A DNA stretch of 49,693 nucleotides from assembly GCA_945871065.1 (NCBI GenBank), contig CAMBUL010000009.1, positions 1-49,693 of the forward strand, in the 5' to 3' direction. This document shows, one piece after another, positions 1 through 49,693 of the stretch. The DNA comes from Chthoniobacter flavus (GTDB taxonomy: Bacteria > Verrucomicrobiota > Verrucomicrobiia > Chthoniobacterales > JACTMZ01). A program made the position numbers and the translations under genes. A model generated the notes under the pieces. It was not told the origin of the DNA. It saw only the letters and a program-made list of their open reading frames with translations, and searched no databases. Within the stretch, counting starts at the first letter, position 1, and each line of letters opens with the position of its first letter.

Positions 1-2
1 GG

Positions 3-590
3 CTGATGTTCCAAGGCTCGCTCAACCCTGCGCAAAATGGACTTTGGTATATGGGCGAAGGCGGGTGGACGCCCACCTTCGGCCCGGAAAGCCTGCCCGG
101 CAAATACGCCTTCGGCGGATTTTACTATGGCACGCCGGCCGGGCAGGCCGCGTGGGACGGATCGACCGCTTCCGGTCAATACGGTTTCTACGCGCAAGCC
201 GACCAAATGCTTTTTCGCGAAACTTCGACCGGTCCGGCTGCCGACCTCACGACGCAAGGCTTGAACACCTTCAATCTTTTTTTCTTTACCACGAGCGAGA
301 CAAAAGCGGACGTCTATCCTTTCTACTTTCAGAGCGGATTGGTCTATACCGGTCTCCTCCCGCGCCGCGACCTCGACCTAGCCATGATCTCGCTCGGCTG
401 CGGCGTCTACAGCCAGGCCTCTGGCGCACCTTCCCGCACCCAAACTGCGGTGTTGGAAGGAGCCTACCGCTGGCAGGTCAACGGCTGGTTCTATGCCCAG
501 CCGTTTTTTCAATACTTCTCCCGTCCCGACGGCACCTCCTCCGTGGACAATGCCGGCATCCTCGGGATCACCGTCGGCACGGTCTTTTGA
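3..590 (+). CDS. OprB-family carbohydrate-selective porin, 3' part
   Basis: The reading frame is open at the left edge, so the 5' part lies outside the window; the 195 visible codons are the C-terminal part of an outer-membrane beta-barrel. Alternating aromatic and small residues form beta-strand hairpins (KYAFGGFYYGTPAG, YGFYAQADQMLFRE, AVLEGAYRWQVNGWFYAQPF). The last strands match the OprB pattern of an aromatic-rich 'Q-F' strand, a short loop and a final strand ending in hydrophobic plus Phe (GITVGTVF). OprB proteins let sugars diffuse across the outer membrane. The end is followed by an 11-bp-stem terminator at 799. The family call rests on the C-terminal barrel pattern; another 16- or 18-strand porin family is possible. 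Confidence 0.7.
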   Translation: MMFQGSLNPAQNGLWYMGEGGWTPTFGPESLPGKYAFGGFYYGTPAGQAAWDGSTASGQYGFYAQADQMLFRETSTGPAADLTTQGLNTFNLFFFTTSETKADVYPFYFQSGLVYTGLLPRRDLDLAMISLGCGVYSQASGAPSRTQTAVLEGAYRWQVNGWFYAQPFFQYFSRPDGTSSVDNAGILGITVGTVF

Positions 591-608
591 CCTCTCAAGT
601 CTGCCCGT

Positions 609-626
609 TGTGACGGAAAGTTCACA
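609..626 (+). promoter_or_regulatory. TGTGA-N8-TCACA palindrome, copy 1
   Basis: The site reads TGTGACGGAAAGTTCACA, with exact TGTGA and TCACA arms and an 8-base spacer. It lies 19 bp after the porin stop and before a doubtful small reading frame and a terminator. It belongs to the ten-copy motif set described in the findings. The binding protein is unknown. Confidence 0.55.
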
Positions 627-627
627 A

Positions 628-774
628 TTGCCTGCCTTGCCCGGGCGCGCGGGCGCGCTCATAACCCGCCCCGTACTGGGACGCCTCTGCGCCATCTTCA
701 TTTTCTCGGCCGCGGCCGCCGTGTCCGGCGCCGGTTTCGCCGCCCACCGCTTCCGCCGCCGCGCGCGCCGCTGA
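628..774 (+). CDS. Possible small membrane peptide (doubtful)
   Basis: A short frame ends in a hydrophobic stretch (LCAIFIFSAAAAVSGAGF) followed by a basic tail (HRFRRRARR) and stop. This is the layout of a one-helix membrane peptide, and it loosely resembles the hydrophobic-plus-Arg end of a sorting tail. It lies between a copy of the repeated palindrome and a strong terminator, as a small transcription unit would. There is no ATG; TTG at 628 is used here because GTG at 610 lies inside the palindrome. No homologue is recognised. The segment could equally be the 3' untranslated region of the porin gene. Confidence 0.2.
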   Translation: MPALPGRAGALITRPVLGRLCAIFIFSAAAAVSGAGFAAHRFRRRARR

Positions 775-798
775 TTTTTCCGTCCGGCTTTCCACCCA

Positions 799-831
799 CA
801 GGCGCCTTGGCAACAAGGCGCCTGTTTTTTT
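799..831 (+). terminator. Rho-independent terminator
   Basis: An 11-bp perfect stem (CAGGCGCCTTG / CAAGGCGCCTG) closes a GCAA tetraloop and is followed by seven T. It ends transcription from the porin gene and any small unit at 609-774. The loop is the same as in the terminator at 5389. Confidence 0.9.
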
Positions 832-890
832 ACGGCGTGAGTTCAACGCGGCTCTTCGCCCCGAACGAGCCGGCCTTTGGCGCGGCTGCT

Positions 891-908
891 TGAGACAAAA
901 AAGTCACA
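891..908 (+). promoter_or_regulatory. TGTGA-N8-TCACA palindrome, copy 2
   Basis: The site reads TGAGACAAAAAAGTCACA: one mismatch in the left arm, an exact right arm and an 8-base spacer. It ends 50 bp before the ATG of the PhoD/UshA fusion, so it probably lies in that gene's promoter. Confidence 0.6.
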
Positions 909-958
909 AATATTTCTTTGCGCACGCGGGAACCCCGCTTTCCCTCACAACAATTTCC

Positions 959-3900
959 ATGAAAAACCACCGCCCTTTCAGTGCATTCATCCGCCAAGTT
1001 CTCCCTAGCCTGCTGTTCCTCTCCGGCTTGCTCAACACCGTGTGCTTGGCCCAGCTCGGAGCCTCCTCTTTTCCGTACGGGGTCGCATCCGGAGACCCGC
1101 ACACCGACTCCGTAATGCTCTGGACCAAGTTCGAGCCCGGTGGAAATCCCCAGTTGACCTACGATATTGCCTGGGAGGTCTCCACTTCCCGCACTGACTT
1201 CTCCGCACCGGTCGCGTCCGGCACACATCAGACCAGCTCGAGCAACAACTTCACGGTCAAGGTTGTTGCCGAGGGCCTCCAACCCGGCACCGAATACTTC
1301 TACCGCTTCTCCGGCTACGGGGCGGTTTCCGAAGTGGGCCGGACGAAAACCTTGCCCAGCGGGTCGGTCAACCAAGTCCGCCTCGCCCTCTTCAGTTGCG
1401 CCAACATCACGGCCGATGCCTTTTACGCCTACGCCAAAGCAGCCCGCAAAGGTGACTTCGACGCCCTCGTGCAGGTCGGCGATTATATTTACGAATACGG
1501 CCCCGGTGGCTACCCGGCGGCGGAAACTCTCGCCGCCACCGTGGGCTTCGAGCCGAACAAAGAATGCGTTACGCTCGAAGACTACCGCACCCGCTACGCC
1601 CAATACCACAAACAGGCCTCGCTTCGCGCTGCGCGCGCCTCCGCGCCGCTCATCTGCATGTGGGATGACCACGAAACGGCCAATGATGCTTACAAGGATG
1701 GTGCGGAAAACCATAACCCGGCGACCGAAGGTTCCTGGACCGACCGTGTCAACGCCGCCTTGCAGGCCTACTATGAATGGATGCCGGTCCGCGAACCCGG
1801 CTCGGGCAACCGCAAGGAGGCCTACCGGTCTTTCGACTTCGGCGACCTTGTTTCCCTCCATATGCTGGAAACCCGTCTCCTCGCCCGGGTCAGGCAGCTG
1901 TCCCTCGCGCCGAACACCGCACAGGTCACGACCCGCATCGGGCAAATCCTCGGAGATCCTGCCCTTCTGCAGTCCTACTCGACGGCGCTCGGGCTAGCCC
2001 CGTCTGATCCCGCCTTCGCCCCCGCCCTGCAATCGGCCGTGGTCGGCGAATTGGTCTATGCCAATGTGGTCGAAATGTATTCCGGTGACCGCGACCTCCT
2101 CGGCGCGACCCAGCTCAGATGGCTGCAGAACGAGATGGCCACCTCGCCCGCCGCCTACCAGGTCGTCGGCTCGCAGACCCTCATGGGCAACATGACCCTG
2201 CCCGGCGAACTCCTGCTCGAATTGGCCGACGGCACGGTCAACCCCGCGACCATCGAAAAATATCTTACCCCCGTGGCCAAGATGGCCGCCGGCGTTCCCT
2301 TCGCCTCGCTCACTCCGGCCGAGCAAGCCGTTTACACCAATGCGAATCCCTTGCCCTACAACGATGACTCGTGGGACGGCTATGGCAAGGAACGGGAAAC
2401 CATCCTGCAAACTTCGCTGGCTCTCGGCAAAAAACTCTTTGTGCTCTCCGGAGACACCCACAACGGGTGGCTCAACAAACTGAAAACCATGTCGCCCACC
2501 AGACCTGGCGTGTCTCCGCAGGGCACGGTCGCCGGCATTGAACTGGCCACGCCCGGTGTTTCCGCGCCCGGCATCGAGAAGTATTTCCCCGGACAGGAAG
2601 ATATTCTCCGCCAGCTCTTCCTCGGCTACAGCTCGGGCACGCAATTCGCCAACCTGGCCGACCGCGGTTTCCTCGACTTGACCTTCACTCCGGATAATGT
2701 CGCCGCCAAGTTTTACTTCAAGCAGACCGGGGCCGGACAAAAAGACTGGAAAGTGCAATCCGTGGACATCGCCGCCACTGCCGCGACCACGCCCGTTGTC
2801 GCCGCCACCACCACCGAGGAGAACGACTACAGTCTGCAAATCCTCCACGCCTCGGATATGGAAGCGGATGTCGTCTCTCTCGAAACCGCGCCCCGCTTTG
2901 CAGCGCTCGTTGATAAACTCGAAGACAGCGCCGAGGTGGACGCCTCTGTGACGATTGCTGCCGGTGACACCTTTATCCCCGGCGCTTTCCTGTCTGCCGG
3001 CAATGATTCGAGCGTTAAAGCCCCGCTCAAGGCTGCCCTCGGTCAGCTCTTTGGCTTCAACGGATCAAGTACCGATCTGCGCGAAAGTTCGGGTCGCCCA
3101 GACATCGCCATCCTCAACGCCATCGGCTTCGACGCTTCCTGCCTCGGCAACCACGAGTTCGACCTTGGCTCGACCGAGTTGGGCAGCATCATCCTCCCCG
3201 ACGTGCGCGGCACCCTCGGAAATATGCGCAACTACGGCGCAGCGTTCCCTTATCTTAGCGCCAACCTCGACTTCAGCGGCGAGTCGGTCCTCGCGGCCCG
3301 CACCACCGCCGCAATTCTCCCGGTCTCGCGCTTCCGCGCCAACCCATCGACCGACGCGTCCTACGTTAGAACCGCTTCGGCCGACATCGCTTCACATCCC
3401 AAAATCGCCAAAGCCGCCATCATCGAACGTGGGGGCGAAAAAATCGGCGTGCTTGGCGTGACCCCGCCCGACTTGGCCAACATCTCGTCGCCCGGCCGCG
3501 TTGTCGTGACCGGACCGCAGGGCGCCACCCTGGTCAGCCCGCGCCAGTATGACCTTGACGGCCTCGCCGCTCATCTCCAACCGGTCATCGACAGCCTCAA
3601 GGCCAACGGCTGCAACAAGATCATCCTCGCCACCCAACTGCAGCAGATCGAAAACGAAAAGGGCCTCGCCGGGAAACTGGCCGACGTCGACGTCATCGTG
3701 GCCGGCGGCTCCGGCACCATCTATGCCAATGATTCGGACAATCTCCTGCCCGGTGACACCGCGGCGGGGGGATATCCGTTCCTCACCACCGACCGGAATG
3801 GCAACCAGGTGGCCATCGTCAGCACCGAGGGTCAATACCAGTACCTTGGCCAACTCCTCGTCGACTTCAACGCCAATGGCGAGGTGGTTGGCACCGGTGG

Positions 3901-5365
3901 CGATACCTTGGCCGCCACGGCGGCCCAGGTGGAGGAACTTTGGGGCTCCGATCGCAATGCCCCCTACGCCGAAGGAACACGTGGTGGTGCAGTCAAAGGG
4001 CTGACCGATGCGGTTGGCGCGGTGATCAGCGCGAAAGATGGTCTCATTCTCGGCAAGTCCTCCGTCTTCCTCGAAGGACGCCGAAGCGCGGTCCGCCAGC
4101 AGGAAGTTAACTTCGGCAACCTTTCGGCCGATGCCAACCTCTGGTATGGCCGGCAGTACGACAGCACCGTCCGCGTCTCGCTCAAGAACGGCGGCGGTAT
4201 CCGCAATGCCATCGGCAGCATCGATGCCGAGGGCAATCCCCAGCCGACCAAGGCTAACCCTTCCGCAGGGAAAGCCGCGGGCGAGATTTCCCGCCTCGAC
4301 ATCGAGGACTCGCTGAAATTCAACAACTCCCTCAGCCTACTCACCGTCAAGGCGTCGCAACTCAAGTATCTCTTGGAGCACGGCGTGGCCGGCAATAACG
4401 GCACCGGGGTGGACAAAAACACGCCCGGCCAGTTCAGCCAACTCGGCGGCATCGTCGCGGTGGTGGATCTTTCCCAGACGGCACAAACTTACACCTCCTT
4501 GGCCAATGTCATCTCCACCGTCAATCCCGGTCATCGCATCCGCTACGCCGCGTTGACCGACGCCTCGGGAAAACTGACCGATGTGATTATTGCCAACGGG
4601 GTGGTGCTCGAGCCCGACCGTCTCATCCGCATGGTCACACTCGGTTTCCTGGCCACCGCGGGGGCAGTGGGCTCGGACTTCGGTGGCGACAGCTATCCCT
4701 TCCCTTACATCCAGCGGCTCAATGGCGCGGAAAGTTATGACCGCAAGGATCTCAACTCCGGCTCGCTTGCGCCTGCTCTCCCCGGCAGCTTCCCGGCGCT
4801 GAGCTCGTTCGCCACCGCTGGCACCGAGCAGGATGCCTTCGCCGAATACCTGCTCGCTTTTCACGCCACCAGGCCCTTCGGCCTGGCCGAGACGGCCGTC
4901 GATCTCGATCGCCGTATCGTGCAAGGCACGGCGGACAGCGACAATGACGGCTACAGCAATGCGGAGGAAACTTCGCTCTACACCGTGGGCATGGATGCCG
5001 ATGTCGCCGCCACGGCCGGGCAGGTCAATGCCCTCGGCCGTATCCGCGCGGTCGGGCGGGCCGAGGTCACAGCCAACCCGTTGCTCTACAGTCTCTACAC
5101 AGCGGACCAATTAAATACCGAACGCCTGGCCGGCCGGAACGACGTGACCTCGAATCCTTCGGCTTACAGCCTCTTCACCGGACCGCAGGCCGATGTCCGC
5201 CTCGATGGACTCGTCCTGCCCGTCTCCGCATCGGGCACCCTAAGCATGAAACTCCAGTCGTCGGACAACCTCGACATCTGGACTGATGTCGCCGTGGTGC
5301 CGGACGTGCAGATCAATCTGAGCGGACCGAACAGGTTCTTCCGCTTTCAGGCTGTGGCACAGTGA
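959..5365 (+). CDS. Secreted PhoD phosphodiesterase / UshA-like 5'-nucleotidase fusion
   Basis: This 1468-residue exported protein has two phosphoesterase modules. ATG 959 is chosen because it starts a clear signal peptide (MKNHRP..., hydrophobic core LPSLLFLSGLL, cleavage near VCLAQ). Residues ~38-610 are PhoD-like: YGVASGDPHTDSVMLWT, SCAN (~146), VQVGDYIYEYG, WDDHETAND (235) and SGDTHNGWL (~497). Residues ~622-1230 are a metallophosphatase plus 5'-nucleotidase C-domain: ILHASDMEAD (628), AAGDTF (668), GNHEFD (730) and SLKNGGGIRN. In the first motif the usual D-x-H reads D633-M-E635. Residues ~1325 on carry a DSDNDGYSNAEE calcium-type loop and a C-terminal beta domain common in Verrucomicrobia. 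The expected role is phosphate release from phosphodiesters and nucleotides outside the cytoplasm. A terminator follows. Confidence 0.9.
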   Translation: MKNHRPFSAFIRQVLPSLLFLSGLLNTVCLAQLGASSFPYGVASGDPHTDSVMLWTKFEPGGNPQLTYDIAWEVSTSRTDFSAPVASGTHQTSSSNNFTVKVVAEGLQPGTEYFYRFSGYGAVSEVGRTKTLPSGSVNQVRLALFSCANITADAFYAYAKAARKGDFDALVQVGDYIYEYGPGGYPAAETLAATVGFEPNKECVTLEDYRTRYAQYHKQASLRAARASAPLICMWDDHETANDAYKDGAENHNPATEGSWTDRVNAALQAYYEWMPVREPGSGNRKEAYRSFDFGDLVSLHMLETRLLARVRQLSLAPNTAQVTTRIGQILGDPALLQSYSTALGLAPSDPAFAPALQSAVVGELVYANVVEMYSGDRDLLGATQLRWLQNEMATSPAAYQVVGSQTLMGNMTLPGELLLELADGTVNPATIEKYLTPVAKMAAGVPFASLTPAEQAVYTNANPLPYNDDSWDGYGKERETILQTSLALGKKLFVLSGDTHNGWLNKLKTMSPTRPGVSPQGTVAGIELATPGVSAPGIEKYFPGQEDILRQLFLGYSSGTQFANLADRGFLDLTFTPDNVAAKFYFKQTGAGQKDWKVQSVDIAATAATTPVVAATTTEENDYSLQILHASDMEADVVSLETAPRFAALVDKLEDSAEVDASVTIAAGDTFIPGAFLSAGNDSSVKAPLKAALGQLFGFNGSSTDLRESSGRPDIAILNAIGFDASCLGNHEFDLGSTELGSIILPDVRGTLGNMRNYGAAFPYLSANLDFSGESVLAARTTAAILPVSRFRANPSTDASYVRTASADIASHPKIAKAAIIERGGEKIGVLGVTPPDLANISSPGRVVVTGPQGATLVSPRQYDLDGLAAHLQPVIDSLKANGCNKIILATQLQQIENEKGLAGKLADVDVIVAGGSGTIYANDSDNLLPGDTAAGGYPFLTTDRNGNQVAIVSTEGQYQYLGQLLVDFNANGEVVGTGGDTLAATAAQVEELWGSDRNAPYAEGTRGGAVKGLTDAVGAVISAKDGLILGKSSVFLEGRRSAVRQQEVNFGNLSADANLWYGRQYDSTVRVSLKNGGGIRNAIGSIDAEGNPQPTKANPSAGKAAGEISRLDIEDSLKFNNSLSLLTVKASQLKYLLEHGVAGNNGTGVDKNTPGQFSQLGGIVAVVDLSQTAQTYTSLANVISTVNPGHRIRYAALTDASGKLTDVIIANGVVLEPDRLIRMVTLGFLATAGAVGSDFGGDSYPFPYIQRLNGAESYDRKDLNSGSLAPALPGSFPALSSFATAGTEQDAFAEYLLAFHATRPFGLAETAVDLDRRIVQGTADSDNDGYSNAEETSLYTVGMDADVAATAGQVNALGRIRAVGRAEVTANPLLYSLYTADQLNTERLAGRNDVTSNPSAYSLFTGPQADVRLDGLVLPVSASGTLSMKLQSSDNLDIWTDVAVVPDVQINLSGPNRFFRFQAVAQ

Positions 5366-5388
5366 AGATCTTGAGTTCTTTACCAAAA

Positions 5389-5417
5389 GGCGCCCCGGCA
5401 ACGGGGCGCCTTTTTTT
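5389..5417 (+). terminator. Rho-independent terminator
   Basis: A 9-bp stem (GGCGCCCCG / CGGGGCGCC) with a GCAA loop is followed by seven T, 24 bp after the stop of the phosphatase/nucleotidase gene. Confidence 0.92.
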
Positions 5418-5467
5418 GCTTTGGTCCGACCGGCGTATCTACTCGCGGCTATGACACTCTTTCCCGA

Positions 5468-5632
5468 TCAGCGCGAAGCAAGATAAATGGCTAGGGCAAG
5501 AAATACGGCGAAGGCGAGCAGTCCGATGCCGGCCGCGATCCAGCGTCTGCGGGGAAATGGATCGAGGGACGAGCAGGACGGACAATAGCCGCGCACGGCC
5601 CCGCGTGAACCGCAACGTTGACATCGTGCCAT
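5468..5632 (-). CDS. Small zinc-ribbon membrane protein
   Basis: The product is 54 residues. The N-terminus has two CxxC pairs (CQRCGS and CPSC), spaced as in a zinc ribbon. A basic stretch (PFPRRRW) follows, then one membrane helix (IAAGIGLLAFAVFLALAIYL). The topology is therefore a cytoplasmic zinc ribbon anchored by a C-terminal helix. ATG 5632 is chosen because it starts directly before the first Cys; longer starts would run through the repeated palindrome at 5678-5695. It is divergent from the sigma factor gene. Its function is unknown, and the C-terminus faces the terminator at 5389. Confidence 0.6.
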   Translation of the reverse strand: MARCQRCGSRGAVRGYCPSCSSLDPFPRRRWIAAGIGLLAFAVFLALAIYLASR

Positions 5633-5677
5633 GGTCAGAGCGGTAACCGCCCACCGTGGCCAAGGCAATCCCGCAAA

Positions 5678-5695
5678 TGTAACAAATAGTTCACT
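5678..5695 (+). promoter_or_regulatory. TGTGA-N8-TCACA palindrome, copy 3
   Basis: The site reads TGTAACAAATAGTTCACT, with one mismatch per arm and an 8-base spacer. It lies 45 bp upstream of the zinc-ribbon gene (minus strand) and 121 bp upstream of the sigma factor gene. The A-rich spacer strand matches the sigma factor direction. It is the weakest copy. Confidence 0.45.
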
Positions 5696-5745
5696 ATCAG
5701 CAACATGAGATTGTGATGGCAAGGCCGGAAATTGGCCGACCGGGG

Positions 5746-5763
5746 TGTGGCGAAATTTTCACA
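5746..5763 (+). promoter_or_regulatory. TGTGA-N8-TCACA palindrome, copy 4
   Basis: The site reads TGTGGCGAAATTTTCACA: one mismatch in the left arm, an exact right arm and an 8-base spacer. It ends 53 bp before the chosen sigma factor ATG at 5817. A possible upstream GTG start (5745) overlaps the site, which argues against that start. Confidence 0.6.
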
Positions 5764-5816
5764 ATTCCCCCTTTGCCATCGGGGTGTCCCGGCGGTTCCA
5801 CTTGGGTCCGCCCGCC

Positions 5817-6704
5817 ATGCTCCCCAGCTACTTTCACGAAATCAGCCTCGTTCCGCTTTTGAGCTTGGAGGAAGAAACGGCGTTGGCGGAACGGGTGCAA
5901 GCGGGGTGCGAGGCGGCCCGGCACCGCATGATTGTGGCCAACTTGCGTCTTGTCGTGAAAATCGCCGGTGAATTCGTCCATCGGGGGGTGCCGCTCGACG
6001 ACCTTATTTCCGAAGGCAACCTCGGGCTGATCCGGGCGGTGGAAAAATTCCGCCCTCAAAAAGGCGGCAAATTCAGTTCCTATGCCGCGTGGTGGATTCG
6101 CCAGGCCATCCACCGCGCGCTCGGTGAGCAAAATCACGTCGTTCGGCTGAGCCCGCTCGCCATGAGCAAACTGTCCAAGCTCCGTCGCATCGCGCACAGC
6201 ATGTCGGATGCCCTCGGCCGCGAACCAACCGACGAGGAGTTGTCCGATGAACTCGGACTGGAGGCCGTCACGGTGACCAACCTCAAGAACGTGGCGGCCC
6301 GCCCGGCCTCGATGGACTCTTTGCTTTCCGGAGAGGTCGGGGCCACCCTGGGAAGTCTGCTCGTCGACGAACAAGCCGAGGACCCTCTAGAGGCGCTGAG
6401 CGGCAAAGATCTGAGGGACAAAGCAGGGGAATTGCTCACCGTGCTGAAAAGCAGGGAGCGGGCGGTTGTCGTCCGCCGTTTCGGTTTGGACGGACACCAA
6501 CCCATGACCCTCGAGCTGATCGGCGCGGAACTCGGCTGCACCCGGGAAAGGGCGAGGCAAATTCTGGAGGACGCCCTCAAGCGGATGCGGCGCACTTTTT
6601 CCCGCCACCAGTCGCGGCAGTTCCTGCGAGTGGTGGCGGCCAACCCTCTCCGGTCACCCGGCGCAGCCACCATACTGCTTCCTCCTGCCCGCTGTGCGGC
6701 CTAA
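5817..6704 (+). CDS. Group 2 RNA polymerase sigma factor (sigma-70 family)
   Basis: The 295-residue product has regions 1.2 to 4.2 of a primary-like sigma factor but no long region 1.1. Region 1.2 is SYFHEISLVPLLSLEEE. Region 2 has ANLRLVVKIA, DLISEGNLGLIRAVEKF and FSSYAAWWIRQAIHRAL. Region 3 has RLSPLAMSKLSKLRRIA, and region 4 has REPTDEEL-type spacing then CTRERARQILEDALKRMRR. This fits a group 2 (SigB/RpoS-like) factor that recognises sigma-70-type promoters under stress or stationary conditions. ATG 5817 gives the standard N-terminus; the upstream GTG 5745 adds 24 residues with no family match and overlaps the palindrome. The last ~30 residues are not family-conserved. No anti-sigma gene is adjacent. 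Confidence 0.92.
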   Translation: MLPSYFHEISLVPLLSLEEETALAERVQAGCEAARHRMIVANLRLVVKIAGEFVHRGVPLDDLISEGNLGLIRAVEKFRPQKGGKFSSYAAWWIRQAIHRALGEQNHVVRLSPLAMSKLSKLRRIAHSMSDALGREPTDEELSDELGLEAVTVTNLKNVAARPASMDSLLSGEVGATLGSLLVDEQAEDPLEALSGKDLRDKAGELLTVLKSRERAVVVRRFGLDGHQPMTLELIGAELGCTRERARQILEDALKRMRRTFSRHQSRQFLRVVAANPLRSPGAATILLPPARCAA

Positions 6705-6821
6705 GCGTCCCGCGCTGAGTGCTTGGCAGGGCCCGAGCGGGGATGCTGGCGGGCCGTATGGCCGGACAAACCGTCCACCGGCCGGTTGACCGTCGGGCTT
6801 AGCTGGGGTAAACTTAATCCA

Positions 6822-7229
6822 ATGTTTTCCTACAGGCGTCTTCGTTTGGCCGGTCACGCTGCCGCCGCGGTCGCCATGTTTCTCATGGCCGGTGGCCATT
6901 GGGGCGCCCTGCAAACTGTGGCCTGGGCCGGTATGCTGCGGACCTATTCGCAGGAAGACGGATCATTACTCTCCGGCATGAAGAGGACGTTCGATGGCGA
7001 CCATCCTTGCACGATGTGCACCTCGATCAAGACAGGGCAGGAAAGTGAACGCACCTCGCCGGCGGCCATCGCGTCGTTGAAAAAGCTGGAAGCCTTTCCC
7101 GCCCCTTTGCGCGCAGCTCTGCCACCTCGCGACTGCCGCGACTTTGTTTTCCCCGCGGCGAGTGCTGTGAGGCCCGCGGCGCGTTCCGACGCGCCACCCG
7201 TGCCGGTGCCCATTTCGGATCTCGTTTAA
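6822..7229 (+). CDS. Small exported CxxC protein, function unknown
   Basis: The 135-residue product has an N-terminal hydrophobic segment (HAAAAVAMFLMAGGHWGALQ), then WAGMLRTYSQED, and a central motif TFDGDHPCTMC followed by SIKTGQESE. The HPCxxC element could bind a metal or form a disulfide. I recall similar short TFDGxHPCxxC proteins near metal-related genes in Gram-negative genomes, but that is memory, not a search. ATG 6822 starts just before the hydrophobic segment. The C-terminus is Pro/Ala-rich and low in complexity. It lies 117 bp after the sigma factor gene and 113 bp before the PEP-CTERM gene. Confidence 0.6.
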   Translation: MFSYRRLRLAGHAAAAVAMFLMAGGHWGALQTVAWAGMLRTYSQEDGSLLSGMKRTFDGDHPCTMCTSIKTGQESERTSPAAIASLKKLEAFPAPLRAALPPRDCRDFVFPAASAVRPAARSDAPPVPVPISDLV

Positions 7230-7342
7230 GATCCGCCGCGCGGAGTGTTTCCGCGTTGCTTTTCCGAACGGCCTTCCGGCCTGTTCGCGCCACTTCACCC
7301 GCACCGCGCGTGCGCCCCACATGGCGCGAAAGAAATCAACCA

Positions 7343-8203
7343 ATGCATAGCAACAAAATGAAATCTCTAAATTATCTTATCCTTACTCTGGCCGCGGCAT
7401 GTGTCGCACCTTCGGGCCTGCGGGCCCATATCAGTTACACCGGCCGCGACATCGGCACGGATCCCCTGTCGGTGACAGTCAGCAGCCAAGCAGCGAGCAG
7501 CGCCTTCGGCTGGGCCGATGCCACCGATGCCGATTGGGGCGACAGCCATCGCGGACGTCTCTTCCGCTTCAAGCTGACCACACCGGCTTCGATCATGATC
7601 AGCGTGACGCGCGGGGGTTCTGCCTCACAAACCGGAGCAGCGGGCACTTTCCTGCCGGGCTTTTCCCTTTTCTCGGGACTAGCCCAGCGCGCCAATAACG
7701 AGGGTGTGCAACAGGGAGAGGTCTACCGCACCGAAGGGCTGGCCCATGATAGCGCGACGTTGTCAGTCGCATCGCGTCCCGGCGATAAGCGGGGTTCCTT
7801 CCGAGCGTTGGATGACTGGTCGATCGGTAACGATCCGACGTATGTAACGGCGGGCGATGCGACCAGCGGCATCCTCATCGAGGCGCGCTTGGCTTACTTC
7901 ACCTACATCGGCCATGCGGCGGATGGAACGAGCGCCAACTATGGCAATGCCGCAGGAATCAATGGCGATGGAGTGGCTGATGGCAGTGTCACCGCGACGT
8001 TCAACAACCTCGCGGCAGGCGACTACTCGTTCTTTGTCGGCGGCGCGAACTATGACGCGCAACGCACCGAGACCGGTCCGACTTATCCGACCTACGCCTT
8101 CACCGCGACGGTGCAGACCGTGCCCGAGCCTTCCACCTGGGCGCTGCTGGCCTTGGGTGGTGTGACGCTGGGAGCCGCACTGCGAAGACAACTACGCCGA
8201 TGA
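7343..8203 (+). CDS. PEP-CTERM surface protein
   Basis: The 286-residue exported protein has a signal peptide (SLNYLILTLAAACVAPSGLRA, then HISYTGRDIG) and a classical PEP-CTERM tail: VPEPSTWALLALGG, hydrophobic helix, then the Arg cluster RRQLRR. The tail is the recognition signal for exosortase, which would cleave at PEP and release or anchor the protein at the surface; no exosortase gene is in the window. The middle is beta-rich, with a Ca-type GDGVADG loop and YSFFVGGANYD. ATG 7343 is used; an in-frame ATG at 7358 is equally possible. Its stop overlaps the next start by four bases (8200-8203), so the two are translationally coupled. Confidence 0.88.
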   Translation: MHSNKMKSLNYLILTLAAACVAPSGLRAHISYTGRDIGTDPLSVTVSSQAASSAFGWADATDADWGDSHRGRLFRFKLTTPASIMISVTRGGSASQTGAAGTFLPGFSLFSGLAQRANNEGVQQGEVYRTEGLAHDSATLSVASRPGDKRGSFRALDDWSIGNDPTYVTAGDATSGILIEARLAYFTYIGHAADGTSANYGNAAGINGDGVADGSVTATFNNLAAGDYSFFVGGANYDAQRTETGPTYPTYAFTATVQTVPEPSTWALLALGGVTLGAALRRQLRR

Positions 8204-8811
8204 AAAACACGGATCCGGCTTTCACCCTGATCGAGTTGCTCGTGGTCATCGCCCTTCTGGCGGTGCTCGCTTCGCTGGCCTATGCGGGGGCCGGGGTCAT
8301 GATTGGCAAGGGCCAAGCGGCCAAATGCCTCTCGAACATGCGCCAAATCGGCGCGGCCATGCAAATGTTTGCCAACGATCACGATGGTCGCTTGCCCGGA
8401 ACCGCCCACGGCGTGTCGTGGACCAATTCCTTGGGTGCTTACCTTGGCCCGAAATTCATTGGTAGATGTCCGGCGGTTCCGAACCACCGCGCGCGCGTGA
8501 GCTATGGTTGGAACGACAGTTTGGCCGACTCGCGGGGACAGGGGATCCGCTTGGTTGCGGTGCGCGCACCCGGCGCCACCATGGCTGCGGCGGAAATCGC
8601 GACCAACCAAAGCAGCGAGCATTTTCACTTTGCCGGCGGGCGGCACGGGGCGAGCCGGGTCACGCCGAACCAATTCAAAGCAGCAGTAAACGTGGAGGTG
8701 CATGGCGGCAGCGCTAATTATCTTTTTGTCGACGGGCATGTGGAAAATCTCCCGTGGAACGAAGTGCAAGGCCGGCTGTGTCAGCCCGGAGCAAATTTTC
8801 TCGTGCCATGA
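8200..8811 (+). CDS. Type II secretion-like pseudopilin (prepilin-type N-methylation protein)
   Basis: The 203-residue product begins with a short leader and the prepilin motif FTLIELLVVIALLAVLASLAYAG, including the conserved Glu five residues after the methylated Phe. It then has the CLSNMRQIGAAMQMFANDHDG and NYLFVDGHVENLPW elements of the planctomycete/verrucomicrobial DUF1559-like pseudopilins. Such proteins are exported to the inner membrane and are abundant in this phylum; the role of each copy is usually unknown. It overlaps the PEP-CTERM gene upstream and the next gene downstream by 4 bases each, so the three products are probably made together. No assembly ATPase or prepilin peptidase is nearby. 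Confidence 0.88.
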   Translation: MKNTDPAFTLIELLVVIALLAVLASLAYAGAGVMIGKGQAAKCLSNMRQIGAAMQMFANDHDGRLPGTAHGVSWTNSLGAYLGPKFIGRCPAVPNHRARVSYGWNDSLADSRGQGIRLVAVRAPGATMAAAEIATNQSSEHFHFAGGRHGASRVTPNQFKAAVNVEVHGGSANYLFVDGHVENLPWNEVQGRLCQPGANFLVP

Positions 8812-9554
8812 AAAATGTTTTATTCATGCTCATGGTGTCTTCTTGTCTGCTCCGTGCCCACGACCACGTCGAGGTGGGCATGGTTCCGGGTGAAGAATCC
8901 TTCCTGGCCTTGGCTGGTCCTGGTTACCAGCTGGCGCTCTACGTTCCATCGGGTGAGCCGTTCAGCAGGTATGTGCCGCAGTTTCCCGGCGGATGGCACG
9001 CCTGCGAACTGACCTTTACCACGGAAACCAATGTCCTTGAGCCTGCCGATCGGGCCGATCCGCGGATCGAAATGGTTTCGGTTAGCGGGCCGCCGGGAGG
9101 ATCATTCGCCTTTTGGGAGGTTGGTGCCCTCGAGCCGACAATCTTACTGCCGGTCGGCTGGGCGGGGACGGATGCCTCGTTTCCGGTCGTCTTTGCCGGG
9201 GACACGCACGCGCACGGCCGGTGCTTCACCATGGACAAACCCGGAATCTATACCCTGACCTTCCGCGCGGTGGACACCAACGGTGCCTTGCGCACGAGCG
9301 AGAACCAGACAATCACCTTCAATGCCCTGCCGGCCCCGAAGTTGTCAATTAGTGCAGCGGGCGGGAGCGTGTCACTTTCATTTACCAGTCGCGCGAACCT
9401 CAATTACGATCTGCAAGTGTGCACCGACCTTGCCTCCGGTATTTGGGTCAATGTCGAGCCACACGTCTCCATGAACGGGGACGGCCGCCGGATCGATGTG
9501 ACCGATCCCCTAGAAGCGCGCCCGAAGGCCTTTTACCGCTTGGTTGAATATTAG
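8808..9554 (+). CDS. Secreted His-rich protein, possible surface-anchored repeat domain
   Basis: The 248-residue product has a short signal peptide (NVLFMLMVSSCLLRA), and the mature part starts HDHVEVG. Near residue 140 is DTHAHGRCFTMDKPGIYTLTF, resembling the HxHxxxxFxxPGxYxLxF element of the actinobacterial surface-anchored domain (TIGR03769-like), found in proteins some of which are zinc-linked. The C-terminal ~80 residues (LSISAAGGSVSLSFT... to KAFYRLVEY) form a beta-domain common at the end of verrucomicrobial exoproteins. The histidines suggest metal binding, which is an inference. It overlaps the pseudopilin stop by four bases and ends the trio. I saw no Zur-like operator upstream. Confidence 0.65.
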   Translation: MKNVLFMLMVSSCLLRAHDHVEVGMVPGEESFLALAGPGYQLALYVPSGEPFSRYVPQFPGGWHACELTFTTETNVLEPADRADPRIEMVSVSGPPGGSFAFWEVGALEPTILLPVGWAGTDASFPVVFAGDTHAHGRCFTMDKPGIYTLTFRAVDTNGALRTSENQTITFNALPAPKLSISAAGGSVSLSFTSRANLNYDLQVCTDLASGIWVNVEPHVSMNGDGRRIDVTDPLEARPKAFYRLVEY

Positions 9555-9585
9555 AGAGCCGTCGCGGTGAGGGCCCTGTTGCTGG

Positions 9586-10293
9586 TCAGGCGTCCTCTTC
9601 GGCCAGGAAGAGGTAGCCTTCCCCGTGCACGGTTTGGAGGCGGGCTTGGTGCGGCTTGAGCTTGGCCCGCAACCGGCGGACGTGGGTATCCACGGTGCGG
9701 CTGCTGCTCATGTTGCGGTAGCCCCAGACGTCATGGAGCAGAGTTTCCCGGGTCAGCACCTGTCCGCGCTTTTCCATCAAGGCCACGAGGAGCCGGAATT
9801 CGAGTGCGGTCAGGTCGAGCTTGCGCCCGCCCAATCGCACTTCGAAAGTTGCCCGGTCGAGAGCAAAGGGCCCGACCTGGAGCTGCTCGCCGGAATTGGA
9901 GGTGCGGGATTTTTGGATAAGCAAGCGGAGCCGCAGGACGAGTTCTCGAGGGCTGAAAGGTTTGGTCAGGTAATCGTCGGCACCCAACTCGAGACCGGCC
10001 ACACGGTCCTCGGGCCGGGCTTTGGCCGTGAGCATGATGACCGGAATCCGGGCGGTGACCTCGCGCGCGCGCAACTGACGGCAAACATCCTCGCCCCGCA
10101 TCTCCGGGATCATCAGGTCGAGCACCACGGCCGCGGGTAATTTTTCCCGCGCCAATCTCAGGCCTGCCAAGCCGTCGGAAGCTTCGATCACGACGAAACC
10201 TTCTTTGCGCAAATGCAATCGAATCAGGTCGAGAACGTCGGGCTCGTCCTCGATGATCAGAACAACGTCTTTTGGAGGCGATTTGGCGGGCAT
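9586..10293 (-). CDS. OmpR/PhoB-family response regulator
   Basis: The 235-residue product has a receiver domain (1-~120): acidic pair E15/D16 in VLIIEDEPDV, phospho-acceptor D59 in VVLDLMIPE, T89 in MLTA and K111 in YLTKPFSPREL. A winged-helix DNA-binding domain (~135-235) follows, with LTALEFRLLVALMEKRGQVLTRETLL, SRTVDTHVRRLRAKL and TVHGEGYLF. ATG 10293 gives the standard start. No histidine kinase is adjacent, so it is an orphan within this window. It is divergent from the LpxH-like gene, and a copy of the repeated palindrome lies 75 bp upstream. PhoB-type control of phosphate genes is possible, given the phosphatase genes here, but nothing shows it. Confidence 0.93.
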   Translation of the reverse strand: MPAKSPPKDVVLIIEDEPDVLDLIRLHLRKEGFVVIEASDGLAGLRLAREKLPAAVVLDLMIPEMRGEDVCRQLRAREVTARIPVIMLTAKARPEDRVAGLELGADDYLTKPFSPRELVLRLRLLIQKSRTSNSGEQLQVGPFALDRATFEVRLGGRKLDLTALEFRLLVALMEKRGQVLTRETLLHDVWGYRNMSSSRTVDTHVRRLRAKLKPHQARLQTVHGEGYLFLAEEDA

Positions 10294-10368
10294 GCGACGT
10301 TTGGCGCTCCATAGCTTCCTCGCAATGTCGGTTCTAACAGCGCGCCGCCCTCCGGGCCAATCAATATC

Positions 10369-10386
10369 TGTGACGAAATTGTTACA
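10369..10386 (+). promoter_or_regulatory. TGTGA-N8-TCACA palindrome, copy 5
   Basis: The site reads TGTGACGAAATTGTTACA: an exact left arm, one mismatch on the right and an 8-base spacer. It lies between divergent genes, 48 bp from the LpxH-like ATG and 75 bp from the response regulator ATG, so one dimer could control both. Confidence 0.6.
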
Positions 10387-10434
10387 TGGTTGGCGCTTTA
10401 CCAGAGGCGCCGGTGATGGAATGGATTCCATCAA

Positions 10435-11193
10435 ATGATGACCCACCGCGCGGGCTGGATTTCCGATGTGCATCTCGGCACCCGGGGTTGCCAAGCCGAT
10501 GTCTTGCTCGAATTTCTCCGCGACCACGAATTCGAGACGCTCTATCTGGTCGGCGACCTGATCGATATCTGGTCCTTGCGCCGGCGCCGTTACTGGCCGC
10601 AGTCCCACAGCGACGTCGTGCAAAAACTCCTGCGTAAGGCACGCAAGGGCACCCGGCTAATCTATATTCCGGGAAACCATGACGAATTTGTCGCGGAATT
10701 TCCCGGTGATTTCGGCAATATCGAAATCATGCCGCGCGCCGTCCACCGGACGTGGGACGGACGCAAAATCCTCGTCATCCACGGCCACGAGTTGGATACC
10801 GTGGTGCAGAACATGGGGTGGCTGGCGCACGTCGGCGGGCTGGGCTACGAACTACTGCTGCAGGCGAACCATCCGGTGCATTGGGTGCGCCACCGGCTCG
10901 GCCTCGCGCCGTGGTCGCTGAGCGCCTACGTCAAATCACGAGTCAAAAATGCGGTGAACTTCATCAGCGACTTCGAGGAAGCGATGGCCCGTTACGCGCA
11001 GGATGCCGGCGCCAGTGCGGTCCTCTGCGGGCACATCCACATGCCGTCCGTGCGCCGAATCGGAGAGCTCAGCTATTACAATTGCGGCGATTGGGTCGAG
11101 CATTGCACCGCTTTGGTCGAGAACCGTGACGGAAAGATCGAACTGCTGCGCCTGCGCGATTCCGCGGCGGCCGTCGCCGCGACTTCGCTGTAA
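10435..11193 (+). CDS. LpxH-like UDP-2,3-diacylglucosamine diphosphatase / metallophosphoesterase
   Basis: The 252-residue calcineurin-like metallophosphoesterase carries all core motifs: SDVHLGT (D11, H13), VGDLIDIW, PGNHDEF, IHGHELD and CGHIHMP near the end. The order, length and the WSLRRRRYWP segment fit COG2908, whose members hydrolyse UDP-2,3-diacylglucosamine to lipid X in lipid A synthesis at the inner-membrane surface. No other lpx gene is near, so another phosphoesterase role in the same family cannot be excluded. ATG at 10435 or 10438 (MMTHR) are both possible. It converges on the arsenic operon with a 31-bp gap. Confidence 0.82.
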   Translation: MMTHRAGWISDVHLGTRGCQADVLLEFLRDHEFETLYLVGDLIDIWSLRRRRYWPQSHSDVVQKLLRKARKGTRLIYIPGNHDEFVAEFPGDFGNIEIMPRAVHRTWDGRKILVIHGHELDTVVQNMGWLAHVGGLGYELLLQANHPVHWVRHRLGLAPWSLSAYVKSRVKNAVNFISDFEEAMARYAQDAGASAVLCGHIHMPSVRRIGELSYYNCGDWVEHCTALVENRDGKIELLRLRDSAAAVAATSL

Positions 11194-11224
11194 GGCCGGT
11201 GCGGTGGTGCGGCCCGCCGCCGGC

Positions 11225-11683
11225 TCAACAGCAGCCCGAGTCCGGCGTGCAGCAACCCTCCGCCGCGCCCGGAACCGGCAGGCAAATTTCCTTGGCCAGG
11301 CAGTCCGTGTGCTTGGCTCCGAGGTGCAGGACCACGGCGTCACCAGCACTGACCGAGACCAAGGGGAACTGCGAGATGAGGCCGTCCTCGAACTCGATTT
11401 CCACCGGAAGCGCAGCCAGCCCGAGGGGCTCGAGGGCGCGGCTGATGATGGCCTTGAGCTTGCCGGCGGACAGACGGTGATCCGTGTCGTCCGCTACCCA
11501 GGCCTGCAAGCAGCAGAAAGAACTGCGGCGCATGACGCCACCGCAGTCGAGAAACTCGCGGTCGATGCGGCCGACCTCGGTGATGTGCGCATGGTCGGGG
11601 ATGCGCCCGCCATCGGGCAAAACAAAGGACACAGGTTTTTCGCCGAAGGCGGCGAGCAGGGCGGTGAGTTCGGCCGTATTCAT
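11225..11683 (-). CDS. DUF6428-type protein of the arsenic operon
   Basis: The 152-residue protein is last in the ars operon. It starts [26 protein letters not shown] and ends in a Cys-rich tail CCTPDSGCC; a further FCC occurs near residue 57. The tail could bind arsenite, and families of this kind (DUF6428) recur in bacterial ars operons, but the function is not established. ATG 11683 is fixed by the 4-base overlap with the upstream arsC stop and by loss of homology before it. The longer frame upstream is out of frame with arsC and is not coding. Confidence 0.75.
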   Translation of the reverse strand: MNTAELTALLAAFGEKPVSFVLPDGGRIPDHAHITEVGRIDREFLDCGGVMRRSSFCCLQAWVADDTDHRLSAGKLKAIISRALEPLGLAALPVEIEFEDGLISQFPLVSVSAGDAVVLHLGAKHTDCLAKEICLPVPGAAEGCCTPDSGCC

Positions 11684-12129
11684 GAAAGACTGGGTGGGTT
11701 CTGCGGTATGATCAGGAGCCAGGAACGCAGCCGTTCCCCGATTTCGTCGCGGACCCGCCGGAAGACGGCAAGTCGGTCCGCTTCGGATCCGGTCGCGGCC
11801 GACGGGTCGTCGAAGGGCCAGTGCAGGACCTCGCCGAGGGCCGGGTAAATGCGCGGGCATTCGTTGCTCGCTTGGGCGCAAACGATGATGGCATGCCGCA
11901 CGGGCACATGACCGAGGATGCCCTCGAGGCCTTTCGAGGTGTGGCTGGAAATATCGATGCCGCACTCCCGCATGGCTTCTACTGCGAGCGAATGCGGCTG
12001 CCTTGGCTCGGTCCCCGCGCTGAAGACTTCGAAGGTGTCGCCGGCCAGATGGCGCAGCCAACCTTCCGCCATCTGGCTGCGGGCCGAGTTGTGCGTGCAG
12101 AGGAAAAGGACGCAAGGTTTGCGGATCAT
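11680..12129 (-). CDS. arsC: Arsenate reductase, low-Mr phosphatase fold, second copy
   Basis: The 149-residue product has the P-loop C11-THNSA-R17 followed by SQMAEG, HTSK, and a second Cys pair C84/C91 in [10 protein letters not shown], then HWPFDDP. These three cysteines are those of thioredoxin-coupled ArsC (pI258 type), which reduces arsenate to arsenite for export. The sequence has diverged from the neighbouring copy: P-loop THNSA versus TGNSC, and a longer C-terminal tail. Start and stop overlap both neighbours by four bases. A role as a protein tyrosine phosphatase is less likely, given the Cys pair and the operon. Confidence 0.9.
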
Positions 12130-12581
12130 CGGGGTAGTCGCGGGGTATTTTTGTCGTGGCGTCCTGCCGCGTAGGCTCCGAAAACGCGGAGCAGTTCGTC
12201 GCGCACACGGCGGAATTGCGCGGCGATTTCTTCCGCGGTGCCGGTGGCGTGCGCCGGATCATCGAAGGGCCAGTGATGCCGGTTCACTTGGCCGGGAAAA
12301 ACCGGACAAGCCTGGTCCGCATTCCCGCACACCGTGATGACCGTCTCCACTTCACGGTCGAGAAATTCATCCATATGCTTCGAGGTGTGGGCGGAAATAT
12401 CGATGCCGATTTCGGCGAGGGCCGCGATGGCTTGAGGATGGACATAGCCGGCCGGGTTGGATCCCGCGCTGCAAACTTCGAGGAGGTCGCCGGCCGTGGC
12501 ACGAAGAATTCCCTCGGCCATGTGGCTACGGCAGGAGTTGCCCGTGCAAAGGATGAGGACACGCGGCTTCTCGGGCATCAT
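12126..12581 (-). CDS. arsC: Arsenate reductase, thioredoxin-coupled, first copy
   Basis: The 151-residue product has the P-loop C12-TGNSC-R18 then [17 protein letters not shown], and the redox pair C85/C92 in [10 protein letters not shown], followed by [13 protein letters not shown]. This matches pI258-type arsenate reductase, whose three cysteines pass electrons to a disulfide reduced by thioredoxin. It overlaps acr3 and the second arsC by four bases each. Length and motifs are normal for the family. Confidence 0.93.
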
Positions 12582-13768
12582 CTTGCTCCCTCCATGGACT
12601 GCCGCACCGCCCGGCAGGTCTCGCTTTGCAGGAACAGGCGATCCGGTCCCGACAGCTCCTGCTCGCCGAGGCGATCGGCTTCCTCGATGATTTCGCGGGG
12701 GAAATATTTGCGCCGGAACCAGAGCGCGACATGGACGAGCCCGATGAGCACGGGCACTTCGATGAGCGGTCCGACCACGGTGGCGAAGGCCACCCCGGAG
12801 GCGATGCCGAAGACACCGATGGCCACCGCGATGGCCAGTTCGAAATTGTTGCCCGCCGCGGTGAAGGCGAGGGTCGTGCTGCGCGAATAATCTGCCCCGA
12901 TCCGGCGACCGAGAAAAAAGCTGAGGCCGAACATGAGGATGAAATAGATGGTCAGCGGCAGCGCGATACGGAGAACGTCCAGCGGGAGCTTCACGATGGT
13001 GCCGCCTTTGAAGGTGAACATCACCACGATGGTGAAAAGCAAGGCGACCAAAGTGACGGGTGAGATCACCGGGATGAATTTTCGGTCATACCACTCGATG
13101 CCCTTGAGCGGAATGAGGATAACGCGACTGAGCACACCCGCCGCGAAAGGTATACCGAGGTAAATCATCACACTGGCGAAAATCTGGCCGATGGTCACGT
13201 CGGCCAGTGACTTTCCCCCGAGCCCCTGGACCATGGACAAGTCGATCCCGAGCAGACCGGGCAACCAGGTGATGAAGACCCACGCGTAGAGGCCGAAGGT
13301 GACAATCTGGAAGACGCTGTTGAGCGCAACAAGGCCGGCGCAATACTCGCTGCTCCCCTTGGCCAGCTGGTTCCAGACCAAGACCATGGCAATGCAGCGG
13401 GCGATGCCGACCAGGATGAGCCCGACCATGTAGTCCGGATGATCCCGGAGAAACAGGACGGCGAGGATGAACATGAGCACCGGACCAATGACCCAATTTT
13501 GCAAGAGGGACAACCCGAGGACTTGGGGGTTGGAGAAAACTTTGGGCATTTCCTCGTAGCGCACTTTGGCCAAAGGCGGATACATCATGAGGATGAGACC
13601 CGCCGCGATGAGAAGGTTTGTTGTTCCGACCGTGACCGGGGCGAAGAATGCCTCGGGATTAACAATGAGAAAATTGCCGGCCAGAACGCCGATACCCATG
13701 GCGGCAAAAATCCACAACGTGAGGTAACGGTCCAAGAAGGACATCCGGCGTGCGATCGAATCGTTCAT
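12578..13768 (-). CDS. acr3: Acr3-family arsenite efflux permease
   Basis: The 396-residue membrane protein has about ten hydrophobic segments and opens with [20 protein letters not shown]. The Acr3 signature [18 protein letters not shown] contains the essential Cys, and [18 protein letters not shown] and [14 protein letters not shown] follow. Acr3 exports arsenite using the proton motive force, completing the arsenate-to-arsenite pathway of the two reductases downstream. A cytoplasmic tail of ~35 residues follows the last helix. The start overlaps the arsR stop (13765-13768) by four bases. Confidence 0.95.
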
Positions 13769-14157
13769 ACCGGGGTGACGGAACCGCGGTCCAAGGCCGC
13801 GCAGGATTCGCTATATGGTGGGTTTGTGTTTCCGAGCCCGCCCAACTTTCGCAAGTCCCGCCGGAACACGGCCTCTTCACCCGCGCAATCCTGCAGACAG
13901 GCGAGGTTGGCTTCGAGCAAGGGTGGTTTTTTCTCGGTCAAACGATAAAGCACCCATTTGCCCCTCCGCTCGGTTTTCACCATGCCGTGGCGGCGCAGAT
14001 AAGCCAGATGACGCGAAATCTTGGCCTGCGGTTCGCCGATGACATCCTGCAGATGGCAGACGCAGAGCGGTCCCCGGAGCAGCAAATGCACGATGCGCAA
14101 ACGCGTGCGGTGGCAGAGGCACTCGTGGATGCGGACCAAGTTCACGCCCAAAAACAT
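13765..14157 (-). CDS. arsR: ArsR-family arsenic-responsive repressor
   Basis: The 130-residue winged-helix repressor shows [36 protein letters not shown] (helices 2-4, split here from a longer block), then [19 protein letters not shown] for the wing. The CVC pair is the type 1 arsenite-binding site, giving release from DNA when arsenite binds. It leads the ars operon. ATG 14157 falls inside the perfect palindrome 14154-14177, so either the message has almost no leader or translation starts at GTG 14145. The C-terminal ~35 residues contain two more Cys (CLQDC), possibly extra ligands. Confidence 0.92.
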
Positions 14158-14177
14158 ATTCGGGCAAACGAATATGT
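14154..14177. promoter_or_regulatory. ArsR operator, perfect 9-bp inverted repeat
   Basis: ACATATTCG, six spacer bases, then CGAATATGT form a perfect inverted repeat of the ArsR/SmtB operator type. It covers the first bases of arsR, so bound ArsR would block initiation directly. The small lipoprotein gene upstream ends 22 bp away and would also read into it. Confidence 0.85.
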
Positions 14178-14198
14178 GTCCAGCGGGAAAAGTCCGGC

Positions 14199-14384
14199 TC
14201 AGTCGTCCAGATCGGTATTCTGCATGCCCATGCGGCTGCTCGGCAGACTGAACTGCGAGTAGCGCGAGCCGCTGTCCGTGGGATTCTGTTCGAAGCCGGG
14301 ACCGCCGGTGGGCGATTGCGCGGTTTGGCAACCGGGAAGCAAAGGGGCAAGGAGCAGGGCGAGAAGGAAGGTGGACTTTTTCAC
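14199..14384 (-). CDS. Small lipoprotein, function unknown
   Basis: The 61-residue product starts with GTG 14384 and has a lipoprotein signal: KKSTFLLALLLAPLLPGC, where LPGC is the lipobox and Cys19 would be acylated. The mature part is short, Gly/Pro/Ser-rich and polar, ending TDLDD. GTG is chosen because it directly precedes the KKS leader; longer frames have no signal peptide. It lies upstream of arsR in the same direction, but the ArsR operator separates them, so it is probably not part of the arsenic unit. Confidence 0.55.
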   Translation of the reverse strand: MKKSTFLLALLLAPLLPGCQTAQSPTGGPGFEQNPTDSGSRYSQFSLPSSRMGMQNTDLDD

Positions 14385-14559
14385 GCCCGCAAATAACCAC
14401 ACCTCTGCTTCCTCATCACGATTTTTCCGCTCTTGCTGGGCGAAAGCCGGCCAAGCCATGGCGCGACGGGAGGAAAGCTTCGCGGAAAATCCTGACCGTT
14501 TTTTTTGGGCACTTTTAGCCTCTTTTTTCTGCCTCCGCCGGTGGCTCGACCCGGACAAT

Positions 14560-14577
14560 TGTGACCAAAATGTCACA
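14560..14577 (+). promoter_or_regulatory. TGTGA-N8-TCACA palindrome, copy 6
   Basis: The site reads TGTGACCAAAATGTCACA, with both arms exact and an 8-base spacer. It lies 76 bp before the ATG of the giant exoprotein and 175 bp from the small lipoprotein start. Confidence 0.65.
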
Positions 14578-14653
14578 TGCCTTCACTGGAAATCGGGTTT
14601 GTCCTGCGTAGGGTGGAGGGCCGGCTGCCAAGGTACGCGACATCCGGTCCACC

Positions 14654-17600
14654 ATGGGTCTCCACTTACACTGTTACCAGCGCCACCGCGGCCTAATCCG
14701 GGCCGCACAAAAGCGCAGCTCGCTCAATGGTCTGATTGCGGTCGGTCTGGTCTTGACTTTGACCTCTCCGACCTACGCTGGTCGCAACGTTTTCGGGGCG
14801 GGCGGGGCTTCTGCGGGCAACCGTGATGCGGTGCGCGCTCAGGCTTATGCCGACAGCCAAGCCAATGCTTTGCGCGTCCAGGCTGCCGCCCGCGAGAGAT
14901 TGGCCCGCTCCACCCAGGCATTCCAAGGCATGCAAGGGGCCCAGGCGGCGGCGCGGGCCTCGGCCGCGGCGCTCAACAATGTGGCCAATGGATTGGTTCC
15001 CGGCGGACTCGAAGTTCTCGCCGGCAGCGAGGCCCGCTGGGACGGCGCGGACGCCCCGGCCGCGACGGGCAACAGCGTGAACATCAAACAGAACAGCGCG
15101 CAGGCTGTTTTGCACTGGAAAACGTTCAATGTCGGTCGCGACACCACGGTCAACTTCGACCAGTCGCAAGGCGGGGCCGATGCCGGCAAGTGGATCGCCT
15201 TCAACAAAGTCTTCGATCCCGCCGCCGCCCCTTCGCAAATCCGCGGCCGCATCAACGCGCAAGGCCAGGTTTATATCATCAACCGCAACGGCGTGATTTT
15301 CGGCGGGACAAGCCAGATCAACACCCGCGGCTTCGTCGCCTCCTCGCTGCCGGTCAACGACAACCTGGTCCGTGATGGCCTGCTCAACAATAAGGATGCC
15401 CAATTTATTTTTTCCGGTCTCCGCGTGCCCGGAGGCAGCGACGGTACCCCGGCTTTCGAGCCTCCAGTGCTGGCTCCCGGTGAAAAATACGGCGACATTG
15501 TGGTCGAGCGCGGGGCGCGTTTGCAAGCTACCGCCGGGCAGGACGGCAATGGCGGGCGCGTTATGCTCGTCGGGGCGAATGTCTTCAACGACGGCACGAT
15601 CGACACGCCGGCCGGCCAGACCATTCTCGCGGCCGGCTTGCAGGTCGGCGTGCGCGCGCACCCGGAAAACGATCCCAGCCTGCGCGGTCTCGATGTCTGG
15701 ATCGGCCAAGTCGGCGACTATGCCGGCACCGCGGTCAATTCCGGCCTCGTTCAGTCTTCCACCGGCAGCATTGTGATGGCCGGCAAAGAGGTCAAACAGC
15801 GTGGCGTCCTGGCCAGCACAACATCGGTCAACCTCAACGGCCGCATCGATCTCTTGGCCAGCTACGGGGCGGTGGGCAATCCGAATTTCGACCGGTTTGC
15901 CGGGTCGACCCAGCCGCCTTTCCTTTCACAGTTCACCGGCACGGTGGAAATGGCGGCCGGGAGCGCGACCTCCATTCTGCCCGATGCGAACGGGAAAAAA
16001 CTTCCGGGCTCCCGCTTGTCCGAAAACTCTCAAGTCAACCTCGAGGGCCGGAGCATTCATTTCGGACCAGGCTCGGTCCTCATCGCGCCCTCGGGTGACG
16101 TCTCGGTGCGCGCCGGACTGTGGCCGTTCGTCGATTCTGACGGCGACGGCACGGTGCTGGGTATCGGTGGCAGCGACCAACAGGGTCTAAGCCAACATTT
16201 CACCTCCGGCGGCCAGAAGTTTCTCTCGGAGGGGGGGCAAGTTTATTTCGATGAAGGCTCCATCATCGACGTCAGCGGCTCGGTCAACGGTTTCGTCCCG
16301 TTGGCCCAGCACCTCCTTATGGTGCAAATGCGCAGTTCCGAGTTGGCGGATTCTCCCCTGCAGCGCAATTCGGCTTTGCGCGGGGTTCCTTTGATTGTCG
16401 ACCTGCGGGAGACCGGGGTGGATTCCGGACGATCCTGGGTCGGCACGCCCCTTGGTGATCTCACCGGATACTTGTCGATCATCGAGCGCGACATCGCGCA
16501 ACTCACGGCCCGTGGCGGCACAGTGTCGGTGTCGGCCGGCGATTCCATTGTGCTCGGATCCGGGGCCTCGATCGACGTCTCCGGCGGCTTGTTGACCCAC
16601 GGAGCAGGGTATGTGCGGACCTCCATGTTGTCGTTGGGCGGTCGCGCCGTGCCGATCAGCTCGGCCTATGCCGACATCAATTACGACGGGGTTTACACCG
16701 GCACCCGCACAGTCACTTCGAAGTGGCGCGCTACGCAGACCTACTCCGCTGGTATCTTCAATCCGGCCAAGGGCTACAACCAAGATTCTTATTTCGAAGG
16801 AGCCCCGGCCGGGACGGTGTCCTTGTCGGCACCCTCGGTGGCGCTGAACGGGAAACTTGTCGGTAAGACTTATATTGGCCCGAACCAGCAAGAGACCCCC
16901 CCGGCCCTTGGCTCCTTGCGCCTGGCCTTCCTCGGCGAGAAAAATGCGGGGTCATTGACCGCACCGATCTTTGTCAACCATGCGCCGTTCGCCCCGGAGT
17001 TTCGCCTGGTCAACGGTCGCACCCCGGCGGTTTCGTTACCACGGTTTGAATTGGTCGACGGGGAGCCGGTCGCCTTGCCCCAATCCCTGCGCGAAACCTT
17101 CACCTTGGGAACGGCTGTTTTCGAGGAGGAAGACGGTGGTTTCGGCAATCTGATGGTCGAAAACGCCGATGGGGATTTCGTCGTCCCAGCTGGCACCTCG
17201 CTGCGGTTACGTCCCGGGGGAGGGCTTGAAGTCGCGGCGAAAAATGTGCGGATAGACGGTAGCATCACGGCACCAGGTGGAAGCGTGGCCCTTACGGCCT
17301 ACAATTTCTCGCCTTACCTTTACGCCGAGTTGTCGGCCACTGGGGCTCTTGCCTTGCAGCCGGCGCCCGCGGTGCAGGCCGGGCGTGGGACCGTGGCCTT
17401 GCGGCCCGGTTCGGTGATTGACGTGGCCGGCATGATGGTGGACGACCGTTTTGCCGGAGAAGGACATGCCTTCAACGGAGTACTGACCGACGGCGGCTCT
17501 ATCCGCCTGGAGGGCTATGCGGTGCAGCTCCCCGCCGGCTCGGTTCTTGACGCGAGCGGTGGTGTTTACGGCCATGGCGCGGACGATTATGACTTTGGCC

Positions 17601-20600
17601 GCGGCGGCGATATCGCCGTGCTTTCCGGACGCGATCCGGATTTGGCCACCTCCACGGGGGGAGAGCTTCTTCTGGCCGGAACCCTGCAGGCCTTCGGCGG
17701 AAGCTCAGGCGGGTCACTCACGCTGCAATCCAACTTTCTGCACCTCGGCGGCAGCGCGGTGCCGCCGGGCGGGCTGAATCTTTCGCCCGGGTTTTTCCAG
17801 AGCGGGGGATTCAGTTCCTACCATCTCGTCGGTCTGGGTGGGCGTGATGATTCTGGCCAGAATAGGCCGAGCATTGTCGTCGCGGGGGATATCCGCCCCC
17901 AAGCGCAGAGTTTGATTTACCAACCGGGAGGCAAAGGCGGCGATTTTGGTTCCCGCGTCCTCGGCGCGGATGCCTTCGTGCCGGTCCTCCCCGAGTTTGC
18001 CGGGGAGCGTCAGCCTGTTTCCCTTAGCCTTGCGGCCACTGGTTTTGATGATGGCTTCACCGAGGACAAGATTGAGGCGCTGGGTCTGGTGGACATCTTG
18101 GCTGGGGCGCGGATTGCCACCGAGGCGGGGGCGGCGGTTTCCCTGCGCGGCGATGTGGTTAGGGTCGACGGCTCGATCCTTGCCCCGGGCGGCTCGATTT
18201 CGCTGGTCGGACGGAGTTCCTACCGACTTTCCCCCGTCGAGTCGCAAACTGTGTCTTCGGCCCAGCCCACCTTGGAGATCGGCTCGACCGCACGCCTTTC
18301 GGCGGCAGGCTTGTCAGTGGCGCTGCCCGATCAGAACGGGCTGCGCGCCGGCAAACTGCTTCCCGGGGGATCGATCGTTCTGTCGGGCAACATTGTCGCC
18401 GACTCCGGTTCTGTTTTCGATCTGCGCGGCTCTTCAGCCGTCTTTGATTTCAGCCCGCAGCGCCTCGGGCTGCCCCCGAACGACCCGAGAAACCCCTTCA
18501 GGGTGGTTCTCGGCCTGCCGGCCCGGGTGGACAGCGATGGCGGTCGCCTCACGCTGGCGGGATCGCAAATGCTTTATTCCGATGCGACCCTTCTTGGTGC
18601 GGCGGGCGGTCCTTCGGCCTTGGGTGGATCATTGGCTGTTTCTTCGGGCCGCTTTTATGCATCCGGGGCCGACCGGTCCGGCGCGGACCTCAACATGGTG
18701 GTTACCCAATCTGGACGCGCCGCCGACTTCCAAGCGGGTGAAGGGGCGACTGGGATGGGTTATTTCGCCATCGACCGCTTTTCCGCCGGCGGATTTGCTA
18801 ACCTCGACCTCGGATACTTTTATCTGCCGGACGCCAGCCCCATTCCTTACGGAGGGAATGTCGATTTTCGCGGCGATGTGGCGGTCAGAGCCCCTGGCCA
18901 ACTTCGTTTGGCCGGTGGCGGGGTGATCAAAGCCGATGGCAATGTTTCCTTGCACGCCGCTTCGATCACCGCCGGTCAACCTTACCAAGCACCGCTTAAT
19001 CCGTCCGATCCCTACCAACCGTTCCGTCGCTTTGACGGCGGCACCGGTAGCACGCCGCAACTTTTTGTCGCACCCACTTCTGGAACAGGAAGCTTGACCG
19101 CCTCGGCGTCGCACATCGATGCCGGCAACCTCGTGCTCGGCGGAATTGGTTCCGCCTCGCTCGCGGCGAACGGCGGCGACCTCCGCGGCTACGGGAGTGT
19201 CAACATGGCCGGCGATCTAACCGTGCAAGCCGCACGGATTTATCCGACCACCCTCGGCAATTTCGACCTTTTCGCCTATGACAATTCGCTTTCTGGAGCC
19301 CCCGGGTCGATCACGGTGCTTTCCTCTGGAGCCGCCGGCGCCCCGCTCTCGGCCGGGGGCAATCTGCGGTTGATGGCGGCGAGCATCGACCAAGGGGGAA
19401 CCCTCCGCGCGCCGCTCGGCAGCATCACTCTCGGATGGGACGGATCAGGGGCCGCTCCAGCCAATGCCGCGACCGGTGCAGCCGCAGCCTTGCCGGCCAC
19501 CGCGAATTTGGTTTTGGGGGCTGCCTCCACGACGTCGGTCTCGGCCGACGGGTTGACCATTCCCTTTGGACTGACCCCCAATGGCTTGTCGTGGATCGAC
19601 CCGCGCGGGGTGGACGTCACCGCAGGTGGATTGCCCCAGCGTTCGGTGACGCTGTCGGCAGGCAATGTGGTCACGGCGTCCGGTTCGGTCATTGATGTGG
19701 GCGGCGGCGGTGATCTGCTGGCTTATCGATGGGTTCCCGGCATCGGGGGCAGTAGCGACTTGCTCGGGGTGGCCGACCAGTCGTGGAGTTCCGGCTCCGA
19801 CTACAATGCCGGGGACTTGGTTTCCTACGGAGGAAGCACTTGGTCGGCCCGCGTGGATATCGACCCGTCGGATTACGCCATCGCGCCCGAACCCGAAGAG
19901 GGCTTGTTCTGGTTCAAGGTGTCCGACTCGTTTGCCGTTCTGCCGGGGGTCGGGGATCGCGTTGCGGCGCTCGGCAGCTTCAATACGGGGATCAACTCGG
20001 GTGCCCTCGGCGGTGACCCGGGTTACGTGGCTTCCGGTTTGCGGGTTGGCGAGCAGGTTTACCTTGCGGGAATTCCCGGGCTGGCCTCCGGCTACCACAC
20101 GCTTCTCCCCCGACGCTACGCGCTCTTGCCCGGCGCCTTTTTGGTCACCCCGGAGGAAGGAAAAATCACCGGCAGCGGCACAGTTATTTCGAGCAAGGAT
20201 CCGTCCCTGAACCGCGGTGATTTTCTCACCCCGGAGTTGGTCCGTATGGAGGATGGCTCCTATCTGGCGAACGGCTGGTCGCGCAACGGATTGAACCCGG
20301 CTGCCGCGGTCCATTCCGTGCAGACACGGTTCGAGGTTCTGCCGCGCGAGGTGATGGCCGCACGGGCCCAATATGACATTTATGGAGCCAATCGGTTTCT
20401 TGCTGCAGCCGCCCAACGGCTGGACCTTCCGTCGGTGCAGCGCCTGCCGCAGGACGCCGCCCGCTTGTCGGTCCACGGCAATACTGGCCTAGATCTGGCC
20501 GGCACGGTTTTGGCCCGCAGCACCGCGGTCGCGGGACGCGCTGCGGAAATCGACTTGAGCAGCCTGGCCGCGATCCATATTGCCGGACCAGGCGCGACCG

Positions 20601-23600
20601 CCTCTGCGCCGGGCGCGGTGGTTGTTTCGGCCGGGACACTCAATTCTTGGGGTTACGGGAGCCTTTTGGTCGGCGGACAACGCAGCGAAAACAACTCCAC
20701 TGTCTCGGTCGAGGTGCGCAGTCCGCAGGTCACCCTCGACGCGCCGGGGGGCGCACTTACCGGCGCGGACATCACCTTGGCTGGACGTGAAACGGTGAAC
20801 ATTTCGTCCGGAGCAGCAATGAGAGCGGAGGGAACCATTGGCGGCGCGGCGCAAAATCTGCAATTCGGTACCGATGGTGCCTTGGTGCGGGTTAGCACCG
20901 ATGCCGGTGCGGCCATTACGCGCCGCGGACAACCCGCCGGAACCAGTCAGAAAGTGACAATTGCGGCCGGCGCTTCGCTGGCCGGGAAAGGTGTGATCAT
21001 CGACTCCACTTATGCCGCCGATCTCGACGGCTCGCTCGACGTGCAGGCCGGCACCCTTACGCTAGGCAGCGGCCAGATCAGCCTTTTGCTCGACGGCAGT
21101 GCTCCTGCGCTTACCGGCAGCGTGGTGACCGACCACTTGGTTCTTGAAGGCGATCTCCTCCAGCGCGCCTCCCAATCGGACCTTCTCCGCCTGCTCAGCT
21201 ACCGGACGATCGATCTCTACGGCGATGGCACGCTGGGTAGCGGAGAGTTGGCGCGTCTTGAATTGCTCGCTTCCGGCTTGCGCGGCTACGGCGCCAGTGC
21301 AGCCGGCGCGGTGATCCGGGCCGGGGATGTTTATTTCGCCCGGCCCAATGCCGGGATGACCGATCTGTCGGGTCCCGCTGCCCCCTCCGGCCGTCTCTCG
21401 GTCCAAGGCTCCCGCTTGCTGTTGGGTCCGGGCCAACTCTCGGTGGGAGGCTATGACAAATTTGACGTAACGGTGGCCGGTGGCGTTCGGGCCCAGGCCG
21501 GAGGTTCCCTTTCGTTGGGAGGCCATGCCACCTTCAACGCCCCGGCGCTCGTCGGGGGGCAGGGGGTGAGCTATAAGATCACCGCCGCCGGCGATTTGGA
21601 TTTTCGGCGTGGTGGCTTGTCCACGGTGGCCGCGGGATTGGGTGTGCGCATGAATTTGCAAGGTGCGGCGGTTAATCTGGCCTCCGACATTCTGCTTCCT
21701 TCGGGTGTGCTTTCCGTCACTGCCACCACCGGTGATATCAATGTCTCCGGACGTCTCGCCGCCAACGGCCAAGCCCGCGAGTTTTTCGATGTCACGCGTT
21801 ACACGGATGGCGGGTCGATTGATCTGACCGCGCGTCAAGGCAGCGTGCGACTGTTGGCGGGCAGCGATGTATCGGTCGCGGCGCATGTTGCTGGGGGTGA
21901 GGCCGGGTATTTAACCGTGCGTTCGCCGGGCGGCGTCTTCGATATCGCCGGTACTTTGGACGGCTCAGCCGGGCTGGGGCGCGCCAGCGGAAGCTTTGCT
22001 CTTGATGCCGGTTCGGTGGCCGATTTTGACGCCTTGAGGACCGATCTCGACAACGCCGGATTTTTCCAAAAGCGCAACCTGCGTGTCCGTTCGGGCGATG
22101 TCACCGTCGCCGGCACCACCCGCGTGCGCGACTATGCGCTCTCGGCCGATGCGGGCGACATCACGGTGACCGGGACGATTGACGCCTCGGGCGAAACCGG
22201 TGGCCGGATTTCTTTGGTCACGAGTCGCAACCTCACCCTGGCCGACGGCTCGGTGCTCACTGTGGCGGCGGAAAAATTCAGCAATGCGGGCAAAGGCGGT
22301 CATATTTCCCTCGAGGCGGGCAGCGCGATCAACGGCGTGGCCAACACGGCAGCGCTTCTCGATCTTCGCTCAGGCTCCCGCATTGATCTTTCGGTCGCCG
22401 AATACGTTGCCGGAGCCTACACCACGCCCGGCTCCAGCGCCTTTTACGGCCAATTCGAAGGCACCTTGCATCTGCGCGCGCCACGCGTGGGGAGCGATGT
22501 CCGCCTTGCCGCCATTGGCAGCACTATCGAAGGCGGGTCCTCCATCTTGGCGGAAGCTTTCCGTGTTTATCAACCGGCCGGCGGCGTGATGAACCGTGCT
22601 TTACGGGATGGGATTAATGCGGACAATGCAGCCTTCATCAACGCGGGAGAAGCAGCCATCACGTCGCGTTTGCTCGCGGCCGCCCCGGACCTCGCTGACA
22701 TCTTCGTTCTCGCGCCAGGAGTGGAGGTTGCTCATGCGGCCGGTGATTTGACCCTCGGACTGGCCAATGTGACTGGCACGACCAACATCGAAGGCCTGTC
22801 CGATGCCGACTGGGATTTGTCCGCCTGGCGCTACGGTTCGCGTCAAGCTCCCGGCGTCCTCACCCTGCGCGCAGCGGGCGATCTGATCTTCAACAACGCG
22901 CTAAGTGACGGGTTTGCGCCGATCAGCAAAGGCATCGCGGCCAATTACGCCGATCGCGGCCACTCCTTGCTCTGGCTGGCACCTTTGCAGTCCGTTAGCG
23001 GTAACCTGCCGGTCAATACGCAATCGTGGAGCTATCGTCTGGCTTCGGGCGCTGATTTGGCCGCGGCTGATTTCCGGACCAATCTCGGGCTGGAAGCTTT
23101 GGATGCCATCCTACCCGGCAAGGGTTCAGTTTTGGTGGGTGAGTTTTTTGCCACGGCGGTGCCGAACACCACGACCTCGGGAACCGGTGCCGGCGTTGGG
23201 CGTGATGGTCAGACCGCAGACACCATCCGCATCAACAATGCCTCCAACAACAACGATCGTGGCACCCGCTACGAGGTCATCCGCACCGGGACCGGAAGCA
23301 TAGAGGTGGCGGCAGGCCGCGATGTTCAACTGCGCAATCCGTTCGCCACCATTTACACGGCTGGGGTCGGACATGCAGATCACACCGCTGTTTTCGTGTC
23401 TGGGGATTTTACTCCTCCTTTAACCACTCCGTCCAGGCACCCCGATCAAGGCGGAACTCTTGGTGCAGTGCAGCAAAATTACCAAACTTATTACGCCATG
23501 GCTGGTGGAGATTTGCGTCTGGCGTCTGGTCGTGACATTGGTCGCTTCGCCCGCCTTGGTGATGGCACCGTTGTGGCTGATTCCTCGAGGCAACTGCCGA

Positions 23601-26353
23601 CGCAGTGGCTTTACCGACGTGGACTGGTTGATCCCGCATCTGGTCTCTTCGCTCGGGTTGCCTCCTCTGGTTTTGGCGCTTTCACGGATCATTCTGCCTC
23701 CACTACATGGTGGGTGGATTACAGCAACTTCTTCCAAGGTTTCGGTGCTCTCGGGGGTGGCAATATCCTGATGAAGGCGTCACGTGATCTGGTCAATGCC
23801 GACGCTGCCATTCCAACTTCGGCCCGCATGTCCGGACAAGATGCGGCGAGTGGAGATTCCGCCGCGACGCGCCAGAATCTCGCTCCCGATGAAGCCAATC
23901 TTCTGGAGTATGGCGGTGGTGATTTGGTGGTTCGTGCCGGGCGCAATCTCGACGGAGGAAACTATTATGTTGAACGCGGCGAAGCGTCACTACGGGCTCT
24001 TGACGAAATCACCACCAACGAGGCCCGTTCGCTTACTCCCTGGCGTTTGACTTCGAGTCAAAGTTTGCTCGATCCTTCGACGTGGCAGGCGGTCACGCTT
24101 TTCGGTGGACGCACCCAATTAGACGTGGCGGCACGCGGAGATGTCTTGCTGGGACCGGCCACTGCAGCCTTCCTGTTGCCCCAAGGCTTGAACAACAAAT
24201 TCTGGTATAAAACGCAGTTCCAGACAATCGACCCCTCGGCTGGCTTGTCGGCGGCGTCTTTCGGCGGTGCGGTGACCCATCGTTTGGGGGTAACCTTGCC
24301 GGGCGACACTTTGGCCTTGCCGGTTTTGGAGGCGGTTTATCGTCAGGGTTCCGCCATTTCTCCGGGTTCGGCGGCGTATTATCGTCCGTGGTTGCGTTCC
24401 GCAGAAGCCGGCACTGGTAATTATCGTACTGTGGCTTCCGTGGGACTGCCCTCGTTAAGCAGTACGGCATTCGGCGGGGATGTCACGGTGGTCGGGCAAC
24501 TCAATCTTTTTCCTTCCCCGCAAGGCGAGTTGGAGCTTCTGGCCTCGGGCGCCATCCCAGGACTGGCCGTGTCCGGCGTCACGCGCACCACCCTAAGCGG
24601 TACCACAGTTAGTGTTAACGCCTGGACCTCGACCCGGCTCAACCTTTCCGACGCCGATGCTTCGCGGATACCGAATGCCTTGACTCCGCTCGGGTTCCAG
24701 CAAGTGACCGGCAGTGAGAACTTCCAGACTCTGGCCAGTTCCTCGTTAAGCCCCTGGTCCTTTGTCAACCCCATGTTCCTCGAAACCGGTGCTTACAAAG
24801 GCGTTTACGGCACCACAGATGTCAAATCGGCCCTCCATGCCGCCGCACCCGTTCAGACAGGAAATCCGAACCCAGTACGTCTTTATGCTGCCGGTGGCGA
24901 CTTGGCCAACCTGACCCTTTTCGCCCCCAAACAAATCCGTGCCGTGGCTTCCCGGGACATCACGGACATCGCCTTTTATGTGCAGCATACAACGTCCTCG
25001 GATATTTCCTTGATCTCGGCTGGTCGGGATTTTATCCCGTTCAACGAAAATGCGCCGCTGCGCGTGCTGGGTGAAAATCCGGCAGTGGGCAATCTCATCG
25101 TTGACCCTGAGTCCGACACCGTGGTGTTTGGGGCGGGAGGCATTCCCGTGCGGACCAAAGCTCTGGCCGGCGACATCCAGATCGGAGGACAAGGGATCAT
25201 GGAGGTTTTGGCCGGTCGCGATATTGACTTCGGCTCCGGGGCGAACTTCGTCGATGGCACGGGCGTTGGAGTCACCAGTATCGGCCGGCTCCGCAATCCG
25301 TCTCTACCTTTCGAGGGCGCGCATTACATGGTCATGGCTGGGGTGGGGGGAGTTTCGTCAGGTCCGGCTTTGGGGCTGACCGGGAGTTCGCTCGCCCTCG
25401 GAAACCTGTCGGCGACCGGATTTTTGGGCGACTCGGCGGAACATCAAGCCGTAGCAACGGTGCGCGGCTTGTTTGATCGTTTGAAACAAGTCGGCAAGGA
25501 GGCCGCGCAGACCGGTAACTATGACGCGGGCTACGCTGCGGTCGAGGCCGTCTTCGGCCGAGACCCTGCGGCGGGAAGCATCTTCACCCGGGCCCGCGAT
25601 CTGCGCACCACTTCGGGCGGATCGATCATCGCTGCCGCACCGGGTGGGGGCATCACCATGGCTTCCGACATTTTCGGCAACCCGCTCACGCCGCCGGGTA
25701 TCGTCACCGAATACGGTGGCGAAGTTTCCCTTCTAACCGGCGGCAATATCGATATCGGGCGCGCGCGTATTTTCACCCTGCGGGGCGGCGACCTGACCAT
25801 CTGGTCGTCGCGCGGCGACATTGCGGCGGGCACGGCGGCCAAGACCGTGGTCACGGCTCCGCCGACTCGCGTGCTCATCGATGCGATCAGCGCCGAGATC
25901 GAAACGGACTTAGGTGGTTTGGCCACGGGTGGTGGTATTGGCGTGTTGGCTTCCGTAGCCGGTGTCGAGCCAGGCGCAGTCACCTTGCTGGCCCCGCGCG
26001 GCACAGTCGATGCGGGTGATGCCGGTATTCGTGCCACTGGCAATATTACCATTGCGGCCGCGCAGGTGCTTAATGCCGACAACATCGCGTCAGGCGGTGC
26101 TTCGGTCGGTGTGCCTGTCTCCGCGGTTGCGGCCGCTCCCAATGTGGCGGGCCTGAGTGCCGCCTCCTCAAGCACCGCGGCCACCACGGCGGCGGCCTCC
26201 GATGTGGCCCAGCAAGGCCGTCCCGATACAACGTCCGCCCAAGAGTCGCCGTCCACCGTTTCGGTCGAGGTGTTGGGCTACGGCGGGGGCGAAGAGCGCG
26301 AAGACGAGCGGGAAGCTCGCGTTACGGGTGAAGCGGGCGATGCGGTTCTTTGA
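14654..26353 (+). CDS. Giant TpsA / filamentous haemagglutinin-type exoprotein with DUF3739-like C-terminus
   Basis: The 3899-residue product is a two-partner-secretion adhesin. Residues 1-~43 form an extended signal peptide (basic RHRGLIRAAQKR then LIAVGLVLTLTSPTYAG). The TPS secretion domain spans ~110-260, with NVGRDTTVNFDQ and NRNGVIFGGTSQINTRGFVASSL, a variant of the NPNGI motif. A very long beta-helix of ~20-residue repeats (SGGxI, VDGSI, LDASG) follows. About residues 1705-1757 a segment with W, YNAGDLVSYGGSTWSA and LFWFKV resembles a CBM5/12 chitin-binding module. From ~2850 on, motifs such as STTWWVDYSNFFQG, GGGNILMKASRDLVN, RIFTLRGGDLTIWSSRG and DAGDAGIRATGN match DUF3739. A TpsB-type transporter at the right end is the likely exporter. 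A repeated palindrome lies upstream and a repeat element downstream. Confidence 0.95.
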   Translation: MGLHLHCYQRHRGLIRAAQKRSSLNGLIAVGLVLTLTSPTYAGRNVFGAGGASAGNRDAVRAQAYADSQANALRVQAAARERLARSTQAFQGMQGAQAAARASAAALNNVANGLVPGGLEVLAGSEARWDGADAPAATGNSVNIKQNSAQAVLHWKTFNVGRDTTVNFDQSQGGADAGKWIAFNKVFDPAAAPSQIRGRINAQGQVYIINRNGVIFGGTSQINTRGFVASSLPVNDNLVRDGLLNNKDAQFIFSGLRVPGGSDGTPAFEPPVLAPGEKYGDIVVERGARLQATAGQDGNGGRVMLVGANVFNDGTIDTPAGQTILAAGLQVGVRAHPENDPSLRGLDVWIGQVGDYAGTAVNSGLVQSSTGSIVMAGKEVKQRGVLASTTSVNLNGRIDLLASYGAVGNPNFDRFAGSTQPPFLSQFTGTVEMAAGSATSILPDANGKKLPGSRLSENSQVNLEGRSIHFGPGSVLIAPSGDVSVRAGLWPFVDSDGDGTVLGIGGSDQQGLSQHFTSGGQKFLSEGGQVYFDEGSIIDVSGSVNGFVPLAQHLLMVQMRSSELADSPLQRNSALRGVPLIVDLRETGVDSGRSWVGTPLGDLTGYLSIIERDIAQLTARGGTVSVSAGDSIVLGSGASIDVSGGLLTHGAGYVRTSMLSLGGRAVPISSAYADINYDGVYTGTRTVTSKWRATQTYSAGIFNPAKGYNQDSYFEGAPAGTVSLSAPSVALNGKLVGKTYIGPNQQETPPALGSLRLAFLGEKNAGSLTAPIFVNHAPFAPEFRLVNGRTPAVSLPRFELVDGEPVALPQSLRETFTLGTAVFEEEDGGFGNLMVENADGDFVVPAGTSLRLRPGGGLEVAAKNVRIDGSITAPGGSVALTAYNFSPYLYAELSATGALALQPAPAVQAGRGTVALRPGSVIDVAGMMVDDRFAGEGHAFNGVLTDGGSIRLEGYAVQLPAGSVLDASGGVYGHGADDYDFGRGGDIAVLSGRDPDLATSTGGELLLAGTLQAFGGSSGGSLTLQSNFLHLGGSAVPPGGLNLSPGFFQSGGFSSYHLVGLGGRDDSGQNRPSIVVAGDIRPQAQSLIYQPGGKGGDFGSRVLGADAFVPVLPEFAGERQPVSLSLAATGFDDGFTEDKIEALGLVDILAGARIATEAGAAVSLRGDVVRVDGSILAPGGSISLVGRSSYRLSPVESQTVSSAQPTLEIGSTARLSAAGLSVALPDQNGLRAGKLLPGGSIVLSGNIVADSGSVFDLRGSSAVFDFSPQRLGLPPNDPRNPFRVVLGLPARVDSDGGRLTLAGSQMLYSDATLLGAAGGPSALGGSLAVSSGRFYASGADRSGADLNMVVTQSGRAADFQAGEGATGMGYFAIDRFSAGGFANLDLGYFYLPDASPIPYGGNVDFRGDVAVRAPGQLRLAGGGVIKADGNVSLHAASITAGQPYQAPLNPSDPYQPFRRFDGGTGSTPQLFVAPTSGTGSLTASASHIDAGNLVLGGIGSASLAANGGDLRGYGSVNMAGDLTVQAARIYPTTLGNFDLFAYDNSLSGAPGSITVLSSGAAGAPLSAGGNLRLMAASIDQGGTLRAPLGSITLGWDGSGAAPANAATGAAAALPATANLVLGAASTTSVSADGLTIPFGLTPNGLSWIDPRGVDVTAGGLPQRSVTLSAGNVVTASGSVIDVGGGGDLLAYRWVPGIGGSSDLLGVADQSWSSGSDYNAGDLVSYGGSTWSARVDIDPSDYAIAPEPEEGLFWFKVSDSFAVLPGVGDRVAALGSFNTGINSGALGGDPGYVASGLRVGEQVYLAGIPGLASGYHTLLPRRYALLPGAFLVTPEEGKITGSGTVISSKDPSLNRGDFLTPELVRMEDGSYLANGWSRNGLNPAAAVHSVQTRFEVLPREVMAARAQYDIYGANRFLAAAAQRLDLPSVQRLPQDAARLSVHGNTGLDLAGTVLARSTAVAGRAAEIDLSSLAAIHIAGPGATASAPGAVVVSAGTLNSWGYGSLLVGGQRSENNSTVSVEVRSPQVTLDAPGGALTGADITLAGRETVNISSGAAMRAEGTIGGAAQNLQFGTDGALVRVSTDAGAAITRRGQPAGTSQKVTIAAGASLAGKGVIIDSTYAADLDGSLDVQAGTLTLGSGQISLLLDGSAPALTGSVVTDHLVLEGDLLQRASQSDLLRLLSYRTIDLYGDGTLGSGELARLELLASGLRGYGASAAGAVIRAGDVYFARPNAGMTDLSGPAAPSGRLSVQGSRLLLGPGQLSVGGYDKFDVTVAGGVRAQAGGSLSLGGHATFNAPALVGGQGVSYKITAAGDLDFRRGGLSTVAAGLGVRMNLQGAAVNLASDILLPSGVLSVTATTGDINVSGRLAANGQAREFFDVTRYTDGGSIDLTARQGSVRLLAGSDVSVAAHVAGGEAGYLTVRSPGGVFDIAGTLDGSAGLGRASGSFALDAGSVADFDALRTDLDNAGFFQKRNLRVRSGDVTVAGTTRVRDYALSADAGDITVTGTIDASGETGGRISLVTSRNLTLADGSVLTVAAEKFSNAGKGGHISLEAGSAINGVANTAALLDLRSGSRIDLSVAEYVAGAYTTPGSSAFYGQFEGTLHLRAPRVGSDVRLAAIGSTIEGGSSILAEAFRVYQPAGGVMNRALRDGINADNAAFINAGEAAITSRLLAAAPDLADIFVLAPGVEVAHAAGDLTLGLANVTGTTNIEGLSDADWDLSAWRYGSRQAPGVLTLRAAGDLIFNNALSDGFAPISKGIAANYADRGHSLLWLAPLQSVSGNLPVNTQSWSYRLASGADLAAADFRTNLGLEALDAILPGKGSVLVGEFFATAVPNTTTSGTGAGVGRDGQTADTIRINNASNNNDRGTRYEVIRTGTGSIEVAAGRDVQLRNPFATIYTAGVGHADHTAVFVSGDFTPPLTTPSRHPDQGGTLGAVQQNYQTYYAMAGGDLRLASGRDIGRFARLGDGTVVADSSRQLPTQWLYRRGLVDPASGLFARVASSGFGAFTDHSASTTWWVDYSNFFQGFGALGGGNILMKASRDLVNADAAIPTSARMSGQDAASGDSAATRQNLAPDEANLLEYGGGDLVVRAGRNLDGGNYYVERGEASLRALDEITTNEARSLTPWRLTSSQSLLDPSTWQAVTLFGGRTQLDVAARGDVLLGPATAAFLLPQGLNNKFWYKTQFQTIDPSAGLSAASFGGAVTHRLGVTLPGDTLALPVLEAVYRQGSAISPGSAAYYRPWLRSAEAGTGNYRTVASVGLPSLSSTAFGGDVTVVGQLNLFPSPQGELELLASGAIPGLAVSGVTRTTLSGTTVSVNAWTSTRLNLSDADASRIPNALTPLGFQQVTGSENFQTLASSSLSPWSFVNPMFLETGAYKGVYGTTDVKSALHAAAPVQTGNPNPVRLYAAGGDLANLTLFAPKQIRAVASRDITDIAFYVQHTTSSDISLISAGRDFIPFNENAPLRVLGENPAVGNLIVDPESDTVVFGAGGIPVRTKALAGDIQIGGQGIMEVLAGRDIDFGSGANFVDGTGVGVTSIGRLRNPSLPFEGAHYMVMAGVGGVSSGPALGLTGSSLALGNLSATGFLGDSAEHQAVATVRGLFDRLKQVGKEAAQTGNYDAGYAAVEAVFGRDPAAGSIFTRARDLRTTSGGSIIAAAPGGGITMASDIFGNPLTPPGIVTEYGGEVSLLTGGNIDIGRARIFTLRGGDLTIWSSRGDIAAGTAAKTVVTAPPTRVLIDAISAEIETDLGGLATGGGIGVLASVAGVEPGAVTLLAPRGTVDAGDAGIRATGNITIAAAQVLNADNIASGGASVGVPVSAVAAAPNVAGLSAASSSTAATTAAASDVAQQGRPDTTSAQESPSTVSVEVLGYGGGEEREDEREARVTGEAGDAVL

Positions 26354-26364
26354 CCCGGAGACCG

Positions 26365-26585
26365 AGCCGCAGAAATTTGGCCACCGATGGGGGAAGATAA
26401 ACAGCTATGATTTTCCGGAGAAATTGTTTCCCGCTGGGACCCAGCGGCAAACTTATCTTCTGCCCTTTTCTTCGATCGGTGGCTTGTCTTTCCCCGCAAA
26501 CTGCAACTCAGCTTTGCCTTTGGATGAAGCCTCCCGCCGTCTCCGTCCGCCGCGGCGGATGCCGGGTCAGCCTTTATCGTTAACG
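26365..26585. repeat. Dispersed 3'-end repeat, copy R1
   Basis: This starts 11 bp after the TpsA stop and shares GGGGAAGATAAAC(A/G)GCTA with R2 and GGAGAAATTGTTTCCCGCTGG with R3. It holds a 7-bp hairpin (CCGCTGG-GAC-CCAGCGG, 26431-26447). The right part shares TCTCCGTCCGCCGCGGCGGA with R2. There is no reading frame. The position suggests a terminator or mRNA-end structure. Confidence 0.7.
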
Positions 26586-26616
26586 GTGACATCTTTTTCG
26601 GATAGGAAAACACCTC

Positions 26617-28827
26617 ATGGGCACCATGCTTGACTCCGCTCCGCGACCGGTCTCCCGCGAGCCTATCCCGCGTTGGGTGGGGGTGTCCCTGCTGCTTTGT
26701 TTGGCCGCGACGGTGGCCGCCGTGGGAGTAGCCGCCTACGCAAAATGGACCACCATCGGGAAAATTTCCGCGGTCAGTTTTTTGGAGGCGGCTCCCCACG
26801 CAGTGCGGTTACCATCCGGTGCCCGCGAAGAACATCTCGTACTGCCCAACGCGTCGGTCGATGCCCGCTGGTGGGTCGTCCATACCAAAAAGATGCTTCG
26901 CGATGGATCTTGGCGGGTCCGCGGGACAGCTCTGGACAATGCGCCGGACGGACGGGAAGTGCATTGGAGTTCGTTTCTCATGTGGCTTTTGGCGCTCTTG
27001 GCCTGGCTTCGTTCGTGGGGCACGGGGGATCCCGCGGAGTGGTTTGTGGCCGACGCGGCAGTGGCTGCCGGACCGCTATTGATGGTTTTTCTTTTGGGCG
27101 GTCTGGGCGTTTTGGCGCAACGCGCCTTCGGTTGGCTACCGGCAACTTTTTACCTCCTGACGTTATTGACCACGCAGGGTGTGGTGCGCACCTTCGAGCT
27201 TGGCGAAGCAGACCACCACGGCATCGTCTTGGCGTTTGCTTCGGCTTGTGCTCTTTGTCTGGTCGCTGGCGGTGCAGGCTTTGCGCGGCGCAAGGATGAA
27301 AGTGCCTCGCACTGGTTCATGGCGTCCGGCGCGGCTGGTGCTGCCGCGCTTTGGGTCAGTGCCTCGACGGCCTTGCCCATTCTGGCCGGGCTTGGGGCCG
27401 GCGGTTTTCTCACTGGCTGGGTTTTTGCCCGCAACAAAGAGCCGTCGCCCATCCGCCCCGACCTTTGGTTTGTTTGGGGCGTGGCCGGATGCCTCGGGAG
27501 CCTCGGCTTTTATCTCCTGGAATATTTCCCGCGGCACATGAGTTGGCGGTTGGAGGTCAACCATCCGCTCTATGCCTTCGCCTGGCTCGGTGGCTCGTGG
27601 CTGCTCTGCCGCCTCCTTGAAGGGCGGCGCGAGGGAAAGTTTCCGCTGGGCAAACCCGGAGACTGGATCAAGGCGGCACTTTGTGTCTTGGCGGTGGCCG
27701 CCCCGGTGGCCGCGATCGCCATGGTCGGCGACCGCGTTTTCTGGGTTTCCGACAGCTTCCTGCTCGCCCTGCATAAGGAGTATATCTCTGAATTCCAAAG
27801 CATCGCGGGCATCCTGCGTTCGAAGGGACAGGAGCAAAGCGCTCTCGTCTGGATCATCCTCTACTTCTGGATCTGGGTGATCTTTGCCGGGGCTTTGGCT
27901 TTGTCGATTTCCGGCAAGGGTGATGCACTGTTCCGCCGGGCGCTTTTGCTCTTGATCCCGGCGACGCTCATTATGCAAGTGCTCGCTTTCTGGCAGGTTC
28001 GCTGGTCGTCGGCTGCCTTTGCCCTCTGGGCGTTGTGGGGTCTGCTCGCCGTGGCCGCCTTGTTGCGATCGGATTCGGCAAGAGAGTGGCGCACCGCCGC
28101 GCTTTCCGTGGTGGCGGTAATTCCTTGGATCGCCTTGCTTCTTGGCCCGGTGCCCGCCGCAGCTTTTGCGACGAAGGCGGAAAGAACCTGCCTTGAGGCC
28201 CCGCTGGGCGAGGATGTCGGCGGCAATCTGTTGGTCCGCGATGTGACTCACCGCCTGTTGCAGGCCAGCCCGGGACAGGTCCCAACTGTTCTGACCGGAC
28301 CCAACACCTCGACCGAGATGGCCTACCATGGCGGCGTGCGCGTGCTCGGCACGCTTTACTGGGAAAATATGCCGGGTCTAAAAAAAGCGGCGGAGATGTT
28401 CGCCGCGACCACGGAGGAAGAAACCAAACGATTGCTGGAGGAGGCAGGAGTGACCCATATCGTGGTTCCTTCGTGGAGCAACTTCGGGGAGGCTTACGCC
28501 AAACTTCTGGCTAAAGCACAAGGTCAAGATTCGGCTGGCCCCTCTTACTTAGACAACGTGCTCAAAACCGAAGAGTTTCCGGTTTGGCTACGGCCCTTCG
28601 CTTACCCCATTCCGACTTCCACTGGAATCGATGCACAATCTGTACGTGTGGTGGCTTTTATTCCGGCGCAGAACAACTTCGAGGGTCACTTTTACCGAGG
28701 CATCTATCACTATGAATCCGGCCAACCAGACAAAGCACGCGCCCAATTCGAGCAGGCGCTGATTGTCCGTCCCGGGGAGCCACGGGTGCAGACCTACCTC
28801 GGGCAACTTGGGGCTGACGCACCGTGA
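26617..28827 (+). CDS. STT3/AglB-like oligosaccharyltransferase-type membrane protein with TPR end
   Basis: The 736-residue product has about 13 membrane helices to ~residue 515, then a soluble domain. The first external loop has DARWW (D82) and later DGREVHWSSFLMW; the second has GEADHHG (D199, H200, H201), the metal-binding DHH element of archaeal AglB/STT3. These fit the GT66 fold, which moves a lipid-linked glycan to protein Asn outside the membrane. The WWDYG sequon-binding motif is not evident; GTLYWENMPG lies at about the equivalent place. The C-terminal ~45 residues are one TPR-like unit (YRGIYHYESGQPDKARAQFEQAL). It overlaps the next gene by four bases. A general GT-C enzyme is the alternative. 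Confidence 0.72.
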   Translation: MGTMLDSAPRPVSREPIPRWVGVSLLLCLAATVAAVGVAAYAKWTTIGKISAVSFLEAAPHAVRLPSGAREEHLVLPNASVDARWWVVHTKKMLRDGSWRVRGTALDNAPDGREVHWSSFLMWLLALLAWLRSWGTGDPAEWFVADAAVAAGPLLMVFLLGGLGVLAQRAFGWLPATFYLLTLLTTQGVVRTFELGEADHHGIVLAFASACALCLVAGGAGFARRKDESASHWFMASGAAGAAALWVSASTALPILAGLGAGGFLTGWVFARNKEPSPIRPDLWFVWGVAGCLGSLGFYLLEYFPRHMSWRLEVNHPLYAFAWLGGSWLLCRLLEGRREGKFPLGKPGDWIKAALCVLAVAAPVAAIAMVGDRVFWVSDSFLLALHKEYISEFQSIAGILRSKGQEQSALVWIILYFWIWVIFAGALALSISGKGDALFRRALLLLIPATLIMQVLAFWQVRWSSAAFALWALWGLLAVAALLRSDSAREWRTAALSVVAVIPWIALLLGPVPAAAFATKAERTCLEAPLGEDVGGNLLVRDVTHRLLQASPGQVPTVLTGPNTSTEMAYHGGVRVLGTLYWENMPGLKKAAEMFAATTEEETKRLLEEAGVTHIVVPSWSNFGEAYAKLLAKAQGQDSAGPSYLDNVLKTEEFPVWLRPFAYPIPTSTGIDAQSVRVVAFIPAQNNFEGHFYRGIYHYESGQPDKARAQFEQALIVRPGEPRVQTYLGQLGADAP

Positions 28828-30290
28828 ACGGACGTCTGGTCATGGCCGGTCTTCTTGTGCTGGGCTCCGTTCTCATCGTCGCCGCGGCGCGCGGCACCCT
28901 TTGGTTCGACGAATTGCTTTCTCTGCAGTGGGCGCGCTCAGCGCAGCATCCTTGGCAACTTCTTGAGCTCTACCGCCACGACAACAACCATCCGCTCAAC
29001 ACACTTTGGCTAATGCTGGTCGGTGAAGACCGCCCTCCAATGGCTTATCGCGTCCTCTCTATCGCTTCCGGTATCGCCACGCTGGTCTTGGTCTGCATGG
29101 CGGCAGGGCGCATTTCGGCAAAATTCGCCTGGGTCCCTCTGCTCCTCGCGGCCACCTCGTTCCCGCTGGTGCTTTATGCCAGCGAAGCACGGGGTTATGC
29201 CCCGGCACTGGCCTGTCTGCTCGGCGCTTGGCTGGTCGTGTCCGCGCGGATGGAAAATGGACTGCTTTGGCGCGTTCCATTGTTTTGGCTCCTCTGCCTC
29301 GGGGCAATTTTTGCCCACGGAACCTCGCTTGTCATCCTCGCTGCGCTCGGCCTTTATTTCTTGGTTGATCGGCGGGCTCAAGGGGCGGGCTGGACCCGGC
29401 TGGCCGGAGGCGGCGCGCTCTGGTTCGGTTTGCCTCTGGTTGTCGCCGCGGCCTTCTGGTTTTTTTATCTGCGGCCAATGATCATTGCCGGGGGTCCGGA
29501 ATACACTCTGCCGGTGGTCCTGGCCCAATTCTTCGGATACGCCCTCGGTCTTCCCGGGGCGGGAGGGGGGCATCTGGTGCTGGGCTTGGGCGGGCTTTTG
29601 TTGACCGCGGCTGCTCTGGTTTTCGGGCGCTTTCCCGACTTGGCCACCCGCGTGTTTTTCGTGGGGGCCGTTTTGGTTTTTCCCGCGTTGTCCTTGGCGG
29701 CGACCGACACGACCTATCTTTACTTCCGCTATTTTCTGGTCAGCCTGCCTTTTCTTTATCTCTTGGGCGCACCCTTGGCGGCACAGATTGCCGGGCTGTC
29801 CCGCGGCTGGCGGGTCGTGGGCTCAGTAGCCCTTGCCGCCGTGGTTCTTGGTCAAGCTCCCCGCGTGGCCCAATTGATCGCTTTGGGGCGGGGGGATTAT
29901 GTCACCGCGCTGCGGGTCGTGGCCGAAGATTCCTCGCCGGTCAAAACTATGGTCGCCAATAACGAAATGCAGGTCGGTTTTGTCCTTGGTCACTATAAAA
30001 AATCCCATCCCGAGCTAGGTCCGTTGGTCCTCGTGCCGCAACGGCAAGCGGCAGACCAGACCGCTGAATGGATTGTTTTTCTCACCCAGGATGATCCCCC
30101 GGCATCTCCGCAGCCGGCAATCGTGCTGCACGGATCAAGTTACCGCTTTGTCAGCATGCACCGATCCGCTCCGGTCTCGGGCGCTCATTGGGCGCTTTAT
30201 CGCCGATCTGGCTTCGATCAAATCAGCCCCACCCCAACCGGAGGCGAACCCAAAGAACAGGGAGAGATCACGGTCAGAGACGGAGAATGA
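28824..30290 (+). CDS. GT39/ArnT-like membrane glycosyltransferase
   Basis: The 488-residue GT-C membrane protein starts with GTG inside the stop of the STT3-like gene (GTGA overlap). Early motifs are TLWFDELLSLQWAR (catalytic-type Asp-Glu in the first loop) and HDNNHPLNTLWL, then ASEARGYAPALACLLGAWLV, as in Dol-P-Man:protein mannosyltransferase and ArnT-like families, which use a polyprenyl-phosphate sugar. About ten helices follow, then a ~150-residue extracytoplasmic part. Translational coupling implies a joint role with the STT3-like protein, for example building or transferring a glycan on exported proteins. The substrate cannot be told from sequence. Confidence 0.78.
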   Translation: MNGRLVMAGLLVLGSVLIVAAARGTLWFDELLSLQWARSAQHPWQLLELYRHDNNHPLNTLWLMLVGEDRPPMAYRVLSIASGIATLVLVCMAAGRISAKFAWVPLLLAATSFPLVLYASEARGYAPALACLLGAWLVVSARMENGLLWRVPLFWLLCLGAIFAHGTSLVILAALGLYFLVDRRAQGAGWTRLAGGGALWFGLPLVVAAAFWFFYLRPMIIAGGPEYTLPVVLAQFFGYALGLPGAGGGHLVLGLGGLLLTAAALVFGRFPDLATRVFFVGAVLVFPALSLAATDTTYLYFRYFLVSLPFLYLLGAPLAAQIAGLSRGWRVVGSVALAAVVLGQAPRVAQLIALGRGDYVTALRVVAEDSSPVKTMVANNEMQVGFVLGHYKKSHPELGPLVLVPQRQAADQTAEWIVFLTQDDPPASPQPAIVLHGSSYRFVSMHRSAPVSGAHWALYRRSGFDQISPTPTGGEPKEQGEITVRDGE

Positions 30291-30298
30291 CAGTCCAC

Positions 30299-30449
30299 AG
30301 CCGAGTCCGCGAGACGGGTCGCCCGGCGACCAAAATGTGGAAGGTAAACCTTTAGGATTGTCCCGAGAGGCTGTTTCGCTCCGGGGTTCCGGCGGAAAAC
30401 TTTCTTCCTTGATTTGGTCGCAGCGGCACCCCGTGTGCCAGACTCGGCT
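30299..30449. repeat. Dispersed 3'-end repeat, copy R4
   Basis: This starts 9 bp after the GT39-like stop. The ends are an inverted repeat (AGCCGAGTC at 30299 and GACTCGGCT at 30441). The left end plus GAGACGGGTCGCC also appears inverted in R3. The core GGAAGGTAAAC ... GGCGGAAAACTTTCTTCC is a diverged version of the core in R1 and R3. The rest of the 30291-30694 gap shows only the palindrome at 30548. Confidence 0.65.
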
Positions 30450-30547
30450 ATGGCCGGGGTCTGGTTCGGTTCGGTCAAAAAGCCTGCGAAGCCCCATGAA
30501 TAAAGGATGCGCAGGCATTTGGATGGACCCCAAAGCACCCGCCGAAA

Positions 30548-30565
30548 AGTGACAAAAAATTCACA
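30548..30565 (+). promoter_or_regulatory. TGTGA-N8-TCACA palindrome, copy 7
   Basis: The site reads AGTGACAAAAAATTCACA, with one mismatch in the left arm and an 8-base spacer. It lies 129 bp before the ATG of the PEP-CTERM gene, the longest distance in the set. Confidence 0.6.
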
Positions 30566-30694
30566 ATCTTTTGCTCCCGCCGCCCCGTCCGGCTGTGCAT
30601 ATTGCTGCTGTCAAAAAGACAAAACTCTCACCTTCCACCGAAACCCAAGGCAATTCCTTCACTCCTCTCTCAAACAACCAACCCAAAAAAATCC

Positions 30695-31675
30695 ATGAAA
30701 ACACTACCTCGCAAATTACGCACGCTCGCGCTTGCTGCTGGAACTCTCGCGGTCACGGCAACAGGGGCTAAAGCCGCCCAAGCCGGTACTTACGCCGCCA
30801 ACGACCTGCTTATGTTTTTCCAAAACCCATCCGCAACCGGAGGAACAGTCGGTCTATCAGATGTCGTTTACTTCAATCTCGGCAGCACGTTCAATGTGTT
30901 CCGCGATGCGGCCACGCCAAGCTCGGGAGCTTTTGGTTCCACCATCTCCTTGGGCAACATCAACAGCATTCTGACCTCAAGTTACGGAGCGGACTGGACG
31001 GGTCTATCCTCCTCGATCTTCTTCGGGGCCAATGGTCAGAACGGCTCGACGTCGGCAGCCAACACATCCACGTCAAACGGCGATTTTGCGCGCACTGTGT
31101 ACATCACCAAGGCGCGCACGTCCGTTGGTTCCGTTGGCCAAGCCAACTCGGTTTCCCCTCTATACGCCCCCTCGCAGACGGCTGTGGCCGGCCAAATCGC
31201 AGGAGCCAATGCTATCAGTGGCATGACCCAACCGGGGGTTGTGGCCGTTGGTGATACTCTACTCGACGGCTACAACCCGTTTTTCAATGGCGCCCCGGCC
31301 AATGCTTACAGCGACGTCATTCCCGGCGGCTTGGTGAATAACATCAGCAGCACAAGAACTTCCTTAGGTTCTATCTCCAATATTGTGGGTGCGCTTGATC
31401 TTTATCGTGTCGCCAAAACGAGCGGAACCGGAACGACGAGCGCGTCCATCTGGCAAAACTCCAACAACATCATAGCAACATATTCCAACAACTTCGGAGT
31501 GGGTGGGGGTGGCTCCGCTGCCGCCTACTACCTCGGCACCATCACGCTTGGTGACAACGGCGACGTCAATTTCACCGCTGTTCCTGAGCCGTCCACCTAC
31601 GCTTTGCTCGCTTTGGCCGCGGCCGGCCTGGGTGCGCATGTCATCCGTCGCCGTCGCCGTCAAGCGAATGCCTAA
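30695..31675 (+). CDS. PEP-CTERM surface protein, long copy of a duplicated pair
   Basis: The 326-residue exported protein has a signal peptide (RKLRTLALAAGTLAVTATGAKAAQA), a Ser/Thr/Gly/Asn-rich body (ANDLLMFFQNP, DVVYFNLGSTFNVFRDAA) and the PEP-CTERM tail VPEPSTYALLALAAAGLG ... RRRRRQ. It should be processed by exosortase and exposed at the surface. Residues ~25-295 are nearly identical, at DNA level too, to the product of 35207-36511, which has a different C-terminus. ATG 30695 starts directly before the signal peptide. The PstS-like gene follows after 45 bp in the same direction and is probably co-transcribed. Confidence 0.9.
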   Translation: MKTLPRKLRTLALAAGTLAVTATGAKAAQAGTYAANDLLMFFQNPSATGGTVGLSDVVYFNLGSTFNVFRDAATPSSGAFGSTISLGNINSILTSSYGADWTGLSSSIFFGANGQNGSTSAANTSTSNGDFARTVYITKARTSVGSVGQANSVSPLYAPSQTAVAGQIAGANAISGMTQPGVVAVGDTLLDGYNPFFNGAPANAYSDVIPGGLVNNISSTRTSLGSISNIVGALDLYRVAKTSGTGTTSASIWQNSNNIIATYSNNFGVGGGGSAAAYYLGTITLGDNGDVNFTAVPEPSTYALLALAAAGLGAHVIRRRRRQANA

Positions 31676-31720
31676 TTCCACAACCAAACCCAACATCCAC
31701 AAACAACTAATCCTAATACC

Positions 31721-33055
31721 ATGAAACTCAAAACCATCCTCGCCGCTACTCTTGCGGCCGGCATCACCTCGTCAGCCCTGGCGCAGACGACGGAAATTAC
31801 GATCACGGGGGCCACGGCCTTCCGCCAAGCCTCCATGCAAGCCATCTATAACGCCTACTCCTCGGTCGGCGCCCTCGGCAACACCTTCAACGTGTGCCAC
31901 GACTTCACCGGGAATAACCTCTCGCAGCTGATCGCCTCGAATAAAGCGGTCTTCTCGGGCACCTTCCCCGGCATCACCGGCACCACCGTGATCCGCACAT
32001 CGTTCAACGGCTCCGCTGAGGGCTTGAACGCCATCGCGGGCAACAACAATCCGACGTTCCTGCAAGCTGCGGCACTGCTAAATACGGGCAGTATCCAAGG
32101 AAGCACGGCGACGCCTACCCAAACCCTCCGTCCCAAGTTCAGCTTCTCCGACGTCTATCAGAGCACGACTCCGATTGACAACGAGGTGCTCAATCCGGTT
32201 GGTGCTTCCACCGTCGGTGTGGTGACTTTCGCCATGATTGCCAACGAAGGTGCTCCGGCCGATCTCACCAATGTCACTATCCAGCAAGCGCGCCAACTGT
32301 GGACTTCCGGCATCCAGCCCTTGTCGCTCTTCACCGGAGATCCGAATGACACGAGTTTGGTTTTTGCCACGGGCCGCAATGACGGTTCCGGCACACGTGC
32401 TGCTTATTTAACTGAGTGGACCTACGGTGTCGCCAACTTGGTCAACCAATACATCACGACTGCCAGTGGAAACTCTACCGCCATCACGCGCATCACCCTC
32501 GTGCCCGCCAATGGTCTCGGATCGGGTAACTTCACGACCAGTGGCACGGGCAATGCTTCCACCTTGTGGGGTAACTCCGCAACTGGCAATGGTGGCTATA
32601 GCAGCAGCTCGGCCCTCCGCACCGTGATGGGTCTTCCCAGCACGACTGTGGACGTTTACAATGGTGTCGACAATTCGCCCGATATCTCAGCAGCTAACGT
32701 CCTGCTCTTGACTTGGCTCTCTACAGCGGATTCTAAAAATGCTGCTGCAGCTGGTGGAAAGATCCTGACATACAACGGCGTAGGTGTGACCCCAATTGAT
32801 GCCGCAGGTTCTTATTTGAGTTCTGGTTTCAACGAAGCGGACTTCAAGAAAATCGCCTCCGGTACCTACTCGGCTTGGAGCTACCAGCACCTCTACTACT
32901 ACGGTTCGCTCACGGCCAATGAGACCACATGGTATGATGCGATGAAAGCCACTTGGATCCCAGAAGGCCTTGCCACCACATCCAACGGCTTGGAGTTGGG
33001 TGATATGGCGGTGAGCCGTCCAAACGACGGCAGCCCAATCGTCGCACCTTTCTAA
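31721..33055 (+). CDS. Exported PstS-like substrate-binding-fold protein
   Basis: The 444-residue product has a signal peptide (KLKTILAATLAAGITSSALA) and an N-terminus TEITITGATAFRQASMQAIYNAY, as in PstS-type phosphate-binding proteins. Later, ATGRNDGSGTRAAYLTEWTYG resembles the SGTR phosphate-binding loop. The body is rich in Ser, Thr, Asn and Gly, unlike typical transport proteins, and no permease genes follow. It may be a surface or extracellular protein that binds phosphate or another oxyanion. It is the second gene after the PEP-CTERM gene and ends at a strong terminator. Confidence 0.65.
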   Translation: MKLKTILAATLAAGITSSALAQTTEITITGATAFRQASMQAIYNAYSSVGALGNTFNVCHDFTGNNLSQLIASNKAVFSGTFPGITGTTVIRTSFNGSAEGLNAIAGNNNPTFLQAAALLNTGSIQGSTATPTQTLRPKFSFSDVYQSTTPIDNEVLNPVGASTVGVVTFAMIANEGAPADLTNVTIQQARQLWTSGIQPLSLFTGDPNDTSLVFATGRNDGSGTRAAYLTEWTYGVANLVNQYITTASGNSTAITRITLVPANGLGSGNFTTSGTGNASTLWGNSATGNGGYSSSSALRTVMGLPSTTVDVYNGVDNSPDISAANVLLLTWLSTADSKNAAAAGGKILTYNGVGVTPIDAAGSYLSSGFNEADFKKIASGTYSAWSYQHLYYYGSLTANETTWYDAMKATWIPEGLATTSNGLELGDMAVSRPNDGSPIVAPF

Positions 33056-33079
33056 TACCGAGAAACATTGAAATCACGA

Positions 33080-33109
33080 ACCGGCACCCTTATGGGTGCC
33101 GGTTTTTTT
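33080..33109 (+). terminator. Rho-independent terminator
   Basis: A 10-bp stem (ACCGGCACCC / GGGTGCCGGT) with a TTAT loop is followed by six T, 24 bp after the PstS-like stop. It ends the PEP-CTERM/PstS-like unit. Confidence 0.93.
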
Positions 33110-33221
33110 CTATAGTGCTTACCGTGAAAAGAGATGACGAAGATGTCGCCCGAGATAATGCTTAGAAATTGTCTGTGGGTGCTACTATTCAACTCAGCAC
33201 CTCGAATTTTCGCTTAAGAGC

Positions 33222-33971
33222 ATGAAAAACCTGATTAAAACTCCATTTTTCTTCCCGTCTCTTTTACTGGTCTTGGCCATAATGTCGGTTACTGGGTTGT
33301 TCATTACGACCACCGATTACGAAGGCCAGGGAGAACAGGTGCGCTCCTCAGTTCGGCAGCTTGATTCCAACCGCGATGCCAAGCCAGCTGCACTCCTTTT
33401 CTCTAACACCGCCGATATCAGCAAAACGGAGTCTGGCGATTTGTTAACCCGCGGATTTTCTACGGGCGCAGTCGCGCCATCGTCGGCCCGATCGGGTAGG
33501 TCGGCTTCGCCCTTGCCATCCAAAACTTCTGAATTCAATTCGCCCGAAACCGAGACGGGTATTGGAGGACGCAGTGATCCGGGCATGGTTTCCAAAGTAT
33601 CAACCGCCAGCGAAGTTCCTCGCCCAACCGAGGGAGTTGGTTTTGTCGTTGGCGCCTCGCAAGGATCGGAATTGGTTATCCCGGTGCCGCCCGGAGAAAA
33701 AGTTCCCGCCTTGTTTCTCGACGAGGCTCCACGACCACTCCCTCAACAAAAAATGCTGGACCGTATGGCGGCGGAATTCAATGAAGCCGTGTCTAATCCA
33801 CCTCCAGGGGTCAGTGTCGAGGAGGTATGGGAGCAAGCCCGGCTCAGTGCCGATGAGAAATACCGCATTCTTTTCGGGTATGCTGCCTACAATGCTCACC
33901 ACTTGCAGGCGGCCAAGGAAGCAGTGCGTGAGAAGAGGGCTCTTCAAGCGACAGCACCACCAACCCAATGA
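33222..33971 (+). CDS. Single-span membrane protein, function unknown
   Basis: The 249-residue product has one N-terminal helix (FFFPSLLLVLAIMSVTGLFI), probably an uncleaved anchor, then a Ser/Pro/Thr-rich disordered stretch to ~150. The C-terminal ~85 residues look folded and helical (QQKMLDRMAAEFNEAV, EEVWEQARLSADEKYRILFGYAAYNAHHLQAAKEAVREKRA). No family is recognised. It lies after a terminator, so it has its own promoter, and converges on the Sel1-repeat gene with 39 bp between stops. Lower GC than the neighbours is visible. Confidence 0.6.
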   Translation: MKNLIKTPFFFPSLLLVLAIMSVTGLFITTTDYEGQGEQVRSSVRQLDSNRDAKPAALLFSNTADISKTESGDLLTRGFSTGAVAPSSARSGRSASPLPSKTSEFNSPETETGIGGRSDPGMVSKVSTASEVPRPTEGVGFVVGASQGSELVIPVPPGEKVPALFLDEAPRPLPQQKMLDRMAAEFNEAVSNPPPGVSVEEVWEQARLSADEKYRILFGYAAYNAHHLQAAKEAVREKRALQATAPPTQ

Positions 33972-34010
33972 ACGCATTCTGTTAAACCCATGCGTCAGTA
34001 GATGCCGCTG

Positions 34011-34970
34011 TCAGTCAATTTTGGGATCAGCTGTTTTGTTTTCTGAAAGCCCCTTAGTAGGCTCTTTTTTCTGAACGTCTCCCCGAGCTTTAGTGCGGAT
34101 CAGCTGCCGAGCGACATCAGCACGAGCCCGTTGAGCCAGATCAGGGGGAATAGACATAAAGATTTCCTTGAGTGTTTTATCAGCCAGAGGCTCGCTTTGG
34201 TCCACGGCCATGTAGAGCCACATCAGGGCCTCTTGACGGTTTTCGCTGGCCGGCGATTCAACTCCCATCAAATGCGCGAGGTTGGATTGACCCTTGGCAT
34301 CACCCTGCTCAGCGGATCGGCGAAACCATAGCATGGCTCGCTCGCGGTCCTTATAGCGCGCTTCTGGTCCCAGACCTTGCCGGCAGATGATACCCATCTT
34401 GTTTTGGCAGGCAGGATTGCCCGCCTCGGCGGCTTTGAGGACGAGGGGATAAGCCTTCTCGCGGTCAGGCATCATGAGAGCGTCTCCGAGAAAGTAAACT
34501 TGCCCAACGGTAGCCACCGCATCCGGGTCGCCAGAGGCAGCGGCTTTATCGAGCCACTCAAGGCTCTCCTCGTGATTGCGCTCGATGGTCTTACCCTGCC
34601 GAAGCATGAGACCGAGATTTAGTTGCGATTTGGCTGATCCAGCCGCGGCTCCTCTGCGGAACCATTCCAGAGCTTTGGCTTCGCTCTTTTTCACGACTAT
34701 ACCATTGAAGTGGAAATAACCCATGCTGGTGATCGCGTCCGTGTTGCCTTGTTCGGCAGATTTTTCGATCCACTCGAGCGCTTTCTTTTCGTCTTTCGGC
34801 ATGCCCTCTCCCCGGAAGTAAGCTCGGCCCAGTTGAAATTGGGCCCCCGCGTCTCCGGCTGCCGCGGCGGTCGCGAGCTCTTGCAGGTCGGTTGAGTCGG
34901 CGTCCTTTGCTGCGTGGACAAGCTGCACGGACAAGACGGCCAAGGCAACGGTGAGGGTTCTTAGATTCAT
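34011..34970 (-). CDS. Periplasmic Sel1-repeat (SLR) protein
   Basis: The 319-residue product has a signal peptide (RTLTVALAVLSVQLVHA) and about six Sel1/TPR-like repeats of ~36 residues. Typical lines are AQFQLGRAYFRGEGMPKDEKKALEWIEKSAEQG, written here in part only (LGRAYFRGEG, ALEWIEKSAEQG), and LNLGLMLRQGK, MLWFRRSAEQG, SNLAHLMG. Sel1 repeats form solenoids that bind other proteins; many exported ones act in envelope processes. A copy of the repeated palindrome lies 36 bp upstream, the closest in the set. The C-terminus is charged and probably disordered. Confidence 0.9.
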   Translation of the reverse strand: MNLRTLTVALAVLSVQLVHAAKDADSTDLQELATAAAAGDAGAQFQLGRAYFRGEGMPKDEKKALEWIEKSAEQGNTDAITSMGYFHFNGIVVKKSEAKALEWFRRGAAAGSAKSQLNLGLMLRQGKTIERNHEESLEWLDKAAASGDPDAVATVGQVYFLGDALMMPDREKAYPLVLKAAEAGNPACQNKMGIICRQGLGPEARYKDRERAMLWFRRSAEQGDAKGQSNLAHLMGVESPASENRQEALMWLYMAVDQSEPLADKTLKEIFMSIPPDLAQRARADVARQLIRTKARGDVQKKEPTKGLSENKTADPKID

Positions 34971-35006
34971 TAGTAAAGGCTATAGCCGATTGGGCCGCCC
35001 TTGTGT

Positions 35007-35024
35007 TGTGACTTTTTTGTCACT
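35007..35024 (-). promoter_or_regulatory. TGTGA-N8-TCACA palindrome, copy 8
   Basis: In gene orientation the site reads AGTGACAAAAAAGTCACA, with one arm mismatch and an 8-base spacer. It lies 36 bp before the Sel1-repeat ATG. Its spacer is all A except for the flanking C and G. Confidence 0.62.
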
Positions 35025-35150
35025 TCCGCCACTTCCGCGCCAAGCTTGACTGCACCGTAGCAAAGGATCAGGGGTCGAGGCCCCGAGCAGTTTTCCTGCG
35101 CCCGGATGACTAGGACCAGAGAGGGTTTGGGCCGGCCGACCGAGATCAAT

Positions 35151-35168
35151 TGTGACAAAATGTTCACG
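35151..35168 (+). promoter_or_regulatory. TGTGA-N8-TCACA palindrome, copy 9
   Basis: The site reads TGTGACAAAATGTTCACG: an exact left arm, one right-arm mismatch and an 8-base spacer. It lies 38 bp before the start of the duplicated surface protein. It is separated from copy 8 by 126 bp, so each divergent gene has its own site. Confidence 0.62.
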
Positions 35169-35206
35169 AACTGTCGCTGGAGCTTGCCACTTAAAAGTGC
35201 AATATC

Positions 35207-36511
35207 ATGCGATCTATGTATAGCACCCTTCGTTCCACTGTCTGCTTGGTCGCCTTTACTTGGCTCGTATTTTCCGCGCAGGGTAAAGCCGCACAAGCCG
35301 GCACTTACGCCGCCAACGACCTGCTTATGTTTTTCCAAAACCCATCCGAAACCGGAGGAACAGTCGGTCAATCAGATGTCGTTTACTTCAATCTCGGCAG
35401 CACGTTCAATGTGTTCCGCGATGCGGCCACGCCAAGCTCGGGAGCTTTTGGTTCCACCATCTACTTGGGCAACATTAACAGCATTTTGACCTCAAGTTAT
35501 GGAGCGAACTGGACGGATCTGTCCTCCTCGATCTTTTTCGGGGCCAACGGTCAGAACGGCTCGACGTCGGCAGCCAATACATCCACGTTAAACGGCGATT
35601 TCGCGCGCACTGTGTACATCACCAAGGCGCGCACGTCCGTTGGTTCCGTTGGCCAAGCCAACTCGCTTTCCCCGCTGTACGCTCCCTCGCAGACGGCTGT
35701 GGCCGGCCAAATCGCAGGAGCCAATAATATTAGTGGCATGACCCAACCCGGGGTAGCGCTTTCGTCAGGCATCGGAGCAACTCTGCTCTCAGGCTACAAT
35801 CCGTTTTTCAATGGCGCTCCGGCCAACGCTTACAGCGACGTCATTCCCGGCGGGTTGATGGACAGCATCAGCAGCGCAAAAACTTCATTCGGTTCTATCT
35901 CCAACGTTGTGAGTGCGCTTGATCTTTATCGTGTCGCCAAAACGAGCGGAACCGGAACGACGAACGCGTCGATCTGGCAAAACTCCAACAACATTACGGC
36001 AACATATTCCAACAACTTCGGAGTGGCCGGGGGTGGCTCCGCGGCCGCTTTTTACCTTGGGACAATCACCCTCAGCTCCGATGGAGCAGTGAACTTCGTT
36101 GCTGCTGGGGGCTCGAGTGTCAGCGATTACACCGCATGGGCTGCGGAATATCCTGATGCCGACCTGACCGACAAGGAGGGAGACTACGACAAAGATGGCT
36201 TCAAAAATGTCGATGAATACGCCTTTGGGACCAATCCTACGTTGGGGAACACTGCGCTCTCTTCTGCCACGGTTGTGTCAAACAACCTGACTGTTGGCTT
36301 TTTCCGCCGCAGCACGGCCAACGACCAGGCGCCGGCCTACGCCGTGTTTTCCAGCACCGATTTGGGCAACGCGTTCACCAACAATGGCGCGAGCATCTCG
36401 ATCCTGACCAACGTTGCCCCCGCCGGATACCAAGCTGCCTCAGTTACCCAACCGGTGTCCGGCAGCAAAATCTTTTACCGCATCAAGGCGACACTGCCGC
36501 AGGAGAACTAA
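35207..36511 (+). CDS. Surface protein paralogue with DxDxDG/C-terminal beta domain instead of PEP-CTERM
   Basis: The 434-residue product has a signal peptide (RSTVCLVAFTWLVFSAQG), and residues ~26-300 are almost the same as the PEP-CTERM protein at 30695. After VNFVAA the sequence switches: SDYTAWAAEYPDADLTDKEG, then DYDKDGFKNVDEYAFGTNP, a calcium-type loop frequent in verrucomicrobial exoproteins, then a beta domain ending KIFYRIKATLPQEN. It has no PEP motif, no final helix and no Arg cluster, so it would be secreted or held in another way. ATG 35207 or 35216 are both possible. It is a recent duplicate with a swapped end. Confidence 0.88.
   Translation: MRSMYSTLRSTVCLVAFTWLVFSAQGKAAQAGTYAANDLLMFFQNPSETGGTVGQSDVVYFNLGSTFNVFRDAATPSSGAFGSTIYLGNINSILTSSYGANWTDLSSSIFFGANGQNGSTSAANTSTLNGDFARTVYITKARTSVGSVGQANSLSPLYAPSQTAVAGQIAGANNISGMTQPGVALSSGIGATLLSGYNPFFNGAPANAYSDVIPGGLMDSISSAKTSFGSISNVVSALDLYRVAKTSGTGTTNASIWQNSNNITATYSNNFGVAGGGSAAAFYLGTITLSSDGAVNFVAAGGSSVSDYTAWAAEYPDADLTDKEGDYDKDGFKNVDEYAFGTNPTLGNTALSSATVVSNNLTVGFFRRSTANDQAPAYAVFSSTDLGNAFTNNGASISILTNVAPAGYQAASVTQPVSGSKIFYRIKATLPQEN
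35282..36105 (+). repeat. Second copy of the duplicated segment at 30767-31578
   Basis: Long stretches are base-for-base the same in both copies, including synonymous positions (for example the segments encoding NDLLMFFQNPS and GSTFNVFRDAATPSS). Differences cluster near codons for MTQPGV-A and the 3' end. This indicates recent duplication or gene conversion over ~0.8 kb. Confidence 0.9.
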
Positions 36512-36588
36512 CGCCCGCCGGTATTAAGGAAAAGGTTCCCAGTCCGTTATGGGCGGGCACTGACGGTTTTGGTAGATATGGTCTTTTC

Positions 36589-37317
36589 TTGAGTACGCCT
36601 TTGCCAGCCACGGCCCGGTTATCGGTCATCATGCCTGTTTTCAACGAGGCAGGGACTCTGGCGCGTGTGGCGGAGGTTGTTCTCGCCCGCCCCGAAGTGG
36701 GCGAATTGGTCGTGGTCGACGATGCGTCGTCAGATGGCACCTGGGAGGAGTTGCAACGGCTGGCTGCGGCGAACCCCGAACGGGTAAAGGCCCTGCGTCA
36801 TGAGCGCAATAGGGGAAAGGGGGCCGCACTGAAAACAGGTTTTGCTGCAGCCACGGGAGATATCGTCCTCGTGCAGGATGCCGACCTGGAATACGACCCC
36901 GGGGATTATCCGCGGCTGCTCGAGCCGGTCCTGCGCGATGCGGCGGACGCGGTCTTCGGCTCGCGCTTCATTGGCGGATCCAGCCACCGCGTGCTTTATT
37001 TCTGGCACTCGCTGGGTAATCGGTTTCTCACCCTGCTCTCGAACATGGTGACCGATTTGAACCTCACCGACATGGAATGCGGCTACAAAGTGTTCCGCCG
37101 CGACCTGTTGCAAAAGATCACCATCGAGGAGCCGCGCTTTGGCTTCGAGCCGGAGATCGTGGCCAAGGTGGCGCGTTCCGGGGCGCGCATTTACGAAGTC
37201 AGTGTGGCCTACTACGGCCGCACCTACGCCGAAGGTAAAAAGATCAACTGGAAGGACGGCGTCAGTGCCTTCCGCTGCATTCTCAAATACGGGCTGCTGC
37301 GACGAGGGCGGGGATGA
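36589..37317 (+). CDS. GT2 family glycosyltransferase, polyprenol-phosphate sugar synthase type
   Basis: The 242-residue GT-A enzyme has SVIMPVFNEAGTL, VVVDDASSDGTWEEL, RNRGKGAALKTGF, VQDADLEYDPGDYPRLLEP (the DxD metal site) and GSRF, with a C-terminal RRDLL...RFGFEPEIVAKVARSG block. This is the DPM1/undecaprenyl-phosphate glycosyltransferase pattern without C-terminal helices. Such enzymes make polyprenyl-phosphate sugars, the donors used by GT39-like enzymes such as that at 28824. The start is TTG 36589; the ATG 11 bases earlier is closed by a stop. It is not adjacent to the other glycosyl genes, so the link is only functional inference. Confidence 0.9.
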   Translation: MSTPLPATARLSVIMPVFNEAGTLARVAEVVLARPEVGELVVVDDASSDGTWEELQRLAAANPERVKALRHERNRGKGAALKTGFAAATGDIVLVQDADLEYDPGDYPRLLEPVLRDAADAVFGSRFIGGSSHRVLYFWHSLGNRFLTLLSNMVTDLNLTDMECGYKVFRRDLLQKITIEEPRFGFEPEIVAKVARSGARIYEVSVAYYGRTYAEGKKINWKDGVSAFRCILKYGLLRRGRG

Positions 37318-37367
37318 GGAGTTTTAAGGTTTAGGTTTGTAAGTTTTAAGCGTCCGGAGTCTCCGCT

Positions 37368-37692
37368 TTCCGCCGATTGACGGGCGATGGCCAATGGAGG
37401 TGAAGCTGGAGACGGAGAAAGACAGGCCACGGATGGGGAAGATAAACGGCTAGGATATGCCCAGGCGCGGGACCCGCGCCCGGGCAAAGTGCTTCTCCGG
37501 AACCTCATCATCTTCCATCTTCTTCCATCGGTGGCCTGCCTTGGTTTCTGTGGCTGGCCTTTTCCCTCCCACTCAAACTCCAACTCAAGTTTGCCTTCGG
37601 CTGAAGCTTCACGCATCTCCGTCCGCCGCGGCGGACGCCGGTTCAGCTTTTGCTGTCGCCTTCCGCCGATTGACGGGCGACGGCCGTTGGAG
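37368..37692. repeat. Dispersed 3'-end repeat, copy R2, bounded by 32-bp direct repeats
   Basis: This fills most of the 387-bp gap after the GT2 gene. A 32-bp direct repeat starts TTCCGCCGATTGACGGGCGA at 37368 and again at 37661, 293 bp apart, with four differences. Inside are GGGGAAGATAAACGGCTAGG (shared with R1 and R3), a very strong hairpin at 37459-37485 (GCCCAGGCGCGGG / CCCGCGCCCGGGC, overlapping by one base) and TCTCCGTCCGCCGCGGCGGA (shared with R1). No transposase or coding frame is present. Confidence 0.7.
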
Positions 37693-37704
37693 TAGGGATT
37701 GGGC

Positions 37705-37929
37705 ATGGCGAAAGATCGCAAAGTCCGCGAATTCAACGTGGTCATCGAGCGGGACTCCGGGGGTTTTTATGTCGCCTCGGTGCCTGCTCTGCGGGGTTGT
37801 CATACCCAGGCGCGCACTCTCGATCAGTTGACCAAACGCGTCCGCGAGGCGATCGAGCTTTGTCTCGAGGTGGACGATGCCGGTTTTGAAACTTCCGATT
37901 TTGTCGGCGTTCAGCGCATCGCGGTCTGA
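37705..37929 (+). CDS. hicB: HicB-type antitoxin
   Basis: The 74-residue product has the HicB core: FNVVIERDSGGFYVASVPALRGCHTQARTLDQL followed (split here) by TKRVREAIELCLEV. This small partial RNase-H-like fold binds and blocks HicA. It lacks the C-terminal DNA-binding part of longer HicB proteins, so autoregulation would need another protein or the complex. ATG 37705 is used; an in-frame TTG six bases earlier is less likely. Its stop overlaps the hicA start by one base (TGATG). Antitoxin-first order is common in short HicBA pairs. Confidence 0.88.
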   Translation: MAKDRKVREFNVVIERDSGGFYVASVPALRGCHTQARTLDQLTKRVREAIELCLEVDDAGFETSDFVGVQRIAV

Positions 37930-38144
37930 TGCCCAAACTGCGCAAACTCAAGGGCAGGGAGGTTATCAAGATCCTCAAGGATCACGATTTCGAGGTGGTT
38001 CGAGTCAAAGGCAGTCATCATTTTCTTCGTCATGCCGACGGTCGTTGCACCGTTGTTCCCGTGCACGCCGGAGAAATCCTCGGCCCCGGCCTCCTGCTGC
38101 AAATCCTCCGCGATACCGATCTGACCAAGGACGATCTGCAATAG
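37929..38144 (+). CDS. hicA: HicA-type mRNA interferase toxin
   Basis: The 71-residue product has the complete HicA fold: LKGREVIKILKDHDFEVVRVKGSHHFLRH (shown split: LKGREVIKILKDHDF, VKGSHHFLRH). The catalytic His is in GSHH, then come VVPVHAGEILGPGLLLQIL and the LTKDDL end. HicA is a double-stranded-RNA-binding-fold ribonuclease that cleaves mRNA when HicB is lost. It is intact and full-length. Repeat R3 follows. Confidence 0.92.
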   Translation: MPKLRKLKGREVIKILKDHDFEVVRVKGSHHFLRHADGRCTVVPVHAGEILGPGLLLQILRDTDLTKDDLQ

Positions 38145-38177
38145 TTCCCACCTCATCGAACAACTTTCAACTTTAGC

Positions 38178-38360
38178 TTTAGGATAAACGGCTAGAATTT
38201 CCCGGAGAAATTGTTTCCCGCTGGGCCTCCAGCGGGAAACTTACCTTCTTCCATTTGGTTGCCGCGGCGACCCGTCTCGCAGACTCGGCTGTGGCTGGTT
38301 TGATTCTCTGACTCAAACTCCAACTCAGCCCTCAGCCTTTGCCGTTATCGGTGGCTTGCC
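38178..38360. repeat. Dispersed 3'-end repeat, copy R3
   Basis: It starts 33 bp after hicA. It contains a perfect 12-bp stem (GTTTCCCGCTGG-GCCT-CCAGCGGGAAAC, 38213-38240) inside GGATAAACGGCTAGAATTTCC ... AAACTTACCTTCTTCC. It also carries GGCGACCCGTCTCGCAGAC + TCGGCT, the inverse of the left end of R4, and TTATCGGTGGCTTGCCTT, close to R1. Confidence 0.72.
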
Positions 38361-38372
38361 TTGACCCTCTGC

Positions 38373-38612
38373 TCAGGCGCGGGCGAAGCGTTCGGCCAGC
38401 ACCACTTTGATCAGGCTTTGGTAGGGCACGTCGCGGCGGTTGGCCTCGCGTTTGATGGCGTGGAGCAATGGGGCCGGCATGCGCAGGGAGATAGTCTCGG
38501 TCGTGGGCTTGAGATCCGGAAACGCGACACGCTCCGCTTTGGACCAATCTAGCCCGCGACCCTGACGGGCGGGCATGGCGGGAACACGCAAGCGGTCAAC
38601 TTTGGTTTTCAT
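38373..38612 (-). CDS. brnA: BrnA-type antitoxin
   Basis: The 79-residue product has LDWSKAERVAFPDLKPTTETISLRMPAPLLHAIKREANRRDVPYQSLIKVVL (key blocks: FPDLKPTTETISLRMP, IKREANRRDVPYQSLIK), the pattern of BrnA/CopG-like antitoxins with a ribbon-helix-helix C-terminus. It binds BrnT and represses the pair's promoter. ATG 38612 overlaps the brnT 3' end by 17 bp, giving the toxin-first order typical of brnTA. Confidence 0.87.
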   Translation of the reverse strand: MKTKVDRLRVPAMPARQGRGLDWSKAERVAFPDLKPTTETISLRMPAPLLHAIKREANRRDVPYQSLIKVVLAERFARA

Positions 38613-38892
38613 AGATATTCCTTTCCTTGCGGCTCATAGGTCTGGCGGAAATGACGCGCAGTTTCGCGTCACGGACAGTGAAAGCAAGGTGGAGCAACCG
38701 CCCCTCGTCGGTGCGTCCGAGGGCGTGGTGACGCTCTTCGTCCGCGCTGTGCCGGGGGTCGGGCAGGACCAGCAGCGGGGCGTTCTGGAAAAGCTCCTCC
38801 GCCTCGCGGCAGCTGACACTGTGTTTCTGTGTGCTTTTGAGTGCATTTCCCTGGTCCCAATCGAAACCGACAATTCCGGTCCAATTGATCAT
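38596..38892 (-). CDS. brnT: BrnT-type ribonuclease toxin
   Basis: The 98-residue product has GFDWDQGNALKSTQKHSVSCREAEELF, ADEERHHALGRTDEGRLLHLAFTVRD and LRVISARPMSRKERNIYE (each a known BrnT block; the first is split from a longer run). BrnT is a RelE/BECR-fold RNase that inhibits translation. ATG 38892 is chosen because INWTGIVGFDWD is the usual beginning; the longer start would run across the operator-like repeat. It is intact. Confidence 0.88.
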   Translation of the reverse strand: MINWTGIVGFDWDQGNALKSTQKHSVSCREAEELFQNAPLLVLPDPRHSADEERHHALGRTDEGRLLHLAFTVRDAKLRVISARPMSRKERNIYENQS

Positions 38893-38900
38893 GAAGCTTA

Positions 38901-38921
38901 TGTATACGCTGGAGATATACA
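38901..38921. promoter_or_regulatory. Inverted repeat, probable brnTA operator
   Basis: TGTATA, nine bases, then TATACA lie 9 bp upstream of the brnT ATG. BrnA-type ribbon-helix-helix antitoxins bind such palindromes to repress their own operon. The arms are perfect. Confidence 0.55.
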
Positions 38922-38997
38922 AAAGTCAATGTCAGCGCAGGAAGGCACAGAAGTAGTGGATGCTCTTGTCCATGGGAATTTTTAGCCACAGTCGGAG

Positions 38998-39061
38998 GAA
39001 AAGCCGGAGACAGCCCGCTGCGGCGACTCGTCTCACCGGCTCTGCGCGGGTGGCCTTTTGC
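38998..39061. repeat. Partial dispersed 3'-end repeat, copy R5
   Basis: A short fragment, GCGGCGACTCGTCTCACCGG then CTCTG, matches the GGCGACCCGTCTCGCAGACTC part of R3 with several differences. It lies directly after the stop of the minus-strand gene at 39062. Confidence 0.4.
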
Positions 39062-40117
39062 TCAAAACTCCTCGGCTAGCCCCGGCCGTGTGCGGTAGGG
39101 GGCGAATGCGGGGTCGGCGAGGAGGTAGTTGTAAAGCTCGGGAGGCAAGGAAGCTCTTGCTTTCTGCAGGAACGCAGTGGCTTGTTCGTCTTCGCCAAGT
39201 CGCAATCCGAGGTAGGCGGCGGCAAACAGGTCGGCAGGGGCCGCAGCTTCCTGAGGTAACTGCGGCAGGGACCCGTCCTCCATCTCTTGCAACTCGAGGA
39301 GGCGCAAGGTCACGTCCACCGCGGCATGAGCGTCGATCGGTTGTAGGCGCAAGCGTGCCGATTTGAGCATTTCTTTAGCCCGGGCGTTGTCTCCGCGCAG
39401 TCGCCAGCGCATGGCCAATTCGAAGTAAGGAAACGGATTGGCCGGGTCTGCCGTGACGGCCTCGTGCAGCGAGCGCTCTGCGGCTGGCATGACATCACCG
39501 ATCGGCTTCCAACCTGCATCTCCCTCCGCCTGGGCTTCAAGAGATGCCCGCAGGGCGAGCGAATCGGAGACCCGCTCTCCTTTGGCCAGAGACATGGCGA
39601 TGGCCTCTTCGGCCTCTTCAATCTTGCCAGCTTGGAGAGCCGCGAGTCCGAGGAGGTAGTCAAGGGAAGGAATTCGAGGGTTTTCGTTCTGCACGCGGCG
39701 CAAGGAGCTAAGCGCGTGCGTGGCCATCCCTCCTCGCAGGTCGGAAAGGGCGCGCTCGATGGCTTCTTGTTGAGGACGGGTGATGAGCAGAATACCCTCA
39801 GAGGGTGGCGCATTTCGGGCGGCGGAGACAGGCGGGCTCTTGCTCTCGGTTATGGTGGCAGCGGCCAGCCACCAGGCAGCACCCAAGCCGCACGCCATCG
39901 AAAAAAATACCCCGGCAAGCACCCAAGGGAGGATTGGTTGCGGACGTTCCACCACAATGGGAGGCGCGGCGGTGCCGGCAGCAACCATCCGGGCGGCAGT
40001 CGTGGGCGGAGTCGCTCGCTGGGCCTTGGCGCTTCGCGCCCGCCGCACTTCTTCCAATGGTGCCACGGTCATACGGGGTCTAACCTTCAGCACTGGCTGG
40101 AATGAATCGGCTCTCAT
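39062..40117 (-). CDS. TPR-like single-span membrane protein, paralogue A
   Basis: The 351-residue product has a basic, disordered N-terminal ~60 residues, one helix (ILPWVLAGVFFSMACGLGAAWWLAAA), then an extracytoplasmic helical repeat domain: AIERALSDLRGGMATHALSSL, YLLGLAALQAGKIEEAEEAIAMSL, AAERSLHEAVTADPANPFPYFELAM. It ends in PELYNYLLADPAFAPYRTRP-GLAEEF. The repeats resemble TPRs and suggest a protein-binding scaffold in the periplasm. The next upstream gene is a paralogue sharing the end. A copy of the repeated palindrome is 59 bp upstream. Function unknown. Confidence 0.75.
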   Translation of the reverse strand: MRADSFQPVLKVRPRMTVAPLEEVRRARSAKAQRATPPTTAARMVAAGTAAPPIVVERPQPILPWVLAGVFFSMACGLGAAWWLAAATITESKSPPVSAARNAPPSEGILLITRPQQEAIERALSDLRGGMATHALSSLRRVQNENPRIPSLDYLLGLAALQAGKIEEAEEAIAMSLAKGERVSDSLALRASLEAQAEGDAGWKPIGDVMPAAERSLHEAVTADPANPFPYFELAMRWRLRGDNARAKEMLKSARLRLQPIDAHAAVDVTLRLLELQEMEDGSLPQLPQEAAAPADLFAAAYLGLRLGEDEQATAFLQKARASLPPELYNYLLADPAFAPYRTRPGLAEEF

Positions 40118-40176
40118 CGCTGTTTTGTTCGGCCGAAGGTTTCACCTTTCTCCGTACGGGTCGGAAAGATCGCAGT

Positions 40177-40194
40177 GGTGAAATTTTCGTCACA
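40177..40194 (-). promoter_or_regulatory. TGTGA-N8-TCACA palindrome, copy 10
   Basis: In gene orientation the site reads TGTGACGAAAATTTCACC: an exact left arm, one mismatch on the right and an 8-base spacer. It lies 59 bp before TPR paralogue A, so that gene is probably transcribed on its own rather than from paralogue B. Confidence 0.6.
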
Positions 40195-40336
40195 TCACGT
40201 CAAGAGGCAGTTTCTTTCAGCTCGAGGGCACTTGGGGGCCATTTCAGTGACTGCGACGCTCTTTCATCGCCTGCCTGACCTCCGTCTCTTCGCCCCACGT
40301 CGCACCGAGGTGCTGCGGCCTACGGGAACCGATTTT

Positions 40337-41479
40337 TCAAAACTCCTCGGCGAGTCCGGGCCTTGCGCGGTAGGGGGCGAATGCGGGGTCGGCGATGAGG
40401 TAGTTGTAAAGCTCGGGCTTCAGGCGTTCGCGCGCCTTTTTGAGCAGACGGATGATTGAGGCGTAATCTTCCTGTCGCATGGCGACATAGGCCGCACCGA
40501 AGAGACTGGCAGTGTTTTTGTCCGGATCGAGGTTGGTTGGAAGCAATTCGGTGGGCTTTTGCTCCAGCTCGATAAGCAGGAGGGTTGTATCGACCGTGAC
40601 AGCGGGGTCCACGGGTTGCAGCCTGAGCCGGGCGGAGGCGAGCATGGCGAGGGCGGCCTCGCGTTCGCCGCGCGCCCGCATCTGCATGCCCAAGTCCAAC
40701 CGCGGGGCCGGGTTGGCTTGGTCGGCGGCGATGGCCTGGCGAAGGAGGGATTCGACCCTCTCAGCCCGTTGGTCCGCGCTGCGCTCCGGACCAAGTCCGC
40801 GCTCCAAATTTTCCCATGTCGCGCCGAGCGCGTAAGCGTCGGAGGCTTTTTCCGCGGAGCGTTGCGCCAGCGCTATTTCCTGCGCGGCTGCCCTGAGATT
40901 CCCGCCCTGCAAAGCAGCGAGGGCGGTCAGGTAGGAGATGGAACTAAGGCGCGGGTTGGCCGCGCGCAGGGCATAGAGAATTTGGAAGGCGGCCGGCACT
41001 TTATTTTGCCGGATCAAGCTTAGGGCTTGATTGATCGCTTTTTCCTCCGCGTCGCTGGCCGCGACGAAGGTTTCGGGTGTATCGGCGGGAGGCGGTTCCG
41101 GCCGGTTTTCGCGCCGCATGCCGATGGCCAGTCCAAGAGCGAAGGAGAGCCCGATGGAGAGGATCCAAACGGCGCGCCAGACCAAGACACCGCCACGCTT
41201 CTTCCGCGCGGACGGTGCGTTCCGGGCAAGGCCTGAGGGCTGGCCGGGGGAAAGGGGCGATTTTCGCTCACGGGCGATCCGCTCGGTGTCTTGGTAGTCG
41301 GAAGCAGGCTTCCAGGCTTGCGCGGGCCGCGTGGGGAGGGAAAGCACGCTCCTTGCGCTCGCCCCGCCGGCCTTTTGGGCCGCTTGCCATCCGGCGGGCC
41401 GGATAGGCACCGGCGTTGCCGCGGGGGGCTGTGCCCGATCCGCACCTGGTTCCGGGGGCCGATCGATTTCTTCGCTCAT
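40337..41479 (-). CDS. TPR-like single-span membrane protein, paralogue B
   Basis: The 380-residue product has a ~95-residue Pro/Ala/Arg-rich cytoplasmic N-terminus, one helix (LVWRAVWILSIGLSFALGLAIGM), then helical repeats: AINQALSLIRQNKVPAAFQIL, YLTALAALQGGNLRAAAQEIAL, LLRQAIAADQANPAPRLDLGM. It ends in PELYNYLIADPAFAPYRARP-GLAEEF. It is a tandem paralogue of the downstream gene. Between it and the PpiC gene is a 232-bp gap with an operator-like palindrome 108 bp upstream of the ATG. The function is unknown; a periplasmic scaffold for the neighbouring TonB/TpsB set is a guess. Confidence 0.75.
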   Translation of the reverse strand: MSEEIDRPPEPGADRAQPPAATPVPIRPAGWQAAQKAGGASARSVLSLPTRPAQAWKPASDYQDTERIARERKSPLSPGQPSGLARNAPSARKKRGGVLVWRAVWILSIGLSFALGLAIGMRRENRPEPPPADTPETFVAASDAEEKAINQALSLIRQNKVPAAFQILYALRAANPRLSSISYLTALAALQGGNLRAAAQEIALAQRSAEKASDAYALGATWENLERGLGPERSADQRAERVESLLRQAIAADQANPAPRLDLGMQMRARGEREAALAMLASARLRLQPVDPAVTVDTTLLLIELEQKPTELLPTNLDPDKNTASLFGAAYVAMRQEDYASIIRLLKKARERLKPELYNYLIADPAFAPYRARPGLAEEF

Positions 41480-41586
41480 CTTAGAAAATAGAAAAGGCGT
41501 TGGAGATTGGTTGTGGCGAGCCGGAGCAAAGTGAAGACAGCCGCGGGCAATTGAAAGTTGGAAAGCTAGCAGCTTGCTGATGCAAG

Positions 41587-41611
41587 TTGACTCACTCTAA
41601 GGGTGAGTCAA
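41587..41611. promoter_or_regulatory. 25-bp near-perfect palindrome
   Basis: Left arm TTGACTCACTCT and right arm GGGTGAGTCAA (with one A) pair over twelve positions with one mismatch and a 1-base centre. The centre is too tight for a hairpin loop and there is no T run, so an operator is more likely than a terminator. It lies 108 bp upstream of TPR paralogue B. Confidence 0.45.
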
Positions 41612-41711
41612 GCCGGTGAGGTAACTACCCACCCACGTTGCCCCAACCACAAACCACGGTTTCAGGATCAAGGCAAAGGTCATTCCCTAAAGCCCGACGG
41701 TTTAGAAATGG

Positions 41712-42587
41712 TCACTTCAGGGCGTCGAGGGCGAGCTCGTTGACCGAAACGGGCTGGCGCTGCAGGAGGTTGGCGACGTGCGATTCGCGGTTGAGGGCGG
41801 CGCGCTGGTTGCGCAAGAGGGTGGCAATTTCGCCTTTCACCTCGTCAAGCGGCGCGGGACCGGCTTCGCGCACATCTTGCAGCAAAATGAGATGAAACCC
41901 GGCCCGGCCTTCGACCGGAGCGGAGATCTGACCCTTGGAGAGTCCGGTCACCGCGGTGCGGATTTCGGGGGTGATTTCGGCCTCGGCCAGCCAGCCCAGT
42001 TCCCCGCCGCGAGCGGCGGAGGCCGCATCGTTGCTGTTGGCTTTGGCCAAGGCGGCGAACTCGCCCGGTTTGCCTTTCAAGGTGTCGGCAATTTCCTGCG
42101 CCCGCTTGCGCGCCGCGTTTTTGTCCCCATCGTCGGCGATGAATATTTGGGAGAGCTGGTAACGGCGGGGGAGTTGCAAACGTTCTTTTTCTGCCGCGTA
42201 AACTTTCGCGATCTCCTCCTTGGAAGGATAGCCCTCCGGGACTTTGCTCACTTCGGCGAGGTAACTTTCGACCACATATTGGTCGCGGAGCCGCGCGAGG
42301 CCGGTGATGGTCTGCGGCTTTTTGTCCCAACCGGCCCCGGCGGCATCTTGCAAGACGGCGTTGTTGACCAGGACCGAGCGGACGAAGCGGATCAGGGTGG
42401 CTTTGTCCCCGGTCAGCGCGGTGCGGTCGGCGGCCGGGAGTGCCTCCAAATACGGGCGGACTTCGGAGGCTTTGACTTCGCGCTCGCCGATTTTGGCCAC
42501 CACGGCGTCGTCGGCTTGGAGGGGAGAACCGGGGCCGAAGGCGGCCATGGCTAGGGTAAGGAGAGAGAGCATCGGTGGGTTTTTCAT
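41712..42587 (-). CDS. Periplasmic PpiC/parvulin-type peptidyl-prolyl isomerase, SurA-like
   Basis: The 291-residue product has a signal peptide (LSLLTLAMAAFGPGSPLQA), an N-terminal helical chaperone-like part (VRSVLVNNAVLQDAAGAGW, ARLRDQYVVESYLAEV) and a parvulin domain ~145-240. The parvulin motifs are YQLSQIFIADDGDKNAARKR, FAALAKANSNDAASAARGGE-LGWL and GQISAPVEGRAGFHLILLQ. Such proteins aid folding of outer-membrane proteins. As the last gene of the operon with TpsB and a porin, a chaperone role for those barrels is plausible. The start overlaps the coiled-coil gene's stop by four bases. Confidence 0.9.
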   Translation of the reverse strand: MKNPPMLSLLTLAMAAFGPGSPLQADDAVVAKIGEREVKASEVRPYLEALPAADRTALTGDKATLIRFVRSVLVNNAVLQDAAGAGWDKKPQTITGLARLRDQYVVESYLAEVSKVPEGYPSKEEIAKVYAAEKERLQLPRRYQLSQIFIADDGDKNAARKRAQEIADTLKGKPGEFAALAKANSNDAASAARGGELGWLAEAEITPEIRTAVTGLSKGQISAPVEGRAGFHLILLQDVREAGPAPLDEVKGEIATLLRNQRAALNRESHVANLLQRQPVSVNELALDALK

Positions 42588-43252
42588 GGGTTAGAAGGGG
42601 CAGGTGCCGGGGTCGTTGCGGGAGGCGACGGTGGGCTGGGCAGGCCGGTCGCCCGGACCCGCGTTTCGAGATCTTGCATGATGGTCTGGAGAGCGGCACG
42701 GTTCACACTGATGAAGGGTTCGCGGGACAGCATGGTGCGGCCGAGGCTGTGCGCGGCGTAGCGGTCGAGGATTTCGTCGGCCAGATTTTTCATCTCGGCC
42801 AGCCGGACTTGTTGCTCGGCCACGGCGCGCTCCAGAACGATAATGCGGCCCTTCGCTTTGGCCAGCTCGTGCTCCGACTTGCGGGCCCGTTCGGTCAGGG
42901 CGCGGTAATCTTTTTCCCACTTGGCCACTTGCGCGCCGAGCGCGAGGGCTTTGTCTTCAATCTGCGTCATGGCGGCACGCAGTTCGGCCGTTTGGTTGGC
43001 CGCGTTGTTGCGCTCGTCCACCAACTGCGCCTGCACCGCGGCAGTTTCCTTTTTGGCTTTGGCCGCCGCCATTTCCGCCTGCACGGCCGTGCCTTCCATT
43101 TCCGCTGTTTTGGCCTGCGCCTCGCGCAACTGGAGCATGGTATTGCGCAGAGCTTCCCTCAACTGGGCTTCGACGGCACCTTCTTCCTCGGCTGCGAGGG
43201 GAAAGGGGGAGAGGACCAGCAGGAGCAGAAACAAGGCAATGGCACGCATCAT
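42584..43252 (-). CDS. Exported coiled-coil protein, function unknown
   Basis: The 222-residue product has a signal peptide (RAIALFLLLLVLSPFPLAA), then a continuous coiled coil of ~140 residues rich in Ala, Glu, Lys and Gln (LREALRNTMLQLREAQAKTAE, NQTAELRAAMTQIEDKALAL, RIIVLERAVAEQQVRLAEM). A short C-terminal part ends in a Pro/Ser tail. It resembles periplasmic YbgF/CpoB N-terminal or OmpH/Skp-like coiled coils in layout only. It lies 5 bp after the porin gene and overlaps the ppiC gene, so it belongs to the same operon. A spacer or holdase between membranes is an inference. Confidence 0.75.
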   Translation of the reverse strand: MMRAIALFLLLLVLSPFPLAAEEEGAVEAQLREALRNTMLQLREAQAKTAEMEGTAVQAEMAAAKAKKETAAVQAQLVDERNNAANQTAELRAAMTQIEDKALALGAQVAKWEKDYRALTERARKSEHELAKAKGRIIVLERAVAEQQVRLAEMKNLADEILDRYAAHSLGRTMLSREPFISVNRAALQTIMQDLETRVRATGLPSPPSPPATTPAPAPSNP

Positions 43253-43257
43253 AGAGG

Positions 43258-45465
43258 CTAAAATTTGGCTCCCAGATCAACCTGGAAAATATTCATGTCA
43301 TATTGCGGTCCGGCAATGCTTTCCGAGCCATACCAGCGGAGGCCGAGGTAAACCTGCGGGGAGAGGGCGACCCGGCCCGCCAAGGTGAAGCCCTTCATGT
43401 TGGTGCCGCCCAGCCCGAAGTCCGAATCGTTGAAGCCGTCGACCACCGCATCGGAACCGACATAACGGTAGCCGAAGGAAAGCTGCCAGGCGCCCAGCTT
43501 GTCGAGTTCGGCATGGCCGGCTTCGATGTCGACCAGCCACGCATTGGGGTCGCCCTCATAGGTGCCGTCACTCTCCAGATTGTCATCGACGCTGAGGTTG
43601 TTGACCGCCACCTCGTTGATCGCCGACGAGTTGAAGGCGAGATTGCTCACGAATTCGCCGATCAAGGAAACGGTGATGGGATCCCAGCCATCGTAGCTGA
43701 GCTTGCCGGTGAAGGCCAAATTTTGGAACGGGGTGGCCAGTCCGAAATACTGGTAATCCATGAGCAGCTCGGACGAACCCGGCGGCGGAACAACGTTACG
43801 CAGCGTGCGGTAGGTGTTACCCTTTTGCGCGAAGGACGGACGGCTGTTGTCGGTATCGCCGGCGTCATCCTCGGAATACTGGGTGTAGGGCGAGGAAAAT
43901 TTTCCTTCGATATTGTAGAACGAGTAATAGGCCGCGGCGACCTGCGTGCTCCAATTGCGGGTGATGTTAACTTGGGTGCCACTCTGGATGGCGAAGAGGT
44001 ATTTGTCATAACTCGGATACTTCTCCGCCTGGTTCGAGGAGAAGTTCAGGTCGGTGTTGAAGACCGGGAACGCGCCCGCCACGACCGAGGGAAGGAAGAC
44101 GTCATTGTAGTTGTAGGTCAGGCGCAGGGCCGCACCGTCGAAGCCGAGGTCGTTGTCGAAAATGATCGGGGTGGAAAAGAAAGGATTGTCGAAGCGTCCG
44201 ACCCAGAGAGTCGCCCCGGCTCCGCCCCCCGGTTGACCCGGACCGACCATGGAGTAGGGGGCTCCTACGGCAAGCAACCCGGTCTCAGGCCCGCCGCCCC
44301 CGATGTCGTAGCGGATGTAGGCGCGGTCGAGCCAGATGGCGTATTTGCTGAATTGGCCCCCTTGGCCTTGATTGGCCAGACCCATCGACTGGTTGGCTGT
44401 GACCGGGGAGTTGTTGTCGCCCGTGGCCATGCGGAGGCCGGCGCTGAAGTTGTCACCTAGTTCGATGCCCGTGCCGAGGCGGACGAGCATGCGGTAGCGG
44501 TTGCGGTTCTGATCGGTGTTCCATTGCGGCGGCGGGCTCAGGGCGAGAGCAGACGGCAAAATGTTGATCGGCGAACCGGTGTTGATCGCATTGAAATTCA
44601 CGAAAGCATTCTGTCCGTCGAAATTGTTCGAAGGATAAAGATCCGCTTCGTAGCGGAAGCGGATTTCACCCTCGGGCTTGAGTTGGGCGAGGAGAGCGGG
44701 GAGTCCGGGGGGCGCCCGCTCGGGGCCGCCGATGGAGACACCTGCGGCGGCCAGTTCCCGGCGAATGTCGGCCACCAACTGTTCGCGCACGGGGGCGGGG
44801 ATGTGGCTGACGCTCACGTCCGATTCCATTTCGCGCCGCGAGGCGTCGACCGCGCTCATGCCGGTTTGTTCGGCCAGTGCCTGGTCGGTCATGGTCTGGA
44901 CGGCGGCGATTTGCGCGATGGCAAACATGTCCGACTCGTTTTGCACTTTTTGGGTTTCGGCTTCGGCCTGGGCCTGGGTGATCATGCCGCGAGCGTCGCC
45001 CGCGGTGAGCACGCCCCGCTCGACCAGTTTGTTGATCAGGTTGATCACCACATTGCCGGTCGGCGTGGTGGCGATACTCTGACCGGCAGCCGGTGGTTCC
45101 TCCGGGGTTACCGCGGCGGAAGTCGCATTGTTCCCCGCGGTGGCTGCCGTGGCGGCCAAGGGAGCGGTATCCTCCTTGGCATAAGGCTCGACAGTCCAAG
45201 TGGGAAGCTCCGGCTCGACAGCAGGGGCCAGGGGAGAGGTTTCGATGGGCACCGCGGCAATTTCGACCGCGGTCGCCTCCAAGATTTCGGCCGAAGGCCC
45301 CTCTTCGAGGGCCGGACTCTCCGCCGCGGGGACCACCGGGGCCGAAGGAAGCGCCACCTCGGCCGGTGGGACGGCTTCGAGCGGGCCCGCCGGTTGCGCG
45401 GCGCGGCACCAAGCGCCCGCGAGGACGAGGGCGGCCAGGATGGTCTGGAAAAAGAGACGGTTCAT
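43258..45465 (-). CDS. Large outer-membrane porin with N-terminal periplasmic extension
   Basis: The 735-residue product has a signal peptide (LFFQTILAALVLAGAWCRA), a Pro/Ala/Glu-rich linker to ~145, a helical region with LINKLVERGVLTAGDARGMI and an EQLVADIRRELA stretch. From ~275 on, a beta-barrel follows: GEIRFRYEADLYPSNNFDGQ, RNRYRMLVRLGTGIELGDNF, SAGLRMATGDNNSPV, to MNIFQVDLGAKF at the end. This fits the 'putative porin' family (PF16930-like). The N-terminal helices could touch the periplasm or cell wall. It is cotranscribed with tonB (4-base overlap), so a substrate channel linked to this system is possible. The substrate is unknown. Confidence 0.85.
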   Translation of the reverse strand: MNRLFFQTILAALVLAGAWCRAAQPAGPLEAVPPAEVALPSAPVVPAAESPALEEGPSAEILEATAVEIAAVPIETSPLAPAVEPELPTWTVEPYAKEDTAPLAATAATAGNNATSAAVTPEEPPAAGQSIATTPTGNVVINLINKLVERGVLTAGDARGMITQAQAEAETQKVQNESDMFAIAQIAAVQTMTDQALAEQTGMSAVDASRREMESDVSVSHIPAPVREQLVADIRRELAAAGVSIGGPERAPPGLPALLAQLKPEGEIRFRYEADLYPSNNFDGQNAFVNFNAINTGSPINILPSALALSPPPQWNTDQNRNRYRMLVRLGTGIELGDNFSAGLRMATGDNNSPVTANQSMGLANQGQGGQFSKYAIWLDRAYIRYDIGGGGPETGLLAVGAPYSMVGPGQPGGGAGATLWVGRFDNPFFSTPIIFDNDLGFDGAALRLTYNYNDVFLPSVVAGAFPVFNTDLNFSSNQAEKYPSYDKYLFAIQSGTQVNITRNWSTQVAAAYYSFYNIEGKFSSPYTQYSEDDAGDTDNSRPSFAQKGNTYRTLRNVVPPPGSSELLMDYQYFGLATPFQNLAFTGKLSYDGWDPITVSLIGEFVSNLAFNSSAINEVAVNNLSVDDNLESDGTYEGDPNAWLVDIEAGHAELDKLGAWQLSFGYRYVGSDAVVDGFNDSDFGLGGTNMKGFTLAGRVALSPQVYLGLRWYGSESIAGPQYDMNIFQVDLGAKF

Positions 45466-46172
45466 GGTCGCGAGGTATTGATCCGCATGACGATCGGCAT
45501 GGGCATATCATCCGGCGGCGGATCGGGCAATTGGGCGCCGTTGAGAATTTCGGATTCGATGGCACGGTCAATGGCCGGATCCCCCGAGGATCCTTCGATG
45601 GAAGCACGGGTCACCCGCCCCGTGCGATCGACCCAGATGCGCGCTTTGACCGTCATGCGCGAGGTGCGCGTCAGTTTGTGATTACGCACGGCAGCCGATA
45701 CCGCGTTCTGCACCCTCCCGGCATACCATCCGAACCGCGTGCCGGCTCCGCCACCTTGACCGCGGCTGCCGATCATGCCGCCGCCGCCTTTTCCGACCAG
45801 ACCGAAGCCATCGGGGGCGCCGTCTCCTTGGATATTGGAGCCCATCGGCTCGGGCGCATCGGGTGCTGCCTCCGGCTCGGGCGGTGAATCCGGCGCAGCC
45901 TCTTCGACAAACTCGGGCGCATCGGGCGGAGGCTCGGCTTGTTCGGGCGGTGGTGGCGGCGGGGTGGGTGCCGGGGGCGGGGGCGGCGGCAGCACCGGCA
46001 TGACATTGACCACGCTGGTTGTCTTCTTTTTCGGTTTGCTTTCACCGCCGAGGAAAAAGAAAGCCCCTGCGGCCACGGCCAGGAATGCGGCCCCGAGACC
46101 GACGATCAGGAAGACGGGCGACCTTTTGTTTCCGGTCTCGGGGGAGCCGGAGGTTGGAGGCAAGCTGGCCAT
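45462..46172 (-). CDS. tonB: TonB energy transducer
   Basis: The 236-residue product has one N-terminal helix (SPVFLIVGLGAAFLAVAAGAF), a long Pro-rich spacer (VLPPPPPPAPTPPPPPPEQA, then Asp/Glu/Pro), a Gly-rich hinge (GKGGGGMIGSRGQGGG) and a C-terminal TonB domain ~150-236 with VQNAVSAAVRNHKL, TVKARIWVDRTGRVTRASI and AIDRAIESEILNGAQLPDPP. It carries energy from ExbB/ExbD across the periplasm to an outer-membrane receptor. No TonB-dependent receptor with a plug is in the window. The cotranscribed porin or TpsB are therefore unusual candidate partners. Confidence 0.93.
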   Translation of the reverse strand: MASLPPTSGSPETGNKRSPVFLIVGLGAAFLAVAAGAFFFLGGESKPKKKTTSVVNVMPVLPPPPPPAPTPPPPPPEQAEPPPDAPEFVEEAAPDSPPEPEAAPDAPEPMGSNIQGDGAPDGFGLVGKGGGGMIGSRGQGGGAGTRFGWYAGRVQNAVSAAVRNHKLTRTSRMTVKARIWVDRTGRVTRASIEGSSGDPAIDRAIESEILNGAQLPDPPPDDMPMPIVMRINTSRP

Positions 46173-46176
46173 GGTC

Positions 46177-46584
46177 TTATTGATCCGGGGCCACCGTGGC
46201 CAGACCGACTTGAGTGATGCCGAGGCGCCCGCAAACGTCGATCACGTTCATCACACCCTCGTACTGGGTTTGGCGGTCGCCGCGCACCACCACGGGAAAT
46301 TCCGGCACGCTCGCTTTGTGCGCTTTGAGTCGCGCCTCCAGCTCGGCCAAGGTCACGGGCACGGTATCGAGGGCGATCTGGCCTTGGTTGTTCACCGTGA
46401 TGGCCCGGCTTTTTGGTCCGCTCAAGTCGGCGGGCTTGCTCGAGGATTTCGGCAGATCAACCTTCACGCCCTGCACTCCGGCCGTGGTCATAATGATAAA
46501 AATGAGGAGAAGCACGAGGTAGAGGTCCACCATCGGCGTGACGTTGATGTCGTCGTAACTCTTGTCGTCTCCTCCGGCGTCCAT
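46177..46584 (-). CDS. exbD: ExbD/TolR-family proton channel subunit
   Basis: The 135-residue product has a short cytoplasmic start, one helix VTPMVDLYLVLLLIFIIMTT carrying the essential Asp (D20), then a periplasmic domain (VKVDLPKSSSKPADL, ALDTVPVTLAELEARLKAHK, VVVRGDRQTQYEGVMNVIDV). With ExbB it forms the proton-driven motor that powers TonB. Gaps of 3-4 bp to both neighbours show one operon. TolR is the alternative, but tonB is adjacent. Confidence 0.93.
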   Translation of the reverse strand: MDAGGDDKSYDDINVTPMVDLYLVLLLIFIIMTTAGVQGVKVDLPKSSSKPADLSGPKSRAITVNNQGQIALDTVPVTLAELEARLKAHKASVPEFPVVVRGDRQTQYEGVMNVIDVCGRLGITQVGLATVAPDQ

Positions 46585-46587
46585 GGG

Positions 46588-48522
46588 TCAGTTCAGGTTG
46601 GCCACGGCGGGCTCGTTTGAGGGCGGGGCGAAGCGGGGGGGCAGGCCCTCTCCGGGCGGCGGATAAGCTTCGGCCATTTTGGTCACAAATTCGTCGATGA
46701 AGACCTGCATCGAGGAGATCACGTCTTTGATCCGCGAGCTGAGGACGCTGTACATGAAAAGGGCCGGGATGGCCACGAAGAGGCCCACCGTGGTGGCCAG
46801 CAGAGCGCTGGCAATACCCGGCGCGATCGAGTTGACATCCACCTCGCCCGACTTGGCGATGATGGCGAAGGTGATCATGACGCCAACCACCGTGCCGAGC
46901 AGGCCGACGTAAGGGCCGCCGGCGATGCTTGTGGTCAGAATAACCAGACCTTTGTTCAGCCGCTGCCGCTCCCGAACCAAGCCGGCGTCGAGCGAGGCGC
47001 GGATGGCTTGAATTGAACGCACCGACAACCCGCGGTGGCGGTCCGGGCCGGAGATGCGGTGCCGGATCTCCTTAACCCCGAGGTGATACAAGTGGTAGCA
47101 GGGAGAATCGAGCATTCCCTGGATGCCTGCTTTTTGCTTGGTCGCTCCCTTGGCCTCCATGGCTTCCATTCGCAGGTTGGTCAGGGAGTCCGGGTCATCG
47201 GCATCCAGCACCGTCAAGTCGCCGGAGACTTCGCCCCACTGGCGGAGGAACTCGCTGTCGCCTTTCATCAAGGCGCGCAGGCGGATGAATTTGGCCACCG
47301 CAACCGACCATCCCATGATCATCATGATCACGCAGACCACCACGGCGATCCATCCGTCGAACATCATGTTGTTGGCGATGTCGCCGAAGAGCATGACGTG
47401 TTCGAGCGCACCGCCATGGCCTTCATCGGAACCGCCGCCTTCCAACTCGGCGAAACTCAAGACCTTGCTGGCCGCCTCGCTACCCGACTGGTTGATACTC
47501 ATGAGGCGCAAGTCCGGCGCGGAAAGGGCCGCGCGATAGACTTGCAACTCGTCGAATTCTCCGAGGAACCGTCCTTCGCTCGAAACGGCCGGATCGGGCC
47601 CGCCAAGGAAGATCGGACCATCACCGGCCGGCAACGGCACGGCCAGCGCACCGACCTCGCGCCCGTCGAGGTAGAGGGTCATTTTGCCGCTGTTCGCGGT
47701 GACCGCGATTTGGCGCCAAGTCGCGGCGGACAAAGTTTCCACGGCCACCGCGCGGGGTTGGCCGTCGACTTCGAGGAATGGTGCGCCGCCGGCGGCGAGG
47801 CCCAAGCGGAAATTTCCGGCGCCCGGGCGGGTGAAAAGAATGGCCTCGTTCGCCGTGGCGATCGGCTTGACCCAGAAAATGAGCGTGAGGCTGGCGTCCG
47901 CACTCCACGCATTAGCCGCCGAACCGGGAATGGACACCGGGTCGCGTCCGACCAGGCGCAAGCCGTCGGCCACGATGGTGCCTTCGGAAATGCTCCCGGC
48001 GCTTCCGGCATGCGAGGCGTTGGCCGTGGCATCCTGGGGCGGGGTGCCTCGTTCGTTGAGGTGGTAAACGAAGGCCGCGTTATCGGGGTAGGTTTTGGCC
48101 TGGTCGGGAGCGCCCTCGGCCTCGGGCGCGGCATTGCCGTAGTAGAGGAAAAATTCGGCGGCCCCTTTTTCTCCACCGGCCGGGACTCTGACCCAAGCGA
48201 AACCCTCCGCCATGAGCGGATCGAATTTTTCGAGGTGGAAGGGCAGGACTTGTCCATCGGCGGCGACGAAGCGGAGGTCGCTGCCATCAGGCTGTACGAG
48301 GTCGAAGGGCAGGTTGCCCGGATGCAGGCGCACGAGCACCACGGTCTCGCCCGTCTCGCCCCCGATCTCGGCTCCCTCGGCCGCGGGGTCGAGGGTGAAC
48401 TTGGTCCGCCCGGTCCACTCCTCTTTCCACCAATCGGGCGCGGCGGCCGAGACCGTTGCAGCGAGGGTCAACCCGGCAAGCATCAGGGCGAGACAACGGA
48501 GGATGAAGGGGTGCGATTTCAT
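46588..48522 (-). CDS. ExbB/MotA-type motor protein fused to DUF2341 and LamG-like domains
   Basis: The 644-residue product has a signal peptide (LRCLALMLAGLTLAATVSA). Residues ~30-150 have the DUF2341 pattern: WWKEEWTGRTKFTLD, FAWVRVPAGGEKGAAEFFLY-YGN. Residues ~190-335 are LamG/concanavalin-like (LIFWVKPI, WRQIAVTANSGKMTLYLDG, GEFDELQVYRAAL). After a helix at ~375-397 (GWIAVVVCVIMMIMGWSVAV) comes the ExbB/TolQ core with GPYVGLLGTVVGVMITFAII and GIASALLATTVGLFVAIPAL. ATG 48522 gives the signal peptide and sits 1 bp after the TpsB stop; longer frames have none. The periplasmic domains are an addition to ordinary ExbB and may bind glycans or protein. Confidence 0.9.
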   Translation of the reverse strand: MKSHPFILRCLALMLAGLTLAATVSAAAPDWWKEEWTGRTKFTLDPAAEGAEIGGETGETVVLVRLHPGNLPFDLVQPDGSDLRFVAADGQVLPFHLEKFDPLMAEGFAWVRVPAGGEKGAAEFFLYYGNAAPEAEGAPDQAKTYPDNAAFVYHLNERGTPPQDATANASHAGSAGSISEGTIVADGLRLVGRDPVSIPGSAANAWSADASLTLIFWVKPIATANEAILFTRPGAGNFRLGLAAGGAPFLEVDGQPRAVAVETLSAATWRQIAVTANSGKMTLYLDGREVGALAVPLPAGDGPIFLGGPDPAVSSEGRFLGEFDELQVYRAALSAPDLRLMSINQSGSEAASKVLSFAELEGGGSDEGHGGALEHVMLFGDIANNMMFDGWIAVVVCVIMMIMGWSVAVAKFIRLRALMKGDSEFLRQWGEVSGDLTVLDADDPDSLTNLRMEAMEAKGATKQKAGIQGMLDSPCYHLYHLGVKEIRHRISGPDRHRGLSVRSIQAIRASLDAGLVRERQRLNKGLVILTTSIAGGPYVGLLGTVVGVMITFAIIAKSGEVDVNSIAPGIASALLATTVGLFVAIPALFMYSVLSSRIKDVISSMQVFIDEFVTKMAEAYPPPGEGLPPRFAPPSNEPAVANLN

Positions 48523-48523
48523 A

Positions 48524-49693
48524 TTAAAATTCCGCCCAAACGCGGAAAACAAGCATCGGGCTGCCGGCCGGTCGGTAGCTATCCGCCTCGGTCGAGCCTT
48601 GCGAGATTTGCGGAATTCCAACGTAGACCGCACTATTGAGCCAGTCCATGAATGTGGCCAGCGCCCCGAAGCCAACGCTGAGCAGGTTGAAGTTGGTGGT
48701 CTGTTCGGGCAACGGGTCATTGATGTAAACGGAACCGGCATCGAGGAAGCCGAGCAGGCGGACTTCGTGTCGGTCGTTTTTGATCCACCAGCGCAGGAGC
48801 GAAGGGGAGCGGACTTCCAATGTGCCGGCGATGGCGCTGTCGCCCACCGCTTGGGATTCGAGGTAGCCGCGCACCGTGGTGAGGCCGCCGACGGAAAATT
48901 GCTCGCTGTCGACCAAGGCATTGTCGGTGGCCTGGCCTTGGAGCAGCGCTTTGACTTGGAAGTCCTGCCAGAGGTCGTGCTCGTAGCTGGCCAGGCCGCG
49001 AAAGTAAAAATAGTTGCCGTTGGCCGAGTAACGCCGGTTGTCGAATTCAACCTCCCCGCTGCCCGTCCCGCGGAAATGCCAGTTGAAGGACCCGTCGAAT
49101 TGGAAGCGGTAATCCTTGCCCATCCAGAAGCCATTGTAGCTGAGCAGGAAGGGGTAATAGGTGACCGGCGAGGAGTCGATCACCACGTTGTTGACGGACA
49201 GCGACTGCTCAAAATTCTTGTAATCCATCCCGAAGGTGAGGTTGTGAAACATGCCGGTGTGGCGGGTGGGCAACTCGGCGATGAGGCGTCCGCCATAGAT
49301 CTCGCCGTTGCCGGTCGAAGCGCTGCCGCCGAGGGTCGAGACGTCGCTGTTCTGACGGATGGCTTGCGCCATGAGGGAGAGCCACTCCACGCGCGGTACT
49401 GGGGCGAGGTAGTAACCGGAGTAGACGAGGGCATCGTCGGCGTCCTGCGGCGCGACCTGGAATGCCGCGCCGATGGTGTGGCCGAACTGCCAGAGGTTGT
49501 CGTAGCGCAAAGAGGCGTCAAGGCGCAGCGGGGTGGTGTTGGCGCTGTAGCGGTTGTTCAACTCCACGCTGCCGTGGAGGGGAAAGGAATCTTCCACCAC
49601 CAGCTCCACGTCAACCGAGCCCGGCATGGCGCCGGGCTTGAATTCCGGTGTGACCCGCAGATCGGCGCGCCGGTTGAGGCGGATAACGTCCTT
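48524..49693 (-). CDS. TpsB outer-membrane transporter (FhaC/ShlB family), 5' end missing
   Basis: The 389 visible residues continue past the right edge of the window. The first residues (LNRRADLRVTPEFKPGAMPG, SVDVELVVEDSFPLHGSVEL) are the end of the second POTRA domain. A 16-strand barrel follows, including the TpsB signature EQFSVGGLTTVRGYLES in the loop-6 region, and the final strand SPMLVFRVWAEF. It would secrete a TpsA protein, and the FHA-type protein at 14654 is the only TPS substrate in the window. It heads (or continues) an operon with exbB, exbD and tonB. Confidence 0.92.
   Translation of the reverse strand, partial: KDVIRLNRRADLRVTPEFKPGAMPGSVDVELVVEDSFPLHGSVELNNRYSANTTPLRLDASLRYDNLWQFGHTIGAAFQVAPQDADDALVYSGYYLAPVPRVEWLSLMAQAIRQNSDVSTLGGSASTGNGEIYGGRLIAELPTRHTGMFHNLTFGMDYKNFEQSLSVNNVVIDSSPVTYYPFLLSYNGFWMGKDYRFQFDGSFNWHFRGTGSGEVEFDNRRYSANGNYFYFRGLASYEHDLWQDFQVKALLQGQATDNALVDSEQFSVGGLTTVRGYLESQAVGDSAIAGTLEVRSPSLLRWWIKNDRHEVRLLGFLDAGSVYINDPLPEQTTNFNLLSVGFGALATFMDWLNSAVYVGIPQISQGSTEADSYRPAGSPMLVFRVWAEF

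Follow-up and report, generated by a model that had tools for sequence, protein, structure and literature searches.

A predicted Pho box upstream of phosphatase, adhesin and other surface-protein genes in Chthoniobacter flavus

Ten related 18-bp sequences lie between genes in the window (the whole stretch of Chthoniobacter flavus DNA that was analysed, 49,693 nt), and the question is which factor, if any, reads them. Each copy is very probably (probability about 0.93) a Pho box, i.e. a tandem site of a PhoB-type regulator belonging to the phosphate-starvation regulon. By inference, PhoB (one or other of two paralogues) would bind here, would activate rather than repress, and would do so in response to a phosphate signal. 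The system would be of a known kind, with the binding sites revealing a Pho regulon; less expected would be the form of the box in this lineage and the dense cluster of boxes with the adhesin and PEP-CTERM genes.

The ten copies and the genes that they face

The sites, the genes that they precede and the neighbouring genes referred to below are listed here. Coordinates are those of the window; + and -, strand.

609..626, +, predicted Pho box TGTGACGGAAAGTTCACA; the next intact gene is that of the PhoD-type phosphatase at 959
891..908, +, predicted Pho box TGAGACAAAAAAGTCACA; the PhoD-type phosphatase gene starts with its ATG 50 bp further on
959..5365, +, PhoD-like phosphatase with a 5'-nucleotidase C-terminal domain, 1468 aa
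5678..5695, +, weaker predicted Pho box TGTAACAAATAGTTCACT, with 4 mismatches, that opens the tandem pair upstream of the sigma factor gene
5746..5763, +, predicted Pho box TGTGGCGAAATTTTCACA, precedes the sigma factor
5817..6704, +, RpoS-like sigma-70 factor; start placed by comparison with the G003 orthologue; RpoS is the best-scoring model, with a score under the cut-off
9586..10296, -, PhoB-type response regulator, one of two PhoB paralogues and here called the second, divergent from 10435
10369..10386, +, predicted Pho box TGTGACGAAATTGTTACA; the metallophosphoesterase gene follows after 48 bp
10435..11193, +, calcineurin-like metallophosphoesterase
14560..14577, +, predicted Pho box TGTGACCAAAATGTCACA; the giant adhesin gene follows after 76 bp
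14654..26353, +, giant TpsA adhesin, 3899 aa; TPS secretion domain, DUF3739
30548..30565, +, predicted Pho box AGTGACAAAAAATTCACA, precedes the PEP-CTERM protein gene
30602..31675, +, PEP-CTERM protein, probable exosortase substrate
35007..35024, -, predicted Pho box AGTGACAAAAAAGTCACA, precedes the Sel1-repeat protein gene 34011-34970
35151..35168, +, predicted Pho box TGTGACAAAATGTTCACG, precedes gene 35207-36511
35207-36511, gene whose product is related to the 30602 protein; Pfam gave no match
40177..40194, -, predicted Pho box TGTGACGAAAATTTCACC, precedes gene 39062-40117 (weak TPR matches)
41712..49693, -, TpsB-ExbB-ExbD-TonB-Porin_5-222-aa protein-PpiC-type isomerase block
48524-49693, -, TpsB (48665-49621 in the TpsB scan), last in the window and truncated where the contig stops

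A related 18-mer is present at all ten places where the first-pass annotation had reported one. Nine are TGTGACRAAAWWKTCACA with one or two mismatches (0.01 expected from shuffles); the copy at 5678 has four mismatches to this consensus. The copies had been said to fit the consensus with N8 in every case. The register is indeed identical in 10/10; an exact fit to the consensus is found in none of the ten, and exact TGTGA-N8-TCACA in two. No site overlaps a gene under the 31 gene calls, which make 90.6% of the window coding (chance about 5e-11), so the intergenic position claimed earlier stands, given start codons chosen by the analysts; were every frame taken to begin at its first possible start, some sites would lie within open frames (e.g. 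the sigma-factor frame, which opens at 5745). In its best-scoring direction each site leads to a gene starting 36-121 bp on, in line with the 36-130 bp given before for nine sites. The exception is 609, which has no clear target; a phytase-like gene, now decayed, that it may have served is suggested by a weak match (31 aa, 42%, E 0.014).

A matrix made from the ten sites finds 11 noncoding places (the ten and 38973) and no coding place at 15 bits or more; ten first-order Markov sequences give a mean of 0.4 places at this threshold. This comparison of coding and noncoding density, which had been proposed as a check and covers the window, leaves the motif unrefuted. The sites are confirmed as real, intergenic and far beyond chance.

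The whole assembly (2.53 Mb, 120 contigs, 95% complete) contains 16 sites matching TGTGACRAAAWWKTCACA with at most two mismatches, and the reversed-pattern control none. Nine of the 16 are in this 50-kb contig, about 2% of the genome (binomial about 4e-12), a clustering that is overstated because the search consensus was read from the window. With a free spacer (GTSAC-N6-KTSACA), 15 separate places are found in the genome, four of them in the window (binomial 1.7e-4). The boxes are unusually concentrated before genes that encode phosphatases or surface proteins, the giant adhesin among the latter. Genes preceded by boxes in the whole genome include those of a PHO4 transporter, a phytase-like enzyme, the PhoD phosphatase and the metallophosphoesterase; two of the seven sites outside the window (C7, C67) point away from the nearest start. 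The targets had been described as unrelated, a description that gives way to phosphate scavenging plus surface proteins.

Several orthologous promoters in the genus keep the box, two of them at the same distance, and the proposed check on orthologues therefore did not refute the motif. The box is found before the metallophosphoesterase gene in six genomes (48 bp in five, 44 in one), before the giant adhesin gene in four (76 bp in three), before a weakly TamB-like gene in five and before a phytase-like gene in three, counts that include the own genome. Among relatives, the PEP-CTERM gene served by 30548 is boxed in G001, G003, G005 (only 37% identical) and G006, the Sel1 gene in G003, G005 and G006, gene 35207 in G001, G003 and G006, and the sigma factor in G001 and G003. 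The 5678/5746 pair is identical in G001 and G005; in G005 it precedes a sigma fragment.

Tandem repeat, phosphate genes and regulators

The motif, TGTGACR-AAAW-WKTCACA, divides as 7+4+7, with GTGAC and KTCAC 11 bp apart. Presented at first as a palindrome, it is better read as GTNAC-N6-GTNAC, a tandem repeat of a self-complementary half-site with an 11-bp period. Column symmetry in the window sites (inverted, 0.571; direct, 0.534 at shift 11) fits both readings about equally when taken alone: GTNAC is in outline its own reverse complement, so a direct repeat also looks palindromic. The tandem reading fits the asymmetric A-tract and the gene-facing direction. That the site is directional, as the first-pass annotation held, is borne out by the A-tract, by sites scoring best toward their genes and by strong pstS sites in the order, 12/13 of which point at the gene.

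Sites of this regulator family are described as direct repeats, CTGTCAT(A/T)4CTGTCAT in E. coli and GTTCACC-N4-GTTCACC in Streptomyces (PMC4832192, PMC4415409). The E. coli Pho box and the present motif share 18 bp, the 7+4+7 division, an A/T-rich spacer and 11-bp direct units (PMC4415409, PMC4832192); the half-site differs (CTGTCAT there, GTNAC here). GTNAC half-sites with an N6 gap are reported for Desulfovibrio vulgaris, where the site of PhoB (DVU1083) upstream of por is GTTAC-N6-GTTAC within 18 bp; purified PhoB bound it in a gel shift, and substitutions in it abolished binding (PMC6456213). An earlier wording of the Desulfovibrio consensus, in which the 6-bp unit (c/t)GT(n)AC is repeated after a spacer of 4 bp (PMC3333781), is one base shorter than both the por site and the window motif. 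Compared with Desulfovibrio, the N of GTNAC is mainly G in the first half-site and C in the second, an A-tract separates the two, and the boxed genes include those of the TPS adhesin and PEP-CTERM proteins. Pho boxes have also been predicted near plcP genes in marine bacteria (PMC4796936).

The survey of the order covered 57 genomes, own included, 11 of them in the genus. The motif was found in 46/57; the motif search gave no site in 11/57. Matches number 208 against 17 for the reversed pattern over the 57 genomes, and 79 against 0 over the 11 of the genus. Of the sites from this search, two in G009 and one in G010 (C1) were set aside. For pstS, PiT and Amt (ammonium transporter), 29, 30 and 30 rows were used, one per genome, taken from those matches for which loci were given, with the own pstS left out; loci outside the genus were taken for these three families and for PhoD and TpsB. 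GTNAC-N6-GTNAC, a count independent of the window matrix, occurs within 400 bp upstream of the match at 17/29 pstS, 7/30 PiT and 0/30 Amt loci. GTNAC pairs with other gaps are absent from the 29 pstS loci at 1-11 and present once at gap 12; at PiT loci, gaps 1, 9 and 11 yield one match each. With the window matrix (15 bits or more within 500 bp), the counts are 13/29, 7/30 and 0/30 (Fisher: pstS, 1.7e-5; PiT, 0.005). A global regulon and a lineage-specific element had been offered as alternatives. The regulon is favoured; GTNAC-N6-GTNAC upstream of pstS across families of the order means that the motif is not special to one lineage.

Scores before pstS are below 15 bits in four genomes of the genus (G001, G005, G006, G010). 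The own pstS/phoU intergenic region has a weak site: its C27 copy reaches 13.6 bits and faces phoU, and the C117 copy, one base different from C27 at the site, scores below 9 bits. A 16.4-bit matrix match lies inside the pstS gene of C117.

PhoD was considered as a general target and rejected: by matrix (15 bits or more), 1/24 loci has a box, the window's own (24 of 26 rows were taken). At the PhoD locus of G021, a bare GTNAC-N6-GTNAC lies 6 bp from the match.

Two OmpR/PhoB-type DNA-binding domains are found in the own assembly at E 0.001, both closest to the PhoB model (221.7 and 222.2, below the NCBIfam PhoB cut-off of 296.2). The C27 regulator adjoins PhoU and a PhoR/PnpS-like PAS-histidine kinase, whose best models are PnpS/PhoR, below both cut-offs. 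The window regulator (9586-10296) is 60% identical to this paralogue, and no kinase domain was found among its scanned neighbours. The segment SRTVDTH-RRLRAKL, which we take to be the recognition helix, is the same in both regulators bar one residue. Among the 80 matches kept from a scan of named genomes, regulators reach at most 48% identity. The features by which a Pho box would be known are found: the 11-bp period, the position upstream of pstS across the order (weak in the own genome) and a direction relative to the core promoter. The genome holds PhoB-, PhoR-, PhoU- and PstS-type genes, i.e. the expected regulator pair with PhoU/Pst, with best models below the NCBIfam cut-offs. The first-pass annotation had stopped at "probably another regulator"; with pstS at 17/29 and two PhoB-type regulators, PhoB can be put forward by name.

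Under low phosphate, a PhoR-like kinase would phosphorylate PhoB. Two phosphorylated PhoB-type molecules would then bind head-to-tail on the direct GTNAC half-sites with their 11-bp period and, with some 10 bp between them and the -35 element downstream, would recruit RNA polymerase. The genes switched on would be those for phosphatases, phosphate uptake, the RpoS-like sigma factor and surface proteins, including the giant two-partner-secretion adhesin. On this reading, the sites would yield a working Pho-box model for a bacterial order of the Verrucomicrobiota, would give several unlabelled surface genes a testable function, would link phosphate hunger to the giant adhesin and PEP-CTERM proteins, and would exemplify why a Pho box is readily taken for a palindrome.

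Other readers of the motif and promoter geometry

It is very unlikely that the motif is read by another GTNAC-type regulator of the OmpR/PhoB family, GlnR- or AfsQ1-like and responding to nitrogen or general stress. AfsQ1 is an OmpR-family regulator. The architecture is the same in Streptomyces, where AfsQ1 is described as recognising GTnAC-n6-GTnAC (PMC6988585); half-site and spacing agree, signal and targets differ. The lack of a kinase domain among the scanned neighbours of the window PhoB-type regulator could also suit such a factor. The ammonium transporter gene is given as a GlnR target in Streptomyces (PMC5826061), and control of amtB would mark a GlnR regulon; here none of the 30 Amt loci has the motif, against 17/29 for pstS. 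Moreover, both of the only two such domains found in the genome are nearest PhoB.

The arms TGTGA and TCACA resemble those of CRP, and the inverted column symmetry is high, which would suit a symmetric dimer operator of CRP/FNR or Rex type with an 8-bp gap; the probability of this is very slight. The CRP/FNR operator is TGTGA-N6-TCACA, 16 bp. Here the arm gap is 8 in register, two bases too long, and on this point the dismissal of CRP in the first-pass annotation is sustained. The A-tract is asymmetric and the strong pstS sites almost all face the gene; pstS and PiT are targets; and just three HTH_Crp_2 matches, all marginal, are found in the genome (28.7, 28.4 and 25.6 bits; cut-off 27). A CRP/Rex-type operator is rejected on spacing, asymmetry and targets.

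For promoter geometry, 90 sites were reduced by flank similarity to 66, among which some orthologous promoters remain; base frequencies in these 66 lean to the window motif because the set came from the window's own matrix. A TTG starts at +10 after the box in 16/66 and at +9 to +11 in 20/66 (background about 1.07 per offset; largest count elsewhere, 4). TAnnnT peaks at +32 (7/66; mean 0.5). The other 46/66 sites are without the TTG. One class of boxes thus precedes a -35-like element at a preferred distance. A fixed distance to the promoter, raised earlier as a check, is supported to this extent, with transcription starts represented by this sequence proxy only. The -35-like TTG and the -10-like excess lie separately downstream, so the box looks additional to the core promoter. 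In E. coli, the Pho box takes the -35 position. It replaces the -35 element there, whereas in one promoter class here a -35-like TTG lies 10 bp downstream, and boxes of this class are about two helical turns farther from the -10 than in E. coli. If the motif were a core-promoter element peculiar to the lineage, recognised by an alternative sigma factor (such as the one in the window) and with no regulator, the preferred distance to TTG would be explained, and a sigma-70 gene is itself among the targets; this reading is hardly credible beside the separate -35-like and -10-like signals and the presence of the box at pstS and PiT and its absence at Amt.

The TpsA/TpsB island

A box precedes TpsB in G001, G003, G005 and G006, and pstS is on the same contig in these four. 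On the G005 contig, PEP-CTERM- and Sel1-like genes (34-37% identical) are followed by the block and then by pstS; the GT2, PPIase, porin, TonB, ExbD, ExbB and TpsB proteins of G005 are 87-99% identical. From this order, the window probably adjoins the pst cluster. In G010, where TpsB was not found, parts of the porin and PPIase genes come after pstS.

A site of at least 15 bits within 1400 bp upstream of the match is found at 13/26 scorable TpsB loci and at none of the remaining 13, a count that has no control family beside it (29/37 rows scanned; 3, with less than 120 bp upstream, unscorable). These sites have the same direction as TpsB in G001, G003, G005, G006, G020, G029, G045, G041 and one of the two G019 copies, and the opposite direction in G018, G043, G016 and G033.

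The order TpsB-ExbB-ExbD-TonB-Porin_5-222 aa-PpiC matches, by domain alone, that of the Pseudomonas aeruginosa hxc-pdt locus (pdtA, phdA, pdtB, exbB2, exbD2, tonB4, PA0696 porin, PA0697, PA0698, PA0699 PpiC). Production of PdtAB is reported to be under positive control by PhoBR in phosphate starvation (PMC5422565). There is about an even chance that phosphate starvation in this genus activates a whole surface-remodelling island (giant TpsA, TpsB-ExbB-ExbD-TonB-porin-PPIase, PEP-CTERM proteins, RpoS-like sigma factor, second PhoB), part of which is contiguous with pst in one relative, and that its phosphate-responsive secretion module, whose gene order is also that of pdt under Pho control, was perhaps maintained in, or exchanged between, distant bacteria along with this control. 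The P. aeruginosa pdt genes are additionally described as being under the ECF sigma factor VreI (PMC7035377). Unlike in pdt, TpsA lies about 22 kb from the TpsB block and has its own box, and a single 222-aa gene stands where pdt has two, PA0697 and PA0698.

Putative sites upstream of PiT transporter genes

Phosphate transporter (PiT/PHO4) loci, one per genome, were scored with the matrix built from the ten window sites. A site of at least 15 bits (strong-site threshold) is found upstream of 6 of the 14 genes of the approximately 500-residue type and of one of the 16 of the shorter type.

Gene content at the two ends of the window

The left end includes, in this order, an OprB-like gene, the PhoD-type phosphatase gene (959-5365), preceded by putative Pho boxes 609 and 891, and a sigma factor gene. 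The PhoD-type gene looks like an insertion or a loss, because OprB-like and sigma genes are found near each other without it in two related genomes, G005 (L306) and G003 (L295). Within 609-790, a short frame 3′ of box 609, weakly similar to the start of a phytase-like protein whose gene is boxed on C51 (E 0.014), is possibly a remnant of such a gene. At the right end:

46588-49134, ExbB/TolQ channel protein; the same frame also encodes DUF2341 and a laminin-G/concanavalin-like domain.

Sequences on other contigs and in relatives

The pstS-phoU intergenic sequences of C27 and C117 (L023:15710, L024:2432) are nearly identical; C117 may be a strain variant within the assembly. GTGACAAATNGTGACA sequences, found three times on C68 and once on C119 (L040-L042, L045), are a local repeat, whose gap is one base shorter than that of the Pho box. 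In relatives, PEP-CTERM signals (one slightly below the Pfam cut-off) are encoded by three genes of G006:C26 (L313) located behind putative Pho boxes, close to a boxed phytase-like gene. A PEP-CTERM gene with a lamin-tail domain lies behind a putative Pho box on G010:C34 (L323).

Follow-up and report, generated by a model that had tools for sequence, protein, structure and literature searches.

The window, that is the whole stretch of DNA analysed, is one entire contig of 49,693 bp. The source genome is 2.53 Mb in 120 contigs and 95% complete, and its closest named relatives are environmental Verrucomicrobiota, several of which are labelled Chthoniobacter. Seven minus-strand genes run to the end of the contig in the order TpsB-ExbB-ExbD-TonB-porin-coiled coil-PpiC, and the gene for a giant TpsA lies elsewhere in the window. 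The features are as follows.

14654..26353, plus strand: TpsA, 3899 aa, the probable exported substrate, with an N-terminal TPS domain and DUF3739 near the C-terminus
41712..42587, minus strand: PpiC-type peptidyl-prolyl isomerase with a signal peptide (Pfam Rotamase 2e-22)
42584..43252, minus strand: secreted coiled-coil protein with a conserved C-terminal EPF segment
43258..45465, minus strand: Porin_5 barrel with an N-terminal proline-rich and helical periplasmic extension (Pfam Porin_5 2.3e-155)
45462..46172, minus strand: TonB-family force transducer, 236 aa (Pfam TonB_2 7.8e-12)
46177..46584, minus strand: ExbD/TolR-like protein, 135 aa (Pfam ExbD 8e-28)
46588..48522, minus strand: ExbB/TolQ-like proton channel, 644 aa (Pfam MotA_ExbB 8e-29)
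48524..49693, minus strand: TpsB, an outer-membrane transporter of the ShlB/FhaC family, C-terminal 389 residues (Pfam ShlB 4.5e-17)

The spacing of the seven genes ranges from -4 to +5 bp (TpsB-ExbB 1, ExbB-ExbD 3, ExbD-TonB 4, TonB-porin -4, porin-coiled coil 5 and coiled coil-PpiC -4 bp). An earlier note on this DNA had described seven tight genes at 41712-49693, and the positions, the strand and the gaps of at most 5 bp all match. Because the window stops at the contig end, TpsB is present only as its last 389 residues. The TPR genes at 39062-41479 were rejected as members of the system, since 232 bp separate PpiC from the next gene downstream and a homologue of the first of them, TPRa, is intact where the operon has decayed. 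The earlier note had also credited the operon with folding helpers. PpiC has the Rotamase domain, but the coiled-coil protein is not recognizable as a folding helper; Pfam gave nothing specific for it and the PDB matches were limited to generic coiled coils. PpiC itself is an accessory member; it is found in 47 surveyed loci as compared with 75 that have the coiled coil, and many relatives are without it.

The 3899-residue TpsA proved to be real. It carries the N-terminal TPS secretion domain that defines the substrates of two-partner secretion (type Vb), with a match to PF05860 of 1.7e-20 and a match to DUF3739 of 4e-30. This is the one TPS domain found in the genome, in which TpsB also has a single match. 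TpsA is encoded 15 kb away from the operon on the opposite strand in the window; a same-strand TpsA follows the operon in 50 of the 64 loci that have sequence past the coiled-coil gene (a few duplicates are counted). Full-length relatives of TpsB have a signal peptide, two POTRA domains and a 16-strand barrel. The VRGY motif of TpsB proteins is present, and its RGY is invariant in 88 sequences. In the model of a relative that is 97% identical, the two POTRA domains and the 16-strand barrel are seen and the closest matches are CdiB and FhaC. The H1 plug helix and long linker of FhaC, which are not universal for TPS, are absent from this model. Only about 10-14 residues lie between the core of the signal peptide and POTRA1 in several members. 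The mature N-terminus is short and variable in the alignment of relatives, with only about ten residues in some species, which leaves TpsB with no conserved TonB box and often no space for an H1 helix.

The proteins of the motor have the features expected of an intact system. Both channel threonines of ExbB are invariant (81 of 81 sequences), as is the membrane aspartate of ExbD, D20 (77 of 77), and with these channel residues in place the motor looks functional. ExbB has an unusual architecture in which, by Pfam, a periplasmic DUF2341 and a laminin-G-like domain precede the channel. A stator-superfamily survey from 2025 lists DUF2341 as a domain appended at the N-terminus whose function is unknown (PMC12505986). 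TonB has a single membrane helix, a proline-rich spacer and a TonB C-terminal domain, with TIGR01352 over the cut-off; a search of the PDB gave no solved structure related to it. A crude test for the histidine of the E. coli SHLS motif took the 21 residues of highest hydrophobicity in each of 68 TonB sequences; 7 of them have a histidine within this segment, and there is often one just before it.

The conservation of the operon was surveyed with TpsB alone, as aligned full-length relatives, as the bait against 84,980 species genomes. TpsB relatives are encoded by 393 stretches, and the best 80 of these 393 were kept and combined with relatives from whole genomes to give 89 distinct loci. Each of the 60 distinct loci that extend 6 kb or more past TpsB has a six-gene core, TpsB-ExbB-ExbD-TonB-porin-coiled coil. 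The phyla that bear the core are the Verrucomicrobiota, with Chthoniobacter flavus Ellin428, Brevifollis, Prosthecobacter and Akkermansiaceae bins among the named records, and the phylum of the alphaproteobacteria Reyranella, Zavarzinia and Bradyrhizobium. Plasmids of Methylosinus, Klebsiella quasipneumoniae, Cupriavidus, Burkholderia and Aquabacterium also carry it, and beta- and gammaproteobacterial plasmids are among these. The Burkholderia copy is unannotated and was detected by homology, and the Aquabacterium copy has two ExbD genes. The DUF2341-ExbB, Porin_5 and the DUF3739 TpsA were all confirmed on the plasmid copies tested. The alphaproteobacterial copies share no more than about 60% identity with the others and do not support recent transfer between phyla. 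No inner-membrane importer is a member of the core. The survey of gene order proposed in the earlier note thus found that TpsB and TonB stay linked in all informative relatives of whatever phylum, which runs decisively against the refuting condition set in the note, namely that the two are unlinked in relatives. In about nine distant, ordinary TpsB loci of the same phylum, ExbBD, TonB and Porin_5 of the operon type are absent nearby (some of the contigs are short); in L161, one of these loci, a distinct group of ExbB/ExbD/TonB-like genes stands about 5 kb off.

The genes are also gained and lost together. TpsB and the operon-type ExbB are found in the identical 26 of 57 related genomes (Fisher 8e-17, for genomes that are not independent), and the porin is found in those 26 and in one decayed remnant. 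The DUF3739 TpsA is present in 23 of the 26 operon-bearing genomes and in none of the 31 others, two of which carry TPS proteins of a different type. The remnant is in a sister species, where a porin fragment (residues 499-623) is fused to PpiC fragments and the TPR gene behind is intact, so that the operon was lost there as a block. The distances of the six proteins correlate over 63 loci, with Mantel r of 0.45-0.78 compared with permuted maxima of 0.10-0.23; this shows common inheritance and not contact. It could be supposed that a general-purpose TonB system stands beside a TPS gene by chance, and the nine ExbD-family genes of the window's genome would make this easier to imagine. However, the gene order is kept across phyla, the genes are present and lost jointly, all six proteins diverge in a correlated manner and, as discussed below, there are no receptors for such a system to serve. 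A chance neighbourhood is therefore hardly credible, and the conserved linkage already refutes it. Linkage in all informative relatives together with joint gain and loss means that the assignment of the motor to the TpsA/TpsB system is well supported.

In the window's genome, this TonB has no detectable ordinary receptor to act on. The plug domain PF07715 is absent from the window's genome and from 11 more operon-bearing genomes, and the receptor barrel PF00593 is over the cut-off in none of these 12, while both searches recovered receptors in control genomes. The absence of an ordinary TonB-dependent receptor, which the earlier note had remarked on, thus holds genome-wide. Among the related genomes, the presence of receptors is unrelated to that of the operon (14 of 26 operon-bearing and 20 of 31 operon-free genomes, p = 0.43). 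Since 12 operon-bearing genomes have no detectable receptor, the operon TonB must serve something else there and, as judged from these genomes, is not a general one serving receptors. The obvious alternative client of the motor is thereby removed. A role in tethering or stabilizing the envelope could also be considered, in which the motor, TonB, porin and coiled coil would hold or move the outer membrane in the manner of Tol-Pal for as long as TpsA is at the surface, and would not act on export. The motor core scores nearer to TolQ/TolR than to ExbB/ExbD, and the best PDB match of ExbB is TolQ. The order of motor, transducer, outer-membrane protein and coiled coil also recalls tol-pal. However, a Tol system seems to be present already. 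In the genus, operon-bearing genomes hold the operon TonB and mostly one additional TonB_2 protein, and most operon-free members hold just one; in the window's genome the second TonB_2 protein adjoins an ExbD gene elsewhere and is probably TolA. Envelope tethering also leaves the strict co-occurrence with one class of TpsA unexplained, and we consider it quite improbable.

The porin and the coiled-coil protein are as constant as TpsB and may be the next candidates for contact with TonB. The model of the porin, which has low confidence, has 16 barrel strands, and Pfam found neither the plug PF07715 nor the receptor barrel PF00593 in it. No solved relative of the porin is in the PDB. An N-terminal segment, NxTINLIxxLVxRGxLT, is kept from Verrucomicrobiota to Klebsiella. 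The earlier note had suggested looking for a TonB box in TpsB and the porin. This search gave no box in TpsB, where the N-terminal segment is unconserved among relatives and the candidate was rejected, and the case for the NxTINLI motif of the porin is weakened by its predicted helical structure in the low-confidence model.

There is a link to phosphate at some of the loci. Four members of the genus to which the window belongs (L032, L057, L058 and L076) have pstS-pstC-pstA-pstB on the strand of the operon, and the last of these genes stops no more than about 100 bp from TpsB. In these four, phoU is found beyond pstS on the opposite strand, and three of them also have phoB- and phoR-like genes. 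PhoU and a PhoB-like regulator adjoin TpsB in a further locus, L090. Importer or Pho genes are missing from the surroundings of most other loci, and PstB was searched for in the window's own assembly, which is 95% complete, and not found. In P. aeruginosa, the counterparts of the operon genes are placed in the sigma-VreI regulon, the transcription of which requires PhoB (PMC7035377). These two separate links suggest that at least some such systems work in phosphate starvation. They also bear on the main rival to energized export, which is TonB-driven uptake through the porin. TpsB would export TpsA without energy, as HxuB does HxuA, and the porin, energized by TonB and in place of a classical TonB-dependent receptor, would import a solute captured by TpsA, perhaps a phosphorus source. 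The constancy of the porin, the position of the operon directly behind pstSCAB in four genus members and the phosphate control described for the Pseudomonas locus (PMC7035377) are all consistent with uptake, and HxuABC of Haemophilus influenzae couples TPS with a TonB-dependent receptor (PMC5422565). However, a Porin_5 barrel has no plug domain, no TonB box was recognized in it, its conserved N-terminal motif being predicted helical, and importer or Pho genes are absent near most loci. We consider uptake rather unlikely, although it is to be taken seriously.

We lean towards the explanation that, as the genes and their distribution suggest, this is a proton-driven motor dedicated to secreting or handling the giant TpsA at the outer membrane. 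ExbB and ExbD would form a channel of the TolQR/ExbBD type in the inner membrane, and TonB would span the periplasm and act on the outer-membrane part, which may consist of TpsB, the porin and the coiled-coil protein; PpiC would assist in the periplasm. At the outer membrane, TpsA, with its about 3,900 residues, would be pushed, pulled, assembled or released with the aid of the motor. Energized export was one of the proposals of the earlier note. The part of it that attaches the motor to the TPS system stands, by linkage and co-occurrence, whereas for the energizing of export we can only infer that TonB may touch TpsB, the porin or the coiled coil, that the handling of TpsA may need the proton gradient and that TonB may exert force on TpsA. 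Counting against the dedicated-motor explanation, TpsB has no conserved TonB box, the TonB helix mostly has no SHLS histidine by the crude test, and it is not obvious what the conserved porin would do in export. The known TPS systems are also motor-free, and TPS translocation could be reconstituted in vitro with no energy supplied from outside (PMC5422565). More tentatively, the DUF3739 TpsA and the DUF2341-ExbB could mark a branch of type Vb in which the motor drives the passage or surface assembly of an adhesin of ~400 kDa through a complex of TpsB, porin and coiled coil.

The usual teaching is that type V secretion requires neither ATP nor an ion gradient (PMC5422565). In the loci examined, an entire branch of type Vb, present in at least two phyla and on plasmids, is never without a proton motor, and the motor is retained in genomes that have no TonB-dependent receptor. 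Either energy is supplied to some type Vb systems or an unplugged porin is driven by TonB, and both would be new. With this branch, the few known clients of TonB-type motors also gain one that is not a receptor.

Several known systems resemble this operon in part. Classical TPS systems (FhaC/FhaB, CdiB/CdiA) share the TpsB fold and the TPS domain of TpsA. However, they have no motor, whereas the motor, the porin and the coiled coil are constant in the window type and its TpsA carries DUF3739, and in several of its TpsB members the FhaC H1 plug helix would not fit. HxuA/HxuB/HxuC likewise joins a TPS pair with a TonB-linked outer-membrane function in one operon, but HxuC is a plugged receptor and its TonB motor is elsewhere, while the window type has the motor within the operon and no plugged receptor. 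With Tol-Pal the likeness is in the motor, the subunits of which have their best scores with TolQ and TolR; however, the operon is without TolB or Pal and is linked to TPS genes, and the genome has a separate probable TolA. The SiiE system of Salmonella uses type I rather than type Vb export and has no TonB and no TpsB. SiiA/SiiB is nevertheless a precedent for a proton motor of the same superfamily that is tied to secretion of a giant adhesin, and SiiAB is listed under type I secretion (PMC12204202). The FhaC-TolB-like proteins of the same paper were rejected as a lead, as they are barrels with a TolB-type propeller and not this operon. The names exbB2/exbD2/tonB4 used for Sphingobium in one paper refer to a different system.

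The closest counterpart is the Pdt locus of P. aeruginosa, given in two papers as pdtA-phdA-pdtB-exbB2-exbD2-tonB4-PA0696-PA0697-PA0698-PA0699, with PA0696 a putative porin, PA0698 a YbjN protein and PA0699 a PpiC protein (PMC2729926, 2009; PMC7035377, 2020). The first of these also describes PUMA3 clusters of Pseudomonas, Burkholderia, Rhodopseudomonas and Janthinobacterium with associated TPS, ExbBD and PA0696 homologues (PMC2729926). The locus is reported from the laboratory Pseudomonas strains Pf-5 and Pf01 as well (PMC2729926), and there is a tonB4 insertion mutant of PAO1. The Pdt TonB system is termed uncharacterized, with PA0696-PA0700 having no known function (PMC7035377), and insertions in tpsA, tpsB, tonB4 or PA0696 are reported not to reduce lethality in zebrafish (PMC2729926, PMC7035377). 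The literature found, in the parts available, contained no test of whether PdtA export needs TonB4, and an earlier PdtA/PdtB study is known through citation only. By published annotation, the order TpsB-ExbB-ExbD-TonB-porin-unknown-PpiC is identical in the two, and both have a phosphate link. This likeness is one of gene order and annotation, and homology is bridged by the copies on the plasmids of Klebsiella and other proteobacteria. In the Klebsiella copy the genes, with YbjN, PpiC and a LysR gene among them, are ordered as in P. aeruginosa, and the proteins are homologous to those of the window. The two forms differ in that Pseudomonas, as annotated, has YbjN, PhdA, sigma and anti-sigma genes and TpsA in front, whereas the Verrucomicrobiota core is without YbjN, PhdA and the sigma genes, TpsA is usually last and pstSCAB lies upstream in the window's genus. 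The locus type is thus already on record in Pseudomonas, and the window operon is its Verrucomicrobiota form. What is new here is that the locus extends over different phyla, that its parts co-occur in an all-or-none manner, that it is independent of TonB-dependent receptors and that there is a second link to phosphate.

In four loci of the window's genus (L032, L057, L058 and L076) pstSCAB lies upstream of TpsB on the same strand and ends about 100 bp or less from it. All four have a divergent phoU beside them, and divergent phoB/phoR-like genes are found in three. It may be that the operon shares in the phosphate-starvation response, as this adjacency suggests. The window itself has the following genes on the contig that carries TpsA:

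890-5365, plus strand: PhoD-like phosphatase with a 5'-nucleotidase C-terminal domain, 1491 aa
11225-14400, minus strand: ArsR-family regulator, SBF-family transporter and DUF6428 protein, directly before TpsA

The phosphatase may fit the phosphate theme. Three unknown families also recur near TpsB, in 27, 23 and 12 related loci, and are mostly located upstream (for example in L135, L168 and L082). One consists of secreted proteins that end in a PEP-CTERM-like segment, another of proteins of some 450 aa with a signal peptide, and the third of small membrane proteins.

Four genomes (G031, G037, G043 and G045) each have two or three DUF3739 TpsA matches versus one full operon found, thus one exporter may serve several giant TpsA proteins. 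The window's own genome (2.5 Mb) is without TonB-dependent receptors and has nine ExbD-family genes; judged by this gene count it is furnished with many proton-driven motors. Some 5 kb from a distant TpsB with a 945-aa frame (L161, contig C55 of G344), and on the strand of that gene, lies a separate group of ExbB/ExbD/TonB-like genes. A Porin_5 match is absent from this group, and the two are possibly an independent pairing.

In a sister species (L155, contig C31 of G010) the operon is reduced to a remnant at 8142-8912, in which a porin fragment is fused to broken PpiC fragments, and the TPR gene behind it is intact. The complete system, including a 12 kb TpsA gene, is carried on a 333 kb conjugative plasmid of Klebsiella quasipneumoniae (L173), so it can pass from one enterobacterium to another. 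The Methylosinus locus (L172) is preceded at 10271-13527 by genes for TonB, a protein with a secretin/TonB N-terminal domain, a sigma factor and FecR. These genes ahead of the locus indicate cell-surface signalling of the kind seen in PUMA3 of P. aeruginosa.
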